From Nautilus pompilius (taxonomy: Eukaryota; Mollusca; Cephalopoda; Nautilida; Nautilidae): a DNA stretch of 64,000 nucleotides. Shown here one piece after another: positions 1 through 64,000 of the stretch. Made by a program: the position numbers and the translations under genes. Below the pieces are notes generated by a model, which searched no databases, had not been told where the DNA came from, and saw only the letters and a list, made by a program, of their open reading frames with translations. Positions within the stretch are counted from its first letter, which is position 1. Each line of letters starts with the position of its first letter. The stretch lies in assembly GCA_018389105.1 (NCBI GenBank), contig JACATO010000626.1:1116001-1180000 (forward strand), given 5' to 3'.

Positions 1-837
1 CTAGTAATCAAAAAAAAAAAAAAAAAACATGGATTACTTCAAAGATCTTAACTAGATGTGTAAACTTTATCACAATTCATAGAAGAAAAATATCTGCAAG
101 CTAATGCACCAATTATGTCATATTAAACTCATTATTGTCACTGTATACAACAATAAAACTCTGGCTAATGGGCCAGGGAATTACCAAAAAATTGAAAAAA
201 CCAATGACAAATGTAATTTTCTAAATATCTAGGCCTGTCTTTGCAAAAAATAAAGAATTTAAAATTTACTTATTGGAAGCTATGCATTTTCTGAGAAAAG
301 CCAGAAGGTGGTTACAATACATGTAATCTCAGACTGCTTTTATTATGTTGGGTTTATATTCACAAACTTTGATCTTATTGATGACTTTGGATTTTTTTAG
401 AAGCAAAAAATGTATAAGAATGTTATTTTAATTTTTTTGTCACAAAAAAAAAGATTTTTTTAAATGTCACAAACCATAATTTTTCAGTTAATAAGTGAAA
501 TCGTACAGTGTATGGTAAATTTTTTTCTGTTTGCATGCCACTTTCAATTTCAGATAGCCTGAATTGTGATTATTGTTCTGGGGATAAGATTTTACTGTAT
601 TTCTCGAATTCCTTACAGAATTTAGTCTTAGTATTTATAGTAATTTTTTTGTTTTTGTTTTTTTTTTGTTTATTATTTATCAGATAATGGAGCAAAATGT
701 TTATAAATTTATGTTTACAGGTCAAGTTAAAGAAAAAATTCATCAGAAATGATTTTGGTAACCAGAATTTAAAGACAAAATTTTAATTATTAATTAGCTA
801 TTTCATAATTTAAACATTTTTCTTTTCTTTTTTCTAG

Positions 838-957
838 GAGAAGCAAAAATTCTTTTTCATTTCATTTTTTGGTTGCATTATTTGGATAGCTTTTTTCTCA
901 TATTTTATGGTATGGTGGGCTATACAAACAGGAAAAACAGTTTACCTAGATGATTCA
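838..957 (+). CDS. NCKX (SLC24-type K+-dependent Na+/Ca2+ exchanger), internal exon
   Basis: This is an internal coding exon of 40 codons in phase 0. It is bounded by a pyrimidine-rich acceptor ending at 837 (tttttctag) and a GTAAGT donor at 958. It encodes a membrane segment containing FFSYFMVWWAIQTGKTVYLD, which matches the segment just before the alpha-2 repeat in SLC24 exchangers (the animal consensus has AFFSYLMVWWA followed by a GET motif). NCKX proteins sit in the plasma membrane and export Ca2+ together with K+ in exchange for Na+. The upstream exons, including the signal sequence and the alpha-1 repeat, lie before the window. The next exon continues in the same frame at 5063. The family call is firm; which SLC24 paralogue this is cannot be told from the C-terminus. 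Confidence 0.88.
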
Positions 958-2249
958 GTAAGTAAATATTTATACACAGTATCATTATAATCAACAAAGA
1001 TGTGTTAAGTAGTATGCAACTTTGTTCTTAAGTTTCTTTTAATCATTTCATTTGGTTGGCTTTTTGACATTTTTTATTAATGTTGGGTTCATAAAGGATA
1101 AAATAGAATGTGCTTGTGCCTTTGGCATGTAGAAAAAAAAACTGATTCCCTTAGTGAAATTATTAAAAGAGGACCAAGCATTACTTTCAAATCACTTATA
1201 AGTGGAGACCTTTGCTCTGTACCTACTAAGCTCTGTTTTTTCTTGCAAGACTTTTATTACTAGAAAGAGATATTATAACTGAAGAATTTCGTTTAATCAT
1301 TAGTGCTCTTCATTTAAAAGAACTGATTATACTTTTAATTAAGAGTTGATTGAGATAACTTACTTGTGCTGATGGAAAGGCCATGTACAGTGTTTTGAAA
1401 ATTTTCTAACATGAATATTCTAAAAAAAAATTAAAAGGTAAATGCTAATTACTTCATTCTTGTAAAATCTTTGAATTTATTCTAATGTCAAAAGTAAAAA
1501 ATAATATTTTTTTAAATATAAGTCATTAAGTTGAATATTTGCCTTGCTGAATTTGTATTCACATATTCGCAAGCCATGCTTCTGTGCCAAATTTTTTTAG
1601 CAAAACAATAAACTTTTACTCAAAAGATTTTGTATAAAGTGAAACTGCTTACTTGCCATAGCTAAAAAAAAAAAACTAAAAAAATTGGAAGATGACAAAA
1701 ATGAATATACTGAATTCACAGAAAAATCTACACTGTATGCTTAGTTTTAATTATGGACACTGCTGCTTTTAGCAAAATTACAAATGCAATAAATGTCATA
1801 TAAATGTAATGAGGTATTGCTGTGATCATTGCATACTATTAGATTGAAACATTGTCATTGTTCACATTGTTTCCTACTATACTTGATACAACACCATGTT
1901 TACTGTTGGTTGATGGCACAATCAGGATTTGTCTAAAAAAAATGTTGGTATCCCAAAACTCTTCATCTTGCCTCATTTTTGCTGTTATGACAACCTTTTG
2001 TAGCTATTTATCTATGGTATCCCATTCTATGAAGAATTTTCCTGGCAGTAGTTTGCTGATCCAGGACTGTTTAAAATACTCTATTTTTTTAAAATACAAT
2101 AAAGAAGGAAGTTGAATGATTATTTTTATTATGTATGTTGTAGCTTCAACTATTGCAAACACACTAATTTTCTTATATAATCAGTGAGTAACAAACCAAA
2201 GCAACATAAAATGACAATCTGACAACCATCACATACATATCACTTAGAT

Positions 2250-3215
2250 CAGTGGTTTCCAACCAGTGGGTCGTGACCCCCTAAGGGGGTCGAAAAGTGT
2301 TTTCTGGGGGGATTGTGGAATCCTGGAAGTTTCAATTTTTGTCATATGACTGAGTCAAGAAACTGTTCATGAGTATGTATTTCTTTTGTTTATATGTATC
2401 AATTTGCTGGCTTATAAGATGCAGTTTTTTCCAGAAAAAAGTATACAAAAATTAACCTGCATCCAATACGCCAGTATCACTGATGGGAGGCTGACCACCG
2501 AAGGTGAAGGTTTGTCTCCCACAGCAGGCACTCTCAGTTGCATCAAAGGCCTCTGCAGTAACACACTTGCATCACCGGCCCCCCACAGCTTCCTGTCACT
2601 CTGCCACCCTCATAGAAACACTGACAATACACACTGGCAACAAAGGCCGGAACTCAAACTGTTACCACAGTAGGACTGATGCAATTGAGCCGTGCTCCCA
2701 TTGACTAACACTATTGGGGCCTGCAGCTAAAAGACTTGGACCACGACGCCTAGGGCAGAGCACGCTACAAGGACTGGACTGTGACTTCGGCTGGACACTC
2801 ACTAGCCAGCTCGATTTTAGGCAGACTTGGACACCAACATGGCACCACACAGTTGTTCTGATCAGAGGTAGAGTTCACTGATACCAGTAGATTTCTGTTG
2901 AGGATGACATGAGGTTGGCTTTGGCAAATACACGGCTGCAAATTTCCAAACTGACTGCCCAGACACAGCAACAAGCTTCACATAAGTCACTAAATTTTGA
3001 GAAGGAAAGATGTGTTGAAGTATGAGAGTAAAATGTTTTTTTCCTGGTGAATTTCTCTCAAAACTCAATATATTCAAATAAAACTCTTATTCATGTGATT
3101 TTTTTTTTGCTAAATTTATTTGATTTTTTTTCGATTATGGAAGCATAGCAGGGGGTCGCAGGTCTTTTGAGTATTAGAAAAAGGTCCACGAGTCCAAAAA
3201 GGTTGGGAACCACTG
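2250..3215. mobile_element. Non-autonomous hAT element, SPIN/Charlie-like ends
   Basis: The element begins CAGTGGTTTCCAACC and ends GGTTGGGAACCACTG, giving a 15-bp inverted repeat. The left end continues into GGGTCGTGACCCC, the style of terminus I recall for SPIN and Charlie hAT elements. The flanking 8-mers acttagat (2242-2249) and agttaaat (3216-3223) differ at two positions and look like a worn 8-bp target duplication, as hAT requires. The ~960-bp interior is more GC-rich than its surroundings and I see no transposase in it; short open frames inside do not resemble anything. It lies in the NCKX intron between the exons at 838 and 5063. Confidence 0.75.
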
Positions 3216-3751
3216 AGTTAAATAGTCTCACATGACCAGTGAAGTGACAATGACATCCAAAAAAAAACACACTTTTCCAAGCATTTTAAAGGTCAATTCA
3301 GTTGAATTGAGTGAACTATGTCTACAAATACAAATATCATAAATGATTTATGATTACCACTGGCGTTGATATTTCAATTTTACACAATATCAGATTTTGA
3401 TTTATCCACATTTTAGATATCTTTTATCCACATATGCTGACTCTTTGTACAATAAATGGCTACTTGCACAATACATTATATAAATCTTTGTTATATGAAA
3501 TGGTAGACAATGCTAAGAGCCTAATTATGGAACATAAGCTGATATTTCATTTTCATGTTTTCTTTATTAACTGATGCTTTTATTTAGACTTAATAAAGAC
3601 AATATTTTGTTAATGTAGATACTGTTGAGATATGTATACAAATTGTGTATGGCAAAAAAATAAGTTTTTTTGTATGTACAGAGACAATACAAAATACAGT
3701 ATGTACAAATTATTGTATTTGTAGTTATACAAAAAAGGACAAATACATATA

Positions 3752-4342
3752 CAGTCGACCCCCGCGTAATCGCGGTTCAACATTCGCGGCCCCAGTTATT
3801 CGTGGAATTTTCCTTAGAACCTAAATAATAATTGTTCGTGGAAATCCCTGCATATTCACGGAATCGCAAATATCTTTCACGATTTTTTATGGCTTTTTTC
3901 GGGGCAATAAATATTTTTCACACTTTTTAATGCTAAATTATTAATAACAATATAATTTACTAATTTTGTAATATAAATACTAACATAAATTCAGCAAAAT
4001 ATCAATATAAAATAAACGCTATTGGCTGGAAGTTTGAAAGTAGCCAATCCGAGAGTGTTGTTCATTTCTCCTTGCTGCTGATTGGCTGCTGCCCACGAGG
4101 CACTGTCTCAGGCAGATGCAGCCCAGCAGCCCCGCATCATCCCAGTTTTGAGTGTTTCTCTGAGTGTTGTATTTTTTATTAAATTATTATTATATATTTA
4201 CTTATATTTTTTTATTATATTTTACGTTATATTTTGATGTTTATAGGCATTTTTATGGACCACGTCCAATATTCGCGGTTTTTCACTCACTCTTCGTGGG
4301 TGCTCTAGGAACATAACCCCCACAAATACCGGGGGACAACTG
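3752..4342. mobile_element. Tigger/pogo-type MITE, 591 bp
   Basis: The element is flanked by TA on both sides (3750-3751 and 4343-4344). The left end reads CAGTCGACCCCCGCGTAATC. The right end, read inward on the other strand, begins CAGTTGTCCCCCGGTATTTG. Ends of the form CAGTnGnCCCCCG with a TA duplication are typical of Tc1/mariner elements of the Tigger/pogo group. The element repeats short CpG-bearing phrases (attcgcgg, attcacgg) near its ends, and there is no transposase inside. It is in the same NCKX intron as the hAT element. Confidence 0.7.
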
Positions 4343-5062
4343 TATTATTACAAAGTTAAATAATTAAATGAACTTTATATGAATAAACTTTTTTTAAAAG
4401 GAAAAACTATTATAAAATACTAAAGTCTACATTACTACATTAAAGGCTTCATCAATTTAATTGCACCTTGATAACACATATTTACTAGTCTGACACTCGC
4501 TCTTCATCTATTACATGCATGCTTACTGATTTAGTTTCCTTTTGATTGAAATGTTTCTTTGTTTTTCCAGTTTATTTACTTACCAGGTCATTTACTTTAA
4601 CATGACCATTTTTAACTTACTGTTATGCCTTTATTATCCTATATTTACATCACTATTTTAATTACGTCTGACAAAGGTTTTTAGACTCTTGACCCTTACT
4701 AATACATGGTGTAAATGTGTGGGTGTCATCATCATCACAACATAAGATTATTTAGCAACAGCCCCATAAGACATTTTCTAAGCTGAGCTGGCTCAAGAGA
4801 TGCAATTTTGCACATAAAGCAATTCTAGTTTTATTCTATTATTATACTGCATTATCACCACAATTTCCTTTATACAGCTTCACAGTGAAATGTTGTATGT
4901 GGTCAGACCTGGACTGCACAAAGGCCACTTTAGTGATGCTGGTGAGGCATTTGATCCATAACATCTATCTTTTCTGAAAGTTGTCATTCAAAAAGTTATG
5001 CATTGCTAATGGCATGTGCATCTAAATTTAAGACCTAATGAAATATTTTAATTTTGATTCAG

Positions 5063-5199
5063 ATAATGGGTTTGACACTATTGGCTGCAGGAACCAGCAT
5101 ACCTGATCTGATTACCAGTGTAATTGTTGCCAAGAAAGGATTTGGTGATATGGCTGTCTCCAGTTCAGTTGGAAGTAATATTTTTGACATCACTGTTGG
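5063..5199 (+). CDS. NCKX (SLC24-type) alpha-2 repeat exon
   Basis: The exon follows an acceptor ending in tttgattcag and ends at a GTATGA donor at 5200, leaving two bases of a Gly codon (phase 2). It encodes the ion-binding alpha-2 repeat: the GTSIPD motif, then VIVAKKG, then the [14 protein letters not shown] signature. In the family these carry the residues that coordinate Ca2+, K+ and Na+ (the acidic D of SIPD and of NIFD, and neighbouring Ser/Thr). No key residue is missing, so the exchanger is expected to be functional. The frame stays open past the donor for about 26 more codons (to about 5278), but that part has no family resemblance and is intron. Confidence 0.93.
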
Positions 5200-6994
5200 G
5201 TATGAAAATCTTTTCCACACTAGTTTCATCATCACTTGGTTATTTGCTTCTAACCATGCTTGGCTTATGAATCAATAAAACTAAAATAAAAATAAAGGAT
5301 TGATTATATTTATGGGGGGGTCATGTACAAATACTATAGCTTCAGAAGAATGGATTTCTTCAAGCAGAAACACTCCTTATTGTGTGATGTTTCAAAAATA
5401 TTTACTGCAATTTGTTATAGAAAATGAACAAAATACTGTTTTAATTGCTTGTATGGTATATCTCATGATGACTAGATAAATTGAAGAATTTTTGTTTAGT
5501 TTATTGTAGCTACACTTTAGAAACTATTAAACAATAATCCAATTTTTTAACATTAATTTTGTTTTATTTTATTCAAGTATACAAAATATGTCTGAACTTT
5601 AAACCTTCACTTCTTGTACCTTTCTTATCTCTTCAGTTCTTTATCTATCCAGCAGTTTTTAAAAACAAAAACTTGCTTACTGAAATGATCAAATAATATA
5701 TTTGACCTTTAAAAAAACTGAGCATTCTAACAAAGATAAGTATGGAACTGCCAAACTAGGCTTCAAAATTAATTAACATCTTTTAAAAAGAAAGTAATGT
5801 ACTGTACTTTCACCAGTTCAAAAGTTGCCAATGCTAGGAAGCCCAAAAATCATGTCTATTTAAAATAACCACATGAGACAGTGTTTTTGATGGATCAAAA
5901 TTTTTTGAAGGACCTTTATTAAATAGAGACTTTATGCATGCAGTCTACAAAGATTAAAAATTTTTTTTGATATACCATGTATACCCATGTAAAATTCAAC
6001 CTTATTTTTTCAAGGATAGTAACCTAATACTTTCAAAACCCAAGTACAATTCTAAAGATGTTTTATGATGCTAAGTTGTCAAGAAAGAATGAAATTTGTC
6101 AAATTTTTAGACTCTTGGAGTACTAATTCCTGGTCAGATGGCAGCATCATCTGTAGTTTAGCAACTGATAAGCCGGTGTTATTAGTTACACTTATCATAA
6201 TAATCAGCAGGGATAGATTTTCATATAGGCTATGTAGACCAAAGCCTGGGGCAGCAACTCTAGTGCTAAAAAGCCCTGGCTATGAATCTCTGTAAATCAG
6301 TATGCTGACAATTTGGAAGAGGCCCTAGCTGATGAATGCATGCATCTTTGCTCTTATTTGAAGAGTATTGATAAGCTTCACAAATTAACAAGAGCTGGTA
6401 AGTTGCAAGTGATTTATCTAAAAGCAGACATAGCTGAGAGATTTTTTCTTGTCTTAAGCGAATGAAGAATTACTTAAGATATTTAAGTCAAGAGAATTGT
6501 ATAGCTTGGGTTTGTTCTTGAGTCTGAACTTTTGAACACATTTTCATATGATGTCATTGATGACTTAGCCAATAGAAAATTTTGCTCCAAAATTGTGTGA
6601 AATAATATTCAAATGAACCTGACTTGGACTGAGGTGTTTGTTATACCAGAAACCGTGACTAAAACTGCTTTGTATATTGATATGTATTCTAATATACCTG
6701 TTAACTCAATATAATTTTCATGTATTAAATTGTCAAATCAGTAAAACTGGTAAACACTCAGCATTAGCACCAAAGACTAAATTTTAAATTTTATCTATTT
6801 TGAAGTGAGTAAAGTAAAGTGTAGGTATGGGCAGGGCAGTCTGAAAGTTAGTCTAGAAGTAGCAGAGAAGGTAAATGTGGCCCTGATACTACAGTTCATG
6901 TATTAGTATAAATACCCATAAAGTTCAGAAGGGCGACATAATCTGTCATAGTGTCTTCAAGGAAGAATGACAAATAGACTTGTAGTTCAAACTG

Positions 6995-8023
6995 AAAGTT
7001 GTAGTGTTTGCAGAGAAAACTAGTAATTGTTCAGTAATGAGTGGGTTCATTGTATCAGAGAAGATGGTAAGAAACTGGAGAAAGATTTCCAGAAAGCTAG
7101 AGAAGATGCTGAAGAATTAATGGGTTAGTGGTCATTGACAAGATGGGCATAACATTTCCCTTGGAGACATCCAACTCTATGCCCTGAAAAAAGCAAAAAA
7201 AAAAATGGCAACATAAATTTCAAAGCCACTGCTGGACAGTACACCAGTTCATGAAGAGACAACTTTGTCAGAAAACCAAGATTTCGCAGTCTACTAGCTG
7301 AACTTGATGACAAGATCACAGAATACCACTGATTTGTTATCTAATATCAATAGAAGAATGCTTACACATTGGCTTGCATTGGTAACATGGACAAAACATC
7401 CATGAAGTTTGATATGCTAACAAATTGAACATAACTTGGGAAAAGTCTTTTCTACTTAAGACATTGAGATTCATTGTGGTTCTATCCTGTATGTTTGACA
7501 GAACCAAGTTGAAACCAGTGGTGATAAATTAAAAAAAAAAACATCCTCAAGGAGAAGTTTCCAAAAGGTGTAATTGTCCATGTTCAAAAAAAAGATGGTT
7601 GGATGAAGGCAGCTGTGATAAATAGCTAAATGAGGGATAGAATTTATGGCCTAGTTGATTGCAAAAAAAGTAAGAGTTTACTAATCTGGGATAATGTGGT
7701 TCAACCATTAGATGTCTGCATTAAAAAACCTTTCAAGGACAGTCATAAGAAAGAAGTGGAACAATTGTTTGCTATAGGGACAGAAAACCTACACAAAGGC
7801 AGACAACATGCAGGGATTAGCGATATGGCAATAAGTTGTGAATGCTTGGAATGAACTGAAAATTGATATTGGTGTTAAATCATTTCTGAAATGTGGAAAC
7901 TTTAATGCACTTAATGGTATAGAAAATGATTATTTGTTGAATAACGATGCATATGCAATGTCTGATAAAATCATAGATGACGATAAAGTAGATCAATATG
8001 ACAATATTTGTTCAGCCAGATAA
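6995..8023 (+). pseudogene. Pogo/Tigger transposase remnant
   Basis: Conserved blocks of a pogo-group DDE transposase appear in order but in shifting frames with stops. An N-terminal helix-turn-helix piece reads VVVFAEKTSN followed by VSEKMVRNWR (6998-7080). The middle piece has LLAELDDKITEYH (~7288-7330). Then come the catalytic-core phrases ACIGNMDKTSMKFDM (~7375-7420) and FPKGVIVHVQKKDGWM (~7560-7606). The C-terminal block has QPLDVCIKKPFKDSHKKEVE (~7700-7760) and SFLKCGNFNALNGIENDYL (~7879-7935). In active members the second block reads GNMDETP, where D is a catalytic acid. The copy is dead. It sits in the NCKX intron just before the terminal exon; its inverted ends were not found. Confidence 0.8.
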
Positions 8024-8488
8024 TGTGAATGAGTTATTCAGTGCTACAAATGATGATGATGAAAGTGAGTTTTTATGGATTTTAATGTGTTTAGTGCTAA
8101 AGCATTTTCATTTATTGTGCTCATATAATACTTTTTTTTTTGCTAATTTTGGATTGGATATCACTGGTTTTTGTTTCATGTTTTATGGACCCAAATGATC
8201 AGCATATGATCAGTAACAATTTGCTTCCTTCTAAGTGTTATACCAATTCCCTTTTACTATTTTTTAAAAATTAAACTAAGAACCAGGTTCCTTACCATTA
8301 AGATTCCAGCTTTAAACCTCTTGGTGGCCACCATCCTCAGATGACATTTTATTGGTTCCAGTGTTTAAGATTATAACCTTAAATACCTTTTACTTTTTTG
8401 AATACTCTATATTTTAAGCAATACTTTACCTAAGATTTTTTTTTTAAATTGTAGAATATCGTGTTTTTTTTTTTTTTTATCTTTCCAG

Positions 8489-8729
8489 CCTTCCTGTGCC
8501 ATGGCTGTTAAGTTCAATGATAAGAGGGAAGACTGTCAATGTTGGCAGAGAGGGATTGTTTTGTTCTATTTTGCTTCTGCTCATCATGTTGCTGACACTC
8601 ATGTGTTCCATTATAGGCAGCCGCTGGAGAATGAGTGGCATCATGGGATTTCTCATGCTTTTCTTTTACATATGTTTTCTTGTTATTAGTGTACTTTTAG
8701 AATTACAAATAATTACCTGCCCACTATAA
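8489..8729 (+). CDS. NCKX (SLC24-type) terminal exon with stop codon
   Basis: The acceptor is a long T run ending in ctttccag. The first base completes the Gly codon left by the exon ending at 5199. The exon encodes LPVPWLLSSM, a short loop with GREGLFCSILLLL, the RWRMSGIMGFLM helix and the conserved end FLVISVLLELQIITCP, then TAA at 8727. This is the standard C-terminus of SLC24 exchangers, where the LPxPWLL segment follows the alpha-2 repeat directly and two last membrane helices close the protein. The length and end point agree with the family. A possible AATAAA poly(A) signal lies at 9079-9084, but such hexamers are common in this AT-rich DNA. Confidence 0.93.
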
Positions 8730-9921
8730 TTTTTTTAATGAAGAAATTTTTAAAAATACTTTAAAAAAATCTTAATTAAATAACAAATTTATTCTATAAC
8801 AAACCTTTCTTGGTCTATATTTATACAACATGAATGTTTGGTTTTTTATTTATTTTTAAAATATTCTTGTTGTTGTTTTAATTTGGTGTGTAGTATTTTT
8901 TGGATAGTAATCTTCCTTTCACCACTATCCTAGTTGCCTCTACACCTTTGTGTGTATGCATAATCAGTATTTTACTATTTAATCTGTTTTTTAGCATTTT
9001 TTTTTTTTTTATTGAACCCAACTTCATAAATTGTAAGACATTGATTTTTTATCTTAAAGGTCCATGGCAACTTTTAAAAATAAAATATATAATTATTTTG
9101 TTTATATTTATAAAATTAGCATAAACTAATTAAGCTAACTCATAAGCATTGTTTTTCAAACATAGCTGACTTTGTGTAACCATTAGTATAGAGAGTACTT
9201 TTGGAAGAATTGATTTATTTAAAGAAATCCAATAGTAATGAGTTGTTTTGAATGGGTATTAGTTTTGATGCAAAAGATAACTACTGAAAACAGACAGAAC
9301 AAATCCATTCTTGTCAATTTGAGCTGTGAAAAAAACTTTGATGATTTTATTGTTGAAAGTCAAGAGGATGATTACAGTAGGCTTACAAATTCAACTTGTG
9401 AAGATCAACAACATATTACTGGTTGTTAAGAGGTTATTTTATTATTTAATTTTGTTCTTATCAGTTAATATTATTATTTAAAAATATTCAAATTCTCTTA
9501 AAAAATAAAACAATTTGATAATTTTGGTTGCTAAAAAACTTACCTGTAGTTGTGCATTTCAAAACAATAGAAAACTAGAAAAACTTTAATTATGTCATCT
9601 GTGAAATGATTAACAAAACTGTTTTATGCCATTTAATCTTTCCATCATACATTGTAAAGAGATTTGTTTTAAGTTGAACCACCAATTTATTTTCATTTAA
9701 ATCAGAAACTCAAAAATATATGAAGATGTGATAGTGCAAGCCTGTCTAACCTTGACTATCAGCAATGATCAGAATAAAATGATTTTATTGCATTTTAAAC
9801 ATTTTCTAACTTTGAATCTGATGAAAGTAAATCATTCAATAGATATATATTATTAATATTTCATACAATGTGTCATCTTTTAGTTTTGAACTGGAATTAT
9901 AAAATTGTTCATTTATTTGCT

Positions 9922-9953
<32 letters not shown>

Positions 9954-9957
9954 AAGT
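9922..9957. repeat. Compound microsatellite (AT)n(AG)n
   Basis: About ten TA units pass directly into about six AG units. This is a simple sequence repeat with no further function visible. Confidence 0.9.
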
Positions 9958-12116
9958 AAAATTAAATAAATAAATACAAATAGCATTAACAATTGTAAAA
10001 AATAGTATATCATTTTAATGAATCATATTAAAGGAGTGGCCATTTTTCAATTTTTTTCTCCAGCCTGAAACTATGCATTCTTCTTCTTAGAACCTGAGTA
10101 CCATTCACCAGAGGAAACCTGGTTTCAGTTTCCTGAACTAAATGTTGGAGAACAGGGTGCAGAGGATAGCCATACATCAGGAACCATATAATACCTAACC
10201 ATAATTTACCCCAGACAGTTATCATAGCTTGTTTGCTGATATGTTTCTCTGATAAAATGTTTCATCTGATTTTTTTCTAAAGTAAAACAAGCAAAGCTCA
10301 CATTTACAAAAAGCATTTTATAAAATAATTTACAAACAAATGAGCAGTAGAATAAATTTTATTTATGAATGTGTAATTATGAATAGCCAAAATAAATATT
10401 TTATGTTGCCATGGATCTTTAAATCTGCATAATGAATTAATCAAATTTGTAATAAAATATAAAAATACAATTAGTATTTACTCTAGATTCTTCTGAATGG
10501 TAGTTATTTAAATAATTTTAAATTCAGCAATTTGTTTAATTTTTATTTGGTACATTTTTTTAAATGCAAAGACAAATATTACCTTTGATTTTTATAAATT
10601 ATCTAATTAATATTTTAGTTTCTTTGAAACCATGTTTTAATTTAGTAAGCCTAAATATATTTTACAGAATGCAAAAAAAATTTTTTTTTCATTTTTGGCT
10701 AATTTTGATTTCAGGAAAGATCTGCAATAGCATGGTCTAATTGTTGAAATTAATTTTCTTTTATAATTTTCTACTATCTAAATGCTACAAAGTGTGCCAA
10801 TATTTTTTTGCATTGTTTATTTGTTTACATTTCAACAATATATCACAAAATTTGTTTTTGTTTTAAGGCTGAGTGCTAGTAAATATTAATTTTTTTGTAT
10901 AAGTTCTCACCACAGTGTTTATGAATAATGATTGTAGAGTATACAGTTTTGACATGTGATATTTGACTTAAGGATAAATTGTTTTTTTGTTGTTTTTTTA
11001 GAGTGAGTATGTACTTAGAACATATGTTCAAAGAATATTGTCTGGAAAATTCGCAATGTAAAATGGCTTCTAAAAACTGTTACAGAAAAAATATGGTTTA
11101 CCAAATGAATTTGTGTATTACCTTAAGATTAAAAAGAAACTAATTTTATTTTAATGCTTTTGTATTCTGATTTTATCCCAATTTTTTTAGCAGTTCAGTA
11201 TCATTACCATTTATAATTTTTATTATATTTTATTTTAAAGTTTGATTAGTTTCTAAAGTATACTACTTTCAGATTGAAGAGGAAAAAAGAAAATTTTAGA
11301 AATGGTTTGTTTAATGCATACTATAGTACATCAGTATCACCTGCATGTGATGATCATGAAAATAGTCATAATCTCACTCTAAAAATGTCTACTTTTCCTT
11401 ACTGGCAATGTGTAATCAAAAGTGACTGGGCACGTAAATTTGTTATGGCATTTTATAAAATATTTTCTTTTGTTTTTTGTTTTTTTTTTCAATAATAATT
11501 TTGTCAGTTCCTCTTTGATTATTACAATATATATAAATAGAGAGAAAGTAGATGGTGAAATTTAAAAGATGTATTACTGTTTAACAGTATGCGCAAGAAA
11601 TGTAGTCTCTATAGAGGTTCTTTCAGTTTTATTGTCATGCATAATTCAATTATTTGTTATCTCCTTTTCATTTGTTTACCATCTTTTGTGTTGAAACTAT
11701 AAAAAATAATTGGTTTTGGGGTTTTCCTTAGGTATTTTGCATACATATTTAGCTAATTAAAAATTTCTAAAAGTGTTATTTTCATTTCATTAGAAATATT
11801 AAATCGATTAATAATGATTTGAAGAATGTATGAAAACATGAAACAAAACAGTTTTCAATTTGGTGGTAGAAAGCCTTTAAAATTAATGTTTGTTGGTTTC
11901 AATGTTAAGAATATTTTTAAGGGCTATACAAAATATTACAATTTTACTTTATAAATGAATTTTTATGCAATTACAAGAAAGCAACTATTCTGAAATGTGT
12001 ATATGATAGCATATCTGATTTTGAGCAAAATGTTTTGGGAGGAAGGGCTGATAATTAAAAAAAAAAAACACAGTTTAAATACCATGGAAAATATCTATGT
12101 AAATCTGGTAATGGAA

Positions 12117-12184
12117 TGTTATAATTTGCATTGATTTCTGGTACTGTAAATGTTATAATTTGCATTGATTTCTGGTACTGTAAA
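12117..12184. repeat. Exact 34-bp tandem duplication
   Basis: A 34-bp unit starting tgttataatttgcattgatt and ending ctggtactgtaaa occurs twice head to tail (12117-12150 and 12151-12184) without a mismatch. The identity suggests a recent slippage or duplication event. Confidence 0.9.
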
Positions 12185-15100
12185 TGTTACCTGAATTTTT
12201 ACATGTTTGTATCTGTATAACAAACATTTTAAGTTGTGCATTACTTATTTTGAAAATTTTGGCAAATACAACAATCTTCGTTGGTTTATAATTGTGTTTT
12301 GTTGGACAGTGAAATTTTTTAAAATAGCCAAGTGAACTGTACTAATTAAAGTCTCAACTTCTAAAAATCTTTTGAAGATAATCAAAAAATATCTACAAAA
12401 GTTCTAGTTGTGATTTTTAAATTAAGGTATTTGTTTCATTTTTCTTTTGAACTTTTTTATTAAATAAATTGTTTTGACTTTAGGATCTGAATGCATCTTG
12501 ATAAAAAGCACATTTTATCTTCACTGCCAATTCATTTCCATGCAAAAGAAAATTTAATTATTATTGTGTAAATTAAAAATAATTAAGTTTTTTGTTTTTG
12601 AAAATTCATTAACTTTTATATTTGGAAAGGGTAAATTACAAGTATAAAATTCTCATTGCTTTGACAAAGATTTAGCTATTGAATTAATTTTGAATATTTT
12701 ATTCATGAAAGAGATTATTACAAATTAGCTTTTAGTGAAATAATTAACACTGATATTTATCACATGCAAAGAAAATTCAAGTGTTCTAATTCATTTTAAA
12801 AAGATATTTCAAATATATTTAAAGCATTTACATTAAAATTAATTTTATGAAACAGTTTCACAAATTGAAATGGCCCCTTTTTTATTCTAAAAACTGATGA
12901 AATGTTGAAGATAACTTAAAATTTCAGTTTGGATTTTAAAAAAGCTACACATTAAAAACCTAATTTTTAAAATCATTTTGATGTTTTCTGCCTAAAAGAT
13001 GAATTGACTATTTTCTACTTATACGGTGATAATGATAGTTTTACTTTAGTCAGACTTTCCTGCATAAAAATTTATTTTTTGTTTTCATAAAAAAAAAAGA
13101 AATATTCAGTATATGCACACGTGTATTAGAACCTCATTTGAGAAGAACTACATCTTGAATTAACATAAAAACCACACTTCACTATTAAAAATGTATCAGT
13201 TAGGTACATATTTATGGAATATTGTTCATTATATGCATTTTTTAATGAAATAAAACTGTTTATGAAAGGCTTGAGGGTAAAAATGGTTGGACAGTATTTA
13301 AGTAATGAACAAAACTGAAAAAATGTGTGAACAATTTAAAGGAAAAATGTCCAAATTTCAAAGAAGTTTTCGAAGGTAAAAGATTTTTTAAAATTTAATT
13401 TTATGAAATTACAACAGAATTTTTACTTTTTTATTATTTTGATTTAAAATTACACAGGTGATGTCTGTTGAATATGAAATATATATTTAAGATCTTATTT
13501 TATAAATGTTATAGTAAAGCTGATGTCACCTCAAATAGAAATATATTTTGATAATGATTGTAGTAGATTTAGTGTCTGTGGGTATGCATTGATAATCATC
13601 ACTGCTATATCAAAGTAATGCATATCAATTTATTTTAGTGTACATCAATAAAATGTCTTAAGTTTTTCTGCAACTTAAAAATAAATTTTTGTTTAAATTT
13701 TTCTGCATTTTTAATCCCCATAAGTTTATAGATTTTTTAAAAATTGTATGCTGTAAATATTATTACAATTATAAATTGATACCAGTCTGAGGTAGAGTAA
13801 AATATGCACACTTGTTTACAATATTTTATGCAACTGATTGCACTTCCATTCTGTTGTCTTTGCACACTTTATTATGACAGCACAGCAATTAATTTCAGTA
13901 GATATTAAAGCAAACAACTATCACAGATTTATGCAATATGAATAGGAAAATACCACAGATAATAATATTTATAAAACTAAACTTAGGCACTGGAAAACTA
14001 AAATGATTGAATGAGTTTCTAATATTTAAGCAATCTCTATAAATTTCTAGCCATGTATCCATATTTCATGTTGCTTCTAATTATTATCTTTGTTTAGTGC
14101 ATCAACTAATCATTACTTAGAAAAATTGTAATATATGTATATGAGTTTTTCTGATCACTAAAATTTTGTTTGAATTGACTTTATTGATATATCAGTTTAT
14201 AATCATGTGAGTTTATAATTATTTTTAATGAATAAATTTTAAATCTGTATATGAAAACAATGAAGTAAGTTTTGAGAAATAAGTTTTTAAAATAAGTAAA
14301 AACCCAGATTTCTTGCTTTATATGGTTGTTGGTATGTGGCTGTAGATACCTTACCATATTATGCACTAAACTAATAACTCACATCATGATACTTTTTTTG
14401 CTTTACATTATGAGAAATACAATCATCATTTAAGTCCAGGTGGCATTTTGTAAACATTTGTCTTTGTCATTTCAAAACAAATTTTCCATCATCCTCTTCA
14501 TTAAACTGCAATAGAATTTTACAAATACTATCCTAAAATAAAAATGAGGACTGTCGCAATATAAAGTGAAAAGGATAAGTCGGGTGGCTTATTTAAAATC
14601 TCATTGGCTCATACAGGTAAATGTTTTAAAAAAATTTTTTTTTTCTTTTTTTTAGAAGTATCACTTTTTATTTAATGATGATAGAATGTCTGAGAATTAC
14701 TGATTGAAACAGCACTGACATTAGAATGCTAACATAGATAAGAAACTGTTTGTTTTTTTTTTAATCTTGAGACAGTTAATGTCACCAACACACTTTAAGT
14801 GCAGAAATTTGTTTTTCATTCAAAAATTTTCCAATTGCTCATAAATAAAGTTAAATGTATATGTATATTTTCTTTCCAGTATTTTCCTGGAAATTACTGA
14901 ATACATTTAAAAATTATTCTTTGTGCATTTTTGTTTTTTTCAAAATAAATTACCTTTTGGTTCTTTTCTTATCATTTTCTGGATTTAATGAGATACAATG
15001 CTACTAATTTAATTTAAAGAGAAAGTTCCAAGTGTACATTTAATACACAAAACTTTGGCATCACTTGGAAAATTTTTGCTCTTTACTTTTATTAAACTCA

Positions 15101-15610
15101 GTAATTCAGTTAATGGAAAATAAAATTTATGACTGCCATAACTCTCATCTTACATGGCCCAAGTAGAATTCCATGACATTTATTTTTTACTATTTTCTGT
15201 TAAAATCAACATGGCTTGACTTGCACAACTACATTGAAACTAAGATTTTTTTTAAAATTCAAAGATCTGTGACAGTTTATCTGATAAATACATCTAATGC
15301 AGGTAAAATCAATAATACATCAGGGTTTCTTTTTGTTTTACTGAATTATAATATCATTTTTAAAAAAACAGGTGTCCCAATATTATCGAGACCACTACAA
15401 AATATTTAATTTGTAAAGTAAGTCACTTGTCTAAAAAAGTGTAGCTAGATGTTTAATCCAATTTAAATTGTGTTCTAATGTAATTCTTGTTTGCAATATA
15501 TTAATTAATACCCATTTTTTTCTTCCCAAAGTTATGTTTGATTGTTATCACTTAATTTTTATTTAGAACCAAAACAAATTTTCATCATTTTAAATAAATG
15601 ACTATTATAA

Positions 15611-15693
15611 TGATATTTTTGCTACAGAACTCTCTGCAGTATCTGTAACTGAGTTAGTACTTTTTGTCACAAGTAGAATGAAGTGTTGTATAG
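15611..15693 (+). repeat. Interspersed repeat, copy 1 (left flank of hairpin)
   Basis: The segment with tttttgctacagaactctct, gagttagta and tttgtcacaagtagaatga is repeated at 29931-30000 with about 85-90% identity. Both copies lead directly into the GTATCT palindrome, so the flank and the hairpin belong to one repeat family. Confidence 0.75.
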
Positions 15694-15798
15694 ATGTGTT
15701 TTCAGTATCTCAAGATACTGTAAACAGCTGACGCTGACACTGGTTCAGATGTCAGCATTAGCTATCTGCAGTATTTTGAGATATTGGAAAACACCTAT
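15694..15798. repeat. Long imperfect hairpin (about 44-bp stem, 10-nt loop)
   Basis: The 5' arm runs gtgttttcagtatctcaaga onward to cgctgaca at about 15740. The 3' arm runs from tgtcagcattagct to aaaacacctat. The reverse complement of the 3' arm matches the 5' arm over about 44 positions with few mismatches, leaving the loop ctggttcaga. A shorter relative occurs at 30001-30036. It could be a fold-back MITE or a microRNA-type hairpin; the sequence cannot decide. Confidence 0.7.
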
Positions 15799-18700
15799 AT
15801 GTGACTATTCTAATGCCTTAAGCAGATTAAACCTTGAGAAAATTACTTTCTTTAATGGTTTTATTTTTGTTAAGAAAAACATTTTTGTCAATTTATCTTA
15901 TTTTACTATTACAAGTTATGAAACCAGTTTCATTGCATTTAGTTGCAGATAAACTATTTCTATAAAGAACTAGAAAAGGTTGAATGTTTAGCTCAAAGTA
16001 ATGTGAGCAAAAAATATGTACCTTGTCAGTAAATGTATTTCATAGTTTTGAAATAATAAAATGTTTCCACATGAGGGGGAGTCTAAGTGCAATAAAGAAA
16101 TGAAAGACAAAAATCCAGATGACTACCGTCCATACTAACATCAAAATCAATATATTTTTTATTTGTATTTAACAATGTTTTATCTTTATTAGATGTGTTG
16201 TGATAATAAAGTTTGAACAATTGGATTACCTGTGTAAATACTAAAGGGTAAATTTGCTGTGTGTCTGTATTACTATTTATGTATAAGTTCATATTGCAAA
16301 TAAATAAATTTAGAAAAGGTGTAATTTTTTAAGTTATTTCTTTCATAAAATTCACTTCAAAGGAAAGAAATTTTTAAGTTACGTATGCACTTCATTTTGG
16401 AAATAACCAAAGTGTTTAGGTATATAACATTCATCTGTAACCATCTATTCCAACATTATCAGAAATTTGGTGTACAACAGCCAGGTGTTTTGCTCTCAGA
16501 TTGTGTGCATAAAAAGCAATTGTGAATGCTTTCATTCTGACCTGTTTGTTCCTGTGGTAGTAGTGCATAGCTAACACTTGACTTTTTCTTGGCATGACAG
16601 TCTTTATGTAAGAGAATCATTATTAGTACAGTGATATCTGCATCCAAAGAAAACATACAGTGCTGCACGATTACTAGTTTCTATTAATAAAAACATTCAA
16701 TATACTAAAGATTAGATCAGAACATCACTTTAGATTCTCAGTAAATATTTAATTCAATACATCCCACGAAATAAATTTACTTTATATGAAATTCCCAAAA
16801 CAGAAGAAAAATGGGATGGTCTAAAAAAAAGTTAGTTATAAGTTAATCCACTGGATACACTGAAGAAATGTTGAAGGAAACAATTAACCAGCCTTTGCAG
16901 CACTCTATATCTAGTTAACTTTTTAAACACCTTGTACCACCATAGGCCCTCTAAAGTTTAAATAAGTAAAATAAAAGACATGGCATGACCAGCCTAACTT
17001 CAATGTACCTAATATGTATATGGTCGATTCAAGGTTCAGCAAAGTTGTTGCTCACCACAATAATATTACTCACAGAAACTCATAAGAAACCAGCCAAAGA
17101 ACTGAACAGTGACCCACTATTAACTGTCAGTTTAAAAATGCACTAATATTTACAATACCGAAAAAGGAAATTGTATGCCAGACAGTGGAAATTTGTTTCC
17201 CCTAATTGCTTTGTATGGCCTACTTTGAGAAACACTTCCCTAAATGAAAGAACAGAAAATTACTTGTGCTGAAACGCAGGCTAGGTGTAAATTTCAAAAG
17301 TCCTTTCTTGGCTAATTCCAAAGAGAAAATCTAAGATAATTTGGTGTTGCAATCTGCACACAACATGGATGAATCTTTTTTAAAAAATAGAAGTGCAATC
17401 CTATCAATTAAAATAGAAAAACAAATTTTAAAATTTTTTGATTTAGATGCTTCAGTTAGATAATTTATGACATTTTGCAGATATTTCATATCTCATTTCA
17501 ATGGATCTAGATAACTAATTAAGCATGAAACTGGAATGTGTAACATGTTGCTGTATTGTTGGGTATTATAAAGTTACTATTATGAAATCCTTCACCTTTA
17601 CCACAAGAAAAATAAAGTATAAAGCTAAAATCATTAAAAAAAAAAAATACATTAATTAACAATAGAACCTAAAATATTAGTTCACATGACCAGTCAGGGT
17701 TAGGGGTGGCAAAAACTTGCTAACTAGTTTGCATCCAGGTGTTAGTTTATAATTTACATTGCTTTAATGTCCTCAACATTTTTCTAGATTTCTTCAACAA
17801 GCTAGCTTCATTATTATTTCATTGATTTTTATAAAATGGAAATGTAACCCCTATAAATGTTGCAAAAGTAATGTGGTTCCAAGCTAAAGGCTAGTAGTGT
17901 CTGCAAAAAAAAAAGAAAAATAGAATCTTGTATTCCACTGATCAGACTCTTCCTCACTATTGCTCAAGACATTAACCCTTTTCTCTAAAAAAGTCACATG
18001 CACATTTTGTTTTAAACAGTGACTGCAATAAGTATGCTTGCTTCCATCTGCTCAAAGAAAACAAACCAAAATCCCTCACAGCTTATTGGGTGGCAAATGT
18101 AAGATTTTTTGTTTTGTTTTTAATTTCTGTTTTACCAGCCATTTCATTTTCATCCATAAAATACAAAATTTACGTTTCATAAAATTTTTAGCCATTCTAA
18201 TATCTTGAATGCTAGAAATTGCACAGTGGATTGGGGAGGGACTGAATTTTTAAATGAATGAACCTAATGGAATTTGCACTATGATACAGTCATGTTACAC
18301 TTGATGCACTACTCTACCACCAAGATCTAGCAGAATATGGCAGCCAAACCCATTTCTTTGTACAATGACTTTCTTTTTTAAATGATGAAAAATATTAAAA
18401 CTAAACTAAGACAACTGTTCCCAAATCTCAACAAAAATGTAATCCTAGATTTGAAAAAAAGTGTAAGAATAAACCGAAATAGTAACTTTGCATTTTTATT
18501 TTGTTTTTTCATGAAAATTAAAATGACATCCTCTTAGAATTCAGAAAATTACCAAAGAGAAGCAGTGAAACCCTTTCCACAGACTTCTGCTGGTGTTTAT
18601 TGTAGCACTCACCTATATTCACTTTGTTGTGCCAGTTATGTTTTGTTCATATCCCTTTTTTTAAAGAATCTTTAAGTTTGGCAAATGCATACACTAAAAA

Positions 18701-19115
18701 GAAGTGATAGCATGGACAGGTGGAGTAGGATGTACATATTGTTTTAGAGTAAAAAAAATATAAGTTGTTTAGTGACTGGTTAGCTGTTATTTGATGACAC
18801 TTCAGATTTTTAAAATTTATCTCTATTTACAAAAGTAGTTTAAAACCATTAATTACACAGGCCTGCAAAATTTGGGTCATTGGAAATTGTCTGCAATGTT
18901 ATAACCGATTTTTATGTTGTTTGATGTGCTGATTCCAAATATAGCCACTATTTTTCTCTACCGCCTAAGGATTTTTCACAAAGTGAATCCGAAAATATGG
19001 GAAAATAGATTATTAATACGTATTCTGGTTGAAACATTTATTTGCAAAAAAATTTTTTAAATAGTTTCATTTACAAAATTATTGATAGAAAACTCTTCTC
19101 AACACTTACTCACCA

Positions 19116-20783
19116 TTACAAGTCCTTATACTGCCTTTTCCGTTTTACCTCAAAGCTTCTTTTGGTACTTTTTCTCTTGTAGGCAGCTTGTGGCTCTTCT
19201 CTGTGCAGCATCCAACAATAGTCCACAATCATATTGACATTCCACCTACCCTGGTATCTGCGTTCCATCTCCTCGATATCTTGATGAAATCTTTCCCCCT
19301 GCTCTTCACTAACAGCACCAAGATTTTCAGGGAAGTAGTCTAAATGAGAATTCAGGAAGTGCTCCTTCAATCTCATCGAACAACCAAAGTCTTTGAATTT
19401 CATCAGCATGTTTTCCACGATACACTTAAAGTTGGGATCATTATAGTTCTCAAGAAATTTCTATACAACTTCTTTAAAAGCTTTCCAGGCCTCTTTTTCA
19501 ACTGTTTCCATTTTTGTTTCAAGCACATCATGATCATCTTTCAGATGTTTCCGAATATCTGGACCAATGAAAACACCTTTCACTTTTGCTTCTGACAGTC
19601 CCAGAAACTTCTTGCACAGGTATTTAAAACATATTCCTTTTGACAGAGCCTTTACAAATTGTTTCAGTAGTCCAAGCTTGATATGAAGTGGAGGCAGGAG
19701 GACTTTCCTTGGATCAACCAAACTTTCCTGTACTACATTTTTGCTTCCAGGTTCTAATTCTACCCTACACAGCCACTCCCTTTTGATCCAGTGTTGGCCC
19801 GTATCCTGGCTCTCCCATTCACACAAGAAGCAGGGGTACTTGGTAAACCCTCCCTGCTGTTCAAGAAGCATGGAAATTACTTTTAGGTTGCCGCATATCA
19901 TCCATCCATGATCCTTGTATTTCATTTCGGTGAGAATTAAGGCTAAATTCTTGTAGCATTCTTTCAGATACACAGAATGCTCTACTGGTACTGAAGCATA
20001 CTTGCTGCCATTGTGGAGAATCAATGCTTTGAGGCTTCTTTTTGATGAGTCAATAAAGTGCCTCCACTCATTCACATCATACTGTATGTTAAACCTCTCC
20101 ATCAGTCCAGCGACATCGCTACAGTAAACCAGGTCACCTTCTTTAGAAAAGTATGGAATGAAATATTTTTCTCTATTTCTAAACCATGAGAAAGAGGTAA
20201 CAAGGGCTAACAAGTTCTTTTCCTTTAACCTAGAGTCTAACAATTCTGATGCATCTTTAGGAAGACGCAAGTCTCTGACTAAGTCATTCAATTCAAACTG
20301 TGAAAAAAGTTGGAGTTCGCTGCTGCCTGAAACATCGTGAAAGGCCTCATTAGAATCCTGGCCTTCTTTTTCAGAGTCTTCAGGTGTGTCTTCTAGTTTT
20401 TCTGGAGGTAAAGGTACTGGTATACCAGGGCGTATTGCCAACAAGAGGTTCGGACAGAAAATTTTTTTCTTATTTTTTAGATTGAACCCCTGTACATTAC
20501 ACAAAACAAAAGTAACAGTCATCACACACTGATTTTGGGGTTCCCTCCAGATAATAGGGATCCCAAAACGGACAGACCTTTTCTTACCTTGCGACCACCG
20601 TCAGAGTTCTTCCACACAAATAGAACACACTTTATGTGGGGCCCAGGACTTATCCTAGTCACCATGTTTAACACCAAAATATGCATAATACACTTTCTTA
20701 AAGTCTGTAATGTTTCTTTGCTGTTTCTTCACTACAAAGTTCCCACAAATGTAACAAAAGTTATCAGGTGCATTAAGACAATC
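19116..20783 (-). pseudogene. Uncharacterised transposon-associated protein, one frame with three stops
   Basis: One reading frame runs without a frameshift from 20783 to the stop at 19116-19118 and holds only three internal stops: TAG near 20657, TGA near 20610 and TAG near 19463. The longest open piece is 354 codons (20525-19461). Visible motifs in order are a zinc-finger-like FCYICG near the N-terminus, CFLCEW in the middle, PPLHIKLGL, SHLDYFPENLGAVSEEQGER followed by FHQDIEEMERRYQGRW, and DYCWML close to a basic C-terminus. I recall arthropod proteins of this type being annotated as Cc8L18.2-like after a wasp bracovirus gene; this is unverified. Function is unknown. Spaced His/Asp/Glu motifs with two Cys pairs could fit a transposase. 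The true ATG lies at 21864-21866, beyond the inserted hAT. Confidence 0.75.
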
Positions 20784-20791
20784 CCTTGCAG

Positions 20792-21854
20792 CAGTCGTGC
20801 AGCCAGGATATATTTTTGGGGAGATCCAAACCAACCGACAGAGATGTTTATTCAAAATCCAGACTAGAACCAAAGAAGCACATACCTAGATTTCTATATT
20901 CTTAAGAAATAAACTAGAGTATGCAAAGATTTATTTTACAATTGATTTACTACACAAATAATTACAAAACAAAATTCAGTCTGCATTTTTTCTTAGACAA
21001 CTCATCGATAACAAGTTCTGTATCAATTGTAATGTCATGGTTGATCGTCAAATGAGCCAATCCAATAAAACGGTCTTGTTCCATAGTGCTCCATAGATAA
21101 GTGAGCAGCCACCAAAGTGATGAACACAAACATTCACTTTTTGCTGTAGTAACTGGCAATGTTGCAAATAAGCACAGCAGTGTATGGATGTTTGGAAAAG
21201 AGAAGGAATCACAGACACACAGTGTCTCCATGACATTTACTGGCACTTCAGTCTTCAAAACACTGGCCCACTTTGATGTCCATCTCTCGTACTCACTCTC
21301 CTTTCAAGACTGGTATAGAGATGTCAATGTCACAGCTGTAAAGATCAAATACCTCTTGGAGAGCAGTGAAGTTGCTCAATCTAAGGAAAGCAGGGATCAA
21401 CTGTTGCATCTTTAAACAGTGCCATTCCATAGGATCAAATTGCACCTCCTTCTGGTGAATCATGTTCTCCAAGTATGGAAGGTAGATGATTCGTCTGTAG
21501 AATTACTCTGGACTAGATGCTTCATGATTTTCTCAATGAACTTGGTGCCCAGTGTGTCTTGGAAGTTTGATATCGACATCCAGATGGTCAGCTGTGATCA
21601 TAACTGAATCAGTAAAAATAGAATGGAATTCTGCTTCTGCATTTTCTCTTTTGTTTCTCAAAACATTCAAAACCTCATCCACCATTTACATGCATGGCAA
21701 TGTGAATTTTGTGCAGTTTGCCCAATGCAGGCAGTCGCATTGTGTTGCCTGCAATGTAAACTGCACAAAAAGTCAGTCAAAAAATTGTCAGAAATTTTTT
21801 AAGGTGTGTGGGGGGGGCCAAGCCCCTATGGACCCTCTGCTGGCTGTGCCACTG
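20792..21854 (-). mobile_element. hAT element (ZMYM1-type lineage), internally deleted, perfect 8-bp TSD
   Basis: The element is flanked by exact 8-bp duplications ccttgcag at 20784-20791 and 21855-21862. Its ends are CAGTCGTGCAGCCAGGA (left) and, read inward from the right, CAGTGGCACAGCCAGCAG, an imperfect ~18-bp inverted repeat of the hAT type. The full length is only 1,063 bp, so most of the transposase gene is missing. What remains is the C-terminal end on the - strand. The clean duplication shows that it inserted after the host ORF was already in place. Confidence 0.9.
20965..21480 (-). pseudogene. hAT transposase C-terminus (dimerisation domain) remnant
   Basis: Reading on the - strand, VFDLYSCDIDISIPVLKGE (~21365-21305) is followed, after frame changes, by PNIHTLLCLFATLPVTTAKS (~21195-21136), the segment STMEQDRFIGLAHLTINHDI and the end SKKKCRLNFVL (stop near 20962). 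This order (VFDLYS, TLPVTTA, LRSTM-type, LALLNIHRDI-type, KKRRLxFVL) is the dimerisation region of hAT transposases related to ZMYM1-like proteins. The usual AERSFS phrase has decayed to SECLCSS. The copy cannot be active. Confidence 0.85.
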
Positions 21855-21866
21855 CCTTGCAGCCAT
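21855..21866 (-). pseudogene. Displaced first four codons of the uncharacterised ORF
   Basis: On the - strand an ATG at 21866-21864 is followed by three more codons that end in the target-duplication copy (21855-21862). Removing the hAT and one copy of the duplication puts this ATG in frame with the ORF that resumes at 20783. An in-frame TAA lies just upstream of the ATG. This makes the displaced ATG a good candidate for the original start, four codons before the insertion point. Confidence 0.65.
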
Positions 21867-22513
21867 TTAGTACACTTATCAACAGAAGAAAACCACTAAG
21901 GAAAAAGGAGAAAAAAGTAAACTTCTGCAGAAATGACACATCTGCAAAAGTACACTGGTTATGACAGAACCTTCTCACACAAAGATCTAATTGCAACTGA
22001 GTCCAGGTAGGGAGTGTGGAGAGGGGGAAGCAAAAAGGAGTCAGTCATCAGTTTATCTCACTGTCTGGAAGTCTGGAGAGAGAGAAACAAAAAAGAGTGA
22101 GTAAAAAAGAGTTTACAAAAAGGAAAAAATTGTTTAGAAACTTAATACAGTGATTCTGGAGATATTGAAATCGAAAATTTGAGTTTGTGAAAAAATGGTA
22201 CATGATGAAATTTTTTAACTATTACTGAAAACAGCACCCAAAAATCTATTTTTTGGGGAAATTTTCCATTGCAGGCCCAGGTGTTATTGAAATTTATTTA
22301 CTTCTTTTCTGATTAGTTTGAGATTCACTTAAAGGTGTTTCATGGTCTTCTAGGTGTGGACAAGAGATACAATTTTTTTAAGAGCAGCCTGTTGGCTGTT
22401 TGAGAAATTTGTGCCTAAAGAAATACTTTTGTTACTAGGAGGGATGTGTATTGAGCTAAACTGGATTGGTTGTCCACCATTACCTTCCAATGATTGTGTC
22501 CTGACTCACCTGT

Positions 22514-22520
22514 TATAAAT
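22514..22520 (+). promoter_or_regulatory. Candidate TATA box of the MNNL-type gene
   Basis: TATAAAT lies 74 bp upstream of the proposed start codon at 22594. A start of transcription about 30 bp downstream would fall near the ctcacacc stretch at ~22548, giving a short leader. TATA-like words are frequent in AT-rich DNA, so support comes only from position. Confidence 0.3.
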
Positions 22521-22593
22521 GTGGGCACAGTTGTTCCTACTCACACCTATGTTTGTTGATTGCTGGAGCTCTATTACCATTTATTTATCTGAG

Positions 22594-22632
22594 ATGTTGC
22601 TGCTTTCACTTGTAGCCTTAGTGTTAATCTTG
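22594..22632 (+). CDS. MNNL-type membrane protein, exon 1 (signal peptide)
   Basis: ATG followed by 12 almost wholly hydrophobic codons (MLLLSLVALVLIL) ends at a GTAGGT donor at 22633 in phase 0. This is what is needed to join the phase-0 acceptor of the exon at 30389, continuing VPFGEC. The encoded stretch is a good secretory signal core, and Notch ligands also place the signal peptide in a separate first exon. The intron would be 7.76 kb. An alternative donor four bases later (GTAATA at 22637) shifts the frame and gives an immediate stop, so it is excluded. No transcript evidence; another first exon remains possible. Confidence 0.5.
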
Positions 22633-22639
22633 GTAGGTA

Positions 22640-25600
22640 ATATCCATTTTTACTTAATTTAATTTTGAAATTTTAAGTGTCATGTTTATATTAGGAGATT
22701 ATAACTTCATTAAAATTAGTAATAAATGCTGGCATAAAAGTAATTTGTGAACTTCATTTTATATAAAAGTATTCTCATACTGCACTAAGTTATTTGTAAA
22801 AACAAAAGTTAACATTATCATTTCAAAACCTTCTAGAAATAGTGAGTTAAAATAATAAAATTGCTAAAAAGAAAAAGAAAATACAATTCACATTTCCAAA
22901 TTAATTTTGTTCTGAAATTGTAGCTACCAAACAAGTTTATAAATTGGTAGACAGTGATACCTATTCATACTCCTGGTTACTGGCTTGGAAATCAGTGCTA
23001 GCTATCTCTGGTAAGGTTCCCAAGAGGACTAGGATGGTAAATCGGCATTACCACACCCCCCCCCCTGAGAGGACAAGTGAAGCCTTTTCACAGTTTGGTT
23101 GTAATTTTTGTGTTTGCTCTAAACTTATTTTAATTTAGGTAGTTACATATCTACAGAGGAAAATGATACTATGTTTATATTAATTGTTTTCTCTGTCTCT
23201 TGCTTGCTCCACTTTCAAATCTCCTCTTCAGGGGGTTTATTTGATAATTTAAAATATTAAAAAGTTGGTATGTCTTTCATGTATTCTGCAGATAAATTTT
23301 AAAAATAAAGTTCTTTAATAAATTCAATATAAACATATATATAAAATATACAACTTAAGATAAACAAGTGAAAATTTTGAGGTTCCCTGCCACATTGCAC
23401 ACTGCGTGTGATGAAGTAAATCTAATAACTGTGTTAATTATTGTAGCAAAAGCCTGGAGGTTGGATGCCCTCAGAAAGGTCATAACCCAGATGGTGGGAA
23501 GATTTGCATGCTCTGTCTACCCTGACTTCTGCTGACCCCGCTACTGTCTGGTTATCACATTCATTACCTTAACCTGCCAGTCACAACTTGCATAAATACA
23601 AACGTACAAATTTTAGAAGCAAATTTATTATTCATATTGCCTATTTGAGACAGTTTGTCATGTCTTTCAATGGTCACATTTATTTGTTTTTTGTTGTATT
23701 TCTTTTTTTGATTTCTTTCACATTACATATTTTAATACTTCTGATAAATACCTGAAAAAATGCATCATGCATCTTTTTGGCCATACGGTAGAAGGGTAGG
23801 TGTTGTGTAAACTTGGAATTTCTAAATTTTACTATTATGTAAACTGTCAGTTTGGTTGAAGTATCACTGATTTCTATATCCAGTATTCTTTGTGCATGGA
23901 ACAGATAGCAAAAAGTAGTCTGTTGTCATATGTTGAAATAACCATCACCAACAAAACTCACTTTGGTGTTTGTTGCTTGCTCTGCCTTCACCTTCACTAC
24001 ATCAGGTGATAATAGCTAAGATATACTTTATACTAAATTCAGGCTAAGTATCTGAGTAGCAACAATTTTACTTTGAACAAATACAAAATTTAGGTAATTT
24101 CTTTATTTTATAAAGATTACAAAATATTATGTTTAAAATTAATTAAGAATTTGTTACTTCTATAGGTCAAAGCTAATGTGAGAATTCAAATTGCCAGAAT
24201 GCAAAGCTTTTGGATAGCTAGTTTTATGTACAATAGTCTTTCCCAGTAGATACAATTAACTAGTGCACTACTATATTTTTTTTATACATTTCAAAATGAT
24301 TTTCCTATAATTCTAGGTGTGCCCTAATTGCAAATGTTTCCTATGTGCACAGTTTATGTATATTAACTATGTGAACGTTTGTAGAAGTCACAGATTACCT
24401 AAATTACATATCTGTAAAATAATATTTTAAAATTTATTTACTGTACATACTTTTCCAGTGTACATGAATATAGATTCAACTCAAGACCAAATAGTTTTGC
24501 TTATATTTAGGTACTAAAAAATGTTGTTTAAATAAAAAATTGTAAAAATGGTGACAAATTGGTTTATTTAATAGTCACAAGGTGTGGGAAGCCATGAAAA
24601 CTTATAGGAGGGCTCCCAGAAGAGAGAAAAAACCAATCCAATCACTATTACACTTGTCAGTAATTTGTTCCAACATTTAGCAATTTTGTTAGTAAATATA
24701 TATATATATATATTTCCTCATGTCTAAATATGCAGCTAATTTTAAATTATGATCCATAGTATTATCAAATTTGTCCTTGCCTGTATACTCAACTCTCCCA
24801 GTAAACAAAATCTATATTATGTCTTCTCTTAAAAATCTAAAATCCAAACTTGGTATAACTAATATCATAAGAAGGGAAATAGTATAATAAAATAAAGAAA
24901 AGGGTTTGAAGATAATCTTCTAAGACAAAATATATAAAAGCATATACACAGTATCTTTAAATCTGCTTTTGAAATGTTTTTGATCAGAATTAAGAATTTT
25001 GCATGAAAGATCTTTTATTCTCTTTCATTTTGCATGTTTTTTACATCACTATCTATGACTATATCTTTATGTTTGTATTTTTATAATATTCTTAATATGT
25101 ATTTTTTGTTTAAATATACTAAAAGTTTAATGTGAACTATAAAAATTTGGAATTAAGCATTGCTGAGAATAGCAGATATTTACAAAAAATTAGTTATTAA
25201 AAAAAATCTTTTACAGATAAATGGTGCTGCAAGTATATAAAACACACATTCATGTTTCTTTCATTTCATACAAAATTAGTGTTTGTATTGTAATGATAGA
25301 TATAATATTCACCAAAGTACTAATGTTAACAAAGAGGGCAAGAGTTAAGGTTGGGACTCTTTAATTATCTGTGCATGCAGTAGAACTTGGTTGAGGGGTC
25401 TCAATGGCCAACATCAGTTCTTACAAATTAAATTCAAGATGAAATACTTACAGAAACCAATGGAAATTTAGGAATACAAATGATGGGGGGGAAAGGGGAG
25501 CAAGTTAAACCAGACTCATTTTGAATAATTAGTTTTCTAAATGCAGATATAACCAAATAGTTCATTCTCAGAAGCAATCAGAAGTGTTTAACTTATTTCC

Positions 25601-28600
25601 ATCTAGCTGACAAAATAAAAAATGATAAAATATCATGGTTAGCAATGAAACATTTGACATCTGTATGGTAACAGAAAAAAAAACTGTAAGTCTCATTAAA
25701 TGCACCAGTGTATAAATAAATAGGCCACATGCATATCATCATTAACTTAAATCATTGAGTGTAAACCAATTTCTTTTAGAAGCAAAGAGCCTAAAACTAC
25801 TACTATCATTTCATCATAACATAAGTCTTGAAAATTAACAAAAGAAAACAACTGTTTTCCTTTCTTGATATCATTACAAGTTGCCTGTATTTTTCCACAG
25901 GCAGCTTTCAAACATTCATGAGAAATATAAGAAATAATACAGAGCAGATGTTCAGATGTTTTAATTGTTTTAGGAATGGAAGAAATTAAATATACAAAAT
26001 AAACGTTGCAATTCTTAAAACTGGTGATAACTATTGGTGGCTAAAACTAAGGTGACACACTCTGTCTGGTAGTCAAGTTAGAGATGATTCATGTATCTAT
26101 GTTGATCATGTTAGAACAGAGAGAAAGCAGGTGAAAAGTCACTACATCTTATCGATTTACATAAATTTTAAAATCAATTTTGAACCTTTTCATATTAACT
26201 ACTTTTGTTTTTCTTTTTATGCATTTTATTTAGGTTACAATTTAAAATGTCCATTAACCCTTTTGGCCACACACACAACGGCCTGCCTGCCTACCTGTTT
26301 TCTCTCTGATTATTGTTTTTTGTTCTCTTTTGGATTTTGCTACAAATGACATTTTGTTAATATGAAGAATTTAAATTGTCTTAAATGCTGAAGTTAATCA
26401 GAAAGTTTTTTTTAATTACAGATTACTGCTGCATAATTTTAAAAAATCTTACTATTATAATGCAATTTTAAAATTTTGTTATATTTAAAGCACAATTAGT
26501 AAAGTCAATGAAAAATCAATTTTTTCCATAAGTTCCATAAAAAATTATACTATATGGCACAATAAAGTCTCAAGAACCCATTGGTCTTTTGTTCTAAATG
26601 CAAAATATACATTAAACAACCCATTAAATGAAAAAGAGAACAATAGCTTCTGCTTGGATGAGAAAAGAGAGATTTTTAGCATTTTTGATTCTAGTAAACA
26701 ATATACTTAGTTATGCATGGGAATTTATAAAGTGGCATAAAATGTTTTACAAATATGCAAACTATAAAAATTCTTGTCTTATATTTTGCAATTATTATTT
26801 ATATTATAATAAAAATAAGAACTAACTAAATATTGCAAGGTTAGACATAATAAAATTAAAGCATGAGTGAATATGTATACTGATTTTGGAATTCTTGATT
26901 ATACTTTAATAATTGGCATTGCTTTCTCCTTATATAGAAGATTTCTCTCATTCACTAGAAGGACACAGCATAAAAGTTTGATAAATAAACCTTTTGATGC
27001 ATCTTTGAAATATGTAACATCTCTTCCAAGTGAATAGAATGAATTCCATTATTATTTAACCCCAAGAATCTTAACTTGTACATTGATCTGATACCAGATT
27101 TGAATTCCAGATGTTAAAAGTAGAGAGGTTTTAAAAATAATTAAGGGTTATATTATATATGTGTGTGTGCACAAAGGCAACTTTTAAAAATATTTATTAA
27201 TACCAGGGTGACAGTTATAAATTAGCTAAGCATGGTAATATCAGAAAATAATATTTAGTAATAAAAGTGTTAACGAGTAGAATAAATTACCAGCAAGTGT
27301 AGTTAATGGTGATTGCATATTTCTTCCCTGGGGCCCTTACGTGAGTCATGACTTGCTCCTTTCTCTTTGTAACTTCTAAATGAAAACTAAACTAAAATGC
27401 CCAGTGTTTGTAACAATAATCTCCAATCTCTGGCCACACCATACTTGTTAATGTCATTATCTCAGGTTGTGTTTCAACTACCCTGAAGCATTCATATTCT
27501 TTTGTTAGTATTCATGCCTCAGAAACAGTGAAAATAGTTTTCTTATAGAATATAATATAGCCTTTAAGCAAGTGGGCAAGTCCTTATAAATTTTATCACA
27601 GGCTGTTTAAAGTGTTTTTCTCCAAGTCATTAAGTCTACCAACCAACCACACTCAGTGATCAGTAAGCAAAGAAAGCTTCTAGACTACCATGAGCTGAAA
27701 TAAAGTATTCAAGTTCACAGAAACTTTCCATGTTCCTAAATTTTACATTTTTCATAACATATTATTAGAATTTTATTTATTTACATATTATTTTCATTAA
27801 AATGGTAAATATGGAAACAGGAATCAACAAAAGTTTGTAAAAGATCTATCTCTGGTTTCTACTGTTAATTTGAAACCTTCCCATAGTGTAACATTATGAA
27901 AACTTAATTACCTACAAGTCAGTAAAATATCTGCCAATTTTTAAAACAAGATAAATGCTAATTCTTTTGCTTTTTAACTTTTTTACTAAGTTTTTTTAGT
28001 GTGAACTCTTTCCAAAATTTGGTATTTTATTTTCCTTGAAAATTTTGCTTCATTTGCTATAATGACTTGATAGACAGAAACTGATTGACTAGTATGGCCA
28101 GGCTTTAGTTTGATGGATTTTCTGGACTGGCAGAAAAAATTAGTGTTTACATGAGGTTACTACACTATCTAAAGCATTGTGCAAAAAGAAGCAAGTGAGT
28201 AGACAATGCAAAAGGTGTATGTCAAAAGAGAGAAAAAAATTATCACACTTCAGACCATTATCACTGAAATGTAAAGGCAAAATTATTCTTCTCAGCAATT
28301 GCCTAGCAACTGACCTCATACTATATTGAGAATGGCTATGTTGATACAAAAGTGCAGAAAGGAGTGGTTGACATGCTAGGCCACCCAGAACGTGTCTGCA
28401 TAATTTGAGAACCTATCCAACATTTAAGTCAGGTAAATTAGAATTGCATATCATTTAATAAAATGTGCCCCTGTGTGTAGAAAGAATGATACTGGATCAT
28501 ATTCTGTCATCATGCAAGGTTTTATTTGGCCAGGTACATATAGTAACACAGCCAGGTTCTTGACAAGTTATGTCACTATGTATAAGATGCCAATTAAAAA

Positions 28601-30380
28601 GCAAACTCACAAAAGATATTGAGATAATAACTCAAAAGTATTTGTCAGAGAGTCTGACTAACAAAATCTGAGCATCAGAGTACAGATGTGAAGTACAGTC
28701 ATCCATACTGGGTTACTGAACCGAGCAAAAGATTGGGAAGTTGCATCCAATTTGATTGTCAGGAAAACACCCAGACATAGTTCCCAGTTCAATATGTGCC
28801 AAAGCCTGCTTTTTCATTGAACTTAGTACCATCAGAGTCAAGAATGACGGGACAGCATCAGAAGTATCCTGATTTGGTTAAAGATCTTTCAGAAATGTTT
28901 GATTCTATGCTGTAGTTATTGGTGAAAGAAGCATTGTTTCCTCATCAATGTATAGTCTGTTAAGAGAGCTTGAATCGAAATATAGCTCTCAGAAAATAGG
29001 AACATCTGCCAAGAAAGTATCCAGTTGGATTTGGTGGAAAAGGAATGTTAAGGAATAAATCTTAAAAGTGGAATATTCCTACTTAATTGTGTGACCTTTA
29101 AGAACACTATAAATATCCAAAGACAATATATGGTATAGACCTTTCATTTGAAACAGATTAGCAAAAACAGCTGTGGGAGTCCTGACCAAAGTATGGCTTG
29201 GTTCCTTAAGAGTGTAAGGAAGTTAAAGGCCAAAACATTTGTCTGAAGGAAAGGATCTTATTTTCTCTGCTGTCATAGTACTTGTGAGCTTCTTTTCATA
29301 CTTTTGAGCATTTTGTTTCATCTGCCATATTGATTTGATAGCCAGAAGTTTTGAAACAATCAGTAATAATCAGAACCTAGTCATGGCATTATTTTTAAAA
29401 TTATCAGCAGACAAAATCCAGATTCAGATAGCATACAGTCTATAATTATTATGATGTTTGTAAGGAGTTGAATTAAATCCCAGTATTCAATACAGCTCTC
29501 CAATTTAGTACAGTACATGTGGTGAGGATTTTTTCTGTGATCATAGGGTTCAAACATCATTTTAATTATCATAATCTTAATTAATAACACTTCTATTGCT
29601 GCTGGTCAATTACTTTGATCTTCTATTAGAAGCACTTAGATAACAGAAATAAGATTAGACCTCAGTGTTTATTTAAATAAGTGAAAACTACAACAGCAGT
29701 GGGACATTTGGGGAAGTAAGAACTTAGCAGTTTATTAGCTTATATGGGAAGAGTAAAAAAACCACCACAACAATGTTCTGTGTGATCAGTCTAACATCTT
29801 CTCTAAGTACTCAGGAAATAAAAATATAAAGCAAAACTTGATATTATAACAGATTTGCTAAAGGAATTGTATAGTAATGGTAATAAAGATATTGTTTCCT
29901 GTTTACTTCTGGGTCACAAATACAAAGATTGATGATGTTTTGCTACAGAACTCACTGCATTATCTATAACTGAGTTAGTAATTTTGTCACAAGTAGAATG
30001 ATGTGTTTCCGGTATCTCGAGATACTGAAAACACATATATAAAGTTTAATGTTTCCTATCTTAAAAGCAACAACAAAAAATTCCAAACGCATTCATTAAA
30101 GAAATATATTAATTGAACCTTAACAATACATTATTTTGAATATTTGCAAACTTCAGGAAGTATAAATAACTATGTATTGTTAACAGAAAGAAAGAAATTA
30201 TTTCCAACTATTTGGGGCCCCTAACATTTTCAGTTAACTCCTATTATATGAAATTTTAGCTTCAATTATTATGCTAATTTATTTTTAAATTAATGTTTAA
30301 AGTTAAATGACTTTTACTAGAGTTCCAATATTTTCAAAACCAGCTACTCTCAAATTGTTAAGATTCTTGCATTCATTTTG
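22640..30380. other. Intron 1 of the MNNL-type gene, no supported coding sequence
   Basis: AT-rich sequence with a (TA)n microsatellite near 24699-24711 and a repeat copy at 29931. Somewhat GC-richer patches near 22990-23090 and 23440-23560 (the latter after an acceptor-like ttattgtag) look like worn repeats; neither gives a frame with family resemblance. The stretch 28100-29350 also looks like old repeat, unidentified. Confidence 0.4.
29931..30042 (+). repeat. Interspersed repeat, copy 2, with a collapsed palindrome
   Basis: This copy shares ttttgctacagaactc, aactgagttagta and gtcacaagtagaatga with the repeat at 15611. At 30001-30036 it ends in a nearly perfect 36-bp palindrome centred on tatctcgagata. 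The inner ~50 bp of hairpin present in the first copy is absent here. It lies in intron 1 of the MNNL-type gene, about 350 bp before its exon 2. Confidence 0.75.
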
Positions 30381-30388
30381 TCTTACAG

Positions 30389-30555
30389 GTGCCATTTGGT
30401 GAATGCAATGGAAAATTATCTGTTGCATTTGTGCGTTATGAGAATATTGCAAACTTAATTTTTGATGGCAGCTGTTGTGATGATATAGGTAAGAAAGAAA
30501 ACTGTGCCAGCTTTTGTGATCTGGTATTTGAAGTCTCTGTGCATGGCTTGGACAC
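30389..30555 (+). CDS. MNNL-type membrane protein, exon 2 (N-terminal half of MNNL/C2-like domain)
   Basis: The exon lies between the acceptor tcttacag and the donor GTGAGT at 30556 and ends in phase 2. It encodes ECNGKLSVAFVRYEN, then FDGSCCDD, then ENCASFCDLVFEVSVHGLD. The layout beta-strand, GxCC, CxxxC, F.V matches the MNNL domain at the N-terminus of Delta and Jagged/Serrate ligands (usual form: G-C-C, then C...C..FF.VCLK). The double Cys and the following Cys pair are kept, while the usual Cys of VCLK is replaced by Ser. In Notch ligands this domain folds as a C2 domain that binds lipid and supports receptor activation; whether this one does is inference. Confidence 0.8.
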
Positions 30556-32100
30556 GTGAGTAATAAATCAATTCATTTACACTTTAAGATTTAGTTACCC
30601 AAGCTGCAGTTAACACATAAATATTAAGATTATTTATATTTTTTCAAGTAATCATTTTTTTCAATGTGGTTTGAGATATTTAAACAAACTCTATTCATAC
30701 TAACATTTTTAATGTCATAATTTACTACAATTTAAATTGTACTTTTTAAAATTAATTCAAGCAAGGCATTTACAGTTGATAAAATAAAATACAGCTTTTC
30801 AGATGTTTCATAATATTTCTATTGCAAGAAAAAATATATCAAAATAAAGTGTGTATTTATTGAAAACTGAACATTAAAAGAATCATTTACAAAATTTTAT
30901 TTTTAAAAAAGCTTCAAAATAGTTACTACACAGCTGTACACACAACTATATTTTAAAAAAAATAACAAAATGAAATATTAGTATTTTAAACAATTAATTA
31001 CTTTGTATGGTTAAAATGTTTTCTAAGATGTGCAAAACAGAGCACCTTAGGGCACTGTTGTGGCCAGAATAGGTACATACAGACCTAATAGAAGTAGTCA
31101 AAAACAAATAAAATGAAATAAAAATGAGAGAAAATTAATGAATTTACAAGTGAAATTTCCATAAGTTTTCCTTCCATGAAAAAAGCATTTGCATATCTGC
31201 AATCATAGTTTTTAAAATTTAAACAAAAGTAAAATGCATTAATGTTCAAGTGCTAAATTTACAAGAGCTGAATATATTCATAAAAGAGAAGTTGACAAAT
31301 AAAAACAATGTTAGAATCATTAAATCTGTTCAATATTCTAGAAAAATATTGGTAGTTTGTAGGCTGCAGTTAAAATAATGTTCTAAACATAGTCATGTCG
31401 ATGGTTGTTCTTAATGGAATTTTAAAATCTTTATATACAATGTAAAATATCCCAACATATTTTAGTAGAGACATTAGAATGACTTATATTAGCCCTATAT
31501 ACAAAAGTAAAGAAAGAAAACCTCAACTGAGTCTCAAATTAACACAACTTTGGGAAAATATGTATCAGAAACTGCAGTCAAATAAACATTCAGCTCACAT
31601 GGATAATTAAACATTTTTTAAAAATATTGGCATCAACAGAGAGAAAATATAACAGTGACATGACAGTAACAGGTTAAAATGTAAAATATTGACAAAAATA
31701 CCTCTTAAAATAAAAGATAATTTAAATTATTGTTAATTCTTCAAACATTTATTCATGTGATATTTATTTTAGATAATTTTCTAGCAAAACTGACAACTTT
31801 ATTTTCTTGATCTCAAAGAATATATAAGCAATTTATACTAATGATTATTCCATCTGAAAAGATTAGAAATAACTTTAGTAATGAATGTCTATTAGTTTAA
31901 AACTGAATGTACATTGTTTTTCAACTTGGAGATATTCTGAGCATAATTTAAATGTCTACAAACTAAACATTATGAACACTTACAATATTGGAAATAACAA
32001 TGAAACAGGATATGTTCAAGAAATTAGTAACAACAACTGAGAGATGTATATAATACATATACAATGTGTTATTACAGAAATTTTAGAAAAGCAAAATGAA
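30556..32100. other. Intron 2, AT-rich, nothing recognised
   Basis: No exon, repeat or motif could be supported in this part of the intron between exons 2 and 3. Confidence 0.4.
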
Positions 32101-32159
32101 TACATTGTACAATGCATTAGTACTTGCTTGTTGAGCCTTTAGAGTAATTAGTTCTCAGT

Positions 32160-33080
32160 TGCCTTTCTCAGTAGCCATACAGCCTCAATCATGTTCATAT
32201 TAGGACCTTGTGCAGGCCAAGGCATCTTTGTGAGTGTTCCATCAGCCCCTCTACTTTCCAGATAGTTTTTCACCACATTGGTTGTATGCTTGGGGTTGTT
32301 GTCATGTTGGATGATGAATCCCTCTCAATGAGATGTCTTCTTGAGGTAATGGCATGAAGGATAAGAATCTTCCTGTATCCAACACCCTTGGCTGATATGC
32401 AGCCTCATATTTGTATTGACCCAGCCCATGCTTCACTATAGCTGTTGTACATGGACTGTCTTACCACTTTCTGGTCCACCTTCAAAAAATTACCATTGAT
32501 TATCGCCAAACAGTTCAAACATGGACTCATCTGTAAAGAACATCTTATTCCAGGTTTGGTTACCCCAGTTTCATTTCTGATGCCAACTTCAGCCTTGCAA
32601 TTTGGTTGCCTTCCTTTAGCACAGGTCTTTTTGGCAACTACACATCCACATCTAATGAGACCACTTTGCTCTAATGCATATCTTACTGTTCTTGAAGAAA
32701 TGTTAATATCCGTACTTGCAGCTATGTCATTTTTAAGTTCTCCACTGGCTGACCATCTACCAAGTAGAGGCCACACCCTGCAGTACTTAACATCACTTTT
32801 GGAGAGTTTGGGCCTTCTTCCTCAACAATGTCTATTGTCAACAGTATCAGTTTTGTGGTATTCTCTTCAGAGTCTTGCATACAGCTTTTTCTGAAAATGT
32901 GAATTTTTGGTTGCAGTCTGCTGCATGGAGTAGCCATCACTAGCTAAGAATTTGATTTCTATTTGCTTGTCATGTAGTATTCCCCCCCCCCCACCAGGAG
33001 CCATACCGTTCATCATGTTCACTACACCACAATGATATTCCCTGTCTATACTCGTATAGTCCATCTGTAGGTGTTGCATT
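32160..33080 (-). pseudogene. Tc1-type transposase remnant
   Basis: Read on the - strand, the order is: a helix-turn-helix piece with INISSRTVRYALEQSGL (~32710-32660), then NSYSEAWAGSI, GCISAKGVGY (~32400-32370), IIQHDNNPKHTTNVVKNYLE (~32320-32260) and MPWPAQGPNMNMIEAVWLL (~32225-32170). These match the Tc1 landmarks VRR.L...GL, VWGC.S..G, the catalytic D in QDN.PKHT, and WP.QSPDLNPIE.VW with the catalytic E. Stops and frame changes make it inactive. The inverted ends were not identified, so the span is that of the coding remnant. It lies in the intron between exons 2 and 3 of the MNNL-type gene. Confidence 0.85.
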
Positions 33081-33800
33081 TTCTGATTGTTTGCCTCACA
33101 ACCAATCAGTGTATTATATCAACAATGACTGTACTCTAGTGCATTTCATTTTTACACATGAAATGCAATTATATCAAGTTATTTGCATTTTATATCCAAT
33201 TTTCCTGTTTCCGTAATCATTTCCATTACTGTAAGGACCACTTATTTTTATGTGTAACTTCCTGCTTTTAGATTTTCCTAGTAATCATTGCTAGAAGAGT
33301 CTTTTACAAACACCAATAAAACTGTTATCTGGAGTTTTTAACTGCTTCTCTAAAAACTTTCATATAGTTTTAAAATCTTTTCGTTCTTTTACTAAATTGT
33401 ATCTTAAATAAGTAGTTAATTACATGTAGCAAATATACAGTGGAATAAATGAAAGAGTACATCAGCCCAAAGAGGAAATATTATGTATAATAATGTGCAT
33501 TGAATAGTCATACAAAAATCAGTCAACTATGACCCAGCAAAGAAGAAAGCATGCTTGACACTGTATGCTGAGTCTTTGTTTCTTTTCATTAAGTTCTAAC
33601 CCAGTACACTGGTCTCACTTTATGGTATTTATAAAGAGTTAATTGTTTCTGTGCTTAGTTGGTTGGTCAATAAATTTAGTAAGACGTTATCATTCTTTGG
33701 AATTATATATATATATTGAAAATCTACACAATTTAACATATGAAAAAGATGATTTTACACTATGCTGTTAAAAAAGGAGGAAGTTTATTTTGTATTTTAG

Positions 33801-33921
33801 AAATGGGATCTCAGGCAGACGTCCTCTTCAGAAGCCAGTGAATAGCAACCAGATCTTGTTTCCAGTTGGAGAACAGCAGGGTGTTCTAAATCCCCTGAAT
33901 TTCAACTTCCAAAAATGGCCA
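33801..33921 (+). CDS. MNNL-type membrane protein, exon 3
   Basis: The acceptor tgtattttag completes the Thr codon left open by exon 2, and the GTAAGT donor at 33922 leaves phase 0. The 40 codons end in NPLNFNFQKWP. This corresponds to the conserved part of MNNL domains that reads NPI.FPF.F.WPG just before the last strands. The Trp-Pro is then followed by Gly from the next exon, as in the family. The central stretch, with GRRPLQKPVNSNQILFPVGE, is not conserved. The intron before this exon is 3.2 kb and holds a Tc1 remnant. Confidence 0.82.
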
Positions 33922-34229
33922 GTAAGTTGTTTTTTAGGAGTTCTCAGAATTATTTAAAATTTATTTTCAAAAAAATATATACACTTAACTCATTGTTATT
34001 ATTTGGTTTGCATCTCAAAATTCTTGACAGATTTATTTCATCAAACAAATTTATTGACAGAGAAATTTAACACTAGTAGACATACAGACAGCAGTTTTGA
34101 AAAATAAAATTTTTTAAATTTTGTTCAAATAATTGATGATATTTGCAGGTAAAATTTGAAGTGTTATTTAGTTTGTCTGCCCTTCATTCAGTGAACATGT
34201 AGACATTCAGTTCTCATTATAAAGATGTG

Positions 34230-34304
34230 GGCAGTAGCTTCGTGATAGAGACTTTTAACTCTAAAAGCAAATGATGGGTGAGGATTTACACTCCAGCAGT
34301 CACT
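34230..34304 (+). repeat. tRNA-derived SINE head (Lys-like)
   Basis: GGGCAGTAGCTTCGTGATAG resembles a pol III A box with its D arm. An anticodon-arm-like CTTTTAACTCTAAAAG follows, then a B-box-like GAGGATTTACACTCC. Arm spacing is that of a tRNA, but pairing is imperfect, so this is a SINE head, not a functional tRNA. It lies in the intron between exons 3 and 4 of the MNNL-type gene. Confidence 0.5.
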
Positions 34305-35054
34305 AACTCCTTTATTGATAACATGCAGCAATTATAGTAATAAAATGATAAAATGATGAGGGTTTGGGATGCAGAAATCCACTTAAGGTTCATTGGAATG
34401 GAAAAAAACCTTATGTAGCTGAATGGTCTGATTGGCTTTTCCAGCAAACTCCTGTGATGAGTACGGGGTAGCCAGAGCCTCTTAAATACTGTTGGCCATC
34501 CACTGCGGCTTGATGTTTTACTTGTTGCCTTTACTTAACTTTACCTCTGGACTTTGTCACAAATGGCAAATGTGGGTGAAGCTGCAGAAGTCTGATTTGT
34601 ACATCTTGTTACTGTGCTGATATCACAAAAACATACAAATGAAGAAATCCTCCATACTATAGACTTTACATCTGATATTGGCATTAAACATTATCATCAA
34701 ATTTTCAGGAGATTATGCAACATTTCCATTGTTAAATATCAGTAATGCTTCTATTACCATATACTTTATATTGATGCTTTGTCAACAGCCACTTTCTATT
34801 ATTCCCTTGTTATTTCCATCATACTGTCCGAAAAATTAAAAGGATGTTATCTTTTAATCTTCTGTTCCATTTCAAAATATTGGTACGTTGTTGCATTAAT
34901 TAGTTTTTAGCTAGAAATCCATTTTAAATCATGCATTTGTACTGCATAAAATTTGTTTATGGAATGTCAGGGTACATGTATCATTAAGATATTAGTGTGA
35001 AATATATTTCAGTTACAATTTTAGATTGTATTGTTGTTTTCTCTATTATTTAAG

Positions 35055-35209
35055 GGCCAAGTAACCATCAAAATATCCGTGTATGACCAGGATGAGAATG
35101 GTGTGTTAAAACTGGTGGATCTATTTCGTTTTTTGTTTAAAATGTCTAAACCAACAAAGTATCATGTGTTTCAAGACCTGAATGGAAAAAGAAAAATTCA
35201 TCCTACAAA
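35055..35209 (+). CDS. MNNL-type membrane protein, exon 4 (end of MNNL/C2-like domain)
   Basis: The acceptor ctctattatttaag and the donor GTGAGT at 35210 bound 51 codons plus two bases (phase 2). GQVTIKISVYDQDENG directly continues WP from the exon before, matching the G.FSLIVEAWDxD strand and Asp-rich loop of MNNL domains. The rest, KMSKPTKYHVFQDLNGKRK, occupies the place where Jagged and Delta have the loop before the last C2 strand and the DSL domain. Acidic residues DQDEN resemble a C2 Ca2+-binding loop, but binding is not shown. Confidence 0.85.
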
Positions 35210-36134
35210 GTGAGTAACTAATCTCAACCCACTCACAACAAATGCAAAAATATTGTTTACATTTTCATGCATTAGTCATTGATACATTTATTAATTATGT
35301 ACATTGAGTTGATATTTAAATACCTACCATCAACTGACTACATGTGATCATGACATTGATAAGGAAAAAAAATTTTTTTCTGCATGCATTTGATACCCGT
35401 ATCATCTTAAAGTCTCTCGCCCCTCTAAATTTTAGTATTTGATTGGAAATTCAGGGAACAACTTAGAGAGAGACAGTCCTGTTACTGTTCCGGTTTAGGA
35501 CAGTTAATAGCTCTAGTAGTTGAGAAAAATGTACTGTAAAATTTTTGGAGTTATGCATTTGATTCTTTACTAAACATTATATCAGAAAACTTTGAAAAAA
35601 GTGTTGAAAAAAAAATCGATTTTAAAATAGTTGTGATTCCTGTATTTGAATTCCAGCTGAATATTAAATGTTTTTGTTTTTTTTTAAATTTTGGAGAGAT
35701 TGCTGATATTTCTCCTTTAAAATAATTTATCCACGTACTAGTACACAACACTGAAAAGTGCCTGTCTCTCTAGGGATAAAGCCGTGTATTCACACAATTA
35801 TAGCACCCATAAATATATATTTTTATAAATGATTAGAATAAATTTTAATGATGTATACTATAGAAAAATGGAAACTTCAGGCTCAAAGTATTAGTGATGT
35901 TCTGCATAAAAGATATCATCATAACTTGTCAATCATTCCTGGCAGATTTTTTCTTCCATATGAGAAAGGATGAAGTCTCCATGATATATGTTTTTATATT
36001 GTTACTTTTAAAATGCATATAAAAGTTTGATGTCAATATTTGTGTCATTTGACATAAGGTTGTTAGTGCACATAAAAATTTCTTTCAGTTCTAATTGTTT
36101 TCAGTTTTTAAAAATTTTTTTAAAATTTTTTTAG

Positions 36135-37139
36135 ATTGGGTGTGATTTTCAAGTATGACTACGACAAAACTTATTTTGGTGATGACAGTGGTACAGACTG
36201 CCTTCTTAATCCAACCAATCCTGTCTGTTTAGGACTGCAAACATCTACTCTGCAGACTGTCTCTGTTCCAAATCACCTGTTCTCGCTTACAGAGTCCACA
36301 AAAATGATATCTTCACCTAAAACAGCAATGAGCTCTCACAGGTTTACATCTGACATGATGGACACATCTCAAGTAGAACTTCCAACTATATCTACACACA
36401 GCAGCAGAAGTGAGAGCAAGACCTTTAATTTAAATGTTACCACTAAAACAAAAACGGAGATTACTCTGTCGCAAAACAGTAGCATTGCTAAAAGGAAAAC
36501 ACTCAAAGTTTCAAGACCATACTTTCGGAAAACAACAAAAACTAATCACTTATTTAACACTATTAGTAATTTGAAAATTTCTGAAAAAAGAACAGTTAGT
36601 GGAAGTGTACCTCCTCTTCTGAATGTGCAGAGCAGCTCGACTACAGGTGATAGCTCCACCTTAAGTTTACCTTACAGGTTTATTTCCATACAAAGCCAGA
36701 CAGATAAAACACTGGGATTAAAGAGCAGCACAACTGACAACAGCATTGCTAAGGAAACTTCTCTTTCAAAAATTATCAACATATTGTTACAACTGAATTC
36801 CTCTAAAATGTTGACAAAAATCAGGAGAGAAAAAATTATTACAGTTCCTTCAAGCAGCTTCCCAGTAGATCTGTCCACAGAAAGAAATAGAAAAGAAAAG
36901 TCAAAATTATTCTCTCTGGTTTATCACCAATCAACTTTGATTTTCAAGAAAAATAGCACAGTACTTAGTGAGAAAGCTACAACTGAGTACACCACCAAGC
37001 CAGTGACCAAATATGGCCATCATATCAAGGAGTGGATATTTGTGACAACTAATTACTGGCCAATTCTTGTTAGCATAGTTCTTGTGGCTCTCACACTTAT
37101 TGTAGGAATTACATCCTTCATCTACCATAAAAGAAAACA
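36135..37139 (+). CDS. MNNL-type membrane protein, exon 5 (decayed DSL start, Ser/Thr stalk, membrane segment)
   Basis: A 1,005-bp exon follows a T-rich acceptor and is in frame with exon 4 (the split Lys is completed). It opens with LGVIFKYDYDKTYFGDD. This aligns with the end of the C2 domain and the first residues of the DSL domain, where ligands have Y.V.CD..YYG..C. Here the first DSL Cys is Tyr and GxGC is GDD. No further DSL or EGF Cys pattern follows, only two Cys (residues ~183 and ~192). About 260 Ser/Thr/Lys-rich residues with four N-glycosylation sequons come next, and then one membrane helix around YWPILVSIVLVALTLIVGIT (residues ~468-491, 37054-37125) and a basic stop-transfer YHKRK. 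The type I topology is clear. The exon ends CA before GTAAGT. Confidence 0.85.
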
Positions 37140-39169
37140 GTAAGTAAACCTACATTAGCGGCTATGATTGCTGACTCATCAATAAAATAATTCATCAAGT
37201 ATATTTCAATAAATAATGTATGCTTTTTCTAATATTGATACCTTGTATACATCATATACAGAGCAGCAAAATGATATATGTATGAAATACAGAATATTTC
37301 ATTGGCGAGTCCAGTTATGGCTGCTAGTGTATTTCTTTGCAGTTCTTTTTATCCACACTTAGAAACTGTATTTGTCCTGTTTGTTATTTTCTTATTTTTA
37401 TCATATTGAAAACTTTGTGCACCCCAAATATTCATTCATATTATGCATAAGCAAGTTGCTTTTAGGCATATCCAAATAAAAGTCTGATAAAATCTGTTAG
37501 CATTTAGTCGTATCACAATGATAAGATGCCCAGAGCAGTGTAGACAAAGAGATTGGCATTTTGTATGTAGCAAGCCCTGTCATCTAGGAAGACTATATAA
37601 AAACATACTGCAACCAAGTTCTATTACCACACCCCTCCTCCTGAGATAATCAATTGAATTACCTTCCTGACCACATATATGTTGCTTAACATATCAAAGT
37701 TCCTGCAAGTGCAAAAGGGTTTATATGACTCAGCTGAGAGTGGAAAAACAAAATGTTTTATGCTCATTTGTTACTCCTTTTCTTAAGGTCATGACACTAT
37801 TTTCTCACTCTCCCCTTTTTTCCCCTTTCGCACACACATCTATATTTTTTTCTTAAACTCTTTCCCTTGCTATGTTACTCTACCCTGGTAAAAGTTGCCC
37901 TGATATGGATAATTTATTTTTTTCTTCTTTTCTCTACTAACTTTGAATAATATGAATCTAAGCATAAATTTCTTGAGGAAAAAGATCCCATCAATATATA
38001 CATTATATATTTTTCCATTTTTGCATGGAAAGAAAAATACAAGTATCTAACCCTGACTTAAAACAGATTATGTCAGATGGAAACTTGCAATAAATGGAAA
38101 TGCACGCAGTTTGAAATATTACACTTTTACATGGTAATAGCCTGACTATAACTAGATTATCAAATAAATAATGAGACAACACTTCTAGAATTATATATAA
38201 GCATGTTCATTTTAGTACTGTGCTGAATTAGGCAATGTTTACCTGATAGTTGGCATGGCCTTCCTTTTCCTTTAGTACACACGGATGTGTCACGGATTGT
38301 CTATATATTTACAGAGAACTGTCAAAAGAAACGCTAAACTCACTTCTGTCTCAACTCTTTGTAGATGATATTTAGAAAGCATTCTCAGAATTTTATCAAT
38401 GATTGTCAAGCTTAAAGGGCTCTTAGAACTTCCAAGCCATTAGGTAGTTAGTTTAACACAAGTTACCTAGAAGTATTCATGGTAACTGATCAATTGATCA
38501 AACAAATGTCATTGCGATCCACTCTTAGGAATCTATACAGCATACGCTCTGACCTTTTTCCATCATTCAGAAGATGAGAAATACCGATCTGAACCTGGTG
38601 GATCTTCATCCTTAAAACAAAAAACTTATGGACATATCAAAGTGCTGCAAAGTATGACACAAAACTGCCACAGATAGTATGCTAAGGTGACCATTAAAAC
38701 TGATATAATGTAGCATACAGATGCCAAATGAGAACACAGCTCCCACATATACATGTCGGTTTTCCATAACACATGCCTCATCTCATTAACATACTGGAGA
38801 CAAGGAGTAGAAATAATGTAACATAAATTGCTCAAATAACATAACCATAAGCAATAGCAGATCAATGTTCAAACAAAACTGTGTAATAACTTCAATCAAT
38901 CAAAACTTGTTCATTTTGATAAACTAAACTAAACAATTGTATAAAAACAATGTTCCCAAAGTTAAGTTCAGTTCAATAAATGTTTTTAAGCTACTATATA
39001 ATATAATCAGCTATAATGTTTTTGGTTGACCCCTTGACTTCACTAAATGTTTAGCTGTAATCTCTTGCTTTAAACATTTTTACTTGTTTGTTCACTGGGT
39101 AATTTGTACACTTCACTTACACTGCTGCTGTACAATATGAAAGGATCTAGTTTGTTATCTTGACCAATT

Positions 39170-39870
39170 CTTACATGTTGTTTGTTGTTTTTGTTTACTG
39201 TCTGGTGTCAAAAAGTACTTAACATATTCCATGTTGCTTTTGTGTTGACTTATTTTGTACAGTTCACTTTCATAAGTTGATGATTGTTCTTCTCAAGGAG
39301 CACATTGCCACCTCTCAGATATCTATGAAACACTAGCCACTCTTTTCATCTCTGCATCACAGTTTCTGACTTGCTGATATACCATTTCTCCTTTCTTCTC
39401 ATCATTCTCATCACTAAAAGCTGGCAACTTGATTCTTAACTTCCTATTGTACAAGACATTAGACTGACTCCCGTTGTGGCAAATTTAGTTGACTGACGTA
39501 TAAAAAGAACCTCGATAAGTTCACACTGCCAATTATTTTCCTCTGCCTGGTAAACATTCAAATTTAAAGAGTGATTGAGTCTGCCTCTCATCCTCATCAG
39601 TGGCTCTCAGTCATAATGGTGTAATGATGTAAAATGTCCATCTCTTTCAAGTAATTCCTTAGTTCCTTATATACAAAAGTTCTTTTTACACCTTGCCTTG
39701 TGAAATGAGCATCAAAACACTTATTACATTGGTTGTTTGTTCAAATGATATCATTTTCAAACCACCTACTTTAAATGATTCATCAAAACCAGTAGATACT
39801 CTGCATTGGATAGTGATCCTAGCAGGTTTAAAGCTACCTTCTGCCAAAGTTTTTCAAGTATCCTTGTAGT
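39170..39870 (-). pseudogene. Ty3/gypsy-type pol (integrase end) remnant
   Basis: On the - strand the phrase LYNRKLRIKLPAF (~39458-39420) corresponds to the LLFGRKLRTKLP signature in the C-terminal part of gypsy-class integrases, where host-mimicking Ty3/gypsy elements have AAYRSTPHSTTG before it. Here that preceding part is worn. Further phrases (LYKISQHKSNMEYV and KQKQQTTC) may be the domain after it. Multiple stops are present and no long terminal repeats were found. The call rests on one signature and is tentative. Its upstream side is cut by the hAT element at 39891. Confidence 0.4.
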
Positions 39871-39890
39871 TTTAATGAAGCTAGTAGAAC

Positions 39891-42800
39891 TAGGGATATG
39901 TCGATTATTGAAATAGCAGATCACCAATTAATTGGCCAAATAGCAAAATCCATAACAGAATTTTTGGCCTCCTGCTCCTATTTGAAAGCCAGAAATTTAT
40001 TTCTGCATGCACTGATGCACACACACTATCATCACTAGCAGGAAAATAAATCTCACTGGGATAGATATATACATGAAACTTCACCTGTCTAAATTTTATT
40101 TATTTACCCAAAATTGTAACAATAATGATTTATTTACTAATACAAATTAAAGAGTAAAAACACACTGAATAATTGCTCAGTTCAGATATGTATTCAGAAC
40201 TTATGATATACTGCAACAGTCTGCCAATATATTGTTTTGATTCAAGAAAAAAAAAAAGATACATAGAGATATATACTTTCAAAAAGATTTAAAAGATCGT
40301 AAAGCTAAGAGATTACCATTGTATGGAGGAGTACCTATATTGTATTTCATTATTATTAGAATATTTTATTGCAGTATGTTAAGTTGTAAATATCAATAAT
40401 TTTTCACAAAAAAATAGATCTAAAACTTTGTCCTGATTTTGGAATATGCATGTTTTGCATATTTCAATGTAAACAACCAATATAACCTTAAAATCTTATT
40501 TTCATGATATGAAAAGCCTCCTACTGTTTTATGTTTAATTATTCTTTCTCAGTAATATTATCTGTGTTGACTTAGGAATTGCTTATTCACAATTGTTCTT
40601 TAATGTGATTGTTGGGAGTGTACTGTGATAAGAGTCAAGTGGCTTCTCCTAGGAAAGGTAAACATTGATTTTACTGTAGCTGGAGTTGTTAACCACAGTG
40701 GCCTTTGTTAGTGACAATACAATGATTAATTAATCATGGGTGTTTGAGAACCTATATTGTGGTTGTTCGTTTTTTTTAAAAATTAAATATTGGGTGTTAT
40801 CAGTTTTTTTCTGATGCTGTTTAGCTGAGGAATTAGAAGTTAACAAGCTGAACACTGACACACTGTCCATTTCTGGATAAGTGCCTACACACATTTTTTA
40901 CAGGTAGAAGTGTCAAGAAAAAAGCTGTGTATGGAATTATTTTGTGATACAGAAAAATTCCATCAAAACTGAATGCAAACTTTGCAATCAAGAAATCTCT
41001 CAAGGTGGAAAAACTGCTAGGACATTTACAACTATTAACATGATAAACCATTTAAAGGTGAAACATGACCCAGAGTATATTGCAGAAATGGTTCAGCAGA
41101 AAAAGATTCCTGTTCCTACAAAAATAAAACTCAAAGAATCCAGGCCAGACTGTAGTAAACAAATAACTATGGAGGAATCCATTAACAAGAAAAAGTTGTG
41201 GGGGCATCAGAAATTCTCAAGCCACAGCCATACATCTAGGAATAGGAAAGATTATTTCTACAGACTTATAACCTTGCTCAGTTGTAACAAACATTGTATT
41301 TAGAAAACTATTTAATCACTTGTCTCATAACTATAATATACTACACAGTAGTTTTTCAATTACACTGTGATACATACCAAATATGTACAGTGCTATTTTA
41401 AAAAACTTCAAGACATGCTACAAGAGAAAATGATAATTATAGCAGCACAAAGAAACATTTGTGCAGCTGATACTGCTGGAGCATTTCTTAGTACAAATGG
41501 TCATTGGCAAGCATCTGATATTGAAAGGCACAGAACTATTCTAAATGTGTTTCAATTTCCAGAATTACATACAGCCAACTGACCACATAAGCAAGTGCAT
41601 TTTTGATGGGATGAAGAATATCGAAATACATTGGATAAAGTCTATTTGGTCCTTTGGAACAATACTGCTAGTGGTTGCTGGACTTCTCAAAATTTGATTA
41701 CTATCACTGTTTTGTTTGATCCATACTCTACAACTATACATTAATGATGGCATATTCAGCCAACAAGCAATGAATTGTTTTCTGTATTGACTGAGAAATA
41801 GTCAGCAATTTCCATCATTCTCTTGCTGTCACACAAAACAGGTTTCTATAGGATGTGTCCATTTACTGGAATAGTTCATGTTCTATGCCAGAATATAATA
41901 CTGAACAAAGAGAGTCAATCATGGCATATGTAGTAGACCATAATATTCAAAATCTAACTACATATCAATTGAGCTAGCTGAAAAATTTGTTTGCCTTTTA
42001 AAGCCCTTTGAAGAGATCACAAAAGTTGGTACTCAGAAGAATGCAACAATTTCCATATAATCCAATCAGTTTTAGTTATATAACTCTTCCTAGATAAAAC
42101 TACCACTAATACATAGAAATCTTTACAACTAGGTCAACTAGAAGCGTGCAAATGTGCTTACACAAGTAAATAAGAAACCCTGTATTTCCAGATGCTTAGA
42201 CCCTAACTTTAAACTGAAGTTCCTGAGTAAAGATGTAAATATGGACAGAATAAAGCATTGGTTGATAGAGGAAATTGAAGGAAATGAAAGATGATAAGAT
42301 TAAGCAAAGTCCCAGGAAAAATGTGATCATAGACTCTGGTAGAAGTTGATGATTAGACATGCCACTAACATCAGCTGCTAAATCAATAGTGGCAGTTCCT
42401 GAACTTTGGGACTGCTATGAAAATTAGCAAAAAGCTGCCATCTCTTCAGAAAAACAGACTATAAATTCTCAAAAAATAATATAGAAAAACACCACTGCTG
42501 CAGAGAAAGAGATTGAGGAATATCTTAACTTGCCCTTATTACCCAGGCATGAAGATCCTTTGTCATGGTGGAAAGAAAGTACTTTCCACTTCAAAAAGCT
42601 GAAAAAAGTGGGGCAAATGAAATTGAGGCACCTCCATCTTCCATAAACAATGAATGATTTTTTAGCACTGGTGGACATATATACATACATATGAAAAAAG
42701 AAAAACTCTCACTGCAAAAAGTGGTGAAAAGTTTGCATTATTCTTTTATAATTTAAAAGCTTTTGACAGGCTTTCATAATAGTTTTCAATTTTTAATCTC

Positions 42801-43609
42801 TGTTCATAGATCAGTATTACTTTCAATACTTTGGCTCTCACATAGCTATGTATTAAACTGGATTTGGAATTGGCTCCAAAGATTTTTGTGTTAAACTAAT
42901 CAATAATCTTTTGATTTCTATTATGAAATTTTCATATATTTTAATGTGTTGAATTTTGATTCTACATTTGCAGAACACTATTGCTTTTAATATTTTAGCT
43001 TTTAAATCCACCTAGTTATGCATTAATTAGGATTTGGATATACTTGATTAGTTAACATTAAACTTTGGAAGATTTCAATTTCCATTATAATTCTTTATTA
43101 ACTAAGTCACATAAATTTGTTAGATTTTGAATTGACTTTTTGCATTTTGGCTTTCACTTAGTTATATACAGGGGCATCAATCTTGGGTTGGGGAAGGAGC
43201 ATCTTGGAGGCCAGTTGTCCCCCCCGAAAAATTTGCACTAAAATTTATCTGTATATATAGGTTATATGTAAAGTCAATGCAGATGGCATTAAAGAATATT
43301 TAAGAATAAAAGAGTAGAGAGGCTTTTTACATCATGAAAATCAAGCTTTAATGTTATATTGTTTATTTACATTGGAATATGCAAAACATGTGCATATTCC
43401 ATAATCAAAACAAAGTTTTTGATTTATTTTTGTTTAAAAAGTTGCTGAATGCCAGTTCTTTCTGATTAAAAAAATATTTTTCCATTCCCTGTTATGAAAC
43501 CTAATAATTAGTAGATTAGTTATTAATAATTGACCCATTGATTAATCAGCAAAACCAATGATTAGGAAGATTAATGATTATTTGCTGATTACTTGGTACC
43601 TCTTCTCTA
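39891..43609 (+). mobile_element. hAT element of the Ac/ZBED group, 3.7 kb, worn TSD
   Basis: The ends are tagggatatgtcgattatt (left) and, read inward, tagagaagaggtaccaagtaatcag (right), a weak inverted repeat of the Ac-like type. The flanks agtagaac (39883-39890) and ggtggaac (43610-43617) match at six of eight positions. Inside, on the + strand, are hAT transposase pieces in the expected order. A short stretch at ~43169 beginning CAGGGGCATC may be a further nested element end. It is inserted in the last intron of the MNNL-type gene. Confidence 0.65.
40950..42690 (+). pseudogene. hAT (BED-finger) transposase remnant
   Basis: The first piece (from 40950) has ECKLCNQEISQGGKTARTF followed by NMINHLKVKHDPEY, a BED zinc finger with C..C and H....H intact. 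Next comes a core fragment with STNGHWQASDIERHRTILNV (~41490-41550) in the style of hAT domains that read HT...I. The last piece (~42505-42600) has EIEEYLNLPLLPRHEDPLSW followed by WKES, the start of the hAT dimerisation region (EVEQYL...R..DPL.WWK). The end expected after it (PATS..SER.FS) is lost. Frames change several times and the copy is dead. Confidence 0.8.
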
Positions 43610-44039
43610 GGTGGAACTTACTTCATTGTTATCAGACAACCATAGTACTGCTTACATCTCTCTTCTGCTTCTCTATTGATACCAAACTACTAAACCTTTG
43701 ATCTTAGCTTCTGTTTGGTGTTGGATATACTCAGGCATTGATTAACTTAGCAGACAAACTTATTATGGTGAGAAAAAAGAGATGGAAATATGACCTGATG
43801 TATGACTCAATGCTTGAACTCAGTCACTGAAAAACAAAGAGGCTATATTTTTTTTTAATGACAACTCCCAAATTGGAAAAATTGTATTTTTTTCAACAAG
43901 TATAAAATTTAAAATAGTATCTGAAAATTCAGATAAAACAAGTCAAGCAGAGTCTATTAAAGTTACTGATTAATCAGCAGGATTTTTATGCCTCGTATTC
44001 AACAGATGACGAGATGTTATTCACACCTTTTAGTGTCAG

Positions 44040-44280
44040 TGAGGAACCTCATCATCGGGTAAATGCCATCAATAAAATTACTTTCAAAACTAGAATATTT
44101 TTAATTGGTAGTAATATAGTGAAGATGCAGGTTGACTGTGGTGCGAAATGCAATGTTTTACCTCCATGAATGCAGATCAAGAAAGTTAGTCAAAAGCTAA
44201 TCATGTACAGCAAAAAGACCATACAAGTGCTTGGTGCATGTCAGCTTAAGTTGTACATTCCTAAAAGAGAGGAAAACTGT
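44040..44280 (+). pseudogene. Retrotransposon aspartic protease remnant (gypsy type)
   Basis: The frame through NIVKMQVDCGAKCNVLPP (~44107-44168) shows the retropepsin active-site phrase, with DCGA in place of D[ST]GA. Downstream are KKTIQVLGACQLKLYIPKR (~44210-44270), matching the I.VLG...L flap and beta-strand region. A short piece beyond (~44465-44540, CLEVDEKMIPVVMHS) resembles the linker before reverse transcriptase. There is no recognisable reverse transcriptase after it. An inactive fragment of a Ty3/gypsy-like polyprotein. Confidence 0.6.
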
Positions 44281-44726
44281 TCATCGTTGTGAAAGGCAAC
44301 AACATACCACTCCTTGGTTGATGTGCTGCTCAACAATGGAATTAATTAGAGTACAGTAAAACAACATTCAAGGTTATAAATCTTGATTCCAAGAGAATAA
44401 ATGGATCAGACCTGTTTAAGCAACATACTACAGAGTACTAATGATACTTTTGAAGAGCTAGGATGAATAAAAGTTAAACTATGTTTGGAGGTTGATGAGA
44501 AAATGATCCCAGTGGTTATGCACTCATGGAAGGCCTATATCACTGAGAAGTAAAATCAATGAGTTTAACTGGCAGGAAAATCAAAGCATCATGCTATTAC
44601 AAGTGTTTTCTGAGGTTGCAACAGAGTGTGTGAACAATAATGCCAGTGAAACCATTGAGACACACTGAGATGTTAGGAAACTACATATTTAAATAAGGAA
44701 TCCTTAGAGTTATCAGATCATGTTAA

Positions 44727-45048
44727 CAGACATGCCAACATTATAGATCCTAAAATCGGGAGAAAATATTATTTAGTGATTTGCTTAGTATAGTATCTCC
44801 CCGAGGCGCCCCCATGCTGTCTGCGATGGAACGGTTGGTGTACTGTATATATATATCTACGGAGCAAAAAATAATATTTTTAGAATTTTCAAGTATAATT
44901 TCTACCAATTATGTGTCATTTCAAAAAATTTAATGTAAATATTAAGAAAATCAGGAGTTTTTACTAGATTTTAAAAATCAGGCGGGAGAAAAATTAGAGC
45001 TTTAAAATCGGGAGTCTCCCGCGGGAATCGGGAGTGTTGGCATGTCTG
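44727..45048. mobile_element. 322-bp MITE with 14-bp perfect inverted ends and 6-bp TSD
   Basis: The ends are CAGACATGCCAACA and its exact complement TGTTGGCATGTCTG. TGTTAA occurs directly on both sides (44721-44726 and 45049-45054), so the target duplication is 6 bp (a TTAA core with TG). Subterminal aaaatcgggag phrases recur near both ends. There is no coding. A 6-bp duplication does not fit hAT (8), Tc1 (TA) or standard piggyBac (TTAA). It interrupts the gypsy-like remnant. Confidence 0.8.
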
Positions 45049-46382
45049 TGTTAACTGGCCATCCAAACTGAGTGACTCATTGAGAACACTCATTGTTATC
45101 AAGAGACCCATGAAGGAAAATTGTAACTATCTGAAAGACAACTGTCATTGGCAGTTTACTGTAAATGTCAAGATGCATATCAAAAATGGTGAAGTATGAG
45201 GTCAAACTTGGTTAGAGTATTTGGCCATTAAAAAGTAGTTTTGCTTTGATGCAATATTTTTAGTTCAGTTAATATTGCTAGTAATGACTATAGTGATACA
45301 ATCATGAAACCTCAAAGTCCACTTAGAAACACATAAGTGAACAGAACTCACAATCAGACTCAAATGCAAGCAAACATATGATGCCACACATCAAAGCTGT
45401 TAAATGCAGAAAGTCGCCACTGGCAGGAAATCCTAGAATGTTGACTGAGGTATTTGACAATTACTATGTGCCAGTATCTAGCTTTTGGATATTCCAGTGA
45501 CATACTGTATATAAATAAGGGAAATTATCTAAAACTAGTGGAATGATTGCAAAACAATGCTTTATGGCAGAAAATCTCAGAAAAATTGTAAAAAACAGAA
45601 ATTCAAAACCATTACTTGGAAAAAGTTTTCAAAATGAATTGGTACAAATTTTATCTCAAGCAGTTCTAAACAAAACTCAACTTCCTAAATGATGCAAAAT
45701 ATTGTTTTATCATTGCTGATTGTGCATGGATGTGAGTTACACTGAACAAATGTTGATTATTATACATTTTTCCAGACCGAAGTGTAGCATTGATGGCATT
45801 GCAAAGATGAAAATACATCAAAATTTTTTTGAATTCAGTAACATTGAAGACACTTCTGGAAAAGAGCTTACAAATTCTATTTCCTCAGAATGAGAAAATT
45901 GTGGTTTTCTTCACAATATGAAAAGTCAAGGGTACAAAGATGGGTTGAATATGAAAGGGAAGAAGTCAGGCATTCAGGAGAGAATTCTTAACATGTATTC
46001 ACAAGCTTTCTTCATTGCTTAACTTAGTTGCAAATGATGCTGCAATGTCAACCAGGATGGTGTTTTTTTTTTTTTTTCTAGAAATCCAACAGATGTCATT
46101 TTTTATAGGTCCACTCATCCTTGGGTAGTCATGATACAACATGAAAGAAAACTTTAAAATCTTTGTAGTACAAGATGATCAAGTAGAATCGATGTTAGTC
46201 AGGAGAAATCTGTAACACATCATTCATACTTGCCAAAGATTCACCATGTTACTTAATATGAAGTTGAAATTTTTGGAATTAAAAACTTCACCATAAATAT
46301 GAAAAGCAAGATACTGCAAAGGCAAGCTGCCATTGGGATGTTGGGAAAAACAGTTCACTATCTTCAAGATTATTATTCAGAC

Positions 46383-46960
46383 AATGGATTTATTAATGCA
46401 TTCACTGAGGCAAAGGAGACAGCTCTCAAACTGGACACAGACCCAGTGTGACATCTTTTCATCCATGGTAGAAAATGCAAATCAACTTTGAGTATGCAGA
46501 GAAACCCATACATGATTTTAAAATGCAATTCAAAGTTGCATTCCTTAATTGCATCTGTGATACATCATTTCATTCAGTTGTGGAAAAATTTCAGCAGTTG
46601 TATCATTACAACAAGTATTTTTAGCTCTAGGACAAAGTAATTTAATTACAAATTCCCAAAAGCAACTTCTAAAGCTTTCCATGGATTTCATTTGCTTTTA
46701 ACAGATAACTCAGATGAAGCTAAAATTGACTGACTGCATGAACTTGTTACTTTTTCTACCAAAATAATACAAAATATGGCACCAACAAAAGTAGTGCTAC
46801 ATTAATTAAATGAAAAAGATTTTGCTTCAAATGTAGCAGTTGCACTTTGAATACTTTTGACTTTATCCATCACAGTTGCTTCAAATAAGCAACGCTTTTC
46901 GAAAATTTAAATTAATTTAAAACTATTTTCAGTCATTAGGAGGAAATCTTGGTTGGCTTG
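46383..46960 (+). pseudogene. hAT transposase C-terminus remnant (ZMYM1-like)
   Basis: INAFTEAKETALKLDTDPV (~46390-46450) matches the EARE.A..L...P segment of hAT transposases. After frame changes, a stretch with FHSVVEKFQQLYHYNKYF (~46570-46622), DFASNVAVAL (~46830), ILLTLSITVAS and QRFSKI (~46850-46905) gives the dimerisation region (usual form NV.VALRILLTLPVTVASGERSFSKLK). The several stops show a dead copy. It is of the same broad lineage as the element at 20792 but on the other strand and a different part is kept. Confidence 0.7.
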
Positions 46961-48841
46961 GAAAATCTCCATCAAGCTTGAGAATGTAATGTATTTAAAG
47001 TACAATAGCCTTTGTCATAATTCAAAGTACGATGGCTTACTTTTTCATACCCTCACCAGTTTAAAGGCAAGAAAACAGAACTTCATGCAATATTGGTGCA
47101 TCTTTTGCTACCATCTGAACTTTTTTCATTTTATTTCCATTTAAGATATCATGTTCAAAAATGTGTTACAAATTCCACTAGCAATCATTGAAAGGTAATC
47201 AAAAACTATTGCTGGCAACACAAAATAACCTAAGCCTAAAACCTCTTGCTAACACTGCAGTTCACTACCTAAACTAAGCAACAGCTCACAGGGATGGAAA
47301 GAGTGACATCTGAAAATTCAGTTGGGTCAGATGCTGTGCTCTCCCCAAATTATTACTGTCCAGGTTACACATCTGTCAGTCCAGCATCAACCGCAAGCAT
47401 GGCATTACATTAGATGCTGCCCCCCCAAGCTCAAGATTTCTACTTTATCCAGTCAGCATATTTCTAAACTAGTCTAAGCATTATAATTCTCACTTATTTA
47501 GTGGAGTTTAGTAAGCTCCTACTACATACTTGCACTAATTCCATTACTGATAAGATTACTTCAATACTCTTAATAAGTTAAATATTTCTTGTACTTGTGT
47601 AATCTTAAAATTTTCTTCAGATATTGTAGTGCATTTAAATAAAACATGAATTTTATATTCAATTTTCTCAATGATTTTCAAAGGATTAAATACTGTATGT
47701 CCATGCCATGTCTATGATCTATCTACTGCTTTTCTTGAAGGAAGCACAATGGCCATCTACATAAATGCTATGGAAGCTAAACATTAAAGAAAATGATAAT
47801 ATATGCATTTACACCTTATTGGTTGATAGTAGTAAAAAAGTGGAATCCTACTGTTTAATCATCACCAAGGTACCGTTTTCTATGTATAGTCTATGAAAAA
47901 AATCATTGTATCTTAAAAGATTTATCTGCTAGCATTTTAGATTTGGGGCTGCACATGTTTTTCTACAGGTAATTGTGATGATTATGAAATACTTTAATAT
48001 TTTTCAGCTACACGGAGGTCTTAGGATCTATAGGAACTGGAAACTCTGTCATTATCTTGTTGCAACATGCCTTTGTTCTATTGTTTGTTTTGAATAAGTT
48101 TCACCAAGACATTGTAGCATACAAATCTGTCTGCCTAATAAACAATAGTTCCAGCAAAATACTCTTCATGCCTTTGGAAAACCTAGTAGAAATATGTAAT
48201 GTCATTGATAAAATAGTTCTGTATATCCTCCATCTGCACAGATTGATTAACATTTGCTATGATACTTATTAGTTACTCCATACAGGCTTTATTTCTGCAA
48301 GTTTTACTGTGTTCCAGCAAAAGACCTTTTATGACTTTCTTGATCAAGCCATAAGTCTGAGCCCTCCTTCTTACCCATATTCACTGATTTAACATTCTCT
48401 TACATATACTATTCCTCAGAAAATTTATCTTTTTCACCTCCATTCTTGACTGCTGTCATTTCACTTTTTAAATGTGTTTCTCCAGTAACAGTATCATGAC
48501 TCCATTCAACATCTTTTTCTGTCATTATGGTCTCAGTTAACTATGCCACTACACCCTACATTGTTCCTTTTGTGTGGCTAAAAGCAACGGATTTGCCAAA
48601 AGTTAGAATTATACACACAAATTGTCAGCCAAAATACTTGATATTTGTTGAGATTTGAATCCAATGCACAGCTATAAAAACCCTGCCATCAGCCTATGTG
48701 GATGGCTTTCTAAAATAATGGTGATATAAACTTATAAAACAGCAGCTGGTTTTGATAAGAAGAATTGTAATGAAAAAAGTTACATTTGCCTTTGTATATC
48801 ATCACCATTGGTTGATATTGGGAAATTATTTTTTTCAATTA

Positions 48842-50253
48842 CAGTGGTTTCCAAAAGTTAAGCATCAAAGAACAACAAAAATTTTCAAAATGATTCAAGT
48901 TTTTATTGTTCAAATGATCAACACAAACTCCTCTTCAGGTAACAAATTTTATCAAAAAATATGCAAATTACAAATAATGTAAAGGTAAATAAGCAGGATT
49001 AAGACAGAAAATGAAAATTATTTCTAACAAAGAATGTAAACAAAATAAATTAGAGGTAGTCAATAGCCCCCCCCCAAAAAAAAACAACACATAGCTTACA
49101 GCATGGCTTTGCATGTTGCATATATCCCCATCAATGAAAGTGGGAAATAAAGTACATTGCTTTTCAGAGTAATTTGTAATTTTCAGAGTGATCTAAGATG
49201 GAAGCAACACATCTTCCTATGGCATCCCAAACATTCACAATAGCATCTAGCTCAGGATTGAGTGCTGACCATATCATATAAGTGATTTTTTGGATTTGAA
49301 GATATTGGTCAGTTGTGTGTGCCTTTAGTGAACTAGTGTCATTATCCATTAGAATAAAGTTATCTACAATTGCACCTGCATATGGTCTGACAGAGATCCA
49401 GAATTTTGTCAGTATACCTCATCGCAATCATGATGCCTCCCTTTAACACATGCAGATATTATGTTTACTCAAAGAAAAATTTCCTGCCTAGACCATTACA
49501 CCATCACTGCAGCAATCTCTTTCCATGTTTATGGCTGATTGCATTTTCAGCATTTCTTCCAGATGAGCTGCACCATGATTGAAGGCTAAATCTTGACTCA
49601 TCAGTAAAGAGAACATGGCTCCAGTCATGGGTGTCCAAGCAAAGTGTTCACAGCACCAATTCAATAACTCCCATTTATGGCAGCACATCAAGGGGATATA
49701 CATCATGGGTCATCTCACAGAGCCCTCTTTCATGCAGCCTCTTGCATATGGTTGAGGCTGATACCAACCTCTCTAGAAATGCAGAGAGATGAGAAGTTGA
49801 ACTGATGTCAAAGTTCTGATTTTCCAAGCTAAAAATGATACATAGCAATCAACTACTGGAGTTGTGACCAATGGTTGATTTTGAACTAGTTTTTGGATGA
49901 TATCTCCATGGACTTGAAATTATCTCTAAGGCTGAGAAACTGCACTTTTGTTAACATTTAACCATTCTGCCACCTGGGTCTGTGAGCTTTCCACCTTAGA
50001 GAATCTGCCAAATAAGTACAATTACAAATTTGTAATGTTACCATTCAAAACAAATCTAAGAGCCAAATTGATAATGAACACAAGCCAGCCTTTTTGTATT
50101 TTTATACCAAAGCTAATTTACCTGTTTCTTCTGGAGTCATTTACATTTCTTGGATAGAGTTATTTTATATGAAGTGTGTGTTGGACATCTGGTAAATAAA
50201 AGTTTAACCATTTTGCTGATTTCCTTTTCTTATAACTTTTGGAAACCAGGAGG
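48842..50253 (-). mobile_element. Tc1-type element, 1.4 kb, with inverted ends
   Basis: The left end CAGTGGTTTCCAAAAGTTAA follows TA, and the right end read inward contains CTGGTTTCCAAAAGTTATAA before TA. These are the ends of Tc1 elements of the CAGTGGCCTCCAAAAGT type. Inside on the - strand are the piece CCHKWELLNWCCEHFAWTP (~49680-49620, usual form HR..RL.WA.EH..WT), MFSLLMSQDLAF and ALNPELDAIVNVWDAIGRCV (~49265-49205), matching PDLNPIE.VWD.LGR. Stops and frame changes show decay. It ends 89 bp before exon 6 of the MNNL-type gene. Confidence 0.85.
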
Positions 50254-50342
50254 TAAAAATACTTATGCTGAACATTGTTTCTTTAAATTAAATTATGTAA
50301 AATAAACCTTGTATATTATGTTAATAATATTTTTTCTTTCAG

Positions 50343-50472
50343 AGAATTAGAGCAAAGACAAGATATCTACAATGTAACTCCAAAAGTATTAAAATCTTTT
50401 ATTCTCCCAATCCCTAAAGAGAATGGGATGACTGGAAAAACAGAAGTGGCATTGGAAGTGGAACAAAAATAA
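50343..50472 (+). CDS. MNNL-type membrane protein, exon 6 (cytoplasmic tail and stop)
   Basis: The acceptor ttttttctttcag ends at 50342. The first base completes the Gln codon split by exon 5, and 42 codons follow up to TAA at 50470: ELEQRQDIYNVTPKVLK, then a Pro-rich stretch and EVALEVEQK. Together with HKRK from exon 5 the tail is about 47 residues. It has no PDZ-binding end like those of many Delta/Jagged proteins and no motif I recognise. The exon is supported by phase, acceptor quality and an open frame, but the intron before it is 13.2 kb, so support is weaker than for exons 2-5. Confidence 0.6.
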
Positions 50473-50943
50473 AGTAAGCTTTGTAGATAGCAAACCAAAA
50501 AAAAATAATCTAACAAATAATATTTCTGAAGATACTGCCACCTAGCAGAAAGAGGATTATTGTAAAGACAGAATTTAGTTATTAAATAGAACTGCTTGTG
50601 AATGTACTTAAGAATGATAGACAAATAATTTTTAGATTTTTATATCGTGTATCCAGTTTTCTCTCTATGTAACAGCTTTAGTGTAGTTTATCAATATTGA
50701 AATGAAGTTGAAAATAATATAAAAATAATTTTCATGGACTGAAAAAAGAAAACTATATTATTTTTAAATATTTTTGAAGCTTTTTCATTTTCTTTTTGAA
50801 TGTGCAAAATTAGAAATACTTTTACTCAAGATTGTTTAAGTTTCAAAGATTTCTGTAAACATCTAAAAATAATGTACAATAATTACTCTACACTATTTAT
50901 GTATAAATATATTTGAAAATAAGACAGTATGTACATGAACAAA

Positions 50944-50949
50944 AATAAA
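50944..50949 (+). terminator. Candidate poly(A) signal of the MNNL-type gene
   Basis: AATAAA, overlapped by a second copy four bases on, lies about 470 bp after the stop codon in exon 6. It is a plausible 3' end, but such hexamers are frequent here; an earlier one could be used. Confidence 0.3.
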
Positions 50950-51599
50950 TAAATATTATCATGAGTTGCTTTTGTAAGTTTCATTTTTTTAAATACAGAT
51001 GTAGAAGATTTTTCAGTTTCAGTTATTAAGATAGACAAAAAATACTATTACCAACAAAATTATTTGCCGTTTACTTAATTATAGCTTGCACACCTAATTT
51101 CTATTGCTAAATGAAAATAATCATTGTATATACTATTATTCAAATAAATCTGAGGTAGCAATTTTCAAACTGTTTTATTTATAACAAATGTCTCAGTTCT
51201 ACTACAAGAGAGAGTTTGTTGATGTTAGCAAGGAGTCATAAGTAGAGCTTGTTCCTGCATTGATAAATTCTACTTACTATGTATAGAAGCTATTTAAAGA
51301 AAAAACATGGTGAAGTAACATAAAGGTAAGATGTTTAGCTCGACATAAAAAATAGTTAAACAGTATGGTTAAGATGGGTGGCAGCAGTGTTGTTATCATT
51401 CCACCTAAATCCAGCAAGTTGGGTGGTATAATAACTTAGCAGATATCTAGTCACAGAATACTAGTCATATTGTGTGTGCCAAAGTTCTCCCACTGCTCAA
51501 TGCAACAACATAAATGCACCATATATAATTGATCTATAACATTACTCTCATGCAGATCCTTAGTTTTTTTCATTTTGGTTTTCATGGAAGTTATCTTTG

Positions 51600-52392
51600 A
51601 TTTGACTGTCTGAAGGACATGGATTACTGTTTACAGTTGATACACGTCATTTGTTGAGGACATTGTTCCTTGAATATTTGTAGACCATTTCACTGGTGTA
51701 ATTTCACCATTGTACTCAACAAAATTGTCGTTGAGATGTTGAAGGTGCTTGAATCCCTCTGGTGGAGAGATCTTTGCTTTGTTTCTGTAGCAAAAAAAAA
51801 AAAAAGATATCTTTAGCAGCAACTTGAAACAATTGAGCTATTTCCTTTTTCAATGGATCGATATGCTTTCAAATATAGCAAGAGATGTTTGCAGTTTAAA
51901 GAAACCAATCATGGGGAAGTTTCATTGCAGCAGAATTGCACAAACTCCTCTAGAATACTGGTATCAGACATTGGGGTACTTCCTCAAATGAAATGACCCT
52001 TTTCTGTTTCAATACATTTTTTCACAGGAACCAAAGCAGTGTGTTGCATCATATTGACCTACAACACCTTTACATAGATGTTGTTTCAGCATCATTGGAC
52101 ACTCATTTTCATCAGATATGTTGGAATTTACAGTATAATCTACAAACGAAAGTATACACAAAGTAACATTGACAGCCAATTTTTGTACTTGTAAGTGCAC
52201 TTCCTCTGATTTATAATCAAACATCCCTTTGTTGTATGAACACTTTTTTCTATGCTTCTCATGAACAAAAATAATGAAATTAAAAATGATTCCAATTTTA
52301 GACTTTACAGATAACCAATCAGAAAAGTTTTCTGAAACATTATTAGAATGACTCTGATGCCATAACAAAAAACATGCCTGGCTGTCTTGCAA
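51600..52392 (-). other. Unidentified degenerate coding-like segment
   Basis: On the - strand an open piece of 127 codons (52392-52009) has EENECP-like phrases, for example SNISDENECPMMLKQHLCKG and THCFGSCEKMY. A second piece (51822-51631) has PPEGFKHLQHLNDNFVEYNG. They lie in line and could come from one broken gene, probably of a mobile element. The residue mix is protein-like, with spaced Cys, but I do not recognise the family. It could also be chance. Confidence 0.3.
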
Positions 52393-52623
52393 ACTGGGTG
52401 TTAAAACAAACTCTTTGATTTGATTTTAAAACTTTCATTAAAAGAAAGTTTATAAATTAAGAACCAAAATCTTTATTTACATGCTCAGTGAGTAAAGCAA
52501 TATAGGAATACTGATTTAAATTGTACAACTGTACAGGGTAAGTTCAGTGATATCCTGTCAGCACTCTTAGCTGAAATAGTATTTGGTGGGGGGCCAGGTC
52601 TTTCCAGATGGTGAAGCATTTAA

Positions 52624-54590
52624 CCCTTTTTCTAACAAAGTTTTTAGTTCATACCCCTAAAATGCAACTTTTCAATATTTTAACACTTTTTATTAGCAGA
52701 AATAAGCAACCTTTATTGACATTAAACAGTTTTTATTCATCTTTGATCTTGAGCTTTACAGTATTTCAATAATACATTCTTCACAATGTAAATGTCCAAG
52801 CATTTCATATCACAGAGAGGAACATGTCAATGCTTATAGAACACACTAGTATCAAGGCAAAATCCTCATCTTTTGCATATCTTGCACTGTCTTCCTGAGT
52901 ATTTCTTCTTACCAGTTGGAGGATATTTTTCCCTGAAGGTATTTTGAATCCACCAATTGGTCTATCAGCTTAGTCCTTGACTAGGGCCCTCCTGTGGGGG
53001 TCAAGGGACAGGATTTTCATTATCAGAGCCTGAATCAAAGTCTGTATCCAAATCATCACAAACCTTTGAACATAGCCTTGCACCAATTTCAGCTGAAATT
53101 CATAGAAAACAAATTTTTGAACCATTTTAGTTTTCCTTTCTATAGAATAGTACAAAATCATTTGATCTATCCTATCAACACCTGTCATGAACTGATTGTA
53201 TTCCATTATGTATGTTGGCTTATTGATCTCAGCAAAGCTATCACTTCTCTTCCTAACTCTCACTCTGCCCATCTCAGCATTATGTTTACTATTGATGACC
53301 TGACATTCTTATTGTCTCACCATGCTGTCATCATCTTCTTCCCATTATCATGGGAAATTGTCTCCCCCTTTTCAAGCAGGTATTTGTCCCAGCATTCCTT
53401 ATCTTGGGCAGTTCCACGTGATTCTTTCAGAGTGTTCCACATGTACATGTATTAGCCTCAAAAAGTGTTTCACTTAGCCTGACTGAATTATAAAAGTTGT
53501 TCATGTATGGAGAATAATATTTCCCAATAAGCCTGTTAAGGATATGAAAAACAATTTCTTGGAATGTCTGTGCCACCCTGTCATATATGAGAATATTCCA
53601 ACAGTCTCTGCCAATATGTATTCTTTGATTCCATTTTTTATTAATTTTTATGGATTATAGCATCTGAAGGCTAGTCTACTTTTCTATTTCAATATCCTCT
53701 CAACCATGGAAATGTGAGGATGATGGGTGTAACTATCCCTGATTTTTTCCTCTATGTAGTCATAGTCAGGACAGACCATGTGAAGCCTATTTTTGGCAGT
53801 TGTCTGGCCATGCAGCATTGTCATTGAAGTGTAAAAAACTCATGATAATCTGGAATCTGTCCTTGCTTATACTGTGTCCAAAGTAGCATGTCAATAGAGC
53901 TTCACAATTTGAACAGTACTGGGAAAGTTCTGGCTTTCTTATAAGGCCTTTCAGTAACATCAGTCAAAAACAGGTTTTCATTTCCAGTACTGTTGCATCC
54001 TTCCACCTCCTAGACCTTGAATGAGGGGAGAGTAGTCAAGGGAGGTTATCAAAATATTGCTTAGCATAGAAGTTAGTCTCAGTAACTATGTGTTTGAATA
54101 GAACATCAATGAAAAATAATTGAAAATGTCTCAAGACACTGTCACTAACATTCTGAGCATTACTCCTTGGACCAGGGTTTGAAGTCATCCAGTAGAACCG
54201 CAGTTGTGACCATTTTGGATTGGATTAGCACATCCACCACGACCTCACTGCAGTTGTCTAGTGTTGTGCCCAGTAGACCTATGGCTATTGTCACTACTAC
54301 TGCTGTCATTGTCATTTGAATCAACATTACTATGACAATCACTTTGATCATTAATACCCTTCTATATCCTAGATATTACTGTGACTGCCAAATAAGTCAT
54401 TTTCACTGTCTGAATCAGTGATAATTTTATTTTCTGTGCAACAAATTGTTGATCTCTTCTCATGGTATCCAATTTTACTGACCAGCCATCTAATGGATGT
54501 CACAAAACTGTTAGATTGGTGAGGTCTGACTTTGGCAATCAGTGGGATGTGATCACCAATTGGAGGTCTCTGACTTTGGCAGGGAAAGAG
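52624..54590 (-). mobile_element. piggyBac element, inactive, intact TTAA flanks
   Basis: TTAA occurs at 52620-52623 and 54591-54594. The ends inside them are CCCTTTTTCT and, read inward from the right, CTCTTTCCCTGCC, as in piggyBac-type inverted repeats. On the - strand transposase pieces run in order: DVLFKHIVTETNFYAKQYF (~54095-54040), SKDRFQIIMSFLHFNDN (~53870-53820), RGTAQDKECWDKYLLEKG (~53420-53370), EYNQFMTGVDRIDQMILYYS (~53205-53145, the Asp-bearing D.N..M.GVDR.DQ motif), and a C-terminal Cys-rich piece with CKICKR (~52885). Stops and frame changes are present. Full length is kept, ~1.97 kb. Confidence 0.88.
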
Positions 54591-54644
54591 TTAAATGTCA
54601 CCAGTAGTGATCAAACCTATTAAAATTCCCTACTAAAATTCCTC

Positions 54645-54822
54645 ATTTTCAGATATAGGAAAAACAAAGCACCCAGAAGAAACTCACATAAATGGCTGAT
54701 GAAAAAGAGTGAGAAGAAATATTAGAGGTACACCAAACCAAGCTGGTCCCACCTATGATTCGAACTGAGGCTCTCAACCTTAGCAGTCCAGTAGGCTAAC
54801 CACTAAGCTACCATACTGCCCC
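54645..54822 (-). repeat. tRNA-derived SINE
   Basis: On the - strand the head GGGGCAGTATGGTAGCTTAG leads to an A box (TAGCTTAGTGGTTAG), and CAGTTCGAATCATAGG gives a near-canonical B box 45 bp on. The body that follows has GTGAGTTTCTTCTGGGTGCT, then TTGTTTTTCC. Spacing and boxes are those of a tRNA-headed SINE. It adjoins the piggyBac right end. Confidence 0.7.
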
Positions 54823-55329
54823 AAATGTATTGTGGATGTAATATTTGCACACAATTCATTTTGTGCAATATCTGGAAACTGTTTGATGCATTTAGCAAGC
54901 ATGTATAGCCATCTCTGATTTACACTAAAATATTGCACTTGTGTCTCAGTGTTAGTCTTGGTGCATTGTGCTCCACTATTTTTTTCAAGGCTTGACATAG
55001 ATCAGAAATGGTCCTAGGAGCATGTGGTTGTTGTCTAATGCAACCCACCTTTTAGCACCATCAGTGAAAGCTGCAGACATACACCCTGTTAAAGGGATCT
55101 GGAGATTACTCCACCAGAATATTCAGAAATATGAATTCCTGCATGCTGTGTCATGAAACAACTGTACACCAAGGTATTAGTGTGAGGCTGAGAGGTTGGT
55201 GTTGTGCAGAAAATACTGTTGCAGATTTTATAATGTATGTATACAGCTCAACAGCAATTAAAATACTAAATGTCACATAAAAATAATGATGATACTGGTT
55301 GGCTTTGTGATCCAATCCATTCTTGCTGC

Positions 55330-56110
55330 AATCCTTAGTTTAGGAACCACTGTTCTATGAGATTTATGTTAAGGAGGTTGAGCAGACTATGGAAGATGTT
55401 GGATATTTTTTTATTTGAAAATGGTTCTTGACTACTGCTGCATGACCAGTCCTTGCATTTATCCATGATGGTAGACTGATTAATGTAACTTTTTGTGCAA
55501 ATAGTACATCGGGTCTAATGATCTCATCCATATAGTGCTGACCTGTAGGAGTTCTATCAAAAAGAACCAATTCATTTGTGGTCACACAATATAGCACTCT
55601 AGACTAGAACAGTGACATCTCAAAACAATTTCTCTAACATATTTTAGTCATCATTAGATTGGTTTGGTTTCTGCCAAACATTTAAATTACCATCAGCAAA
55701 ATGAATGTTTAATTCATTCTCATCAGAGAAGACAATGTGATTCCAGTTTGCTAAAGTCCAGTGGAGCTAACATCCCAATCCAATATCACTCTATAGAGGT
55801 ATGTAAAATACTGGAGACATCTAGCATGTAAATTAACAGTGTATAGCCAATTTCATAGAGTGTTGTCAAAGATAGTCCCATAAACCTGCCACAATTTTAT
55901 CCAGATGAAAAAACATGCCAAGATACTGAAACTATGTTAAGCCAGATAGATGAGGTAATATTATTGTAATGCTATGACACTTTCTGCCAGGCCATTCATG
56001 AACAACTTATTTATCTCTGTCAAAGTCAGCTGATAACAGTTTCTGTTATACCAAGTTCAGCAGCCACATCTGTCTGACCACTTCTAGTCTTGCAGCTTGT
56101 CCATTAAATA
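55330..56110 (-). pseudogene. Tc1-type transposase remnant, second lineage
   Basis: The best piece (55597-55364 on the - strand) has TNELVLFDRTPTGQHYMDEI followed by IRPDVLF, matching the Tc1 segment .T.L....GTLTGQRY.DEI..P.V. Then comes a stretch ending GHAAVVKNHFQ, where active copies read DNARPHTA..V..FLQ; the catalytic Asp phrase is worn to NARTGH. Upstream, at ~55760-55640, lie fragments like the W.....FSDES segment (out of frame). It differs from the Tc1 copies at 32160 and 48842. Ends not found. Confidence 0.7.
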
Positions 56111-56393
56111 AGTCATAGTGGCATTCTCTCAATGTTTGATGACTTCATGTTGTAAAAATTTGGGAAAGGTTTTATGCCTGATTTGACCAATGTTGTAGTT
56201 ACTTTGCTTCACCAGACAGTGGTATGAAGTATACCCTAACCAGAGAGAAAGAATCACATAAAGCACACAAAGCAACAAAACTGTCATCACTGAAGCAGCA
56301 GAAGGGGAGGTGGGGAGTTTAAGAACCATACAAACCTTTTATAGTGACCTTGGAGACCGTAAATAGTTGTACCAGAGATCTATTATATAAATA

Positions 56394-56924
56394 CAGTGCA
56401 ACCTCACGTATCCGAACAAGCCTGGAGACAAGCTATTTGTTCGGATACGCGAAAAAAAAACAGAATGCAGGTGTTGCTGTGAGCATGCCGAGGGTCAAAT
56501 TCGAATATCCAATTGACACCCTATCCGAACAATAGACGCTATGCATGTTAATTGTCACTTGTGTAAACTGTTTCGAAACAATGCCTTTCTAACCCAAAGT
56601 GAAGTACCGTATCAAAATAGGGCCAGTGATAGGTGTGCCTTTAGCTCGCTCTTGAGTGAACCATATGTACAAGGTGTCTTCCATCTTCTGGTTGTTTCCA
56701 ACAAACATTGTCTTTCTTGTGCACTGTTTTTTCGTTGGTTGAGTAGCTGTAAACTCAGTAAGTTTAACTCTTTGATTTTTAATGTCGGTGATAGTAGATC
56801 GCCCAACACCATATTCTTCAACTAAACATGCAGCTACTGCACCAGAGTCAAGTCTTTTCAAGATCTTCACTTTGTCGTCTAGAGACAGAACATTACGTTT
56901 TCTTTTCAAACTTTTGTCAGACAT
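56394..56924 (-). mobile_element. Tigger/pogo-type element, one end and the transposase N-terminus
   Basis: A left end CAGTGCAACCTCACGTATCC follows TA at 56392-56393. It includes a self-complementary pair, cgtatccgaacaa and ttgttcggatacg, 16 bp apart. On the - strand an ATG at 56924 opens a 111-codon frame: basic start, LSLDDKVKILKRLDSGA, VEEYGVGRSTITDIKNQR (the CENP-B-type helix-turn-helix) and MEDTLYIWFTQERAKGTPIT (the start of the second DNA-binding domain). The catalytic core is absent, so this is an internally deleted copy. The opposite end was not found in the next few hundred bases. Confidence 0.75.
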
Positions 56925-56999
56925 TTTGAACGTGAGTGTCGTGAACAGTACAGTCTAAAATGCAATGTAGATTAAAACACTTCAAAGATGATATGAAAA

Positions 57000-59640
57000 A
57001 CCAGATAAAATATTTCTTAGTAAATTATATTAAATTAAATAAATTACTTAAATTAAATAATTATCATTTCCCCCTTGATTAAAAAATAAAAAATGAGATT
57101 GATTCAAATTTTCAAGTGAAAAATATTGCAATAATAGTCTGACTATACACGTAATAATAAAGATAAATGAGCAAAGGCGAACACACATGCAAAAAATGAA
57201 GAAACAAACTCACTTACTCAATAGCATAAAATGGGCTCAACTTACTTGCTCTCGACTTTTATTTTATTTTTTTTAGTCACTGACAATCAATCACCTGATC
57301 ACTTTAATATAGTTATAAATATATCATGGAACTGAACAGTAACTTTGTTTTTATCCTTGTAATCTTCACCTGGGGAATTATACTGTAAATTTGTTTTCAT
57401 GGAACTGTGCAGTATTTGTTTTTAGCCCTGGTCTGGTCTTGTTGCATCTGCATTCTTAATGTCATCAACTGAAAACTACAGTAACTCTTTAAGTTAAGGT
57501 CTTCATTGAGGGAACTCAAAAGTAACACTATTTTAGGTTTGGTCTCTTTCTCTAAAAACTATAAAATGATTTCATTTTAGAATTGGTTTATTCTATGTAT
57601 TCTAATGCACTTCTAAGTCCTGGAATAACCAAACTTAAATACTAAAAATCCAGGAATAACTGAAACTACTGCTTTCTACTGGACTACCTATCAGATCACT
57701 GATGAGTACAGGAAGATCTCAATAAACCAAAAAGGACTGTACACTCTGAAATAATTGCAAAAAATGTCAGATGAATTCAACAAACCCAGCATTGGTATAC
57801 ACAGGCCTCAGTAGATCAGGATAAATAAAACCATCAGAACACAATAAGATACTAAAATTTTTAAGTGTATCTATGCTAAACTCAACACTGATTTAAATTG
57901 AGTTAAGTTTAGTTTAGTTTTACTGTCATCACGGCTTATTTAAGGACCCACAGACCTAAATTGATTAATACTATTAACCACACTTTCTGATAGTTTAATT
58001 TCACTCATTAACAATTATTTGCAAGAATCACTTGTGTCCCTGCCCATTTATAACTTGTGTACAAGTAAAATAATAAGGTGTACAGTATAAATTGTATTTT
58101 TCTTCAGTAATGTTTACACTCCTTGCTGTTTAAATCAGCTGAGCTCAAGTTAAAGAGAACTAAGGATCTACTTGTTTAGTCCCACACATGCAGTACTAGT
58201 CAATGTGATGGATCTCTTTAGAATGAGCAAGTTTGATGAATAAGAAAAAAACTATATAGATATTTACAAATGCACCACAAAAATTAAAATTTCTGGTAGC
58301 CTCGGTTCAATAGGTTTGTGAATGAGTGATTAAATAAAAATATTTTATAAAAACTTAAATCACATAATAAATAGAGAAATCTAAAATAAATTCTGATAAA
58401 ATAGGTTATTCACTTCTTTAAAAGAATGGCATAGAAACAAATTGGTATCTGACACCCAAATGTGAGAATTTTCACACTGAAATGCTAAAGAAGCAAACAT
58501 CATATCATTCAGTTCTAGCAGAACTAGTTATTAGTTAAATATAGACTTCTTTTTTTTTTTAATTTAAAAGCCAGAGCTTAAAGTATCTGAAATAACAGCA
58601 AAGAAACATAATCATCTAAAAAAATTTCAAGCATCAATAAGAGACAGGATTTAAAGTAATAGATGCCATGTTTTTAAATTATGTTAATATTTTTGACAGT
58701 TCTTTAACTAATTTAACAGAGGTATGTGCATGGTGCTCGCAAGCTGTTTTCTTATTAAGGTGAATGAATGTAAAAGGAATTTCAAAGAAAAAGGAGTGAG
58801 TATCTATTTTATTCAAAAGATTCTGTATTTGAAAAATATTATTTTCATAAAGGTTCAAGAGAAATATGAATCTTTTGTTTACAATTTAATGAGATACTGT
58901 ATATCATGAATTGCATATAAAGTAACACAAACTCATGAAAACAATTTTATCCTAGAAAATAAGTTATTTACTTGACAAATTTAAATATACAAACTTAATT
59001 TTTACGAATAGTGTATTAAAATTGAGTAAGTAAAACTGTAGTGATTGGAAAAAATTAAATTCTAATGATATGTATTCATTACTTGCAGTCTTCCAAGAGT
59101 AATCGCCCTTAACATTATCAACCGAAACTGAAGTCCTAATTTGAACATCGTATTTAAAATAAGATTTAAATTTCAACTAATGCAAGAATGAAGACGAACG
59201 TGGTTTTTCTTTTTTTACATATAAATGTATAATTATATAGTGTTATCCAAATATTTTGTTTGTTGTATTTTAACGTATATTTTTATGATTTGCATTTATA
59301 TTAATATTTCAATCTCGAGAATTCCCCCATCTTTGTGAAACCAATGTTTTTTAATGAGCCGCATGTTTGCTTCACCCTCAAATGTTCTGTAAAAAACAAA
59401 AACCTTTTAGTTTCTGCCGGTAAATGGGATAAGAACTAGTATTATCATCAATATTATTTGTAAATAATAATATTGTGTATAGAAAACTAAATTTTAAAGA
59501 ACAAAGAATATGAAAGTTTTCAGCTAGACAAAATAATTTCCCTTTAATGAGGCATTAAAACAATTTTTAAAATAAATTCTCATAAAAACTTTCACTTTTC
59601 ACTGTTAAATTGTATTTTACATGTTGTTGTTAATAATAGT
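57000..59640. other. Intergenic, nothing recognised
   Basis: AT-rich DNA without a supported exon or mobile element on either strand. Confidence 0.4.
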
Positions 59641-59654
59641 AATAATGTGGTGTT

Positions 59655-59825
59655 TAAGTAACAACGATTATTGGACGAAAGGTTACGCGAACTGCCTGCT
59701 CAGTCTGACGTACCTACCACCACTATCGAGTTTCTTCTCGCTCTTCTTCGCCAGCTGGTCGGTTGTCGGAGTTCTAGTAGCGGGATAGGTAACGCTCTCT
59801 AGCGGCTAACCACGACACTACGCTC
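59655..59825. promoter_or_regulatory. CpG-rich promoter-like segment
   Basis: Fifteen CpG dinucleotides fall in about 190 bp (ggttacgcgaactgcc through cgacactacgctcctcc), whereas the surrounding kilobases have almost none. The GC content is near 50%. The segment lies 1.4 kb upstream of the BTAF1 start codon. It could be a promoter or first exon of a transcript going left, or a distal BTAF1 promoter. No coding frame stands out. Confidence 0.4.
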
Positions 59826-60189
59826 CTCCACATTATAAATTGCTGTTATAACACTGAGACAAAGACTATTTTACATTCGATTTTTCTTTCTCTATTCACT
59901 TTTTAAAATATCAAATGATTTAAAATTCTTATTAAAACGAAATAATAAAAGTTGTAACAATTGATAAATAAATACAATTTTTTTTTAAAATCTTTTAAAA
60001 GAATTCATCTTTGGAAATAAAAAAAATTCTTTAATCACTGGAAGAAAAAATGATTCAATAGCAGACAAAAAAATAAGTTTTAAAAATTCTAAAACAACAG
60101 AATTCCTTAAATAAGAACTATCTTTATTAAGAATATTTTCAAGGCTGCTGTTTTAAAACCACGCAGCTAGATTATTTGCTCTGAAGTGA

Positions 60190-60260
60190 ATGTGTAACGG
60201 CGTGTGAAACGCCGCCATTATCGATATTGAACAGGATGTGTGACCCGACTCCAGCAAACA
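60190..60260. promoter_or_regulatory. CpG-bearing segment with GC hairpin
   Basis: CGGCG at 60198-60202 pairs with CGCCG at 60210-60214 across a 7-nt loop. This is followed by gccgccattatcg, whose complement ATAATGGCGGC resembles a YY1-type site. It is probably part of the BTAF1 upstream regulatory region; function is inferred only from composition and position. Confidence 0.3.
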
Positions 60261-60850
60261 ATTTCATCTGTAGTAGTAACCTTACTATGCGCTTAATATG
60301 TAATTTATTATAATAAAGTTACAAAAGAAAAAGTCATATTAAAGGAGGAAATAATATTTGGTGTGTTGTTCGGTTGTCTTTTAAATGGTTTTGCCAAATG
60401 ACCAATATAGTATTACTTACTACCATTAACAAACCACTATTTCTGCATTTTCAAAATCACTTGAGCATTTTCATATCTTTTTTTTAAAAGTTTATTCACC
60501 TATTTCACTTGAATCACACGCACTTAATGAAAACTGATTGCGTTTGCAATAGAATTTGAAAGTCTGGTCAAGCTTTTGTTTTTTTAGATTAGTTAGTTAT
60601 TCTCTTTCTAAAAGTTAATGTCGGAATAAAATATAGAGTTTTCCCCCTTTGTATATAATTGACTTGACACGAACATTACTATTAGTTACTTCATTGTTGT
60701 TATCATATTATTTCCCGACCAAATTTTTTTATCATTTAAAAACATTATTACTGGTTTCAAAATGAAATGGCAACATGAATATATTTTAGACATTTGACCA
60801 TTATATTTATCCAAAGAAAATATTGTGATTGACGTTGAGTGAAAAAGAAA

Positions 60851-60920
60851 TAACCAATCAAAGAGCTTCGCTTTCGCTATTTCAGGCCCAACTTTTCAAA
60901 ATGGCTGGCAGTATAAAAGT
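60851..60920 (+). promoter_or_regulatory. Candidate BTAF1 core promoter (CCAAT and TATA-like)
   Basis: CCAAT at 60854-60858 (within aaccaatcaaag) is followed 54 bp later by TATAAAAG at 60912-60919. Between them the stretch tttcaaaatggctggc resembles a YY1/ATGGC element. This spacing would place a start near 60945 and give a 5' leader of about 300 nt before the ATG at 61242. Housekeeping genes such as BTAF1 often lack a TATA box, so this may be chance. Confidence 0.35.
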
Positions 60921-61241
60921 AAATCGCGACCTAAGTGGGTTGGAGGTCACATATTTTGAGACTTTTTTGTTAAAATTGTCATTGAGTGGACCTAAATTCT
61001 ATTTGCAGGTTTTAGGTATTACTACAGATGAAAATTTTAACAAAAAATTCGTTATTTCTCCATAATTTACTTCCTTTATCATTGTGCGCTTTGATAGACG
61101 CGTACTCCATTCATAAGAAAGATCAAGAACTACAGGATCTATGGAAATTCTTTTGAAATAACGATTGTTTAATCTTCATCAATTAGACAAGCTATATCTC
61201 CGGTAGCTGTTTAGTTTAAGCAAGAGGAAAGGGATATTACC

Positions 61242-61252
61242 ATGACAACCAG
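61242..61252 (+). CDS. BTAF1: BTAF1 (TBP-associated factor 172 / Mot1), first coding exon
   Basis: ATG ACA ACC AG followed by a GTAAGA donor at 61253 gives Met-Thr-Thr and two bases of an Arg codon. Joined to the exon at 63325 this yields MTTRLDRLF, against MAVSRLDRLF in vertebrates. The very short first coding exon, correct phase and match to the family N-terminus support the start. BTAF1 is a Swi2/Snf2-type ATPase that removes TBP from DNA and redistributes it among promoters. Confidence 0.8.
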
Positions 61253-62876
61253 GTAAGAGCTAGTGTTCATATTTCAATATGCTATGTTGATTCCCATGAT
61301 CAACTTAATCTTACAGTTACATTACAAATATAAGTTTTAAATACTAACTATGAAGAATTTCAAGAAATATCTTTTCATCTTTAGTAGTTTTATCGGACAG
61401 CAAAGAATCTAACTGCTATATAATATTTGACGGCACATTTTTAGTTGCTTTAAAAAAGTGTTTTCAGTACTTTTTACACTGGAGTTTGATACAAGAGTCT
61501 TAGTCATTAGCTTAATTAAAGATGGTTCACATCGGAAACGCATACTACGGTCCTACTGGGATTCTAGTTGTCATTAATCTTAAAATATCTTAATTATATT
61601 TCATTTTTTACTAGATGTTTTGTTAATTTTTAAACTTGAAGATATGAATCAAAATTATTAACTATGGTACGATTACAAATCATTTTTCTTACGCAGTTTG
61701 TTAAATTGGTTCAGCATGAAAATAAAATATAGCAGAATTGCTTTATTATTGTCAATAATATTAATATCTTTAAATCTTTTATATTATTAAATCTGAAATG
61801 CAGTATTGCATACAAAGTGAGCACTTTGAATTTAGTTCTAAATGTAAGGACGATCTTTTTGTTGTTTAACTTTCATTTAGATTATATTCTCGTGTAAGAT
61901 CGTTTGGAAACGAGTTAAAGTGATATAAATCAGTATTATATACAAAATTTTTAAAAAATAAAGTAAATCTACAAAACCCTGACAATTTGTTTAATGTTCT
62001 GTTTATACCACTATTCTTTAAAAGTATATTGTTTAGTATTTGCAAAAAGCAAACTCCATATAACAGTTTAGTGCATTTTTAAAAATATTGGTGCCACTGT
62101 AGTCTCCTGAGACATTCCTCACATAACTAATGATTTACAAACATCTAATATTCTTAGATTTAAAGAACTGTTGTGTTAAGCAAGTGATTATAAATTTACA
62201 TTTTCAAACCTATTATTTTAGACATCCCATTTCACTTTTCTGTTCATATGAGTTTATCAGCATTTTTTTTTTTGGAAGCAAGATTATATACTCTAGATGA
62301 CATGTCATATTTAAAAGAAATCATCTGATATTTGAATTGAATTCTAAATATTGTAATAAAAAAAATTCTAACATGTTCTGAACTAATAGTTTCATTTGCT
62401 GCCATGTAACATTATCAAATTCTGGACTCTCCTTAATGCAGTATTAAAAAAACTGCAGTGTTAAAATTTTTTACAAGCACAATTTTTTTCTTACTATTTA
62501 AAATATTTTATGTATACTACTCAGTTTTTTCTCCTGTAACTTTAAATACTAACTAGTGCAAACAGAACTTTTGGTCAGTACAATGTTAGAATTAACAGTA
62601 CAGCATAGTTGTTGTGCAGCATTCCTTTTACAGCACAAAATAATATAGGTTTAGTAATTGTTTAGGTACTTATTTTTTTTATTTTTACAGAATAACCTAA
62701 TTTCATTTTTGCAAAATAGCTGGCATTTTATTTATAATATATTAGCTTTTGTTTTTTTTTAGTTTTATATTAAAGAATTTGATTATCATATGGCATGGAT
62801 TGATGTAGTCTGTTAAATATTTGCTAAAAATATATTCTTATAATCATTAAATGATCTTTAAATATATTTTTAGTGG

Positions 62877-62945
62877 CAAAGATGGTTTATGTAGCATGCT
62901 AGCCTGTTGTGACCGAGGGCCAGAGTTTGGCTCAGTGACTCTTTG
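62877..62945 (+). repeat. Possible tRNA-derived SINE head in BTAF1 intron 1
   Basis: GATGGTTTATGTAGCATGCT is A-box-like and GAGTTTGGCTCAGTGACTC is B-box-like, at tRNA spacing. The sequence to about 63200 is a little GC-richer than the surroundings, fitting a SINE body. The boxes deviate from consensus. Confidence 0.35.
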
Positions 62946-63324
62946 CAACATAGTTTCTTCTCTCACTTCTGTATTAGTCTGCCTGTATGACTTTTCTCCA
63001 AGCACTTTTGTTTTCTTTCACAACTAAACAAAGGAGTTCTAGTTAGGATTTTCCAAATATGTGTGGTGAAGGTAGACTGGCTCGTATCATAATTATCTAC
63101 TGCCCAAGAGCTTCCAACTGTACCCAGGTAACTTGCTTGGTCATTGAGGCTGATTTCCCACACATACTTGTTCACTTCTGTGAGATGTTCCTAAGACCTA
63201 TTTCTAGATCACAAATTTGCAAAGAAGGAAAGGAATATATTTTCAGTGTTGCAGGACAGGGAAGGATCATTTTCAATAATGAATTTAGAATAGAAATGTT
63301 ACCTGCCTGATTGTATGTTTTCAG

Positions 63325-63448
63325 ATTGGATCGACTTTTTCTGTTGTTGGATACTGGCTCTACTGCTTTGATAAGAAGATCTGCTGCAGAACAGTTAGGT
63401 GAAGTCCAGAAACTACATCCACATGAGCTTGGGAATCTTTTGTCAAAG
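63325..63448 (+). CDS. BTAF1: BTAF1 (TBP-associated factor 172 / Mot1), second coding exon
   Basis: The acceptor tgtatgttttcag and the donor GTAAAG at 63449 bound one base that completes Arg, plus 41 codons. The translation [20 protein letters not shown] then [20 protein letters not shown] follows the highly conserved BTAF1/Mot1 N-terminus ([12 protein letters not shown]...R..AA.QLGEV.KLHPHEL.NLL.K). This is the first helix pair of the HEAT-repeat array that grips TBP. The ATPase domain and most of the ~1,800-residue protein lie beyond the window. The intron before it is 2.07 kb. Confidence 0.95.
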
Positions 63449-64000
63449 GTAAAGTTTTTGAAGATAAAAATAAAATGTGGCTTTCAGCTGCAGAAACAAA
63501 CACACATTGCATGAAATTGCAAGTTATTTTATTTGAATGGGGATACTGTGCATAAATCATATGCTGCTTATTGGAGATATTTTTAACATGTTTTATTTTG
63601 ATTTCATATTTCTATAAGAAATACTATAATGCTAGGTATGAAAACATTGTTGTAGTTTTTAATCAATAGAAGAAAAAAATAAGTAGTCTAATATTTCTAT
63701 TTCAAAGTGAAATTGTTGGTCACTTCAGATGAAAATAAGTAATAAGTTTAATGATACATTTGTAAAAACTAAAAATACTAAGTCAAAATAATAAATCTTG
63801 CAGAATATTTTTATCTGTTGAAAAAAAGGTCTAGAATGGCCATAAATAGCCACAATGAACAGCATGAAAACCCTTTATAAATAATCTTAATTCAAAATTC
63901 TCACATCCCAGGAATTTTTCAATAGCCTAAGATAATTGTGATTACCATAGTATAATAAAGCATGATATGATAAAATAAATAAATCTGGAAAATTAATTGT

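What the first reader, a model, noticed from the sequence alone, without database searches (positions are those of the whole stretch)
22594..50472. Notch-ligand-like surface protein with an MNNL/C2 domain but no DSL or EGF domains
Seen: exons at 30389, 33801, 35055 and 36135 join with matching phases into one frame. The encoded order GSCC, ENCASFC, NPLNFNFQKWP, GQVTIKISVYDQD follows the MNNL domain of Delta and Jagged. Known: in ligands this domain is always followed by a DSL domain and EGF repeats. Here one continuous 1-kb exon goes from the end of MNNL straight into a Ser/Thr-rich stalk, a membrane helix and a basic tail. Inference: a membrane-tethered MNNL-only protein of ~538 residues, which might bind lipid or Notch without activating it (a decoy or modulator), or have an unrelated adhesive role. 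I know of no described protein with this architecture.
Basis: partly seen in the sequence, partly recalled or inferred. Interest (0 to 1): 0.88.

Follow-up and report, generated by a model that had tools for sequence, protein, structure and literature searches.

The report
Notch-ligand C2 head on mucin-like stalk
In a mollusc genome, a gene descended from Notch ligands keeps their membrane-binding front domain but has swapped the Notch-activating parts for a Ser/Thr-rich stalk anchored in the membrane, and a second gene has the same layout, which suggests an adhesion or lipid-sensing molecule that has left Notch signalling.

Summary
Exons at 30389, 33801, 35055 and 36135 join in phase and encode a diverged MNNL/C2 domain followed in one exon by a Ser/Thr-rich stalk, membrane helix and basic residues. 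Pfam MNNL scores just under cut-off (21.8 of 22.5 bits), but a profile of four DSL-bearing relatives from the same genome gives 62.5 bits against at most 7.5 for 4,000 shuffles. None of 47 DSL matches in the genome search lies on this contig. A second gene (contig C374) has the same layout. Intron phases match DSL-bearing relatives, so both derive from Notch ligands. The strand-2 cysteine is present in 10 of 10 DSL-bearing sequences and the loop cysteine in 9 of 9 seen; both stalked genes lack both. That pair matches the disulphide supporting the Notch EGF12 site. The window gene keeps aspartates matching Jagged-1's calcium ligands. Best explanation: a Notch-ligand C2 domain freed from Notch and redeployed as a stalked lipid or adhesion receptor. 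A DSL vestige remains. No transcript or binding data were available; no orthologue was found, by limited searches. Host possibly Nautilus (inference). New variant of a known kind.

The parts
22594..22632 (+). putative signal-peptide exon (MLLLSLVALVLIL; upstream in-frame ATGs at 22519 and 22549), donor phase 0
   Evidence: only phase-0 donor with a hydrophobic ATG-led stretch found by a crude scan of 14000-30380; not proven
30389..30555 (+). exon A: first part of MNNL/C2 with the four cysteines that match the beta1-2 loop; donor phase 2
   Evidence: aligns with exon A of relatives
32405..32821 (-). 138-aa open frame inside intron A-B, not part of the protein
   Evidence: no Pfam match at E 0.1; Tc1-like by eye only (recalled)
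33801..33921 (+). exon B: loop 2-3 region up to the WP turn; no cysteine; donor phase 0
35055..35209 (+). exon C: VYDQDEN...VD (calcium-loop aspartates) and most of the rest of C2; donor phase 2
36135..36240 (+). start of exon D: last C2 strand and degenerate DSL start (LGVIFKYDYDKTYFGDDSGTDCLLNPTNPVC)
   Evidence: alignment to DSL exons of relatives
36241..37053 (+). exon D: Ser/Thr-rich, Cys-free stalk (271 residues)
37054..37139 (+). exon D: YWP, membrane helix and basic KRK; GTAAGT donor at 37140 overlaps the in-frame stop at 37141-37143
   Evidence: C374 has a GTAAGT donor in the same phase after its basic residues
50343..50472 (+). tentative cytoplasmic-tail exon (stop 50470-50472)
   Evidence: good acceptor and fitting phase, weak coding score; no convincing counterpart found in C374

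Best explanation
The gene encodes a type I membrane protein made from a Notch ligand that lost its Notch-engaging parts: signal peptide, MNNL/C2 domain, a short DSL remnant, a Ser/Thr-rich stalk, a membrane helix and a short basic tail. Shown by sequence: MNNL homology; descent from the genome's DSL-bearing ligands (shared intron phases); no recognisable DSL or EGF; absence of the two cysteines matching the EGF12-loop disulphide; retention of the four beta1-2-loop cysteines and of aspartates matching Jagged-1 Asp72 and Asp140; a second gene with the same layout. Inferred: the protein reaches the cell surface; the stalk, probably O-glycosylated, holds the C2 head away from the membrane; the head binds phospholipid or glycolipid on a neighbouring cell, vesicle or matrix in a calcium-dependent way, so it works as an adhesion or lipid-recognition receptor and not as a Notch activator.
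For: Profile of 4 DSL-bearing relatives: window protein 62.5 bits, C374 36.3, best of 4000 shuffles 7.5. The six-gene profile (four rows bear DSL) finds Delta 7alk (8.9e-27) and Jagged-1 4cbz (6.9e-18) among solved structures. Intron phases 2/0/2 agree in 6 of 6 genes parsed through A-D, borders set by eye. 9 of 11 MNNL loci have a DSL match downstream on the same strand and contig; C602 and C374 have none among 47 matches. Strand-2 cysteine present in 10 of 10 DSL-bearing sequences, loop cysteine in 9 of 9 where that exon was seen, both absent in both stalked genes. Jagged-1 calcium is held by Asp72 and Asp140; D140A/D144A strongly reduces liposome but not Notch binding, and the Notch-binding mutant F207A still binds liposomes like wild type (PMC3888931, passages). 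The loop 2-3 disulphide supports the EGF12 site (PMC5538765, passages). C374 exon D open for 1567 codons, 0 of 1000 shuffles open.
Against: Pfam score is below cut-off for the window protein (21.8 against 22.5 bits), though C374 passes (26.9). Single-sequence searches of the PDB found no relative. C374 has Asn where the window gene has the Asp72 equivalent, and that place is Arg in C2021 and C714 and His in C298, so the aspartate is not a general rule. In one study liposome binding in a Notch-containing assay was abolished when Notch binding was blocked (PMC5538765, passage), so lipid binding may depend on Notch in some settings. C298, which has DSL, lacks two of the beta1-2-loop cysteines, so cysteine loss also occurs in DSL-bearing genes, though at other places. 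Lipid binding, expression and surface location are untested. Which cysteines pair is taken from homologues.
Confidence: 0.6

Rival explanations
1. Notch modulator: the C2 head still contacts Notch EGF12 weakly (site 1) and, lacking DSL, blocks or titrates Notch in cis or trans as a decoy.
For: The C2 domain carries site 1 in canonical ligands (PMC5538765, passages); three loci with strong MNNL and DSL matches coexist in this genome (C1006, C2021, C714).
Against: DSL is degenerate; the cysteine pair supporting the site-1 loop is absent in both stalked genes; a single DSL mutation, F207A, already reduces Jagged-1 binding to Notch to background (PMC3888931, passages). A search for the Notch NOD domain gave nothing and the tool calls that uninformative.
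Confidence: 0.16
2. Protein-protein adhesion or mucin-like surface protein: the C2 fold is kept only as a scaffold for a new protein partner, and the stalk (about 270 residues here, about 1520 in C374) is the functional part, for example a glycan barrier.
For: Stalk length and sequence differ greatly between the two genes, and a frame near the DSL-bearing gene C1361a carries about 1,490 residues of mostly Ser/Thr-rich repeats after EGF repeats.
Against: Calcium-ligand aspartates and beta1-2-loop cysteines are retained in the window gene; the window stalk has no repeated 5-mer and few prolines (3.7%).
Confidence: 0.15
3. Incomplete gene model: an internal donor in exon D, or alternative exons, links this C2 to DSL/EGF exons, so it is an ordinary ligand with an extra isoform.
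For: No RNA data were available; the genome search reads exon by exon and scores only its best candidates, so a split or weak DSL could be missed.
Against: None of the 47 DSL matches at E<=10 lies on C602, 1.42 Mb; no EGF or DSL motif by pattern on either strand of C602:1106001-1210000, while the same patterns find DSL in 5 of 5 and EGF in 4 of 5 relative stretches; the C374 layout is the same.
Confidence: 0.04
4. Decaying or silent gene copy.
For: Fast divergence: 28% identity to C374, long branches.
Against: Four intact exons, GT/AG splice sites, long open frames in both genes against 0 of 1000 shuffles each, layout kept across deep divergence.
Confidence: 0.05

Closest known systems
Delta/Jagged (DSL) Notch ligands, MNNL/C2 domain (PF07657; PDB 7alk, 4cbz)
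   Same: N-terminal C2 domain, the four beta1-2-loop cysteines, WP turn, calcium-loop aspartate, single membrane helix, gene ancestry
   Different: no intact DSL, no EGF repeats, strand 2/loop 2-3 cysteine pair missing, Ser/Thr-rich stalk instead
Divergent mollusc DSL ligands (C1361, C2550, C1582 here; Batillaria attramentaria BaRGS_022067, P0001)
   Same: MNNL sequence; for the loci here also exon layout and intron phases. P0001 was the one protein found with the family profile, E 1.8e-53, among 483 candidates
   Different: they carry DSL (P0001 and several loci also EGF) and six MNNL cysteines
Sponge AmqDelta4 (PMC3482393, passages)
   Same: MNNL-containing membrane protein without EGF repeats
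   Different: keeps the DSL domain
Choanoflagellate proteins with one of MNNL or DSL (PMC6040629, passages)
   Same: may include MNNL without DSL
   Different: known from transcriptomes; the passage does not say which domain or give a stalk or membrane helix

Membership tests
DSL Notch ligand (Delta/Jagged) | MNNL/C2 domain at the N terminus | tested here: met
   62.5 bits to the relatives' profile; Pfam 21.8 bits, just below the 22.5 cut-off
DSL Notch ligand (Delta/Jagged) | DSL domain | tested here: not met
   no DSL match in the joined protein at E<=10; none of 47 PF01414 matches on contig C602; only a degenerate start of about 20 residues
DSL Notch ligand (Delta/Jagged) | EGF repeats | tested here: not met
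   no Pfam EGF in the joined protein; no EGF pattern within C602:1106001-1210000
DSL Notch ligand (Delta/Jagged) | strand-2 and loop 2-3 cysteines (Notch site 1 support) | tested here: not met
   both absent here and in C374; strand-2 one present in 10 of 10, loop one in 9 of 9 DSL-bearing sequences seen
DSL Notch ligand (Delta/Jagged) | single-pass membrane anchor | tested here: met
   19-residue hydropathy 2.69; next best elsewhere in exon D 0.64
DSL Notch ligand (Delta/Jagged) | binds and activates Notch | not testable with these tools
   needs protein and reporter assays
Calcium-dependent lipid-binding C2 domain | calcium-ligand aspartates matching Jagged-1 Asp72 and Asp140 | tested here: met
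   FC-D and VY-D in the alignments; residue roles from PMC3888931; placing of the numbers on the Jagged-1 sequence recalled
Calcium-dependent lipid-binding C2 domain | binds liposomes with calcium | not testable with these tools
   bench assay
Mucin | tandem Pro/Thr/Ser repeats | tested here: not met
   33% Ser+Thr but 3.7% Pro and no repeated 5-mer in exon D

The most novel reading that the evidence does not exclude
A distinct class of animal cell-surface receptors, 'stalked MNNL proteins', in which the Notch-ligand C2 domain has lost both Notch-contact sites and become an independent calcium-dependent lipid or glycolipid recognition head, showing that the lipid-binding half of Notch ligands can stand alone as a biological function.
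Probability: 0.43. Interest if true: 0.85.

Novelty: new variant of a known kind. Interest (0 to 1): 0.7.

Why it matters
Notch ligands carry a lipid-binding C2 domain whose role is hard to separate from Notch binding. Here evolution seems to have done the separation experiment: DSL, EGF and the site-1 cysteine pair are gone, while the lipid-binding apex stays. Three studies identify Delta by MNNL plus DSL (PMC8166818, PMC5356439, PMC6040629; passages), so such genes would be set aside. They give a natural test of C2 function without Notch.

Tried and rejected
Single-sequence phmmer against the PDB gave 0 hits and one unrelated hit at E 1.2. The 5.8-billion protein search with the full protein scored 7,999 candidates, none at E <= 10. 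The same search with alignment A2 scored 8,000 candidates with none at E <= 1, but it also missed Batillaria P0001, one of its own rows, so stalk words probably swamped it and it says nothing about orthologues. Structure prediction was not run: its rule takes proteins read letter for letter from DNA, and a spliced protein is not clearly allowed, so I did not submit one. The NOD search for Notch gave nothing and the tool calls that uninformative; the LNR and NODP searches did not complete. C374's signal exon was not found in phase 0, and no convincing cytoplasmic exon. C117 (two stops inside, 18.1 bits) and C131 (15.2 bits), both below cut-off, were dropped from the MNNL count. The tree joins the window gene with C374 at 93/94, but both branches are long.

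Papers: passages only (plus what the search listings show) for PMC3888931, PMC5538765, PMC8490980, PMC8257504, PMC8166818, PMC10970066, PMC6040629, PMC2770060, PMC3482393, PMC5356439, PMC5684314, PMC4335385 and PMC11843878; all others as search listings. 'Not described' rests on searches (0 papers; 17 of 17 listed; 20 of 51; 15 of 6,368; 3 of 3; 10 of 11,566; 9 of 9; 40 of 65) in an open-licence library only.
Full report
What is there. The window lies at C602:1116001-1180000 of a 727.6-Mb genome. Exons A 30389-30555, B 33801-33921, C 35055-35209 and D 36135-37139 have AG/GT borders and join in one frame. Exon D is one open frame of 334 codons; shuffles that keep dinucleotides have about 20 stops in that frame, and 0 of 1000 are open in any of three frames. 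Both outer exons are tentative.

Is it MNNL? Pfam MNNL matches residues 21-124 at 21.8 bits (E 1.5e-4), a little under the curated 22.5. The genome search lists 16 MNNL matches, ten over cut-off at ten loci, and the window gene's exon A below it at 15.4 bits. A profile built from four DSL-bearing relatives only (C1361a, C1361b, C2550, C1582) gives the window protein 62.5 bits (E 8.7e-18) and C374 36.3 bits (E 9.5e-10); the best of 4000 shuffled copies reaches 7.5. The six-gene profile, which includes the DSL-bearing rows, finds Delta, Jagged-1, Delta-like 1, Jagged-2, Delta-like 4 and Serrate among solved structures; ten of its 22 listed sequences have E of 3e-12 or better and all ten are Notch ligands. 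The window sequence alone finds none of them.

Where it comes from. Nine of eleven MNNL loci (the ten over cut-off plus the window gene) have a DSL match downstream on the same strand and contig; that each pair is one gene is inferred from order and strand. The two without are C602 (this gene) and C374. The search scores only its best candidates and reads exon by exon, so it can miss a split or weak domain. In the six genes parsed through exon D (window, C374, C1361a, C1361b, C2550, C1582) the introns A-B, B-C and C-D fit phases 2, 0 and 2, and an acceptor before exon A fits phase 0; I set these borders by eye. A phase-0 donor one codon after the conserved W is also present in C1006, C2021 and C714. 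Exon D starts where the DSL exon of the relatives starts, and its first residues (LGVIFKYDYDKTYFGDD) align with LTLKITVYCADNYYGVD; the first DSL cysteine is gone but a YYG-like motif remains. Descent from a DSL ligand is therefore the straightforward reading.

A second gene with the same layout. C374 has exons A, B and C in the same phases, then an exon (9769-14472 on C374) open for 1567 codons, 0 of 1000 shuffles open, with a Cys-free stalk of about 1520 residues (22% Ser+Thr, 22 sequons), a membrane helix (hydropathy 2.03) after a YWP like that of the window gene, basic residues, and a GTAAGT donor in the same phase. C374 passes the Pfam cut-off (26.9 bits). The two heads are 28% identical and group at 93/94 in a ten-row tree with long branches. 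On C1361 a 1656-aa frame downstream of the MNNL and DSL exons, same strand, holds EGF repeats followed by about 1,490 residues that are mostly Ser/Thr-rich repeats (whole frame 32% Ser+Thr), so long stalks may occur in the DSL-bearing family too; that it belongs to the same gene is inferred.

How it may work. In Jagged-1, calcium is held by Asp72 and Asp140; the D140A/D144A mutant keeps Notch binding but has strongly reduced liposome binding, and the DSL mutant F207A loses Notch binding but binds liposomes like wild type (PMC3888931, passages). The window protein has Asp at both matching places (FC-D and VY-D); C374 has Asn at the first, and C2021, C714 and C298 have Arg, Arg and His. Placing the residue numbers on the Jagged-1 sequence is from recall; the alignment is. 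[quoted passage not shown] Eight DSL-bearing sequences aligned over this region (seven here plus Batillaria P0001) have six cysteines. Two more DSL-bearing loci were added later: C566 shows the first five (its exon B was not fetched), and C298 has four, having lost two of the beta1-2 set but kept the strand-2 and loop ones. So the strand-2 cysteine is present in 10 of 10 and the loop cysteine in 9 of 9 seen, while the window gene and C374 lack both and keep the four of the beta1-2 loop. Drosophila Delta and Serrate have two stabilising disulphides in the beta1-2 loop (PMC8490980, passage). Both Notch-contact regions thus look lost or destabilised while the apical lipid-binding loop is kept. 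I infer a stalked C2 head that binds membranes in trans or cis, not a Notch activator. Against this, one assay found liposome binding abolished when Notch binding was blocked (PMC5538765, passage). The assignment of the missing pair to that disulphide follows the papers and the alignment and was not shown by a structure.

Taxon. Fourteen matches to the mollusc haemocyanin domain PF14830 fall in two clusters of seven, and the genome size is close to the 730.58 Mb reported for Nautilus pompilius (PMC8257504, passage). That the domain is confined to molluscs and that Nautilus has seven units per subunit are recalled. The identification is an inference.

Novelty. Three studies whose passages I read identify ligands by MNNL plus DSL; one discarded matches with unexpected architecture (PMC8166818). 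Known oddities are an EGF-less sponge Delta with DSL, cnidarian DSL-only genes and one cnidarian MNLL gene with three DSL domains (PMC2770060), and choanoflagellates with one of the two domains. I found no described stalked MNNL-only membrane protein in the searches named under Tried and rejected, whose listings were partly capped and cover open-licence papers only. I rate it a new variant of a known kind.

Noticed in passing
G000:C1361:90000-95200 (L061), minus strand: A 1656-aa open frame with EGF repeats followed by about 1,490 residues, mostly Ser/Thr-rich tandem repeats, downstream of MNNL and DSL exons on the same strand: perhaps a DSL-EGF ligand with a giant stalk.
   Followed up: partly
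G000:C566:1269412-1273128 (L026, L028), minus strand: Two further DSL matches lie among EGF repeats in one 1066-aa frame, besides the DSL exon at 1277857: perhaps a multi-DSL ligand.
   Followed up: partly
G000:C298:2792820-2793014 (L011): A DSL-bearing locus whose MNNL lacks two of the beta1-2-loop cysteines but keeps the strand-2 and loop ones, the reverse of the window gene.
   Followed up: partly
G000:C117:5630228-5630347: MNNL-like fragment with two stop codons inside, below cut-off: possibly a dead ligand copy or chance.
   Followed up: no
window 20962-21303 -, 40908-41303 +, 52970-53308 -, 56589-56954 -: Mobile-element remains: hAT dimerisation region (just below cut-off), BED zinc finger, DDE_Tnp_1_7 transposase piece, CENP-B-type DNA-binding piece.
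   Followed up: partly
window 19461-20600, minus strand: A 379-aa open frame without a Pfam match at E 0.1, next to another unmatched frame at 19116-19460.
   Followed up: no
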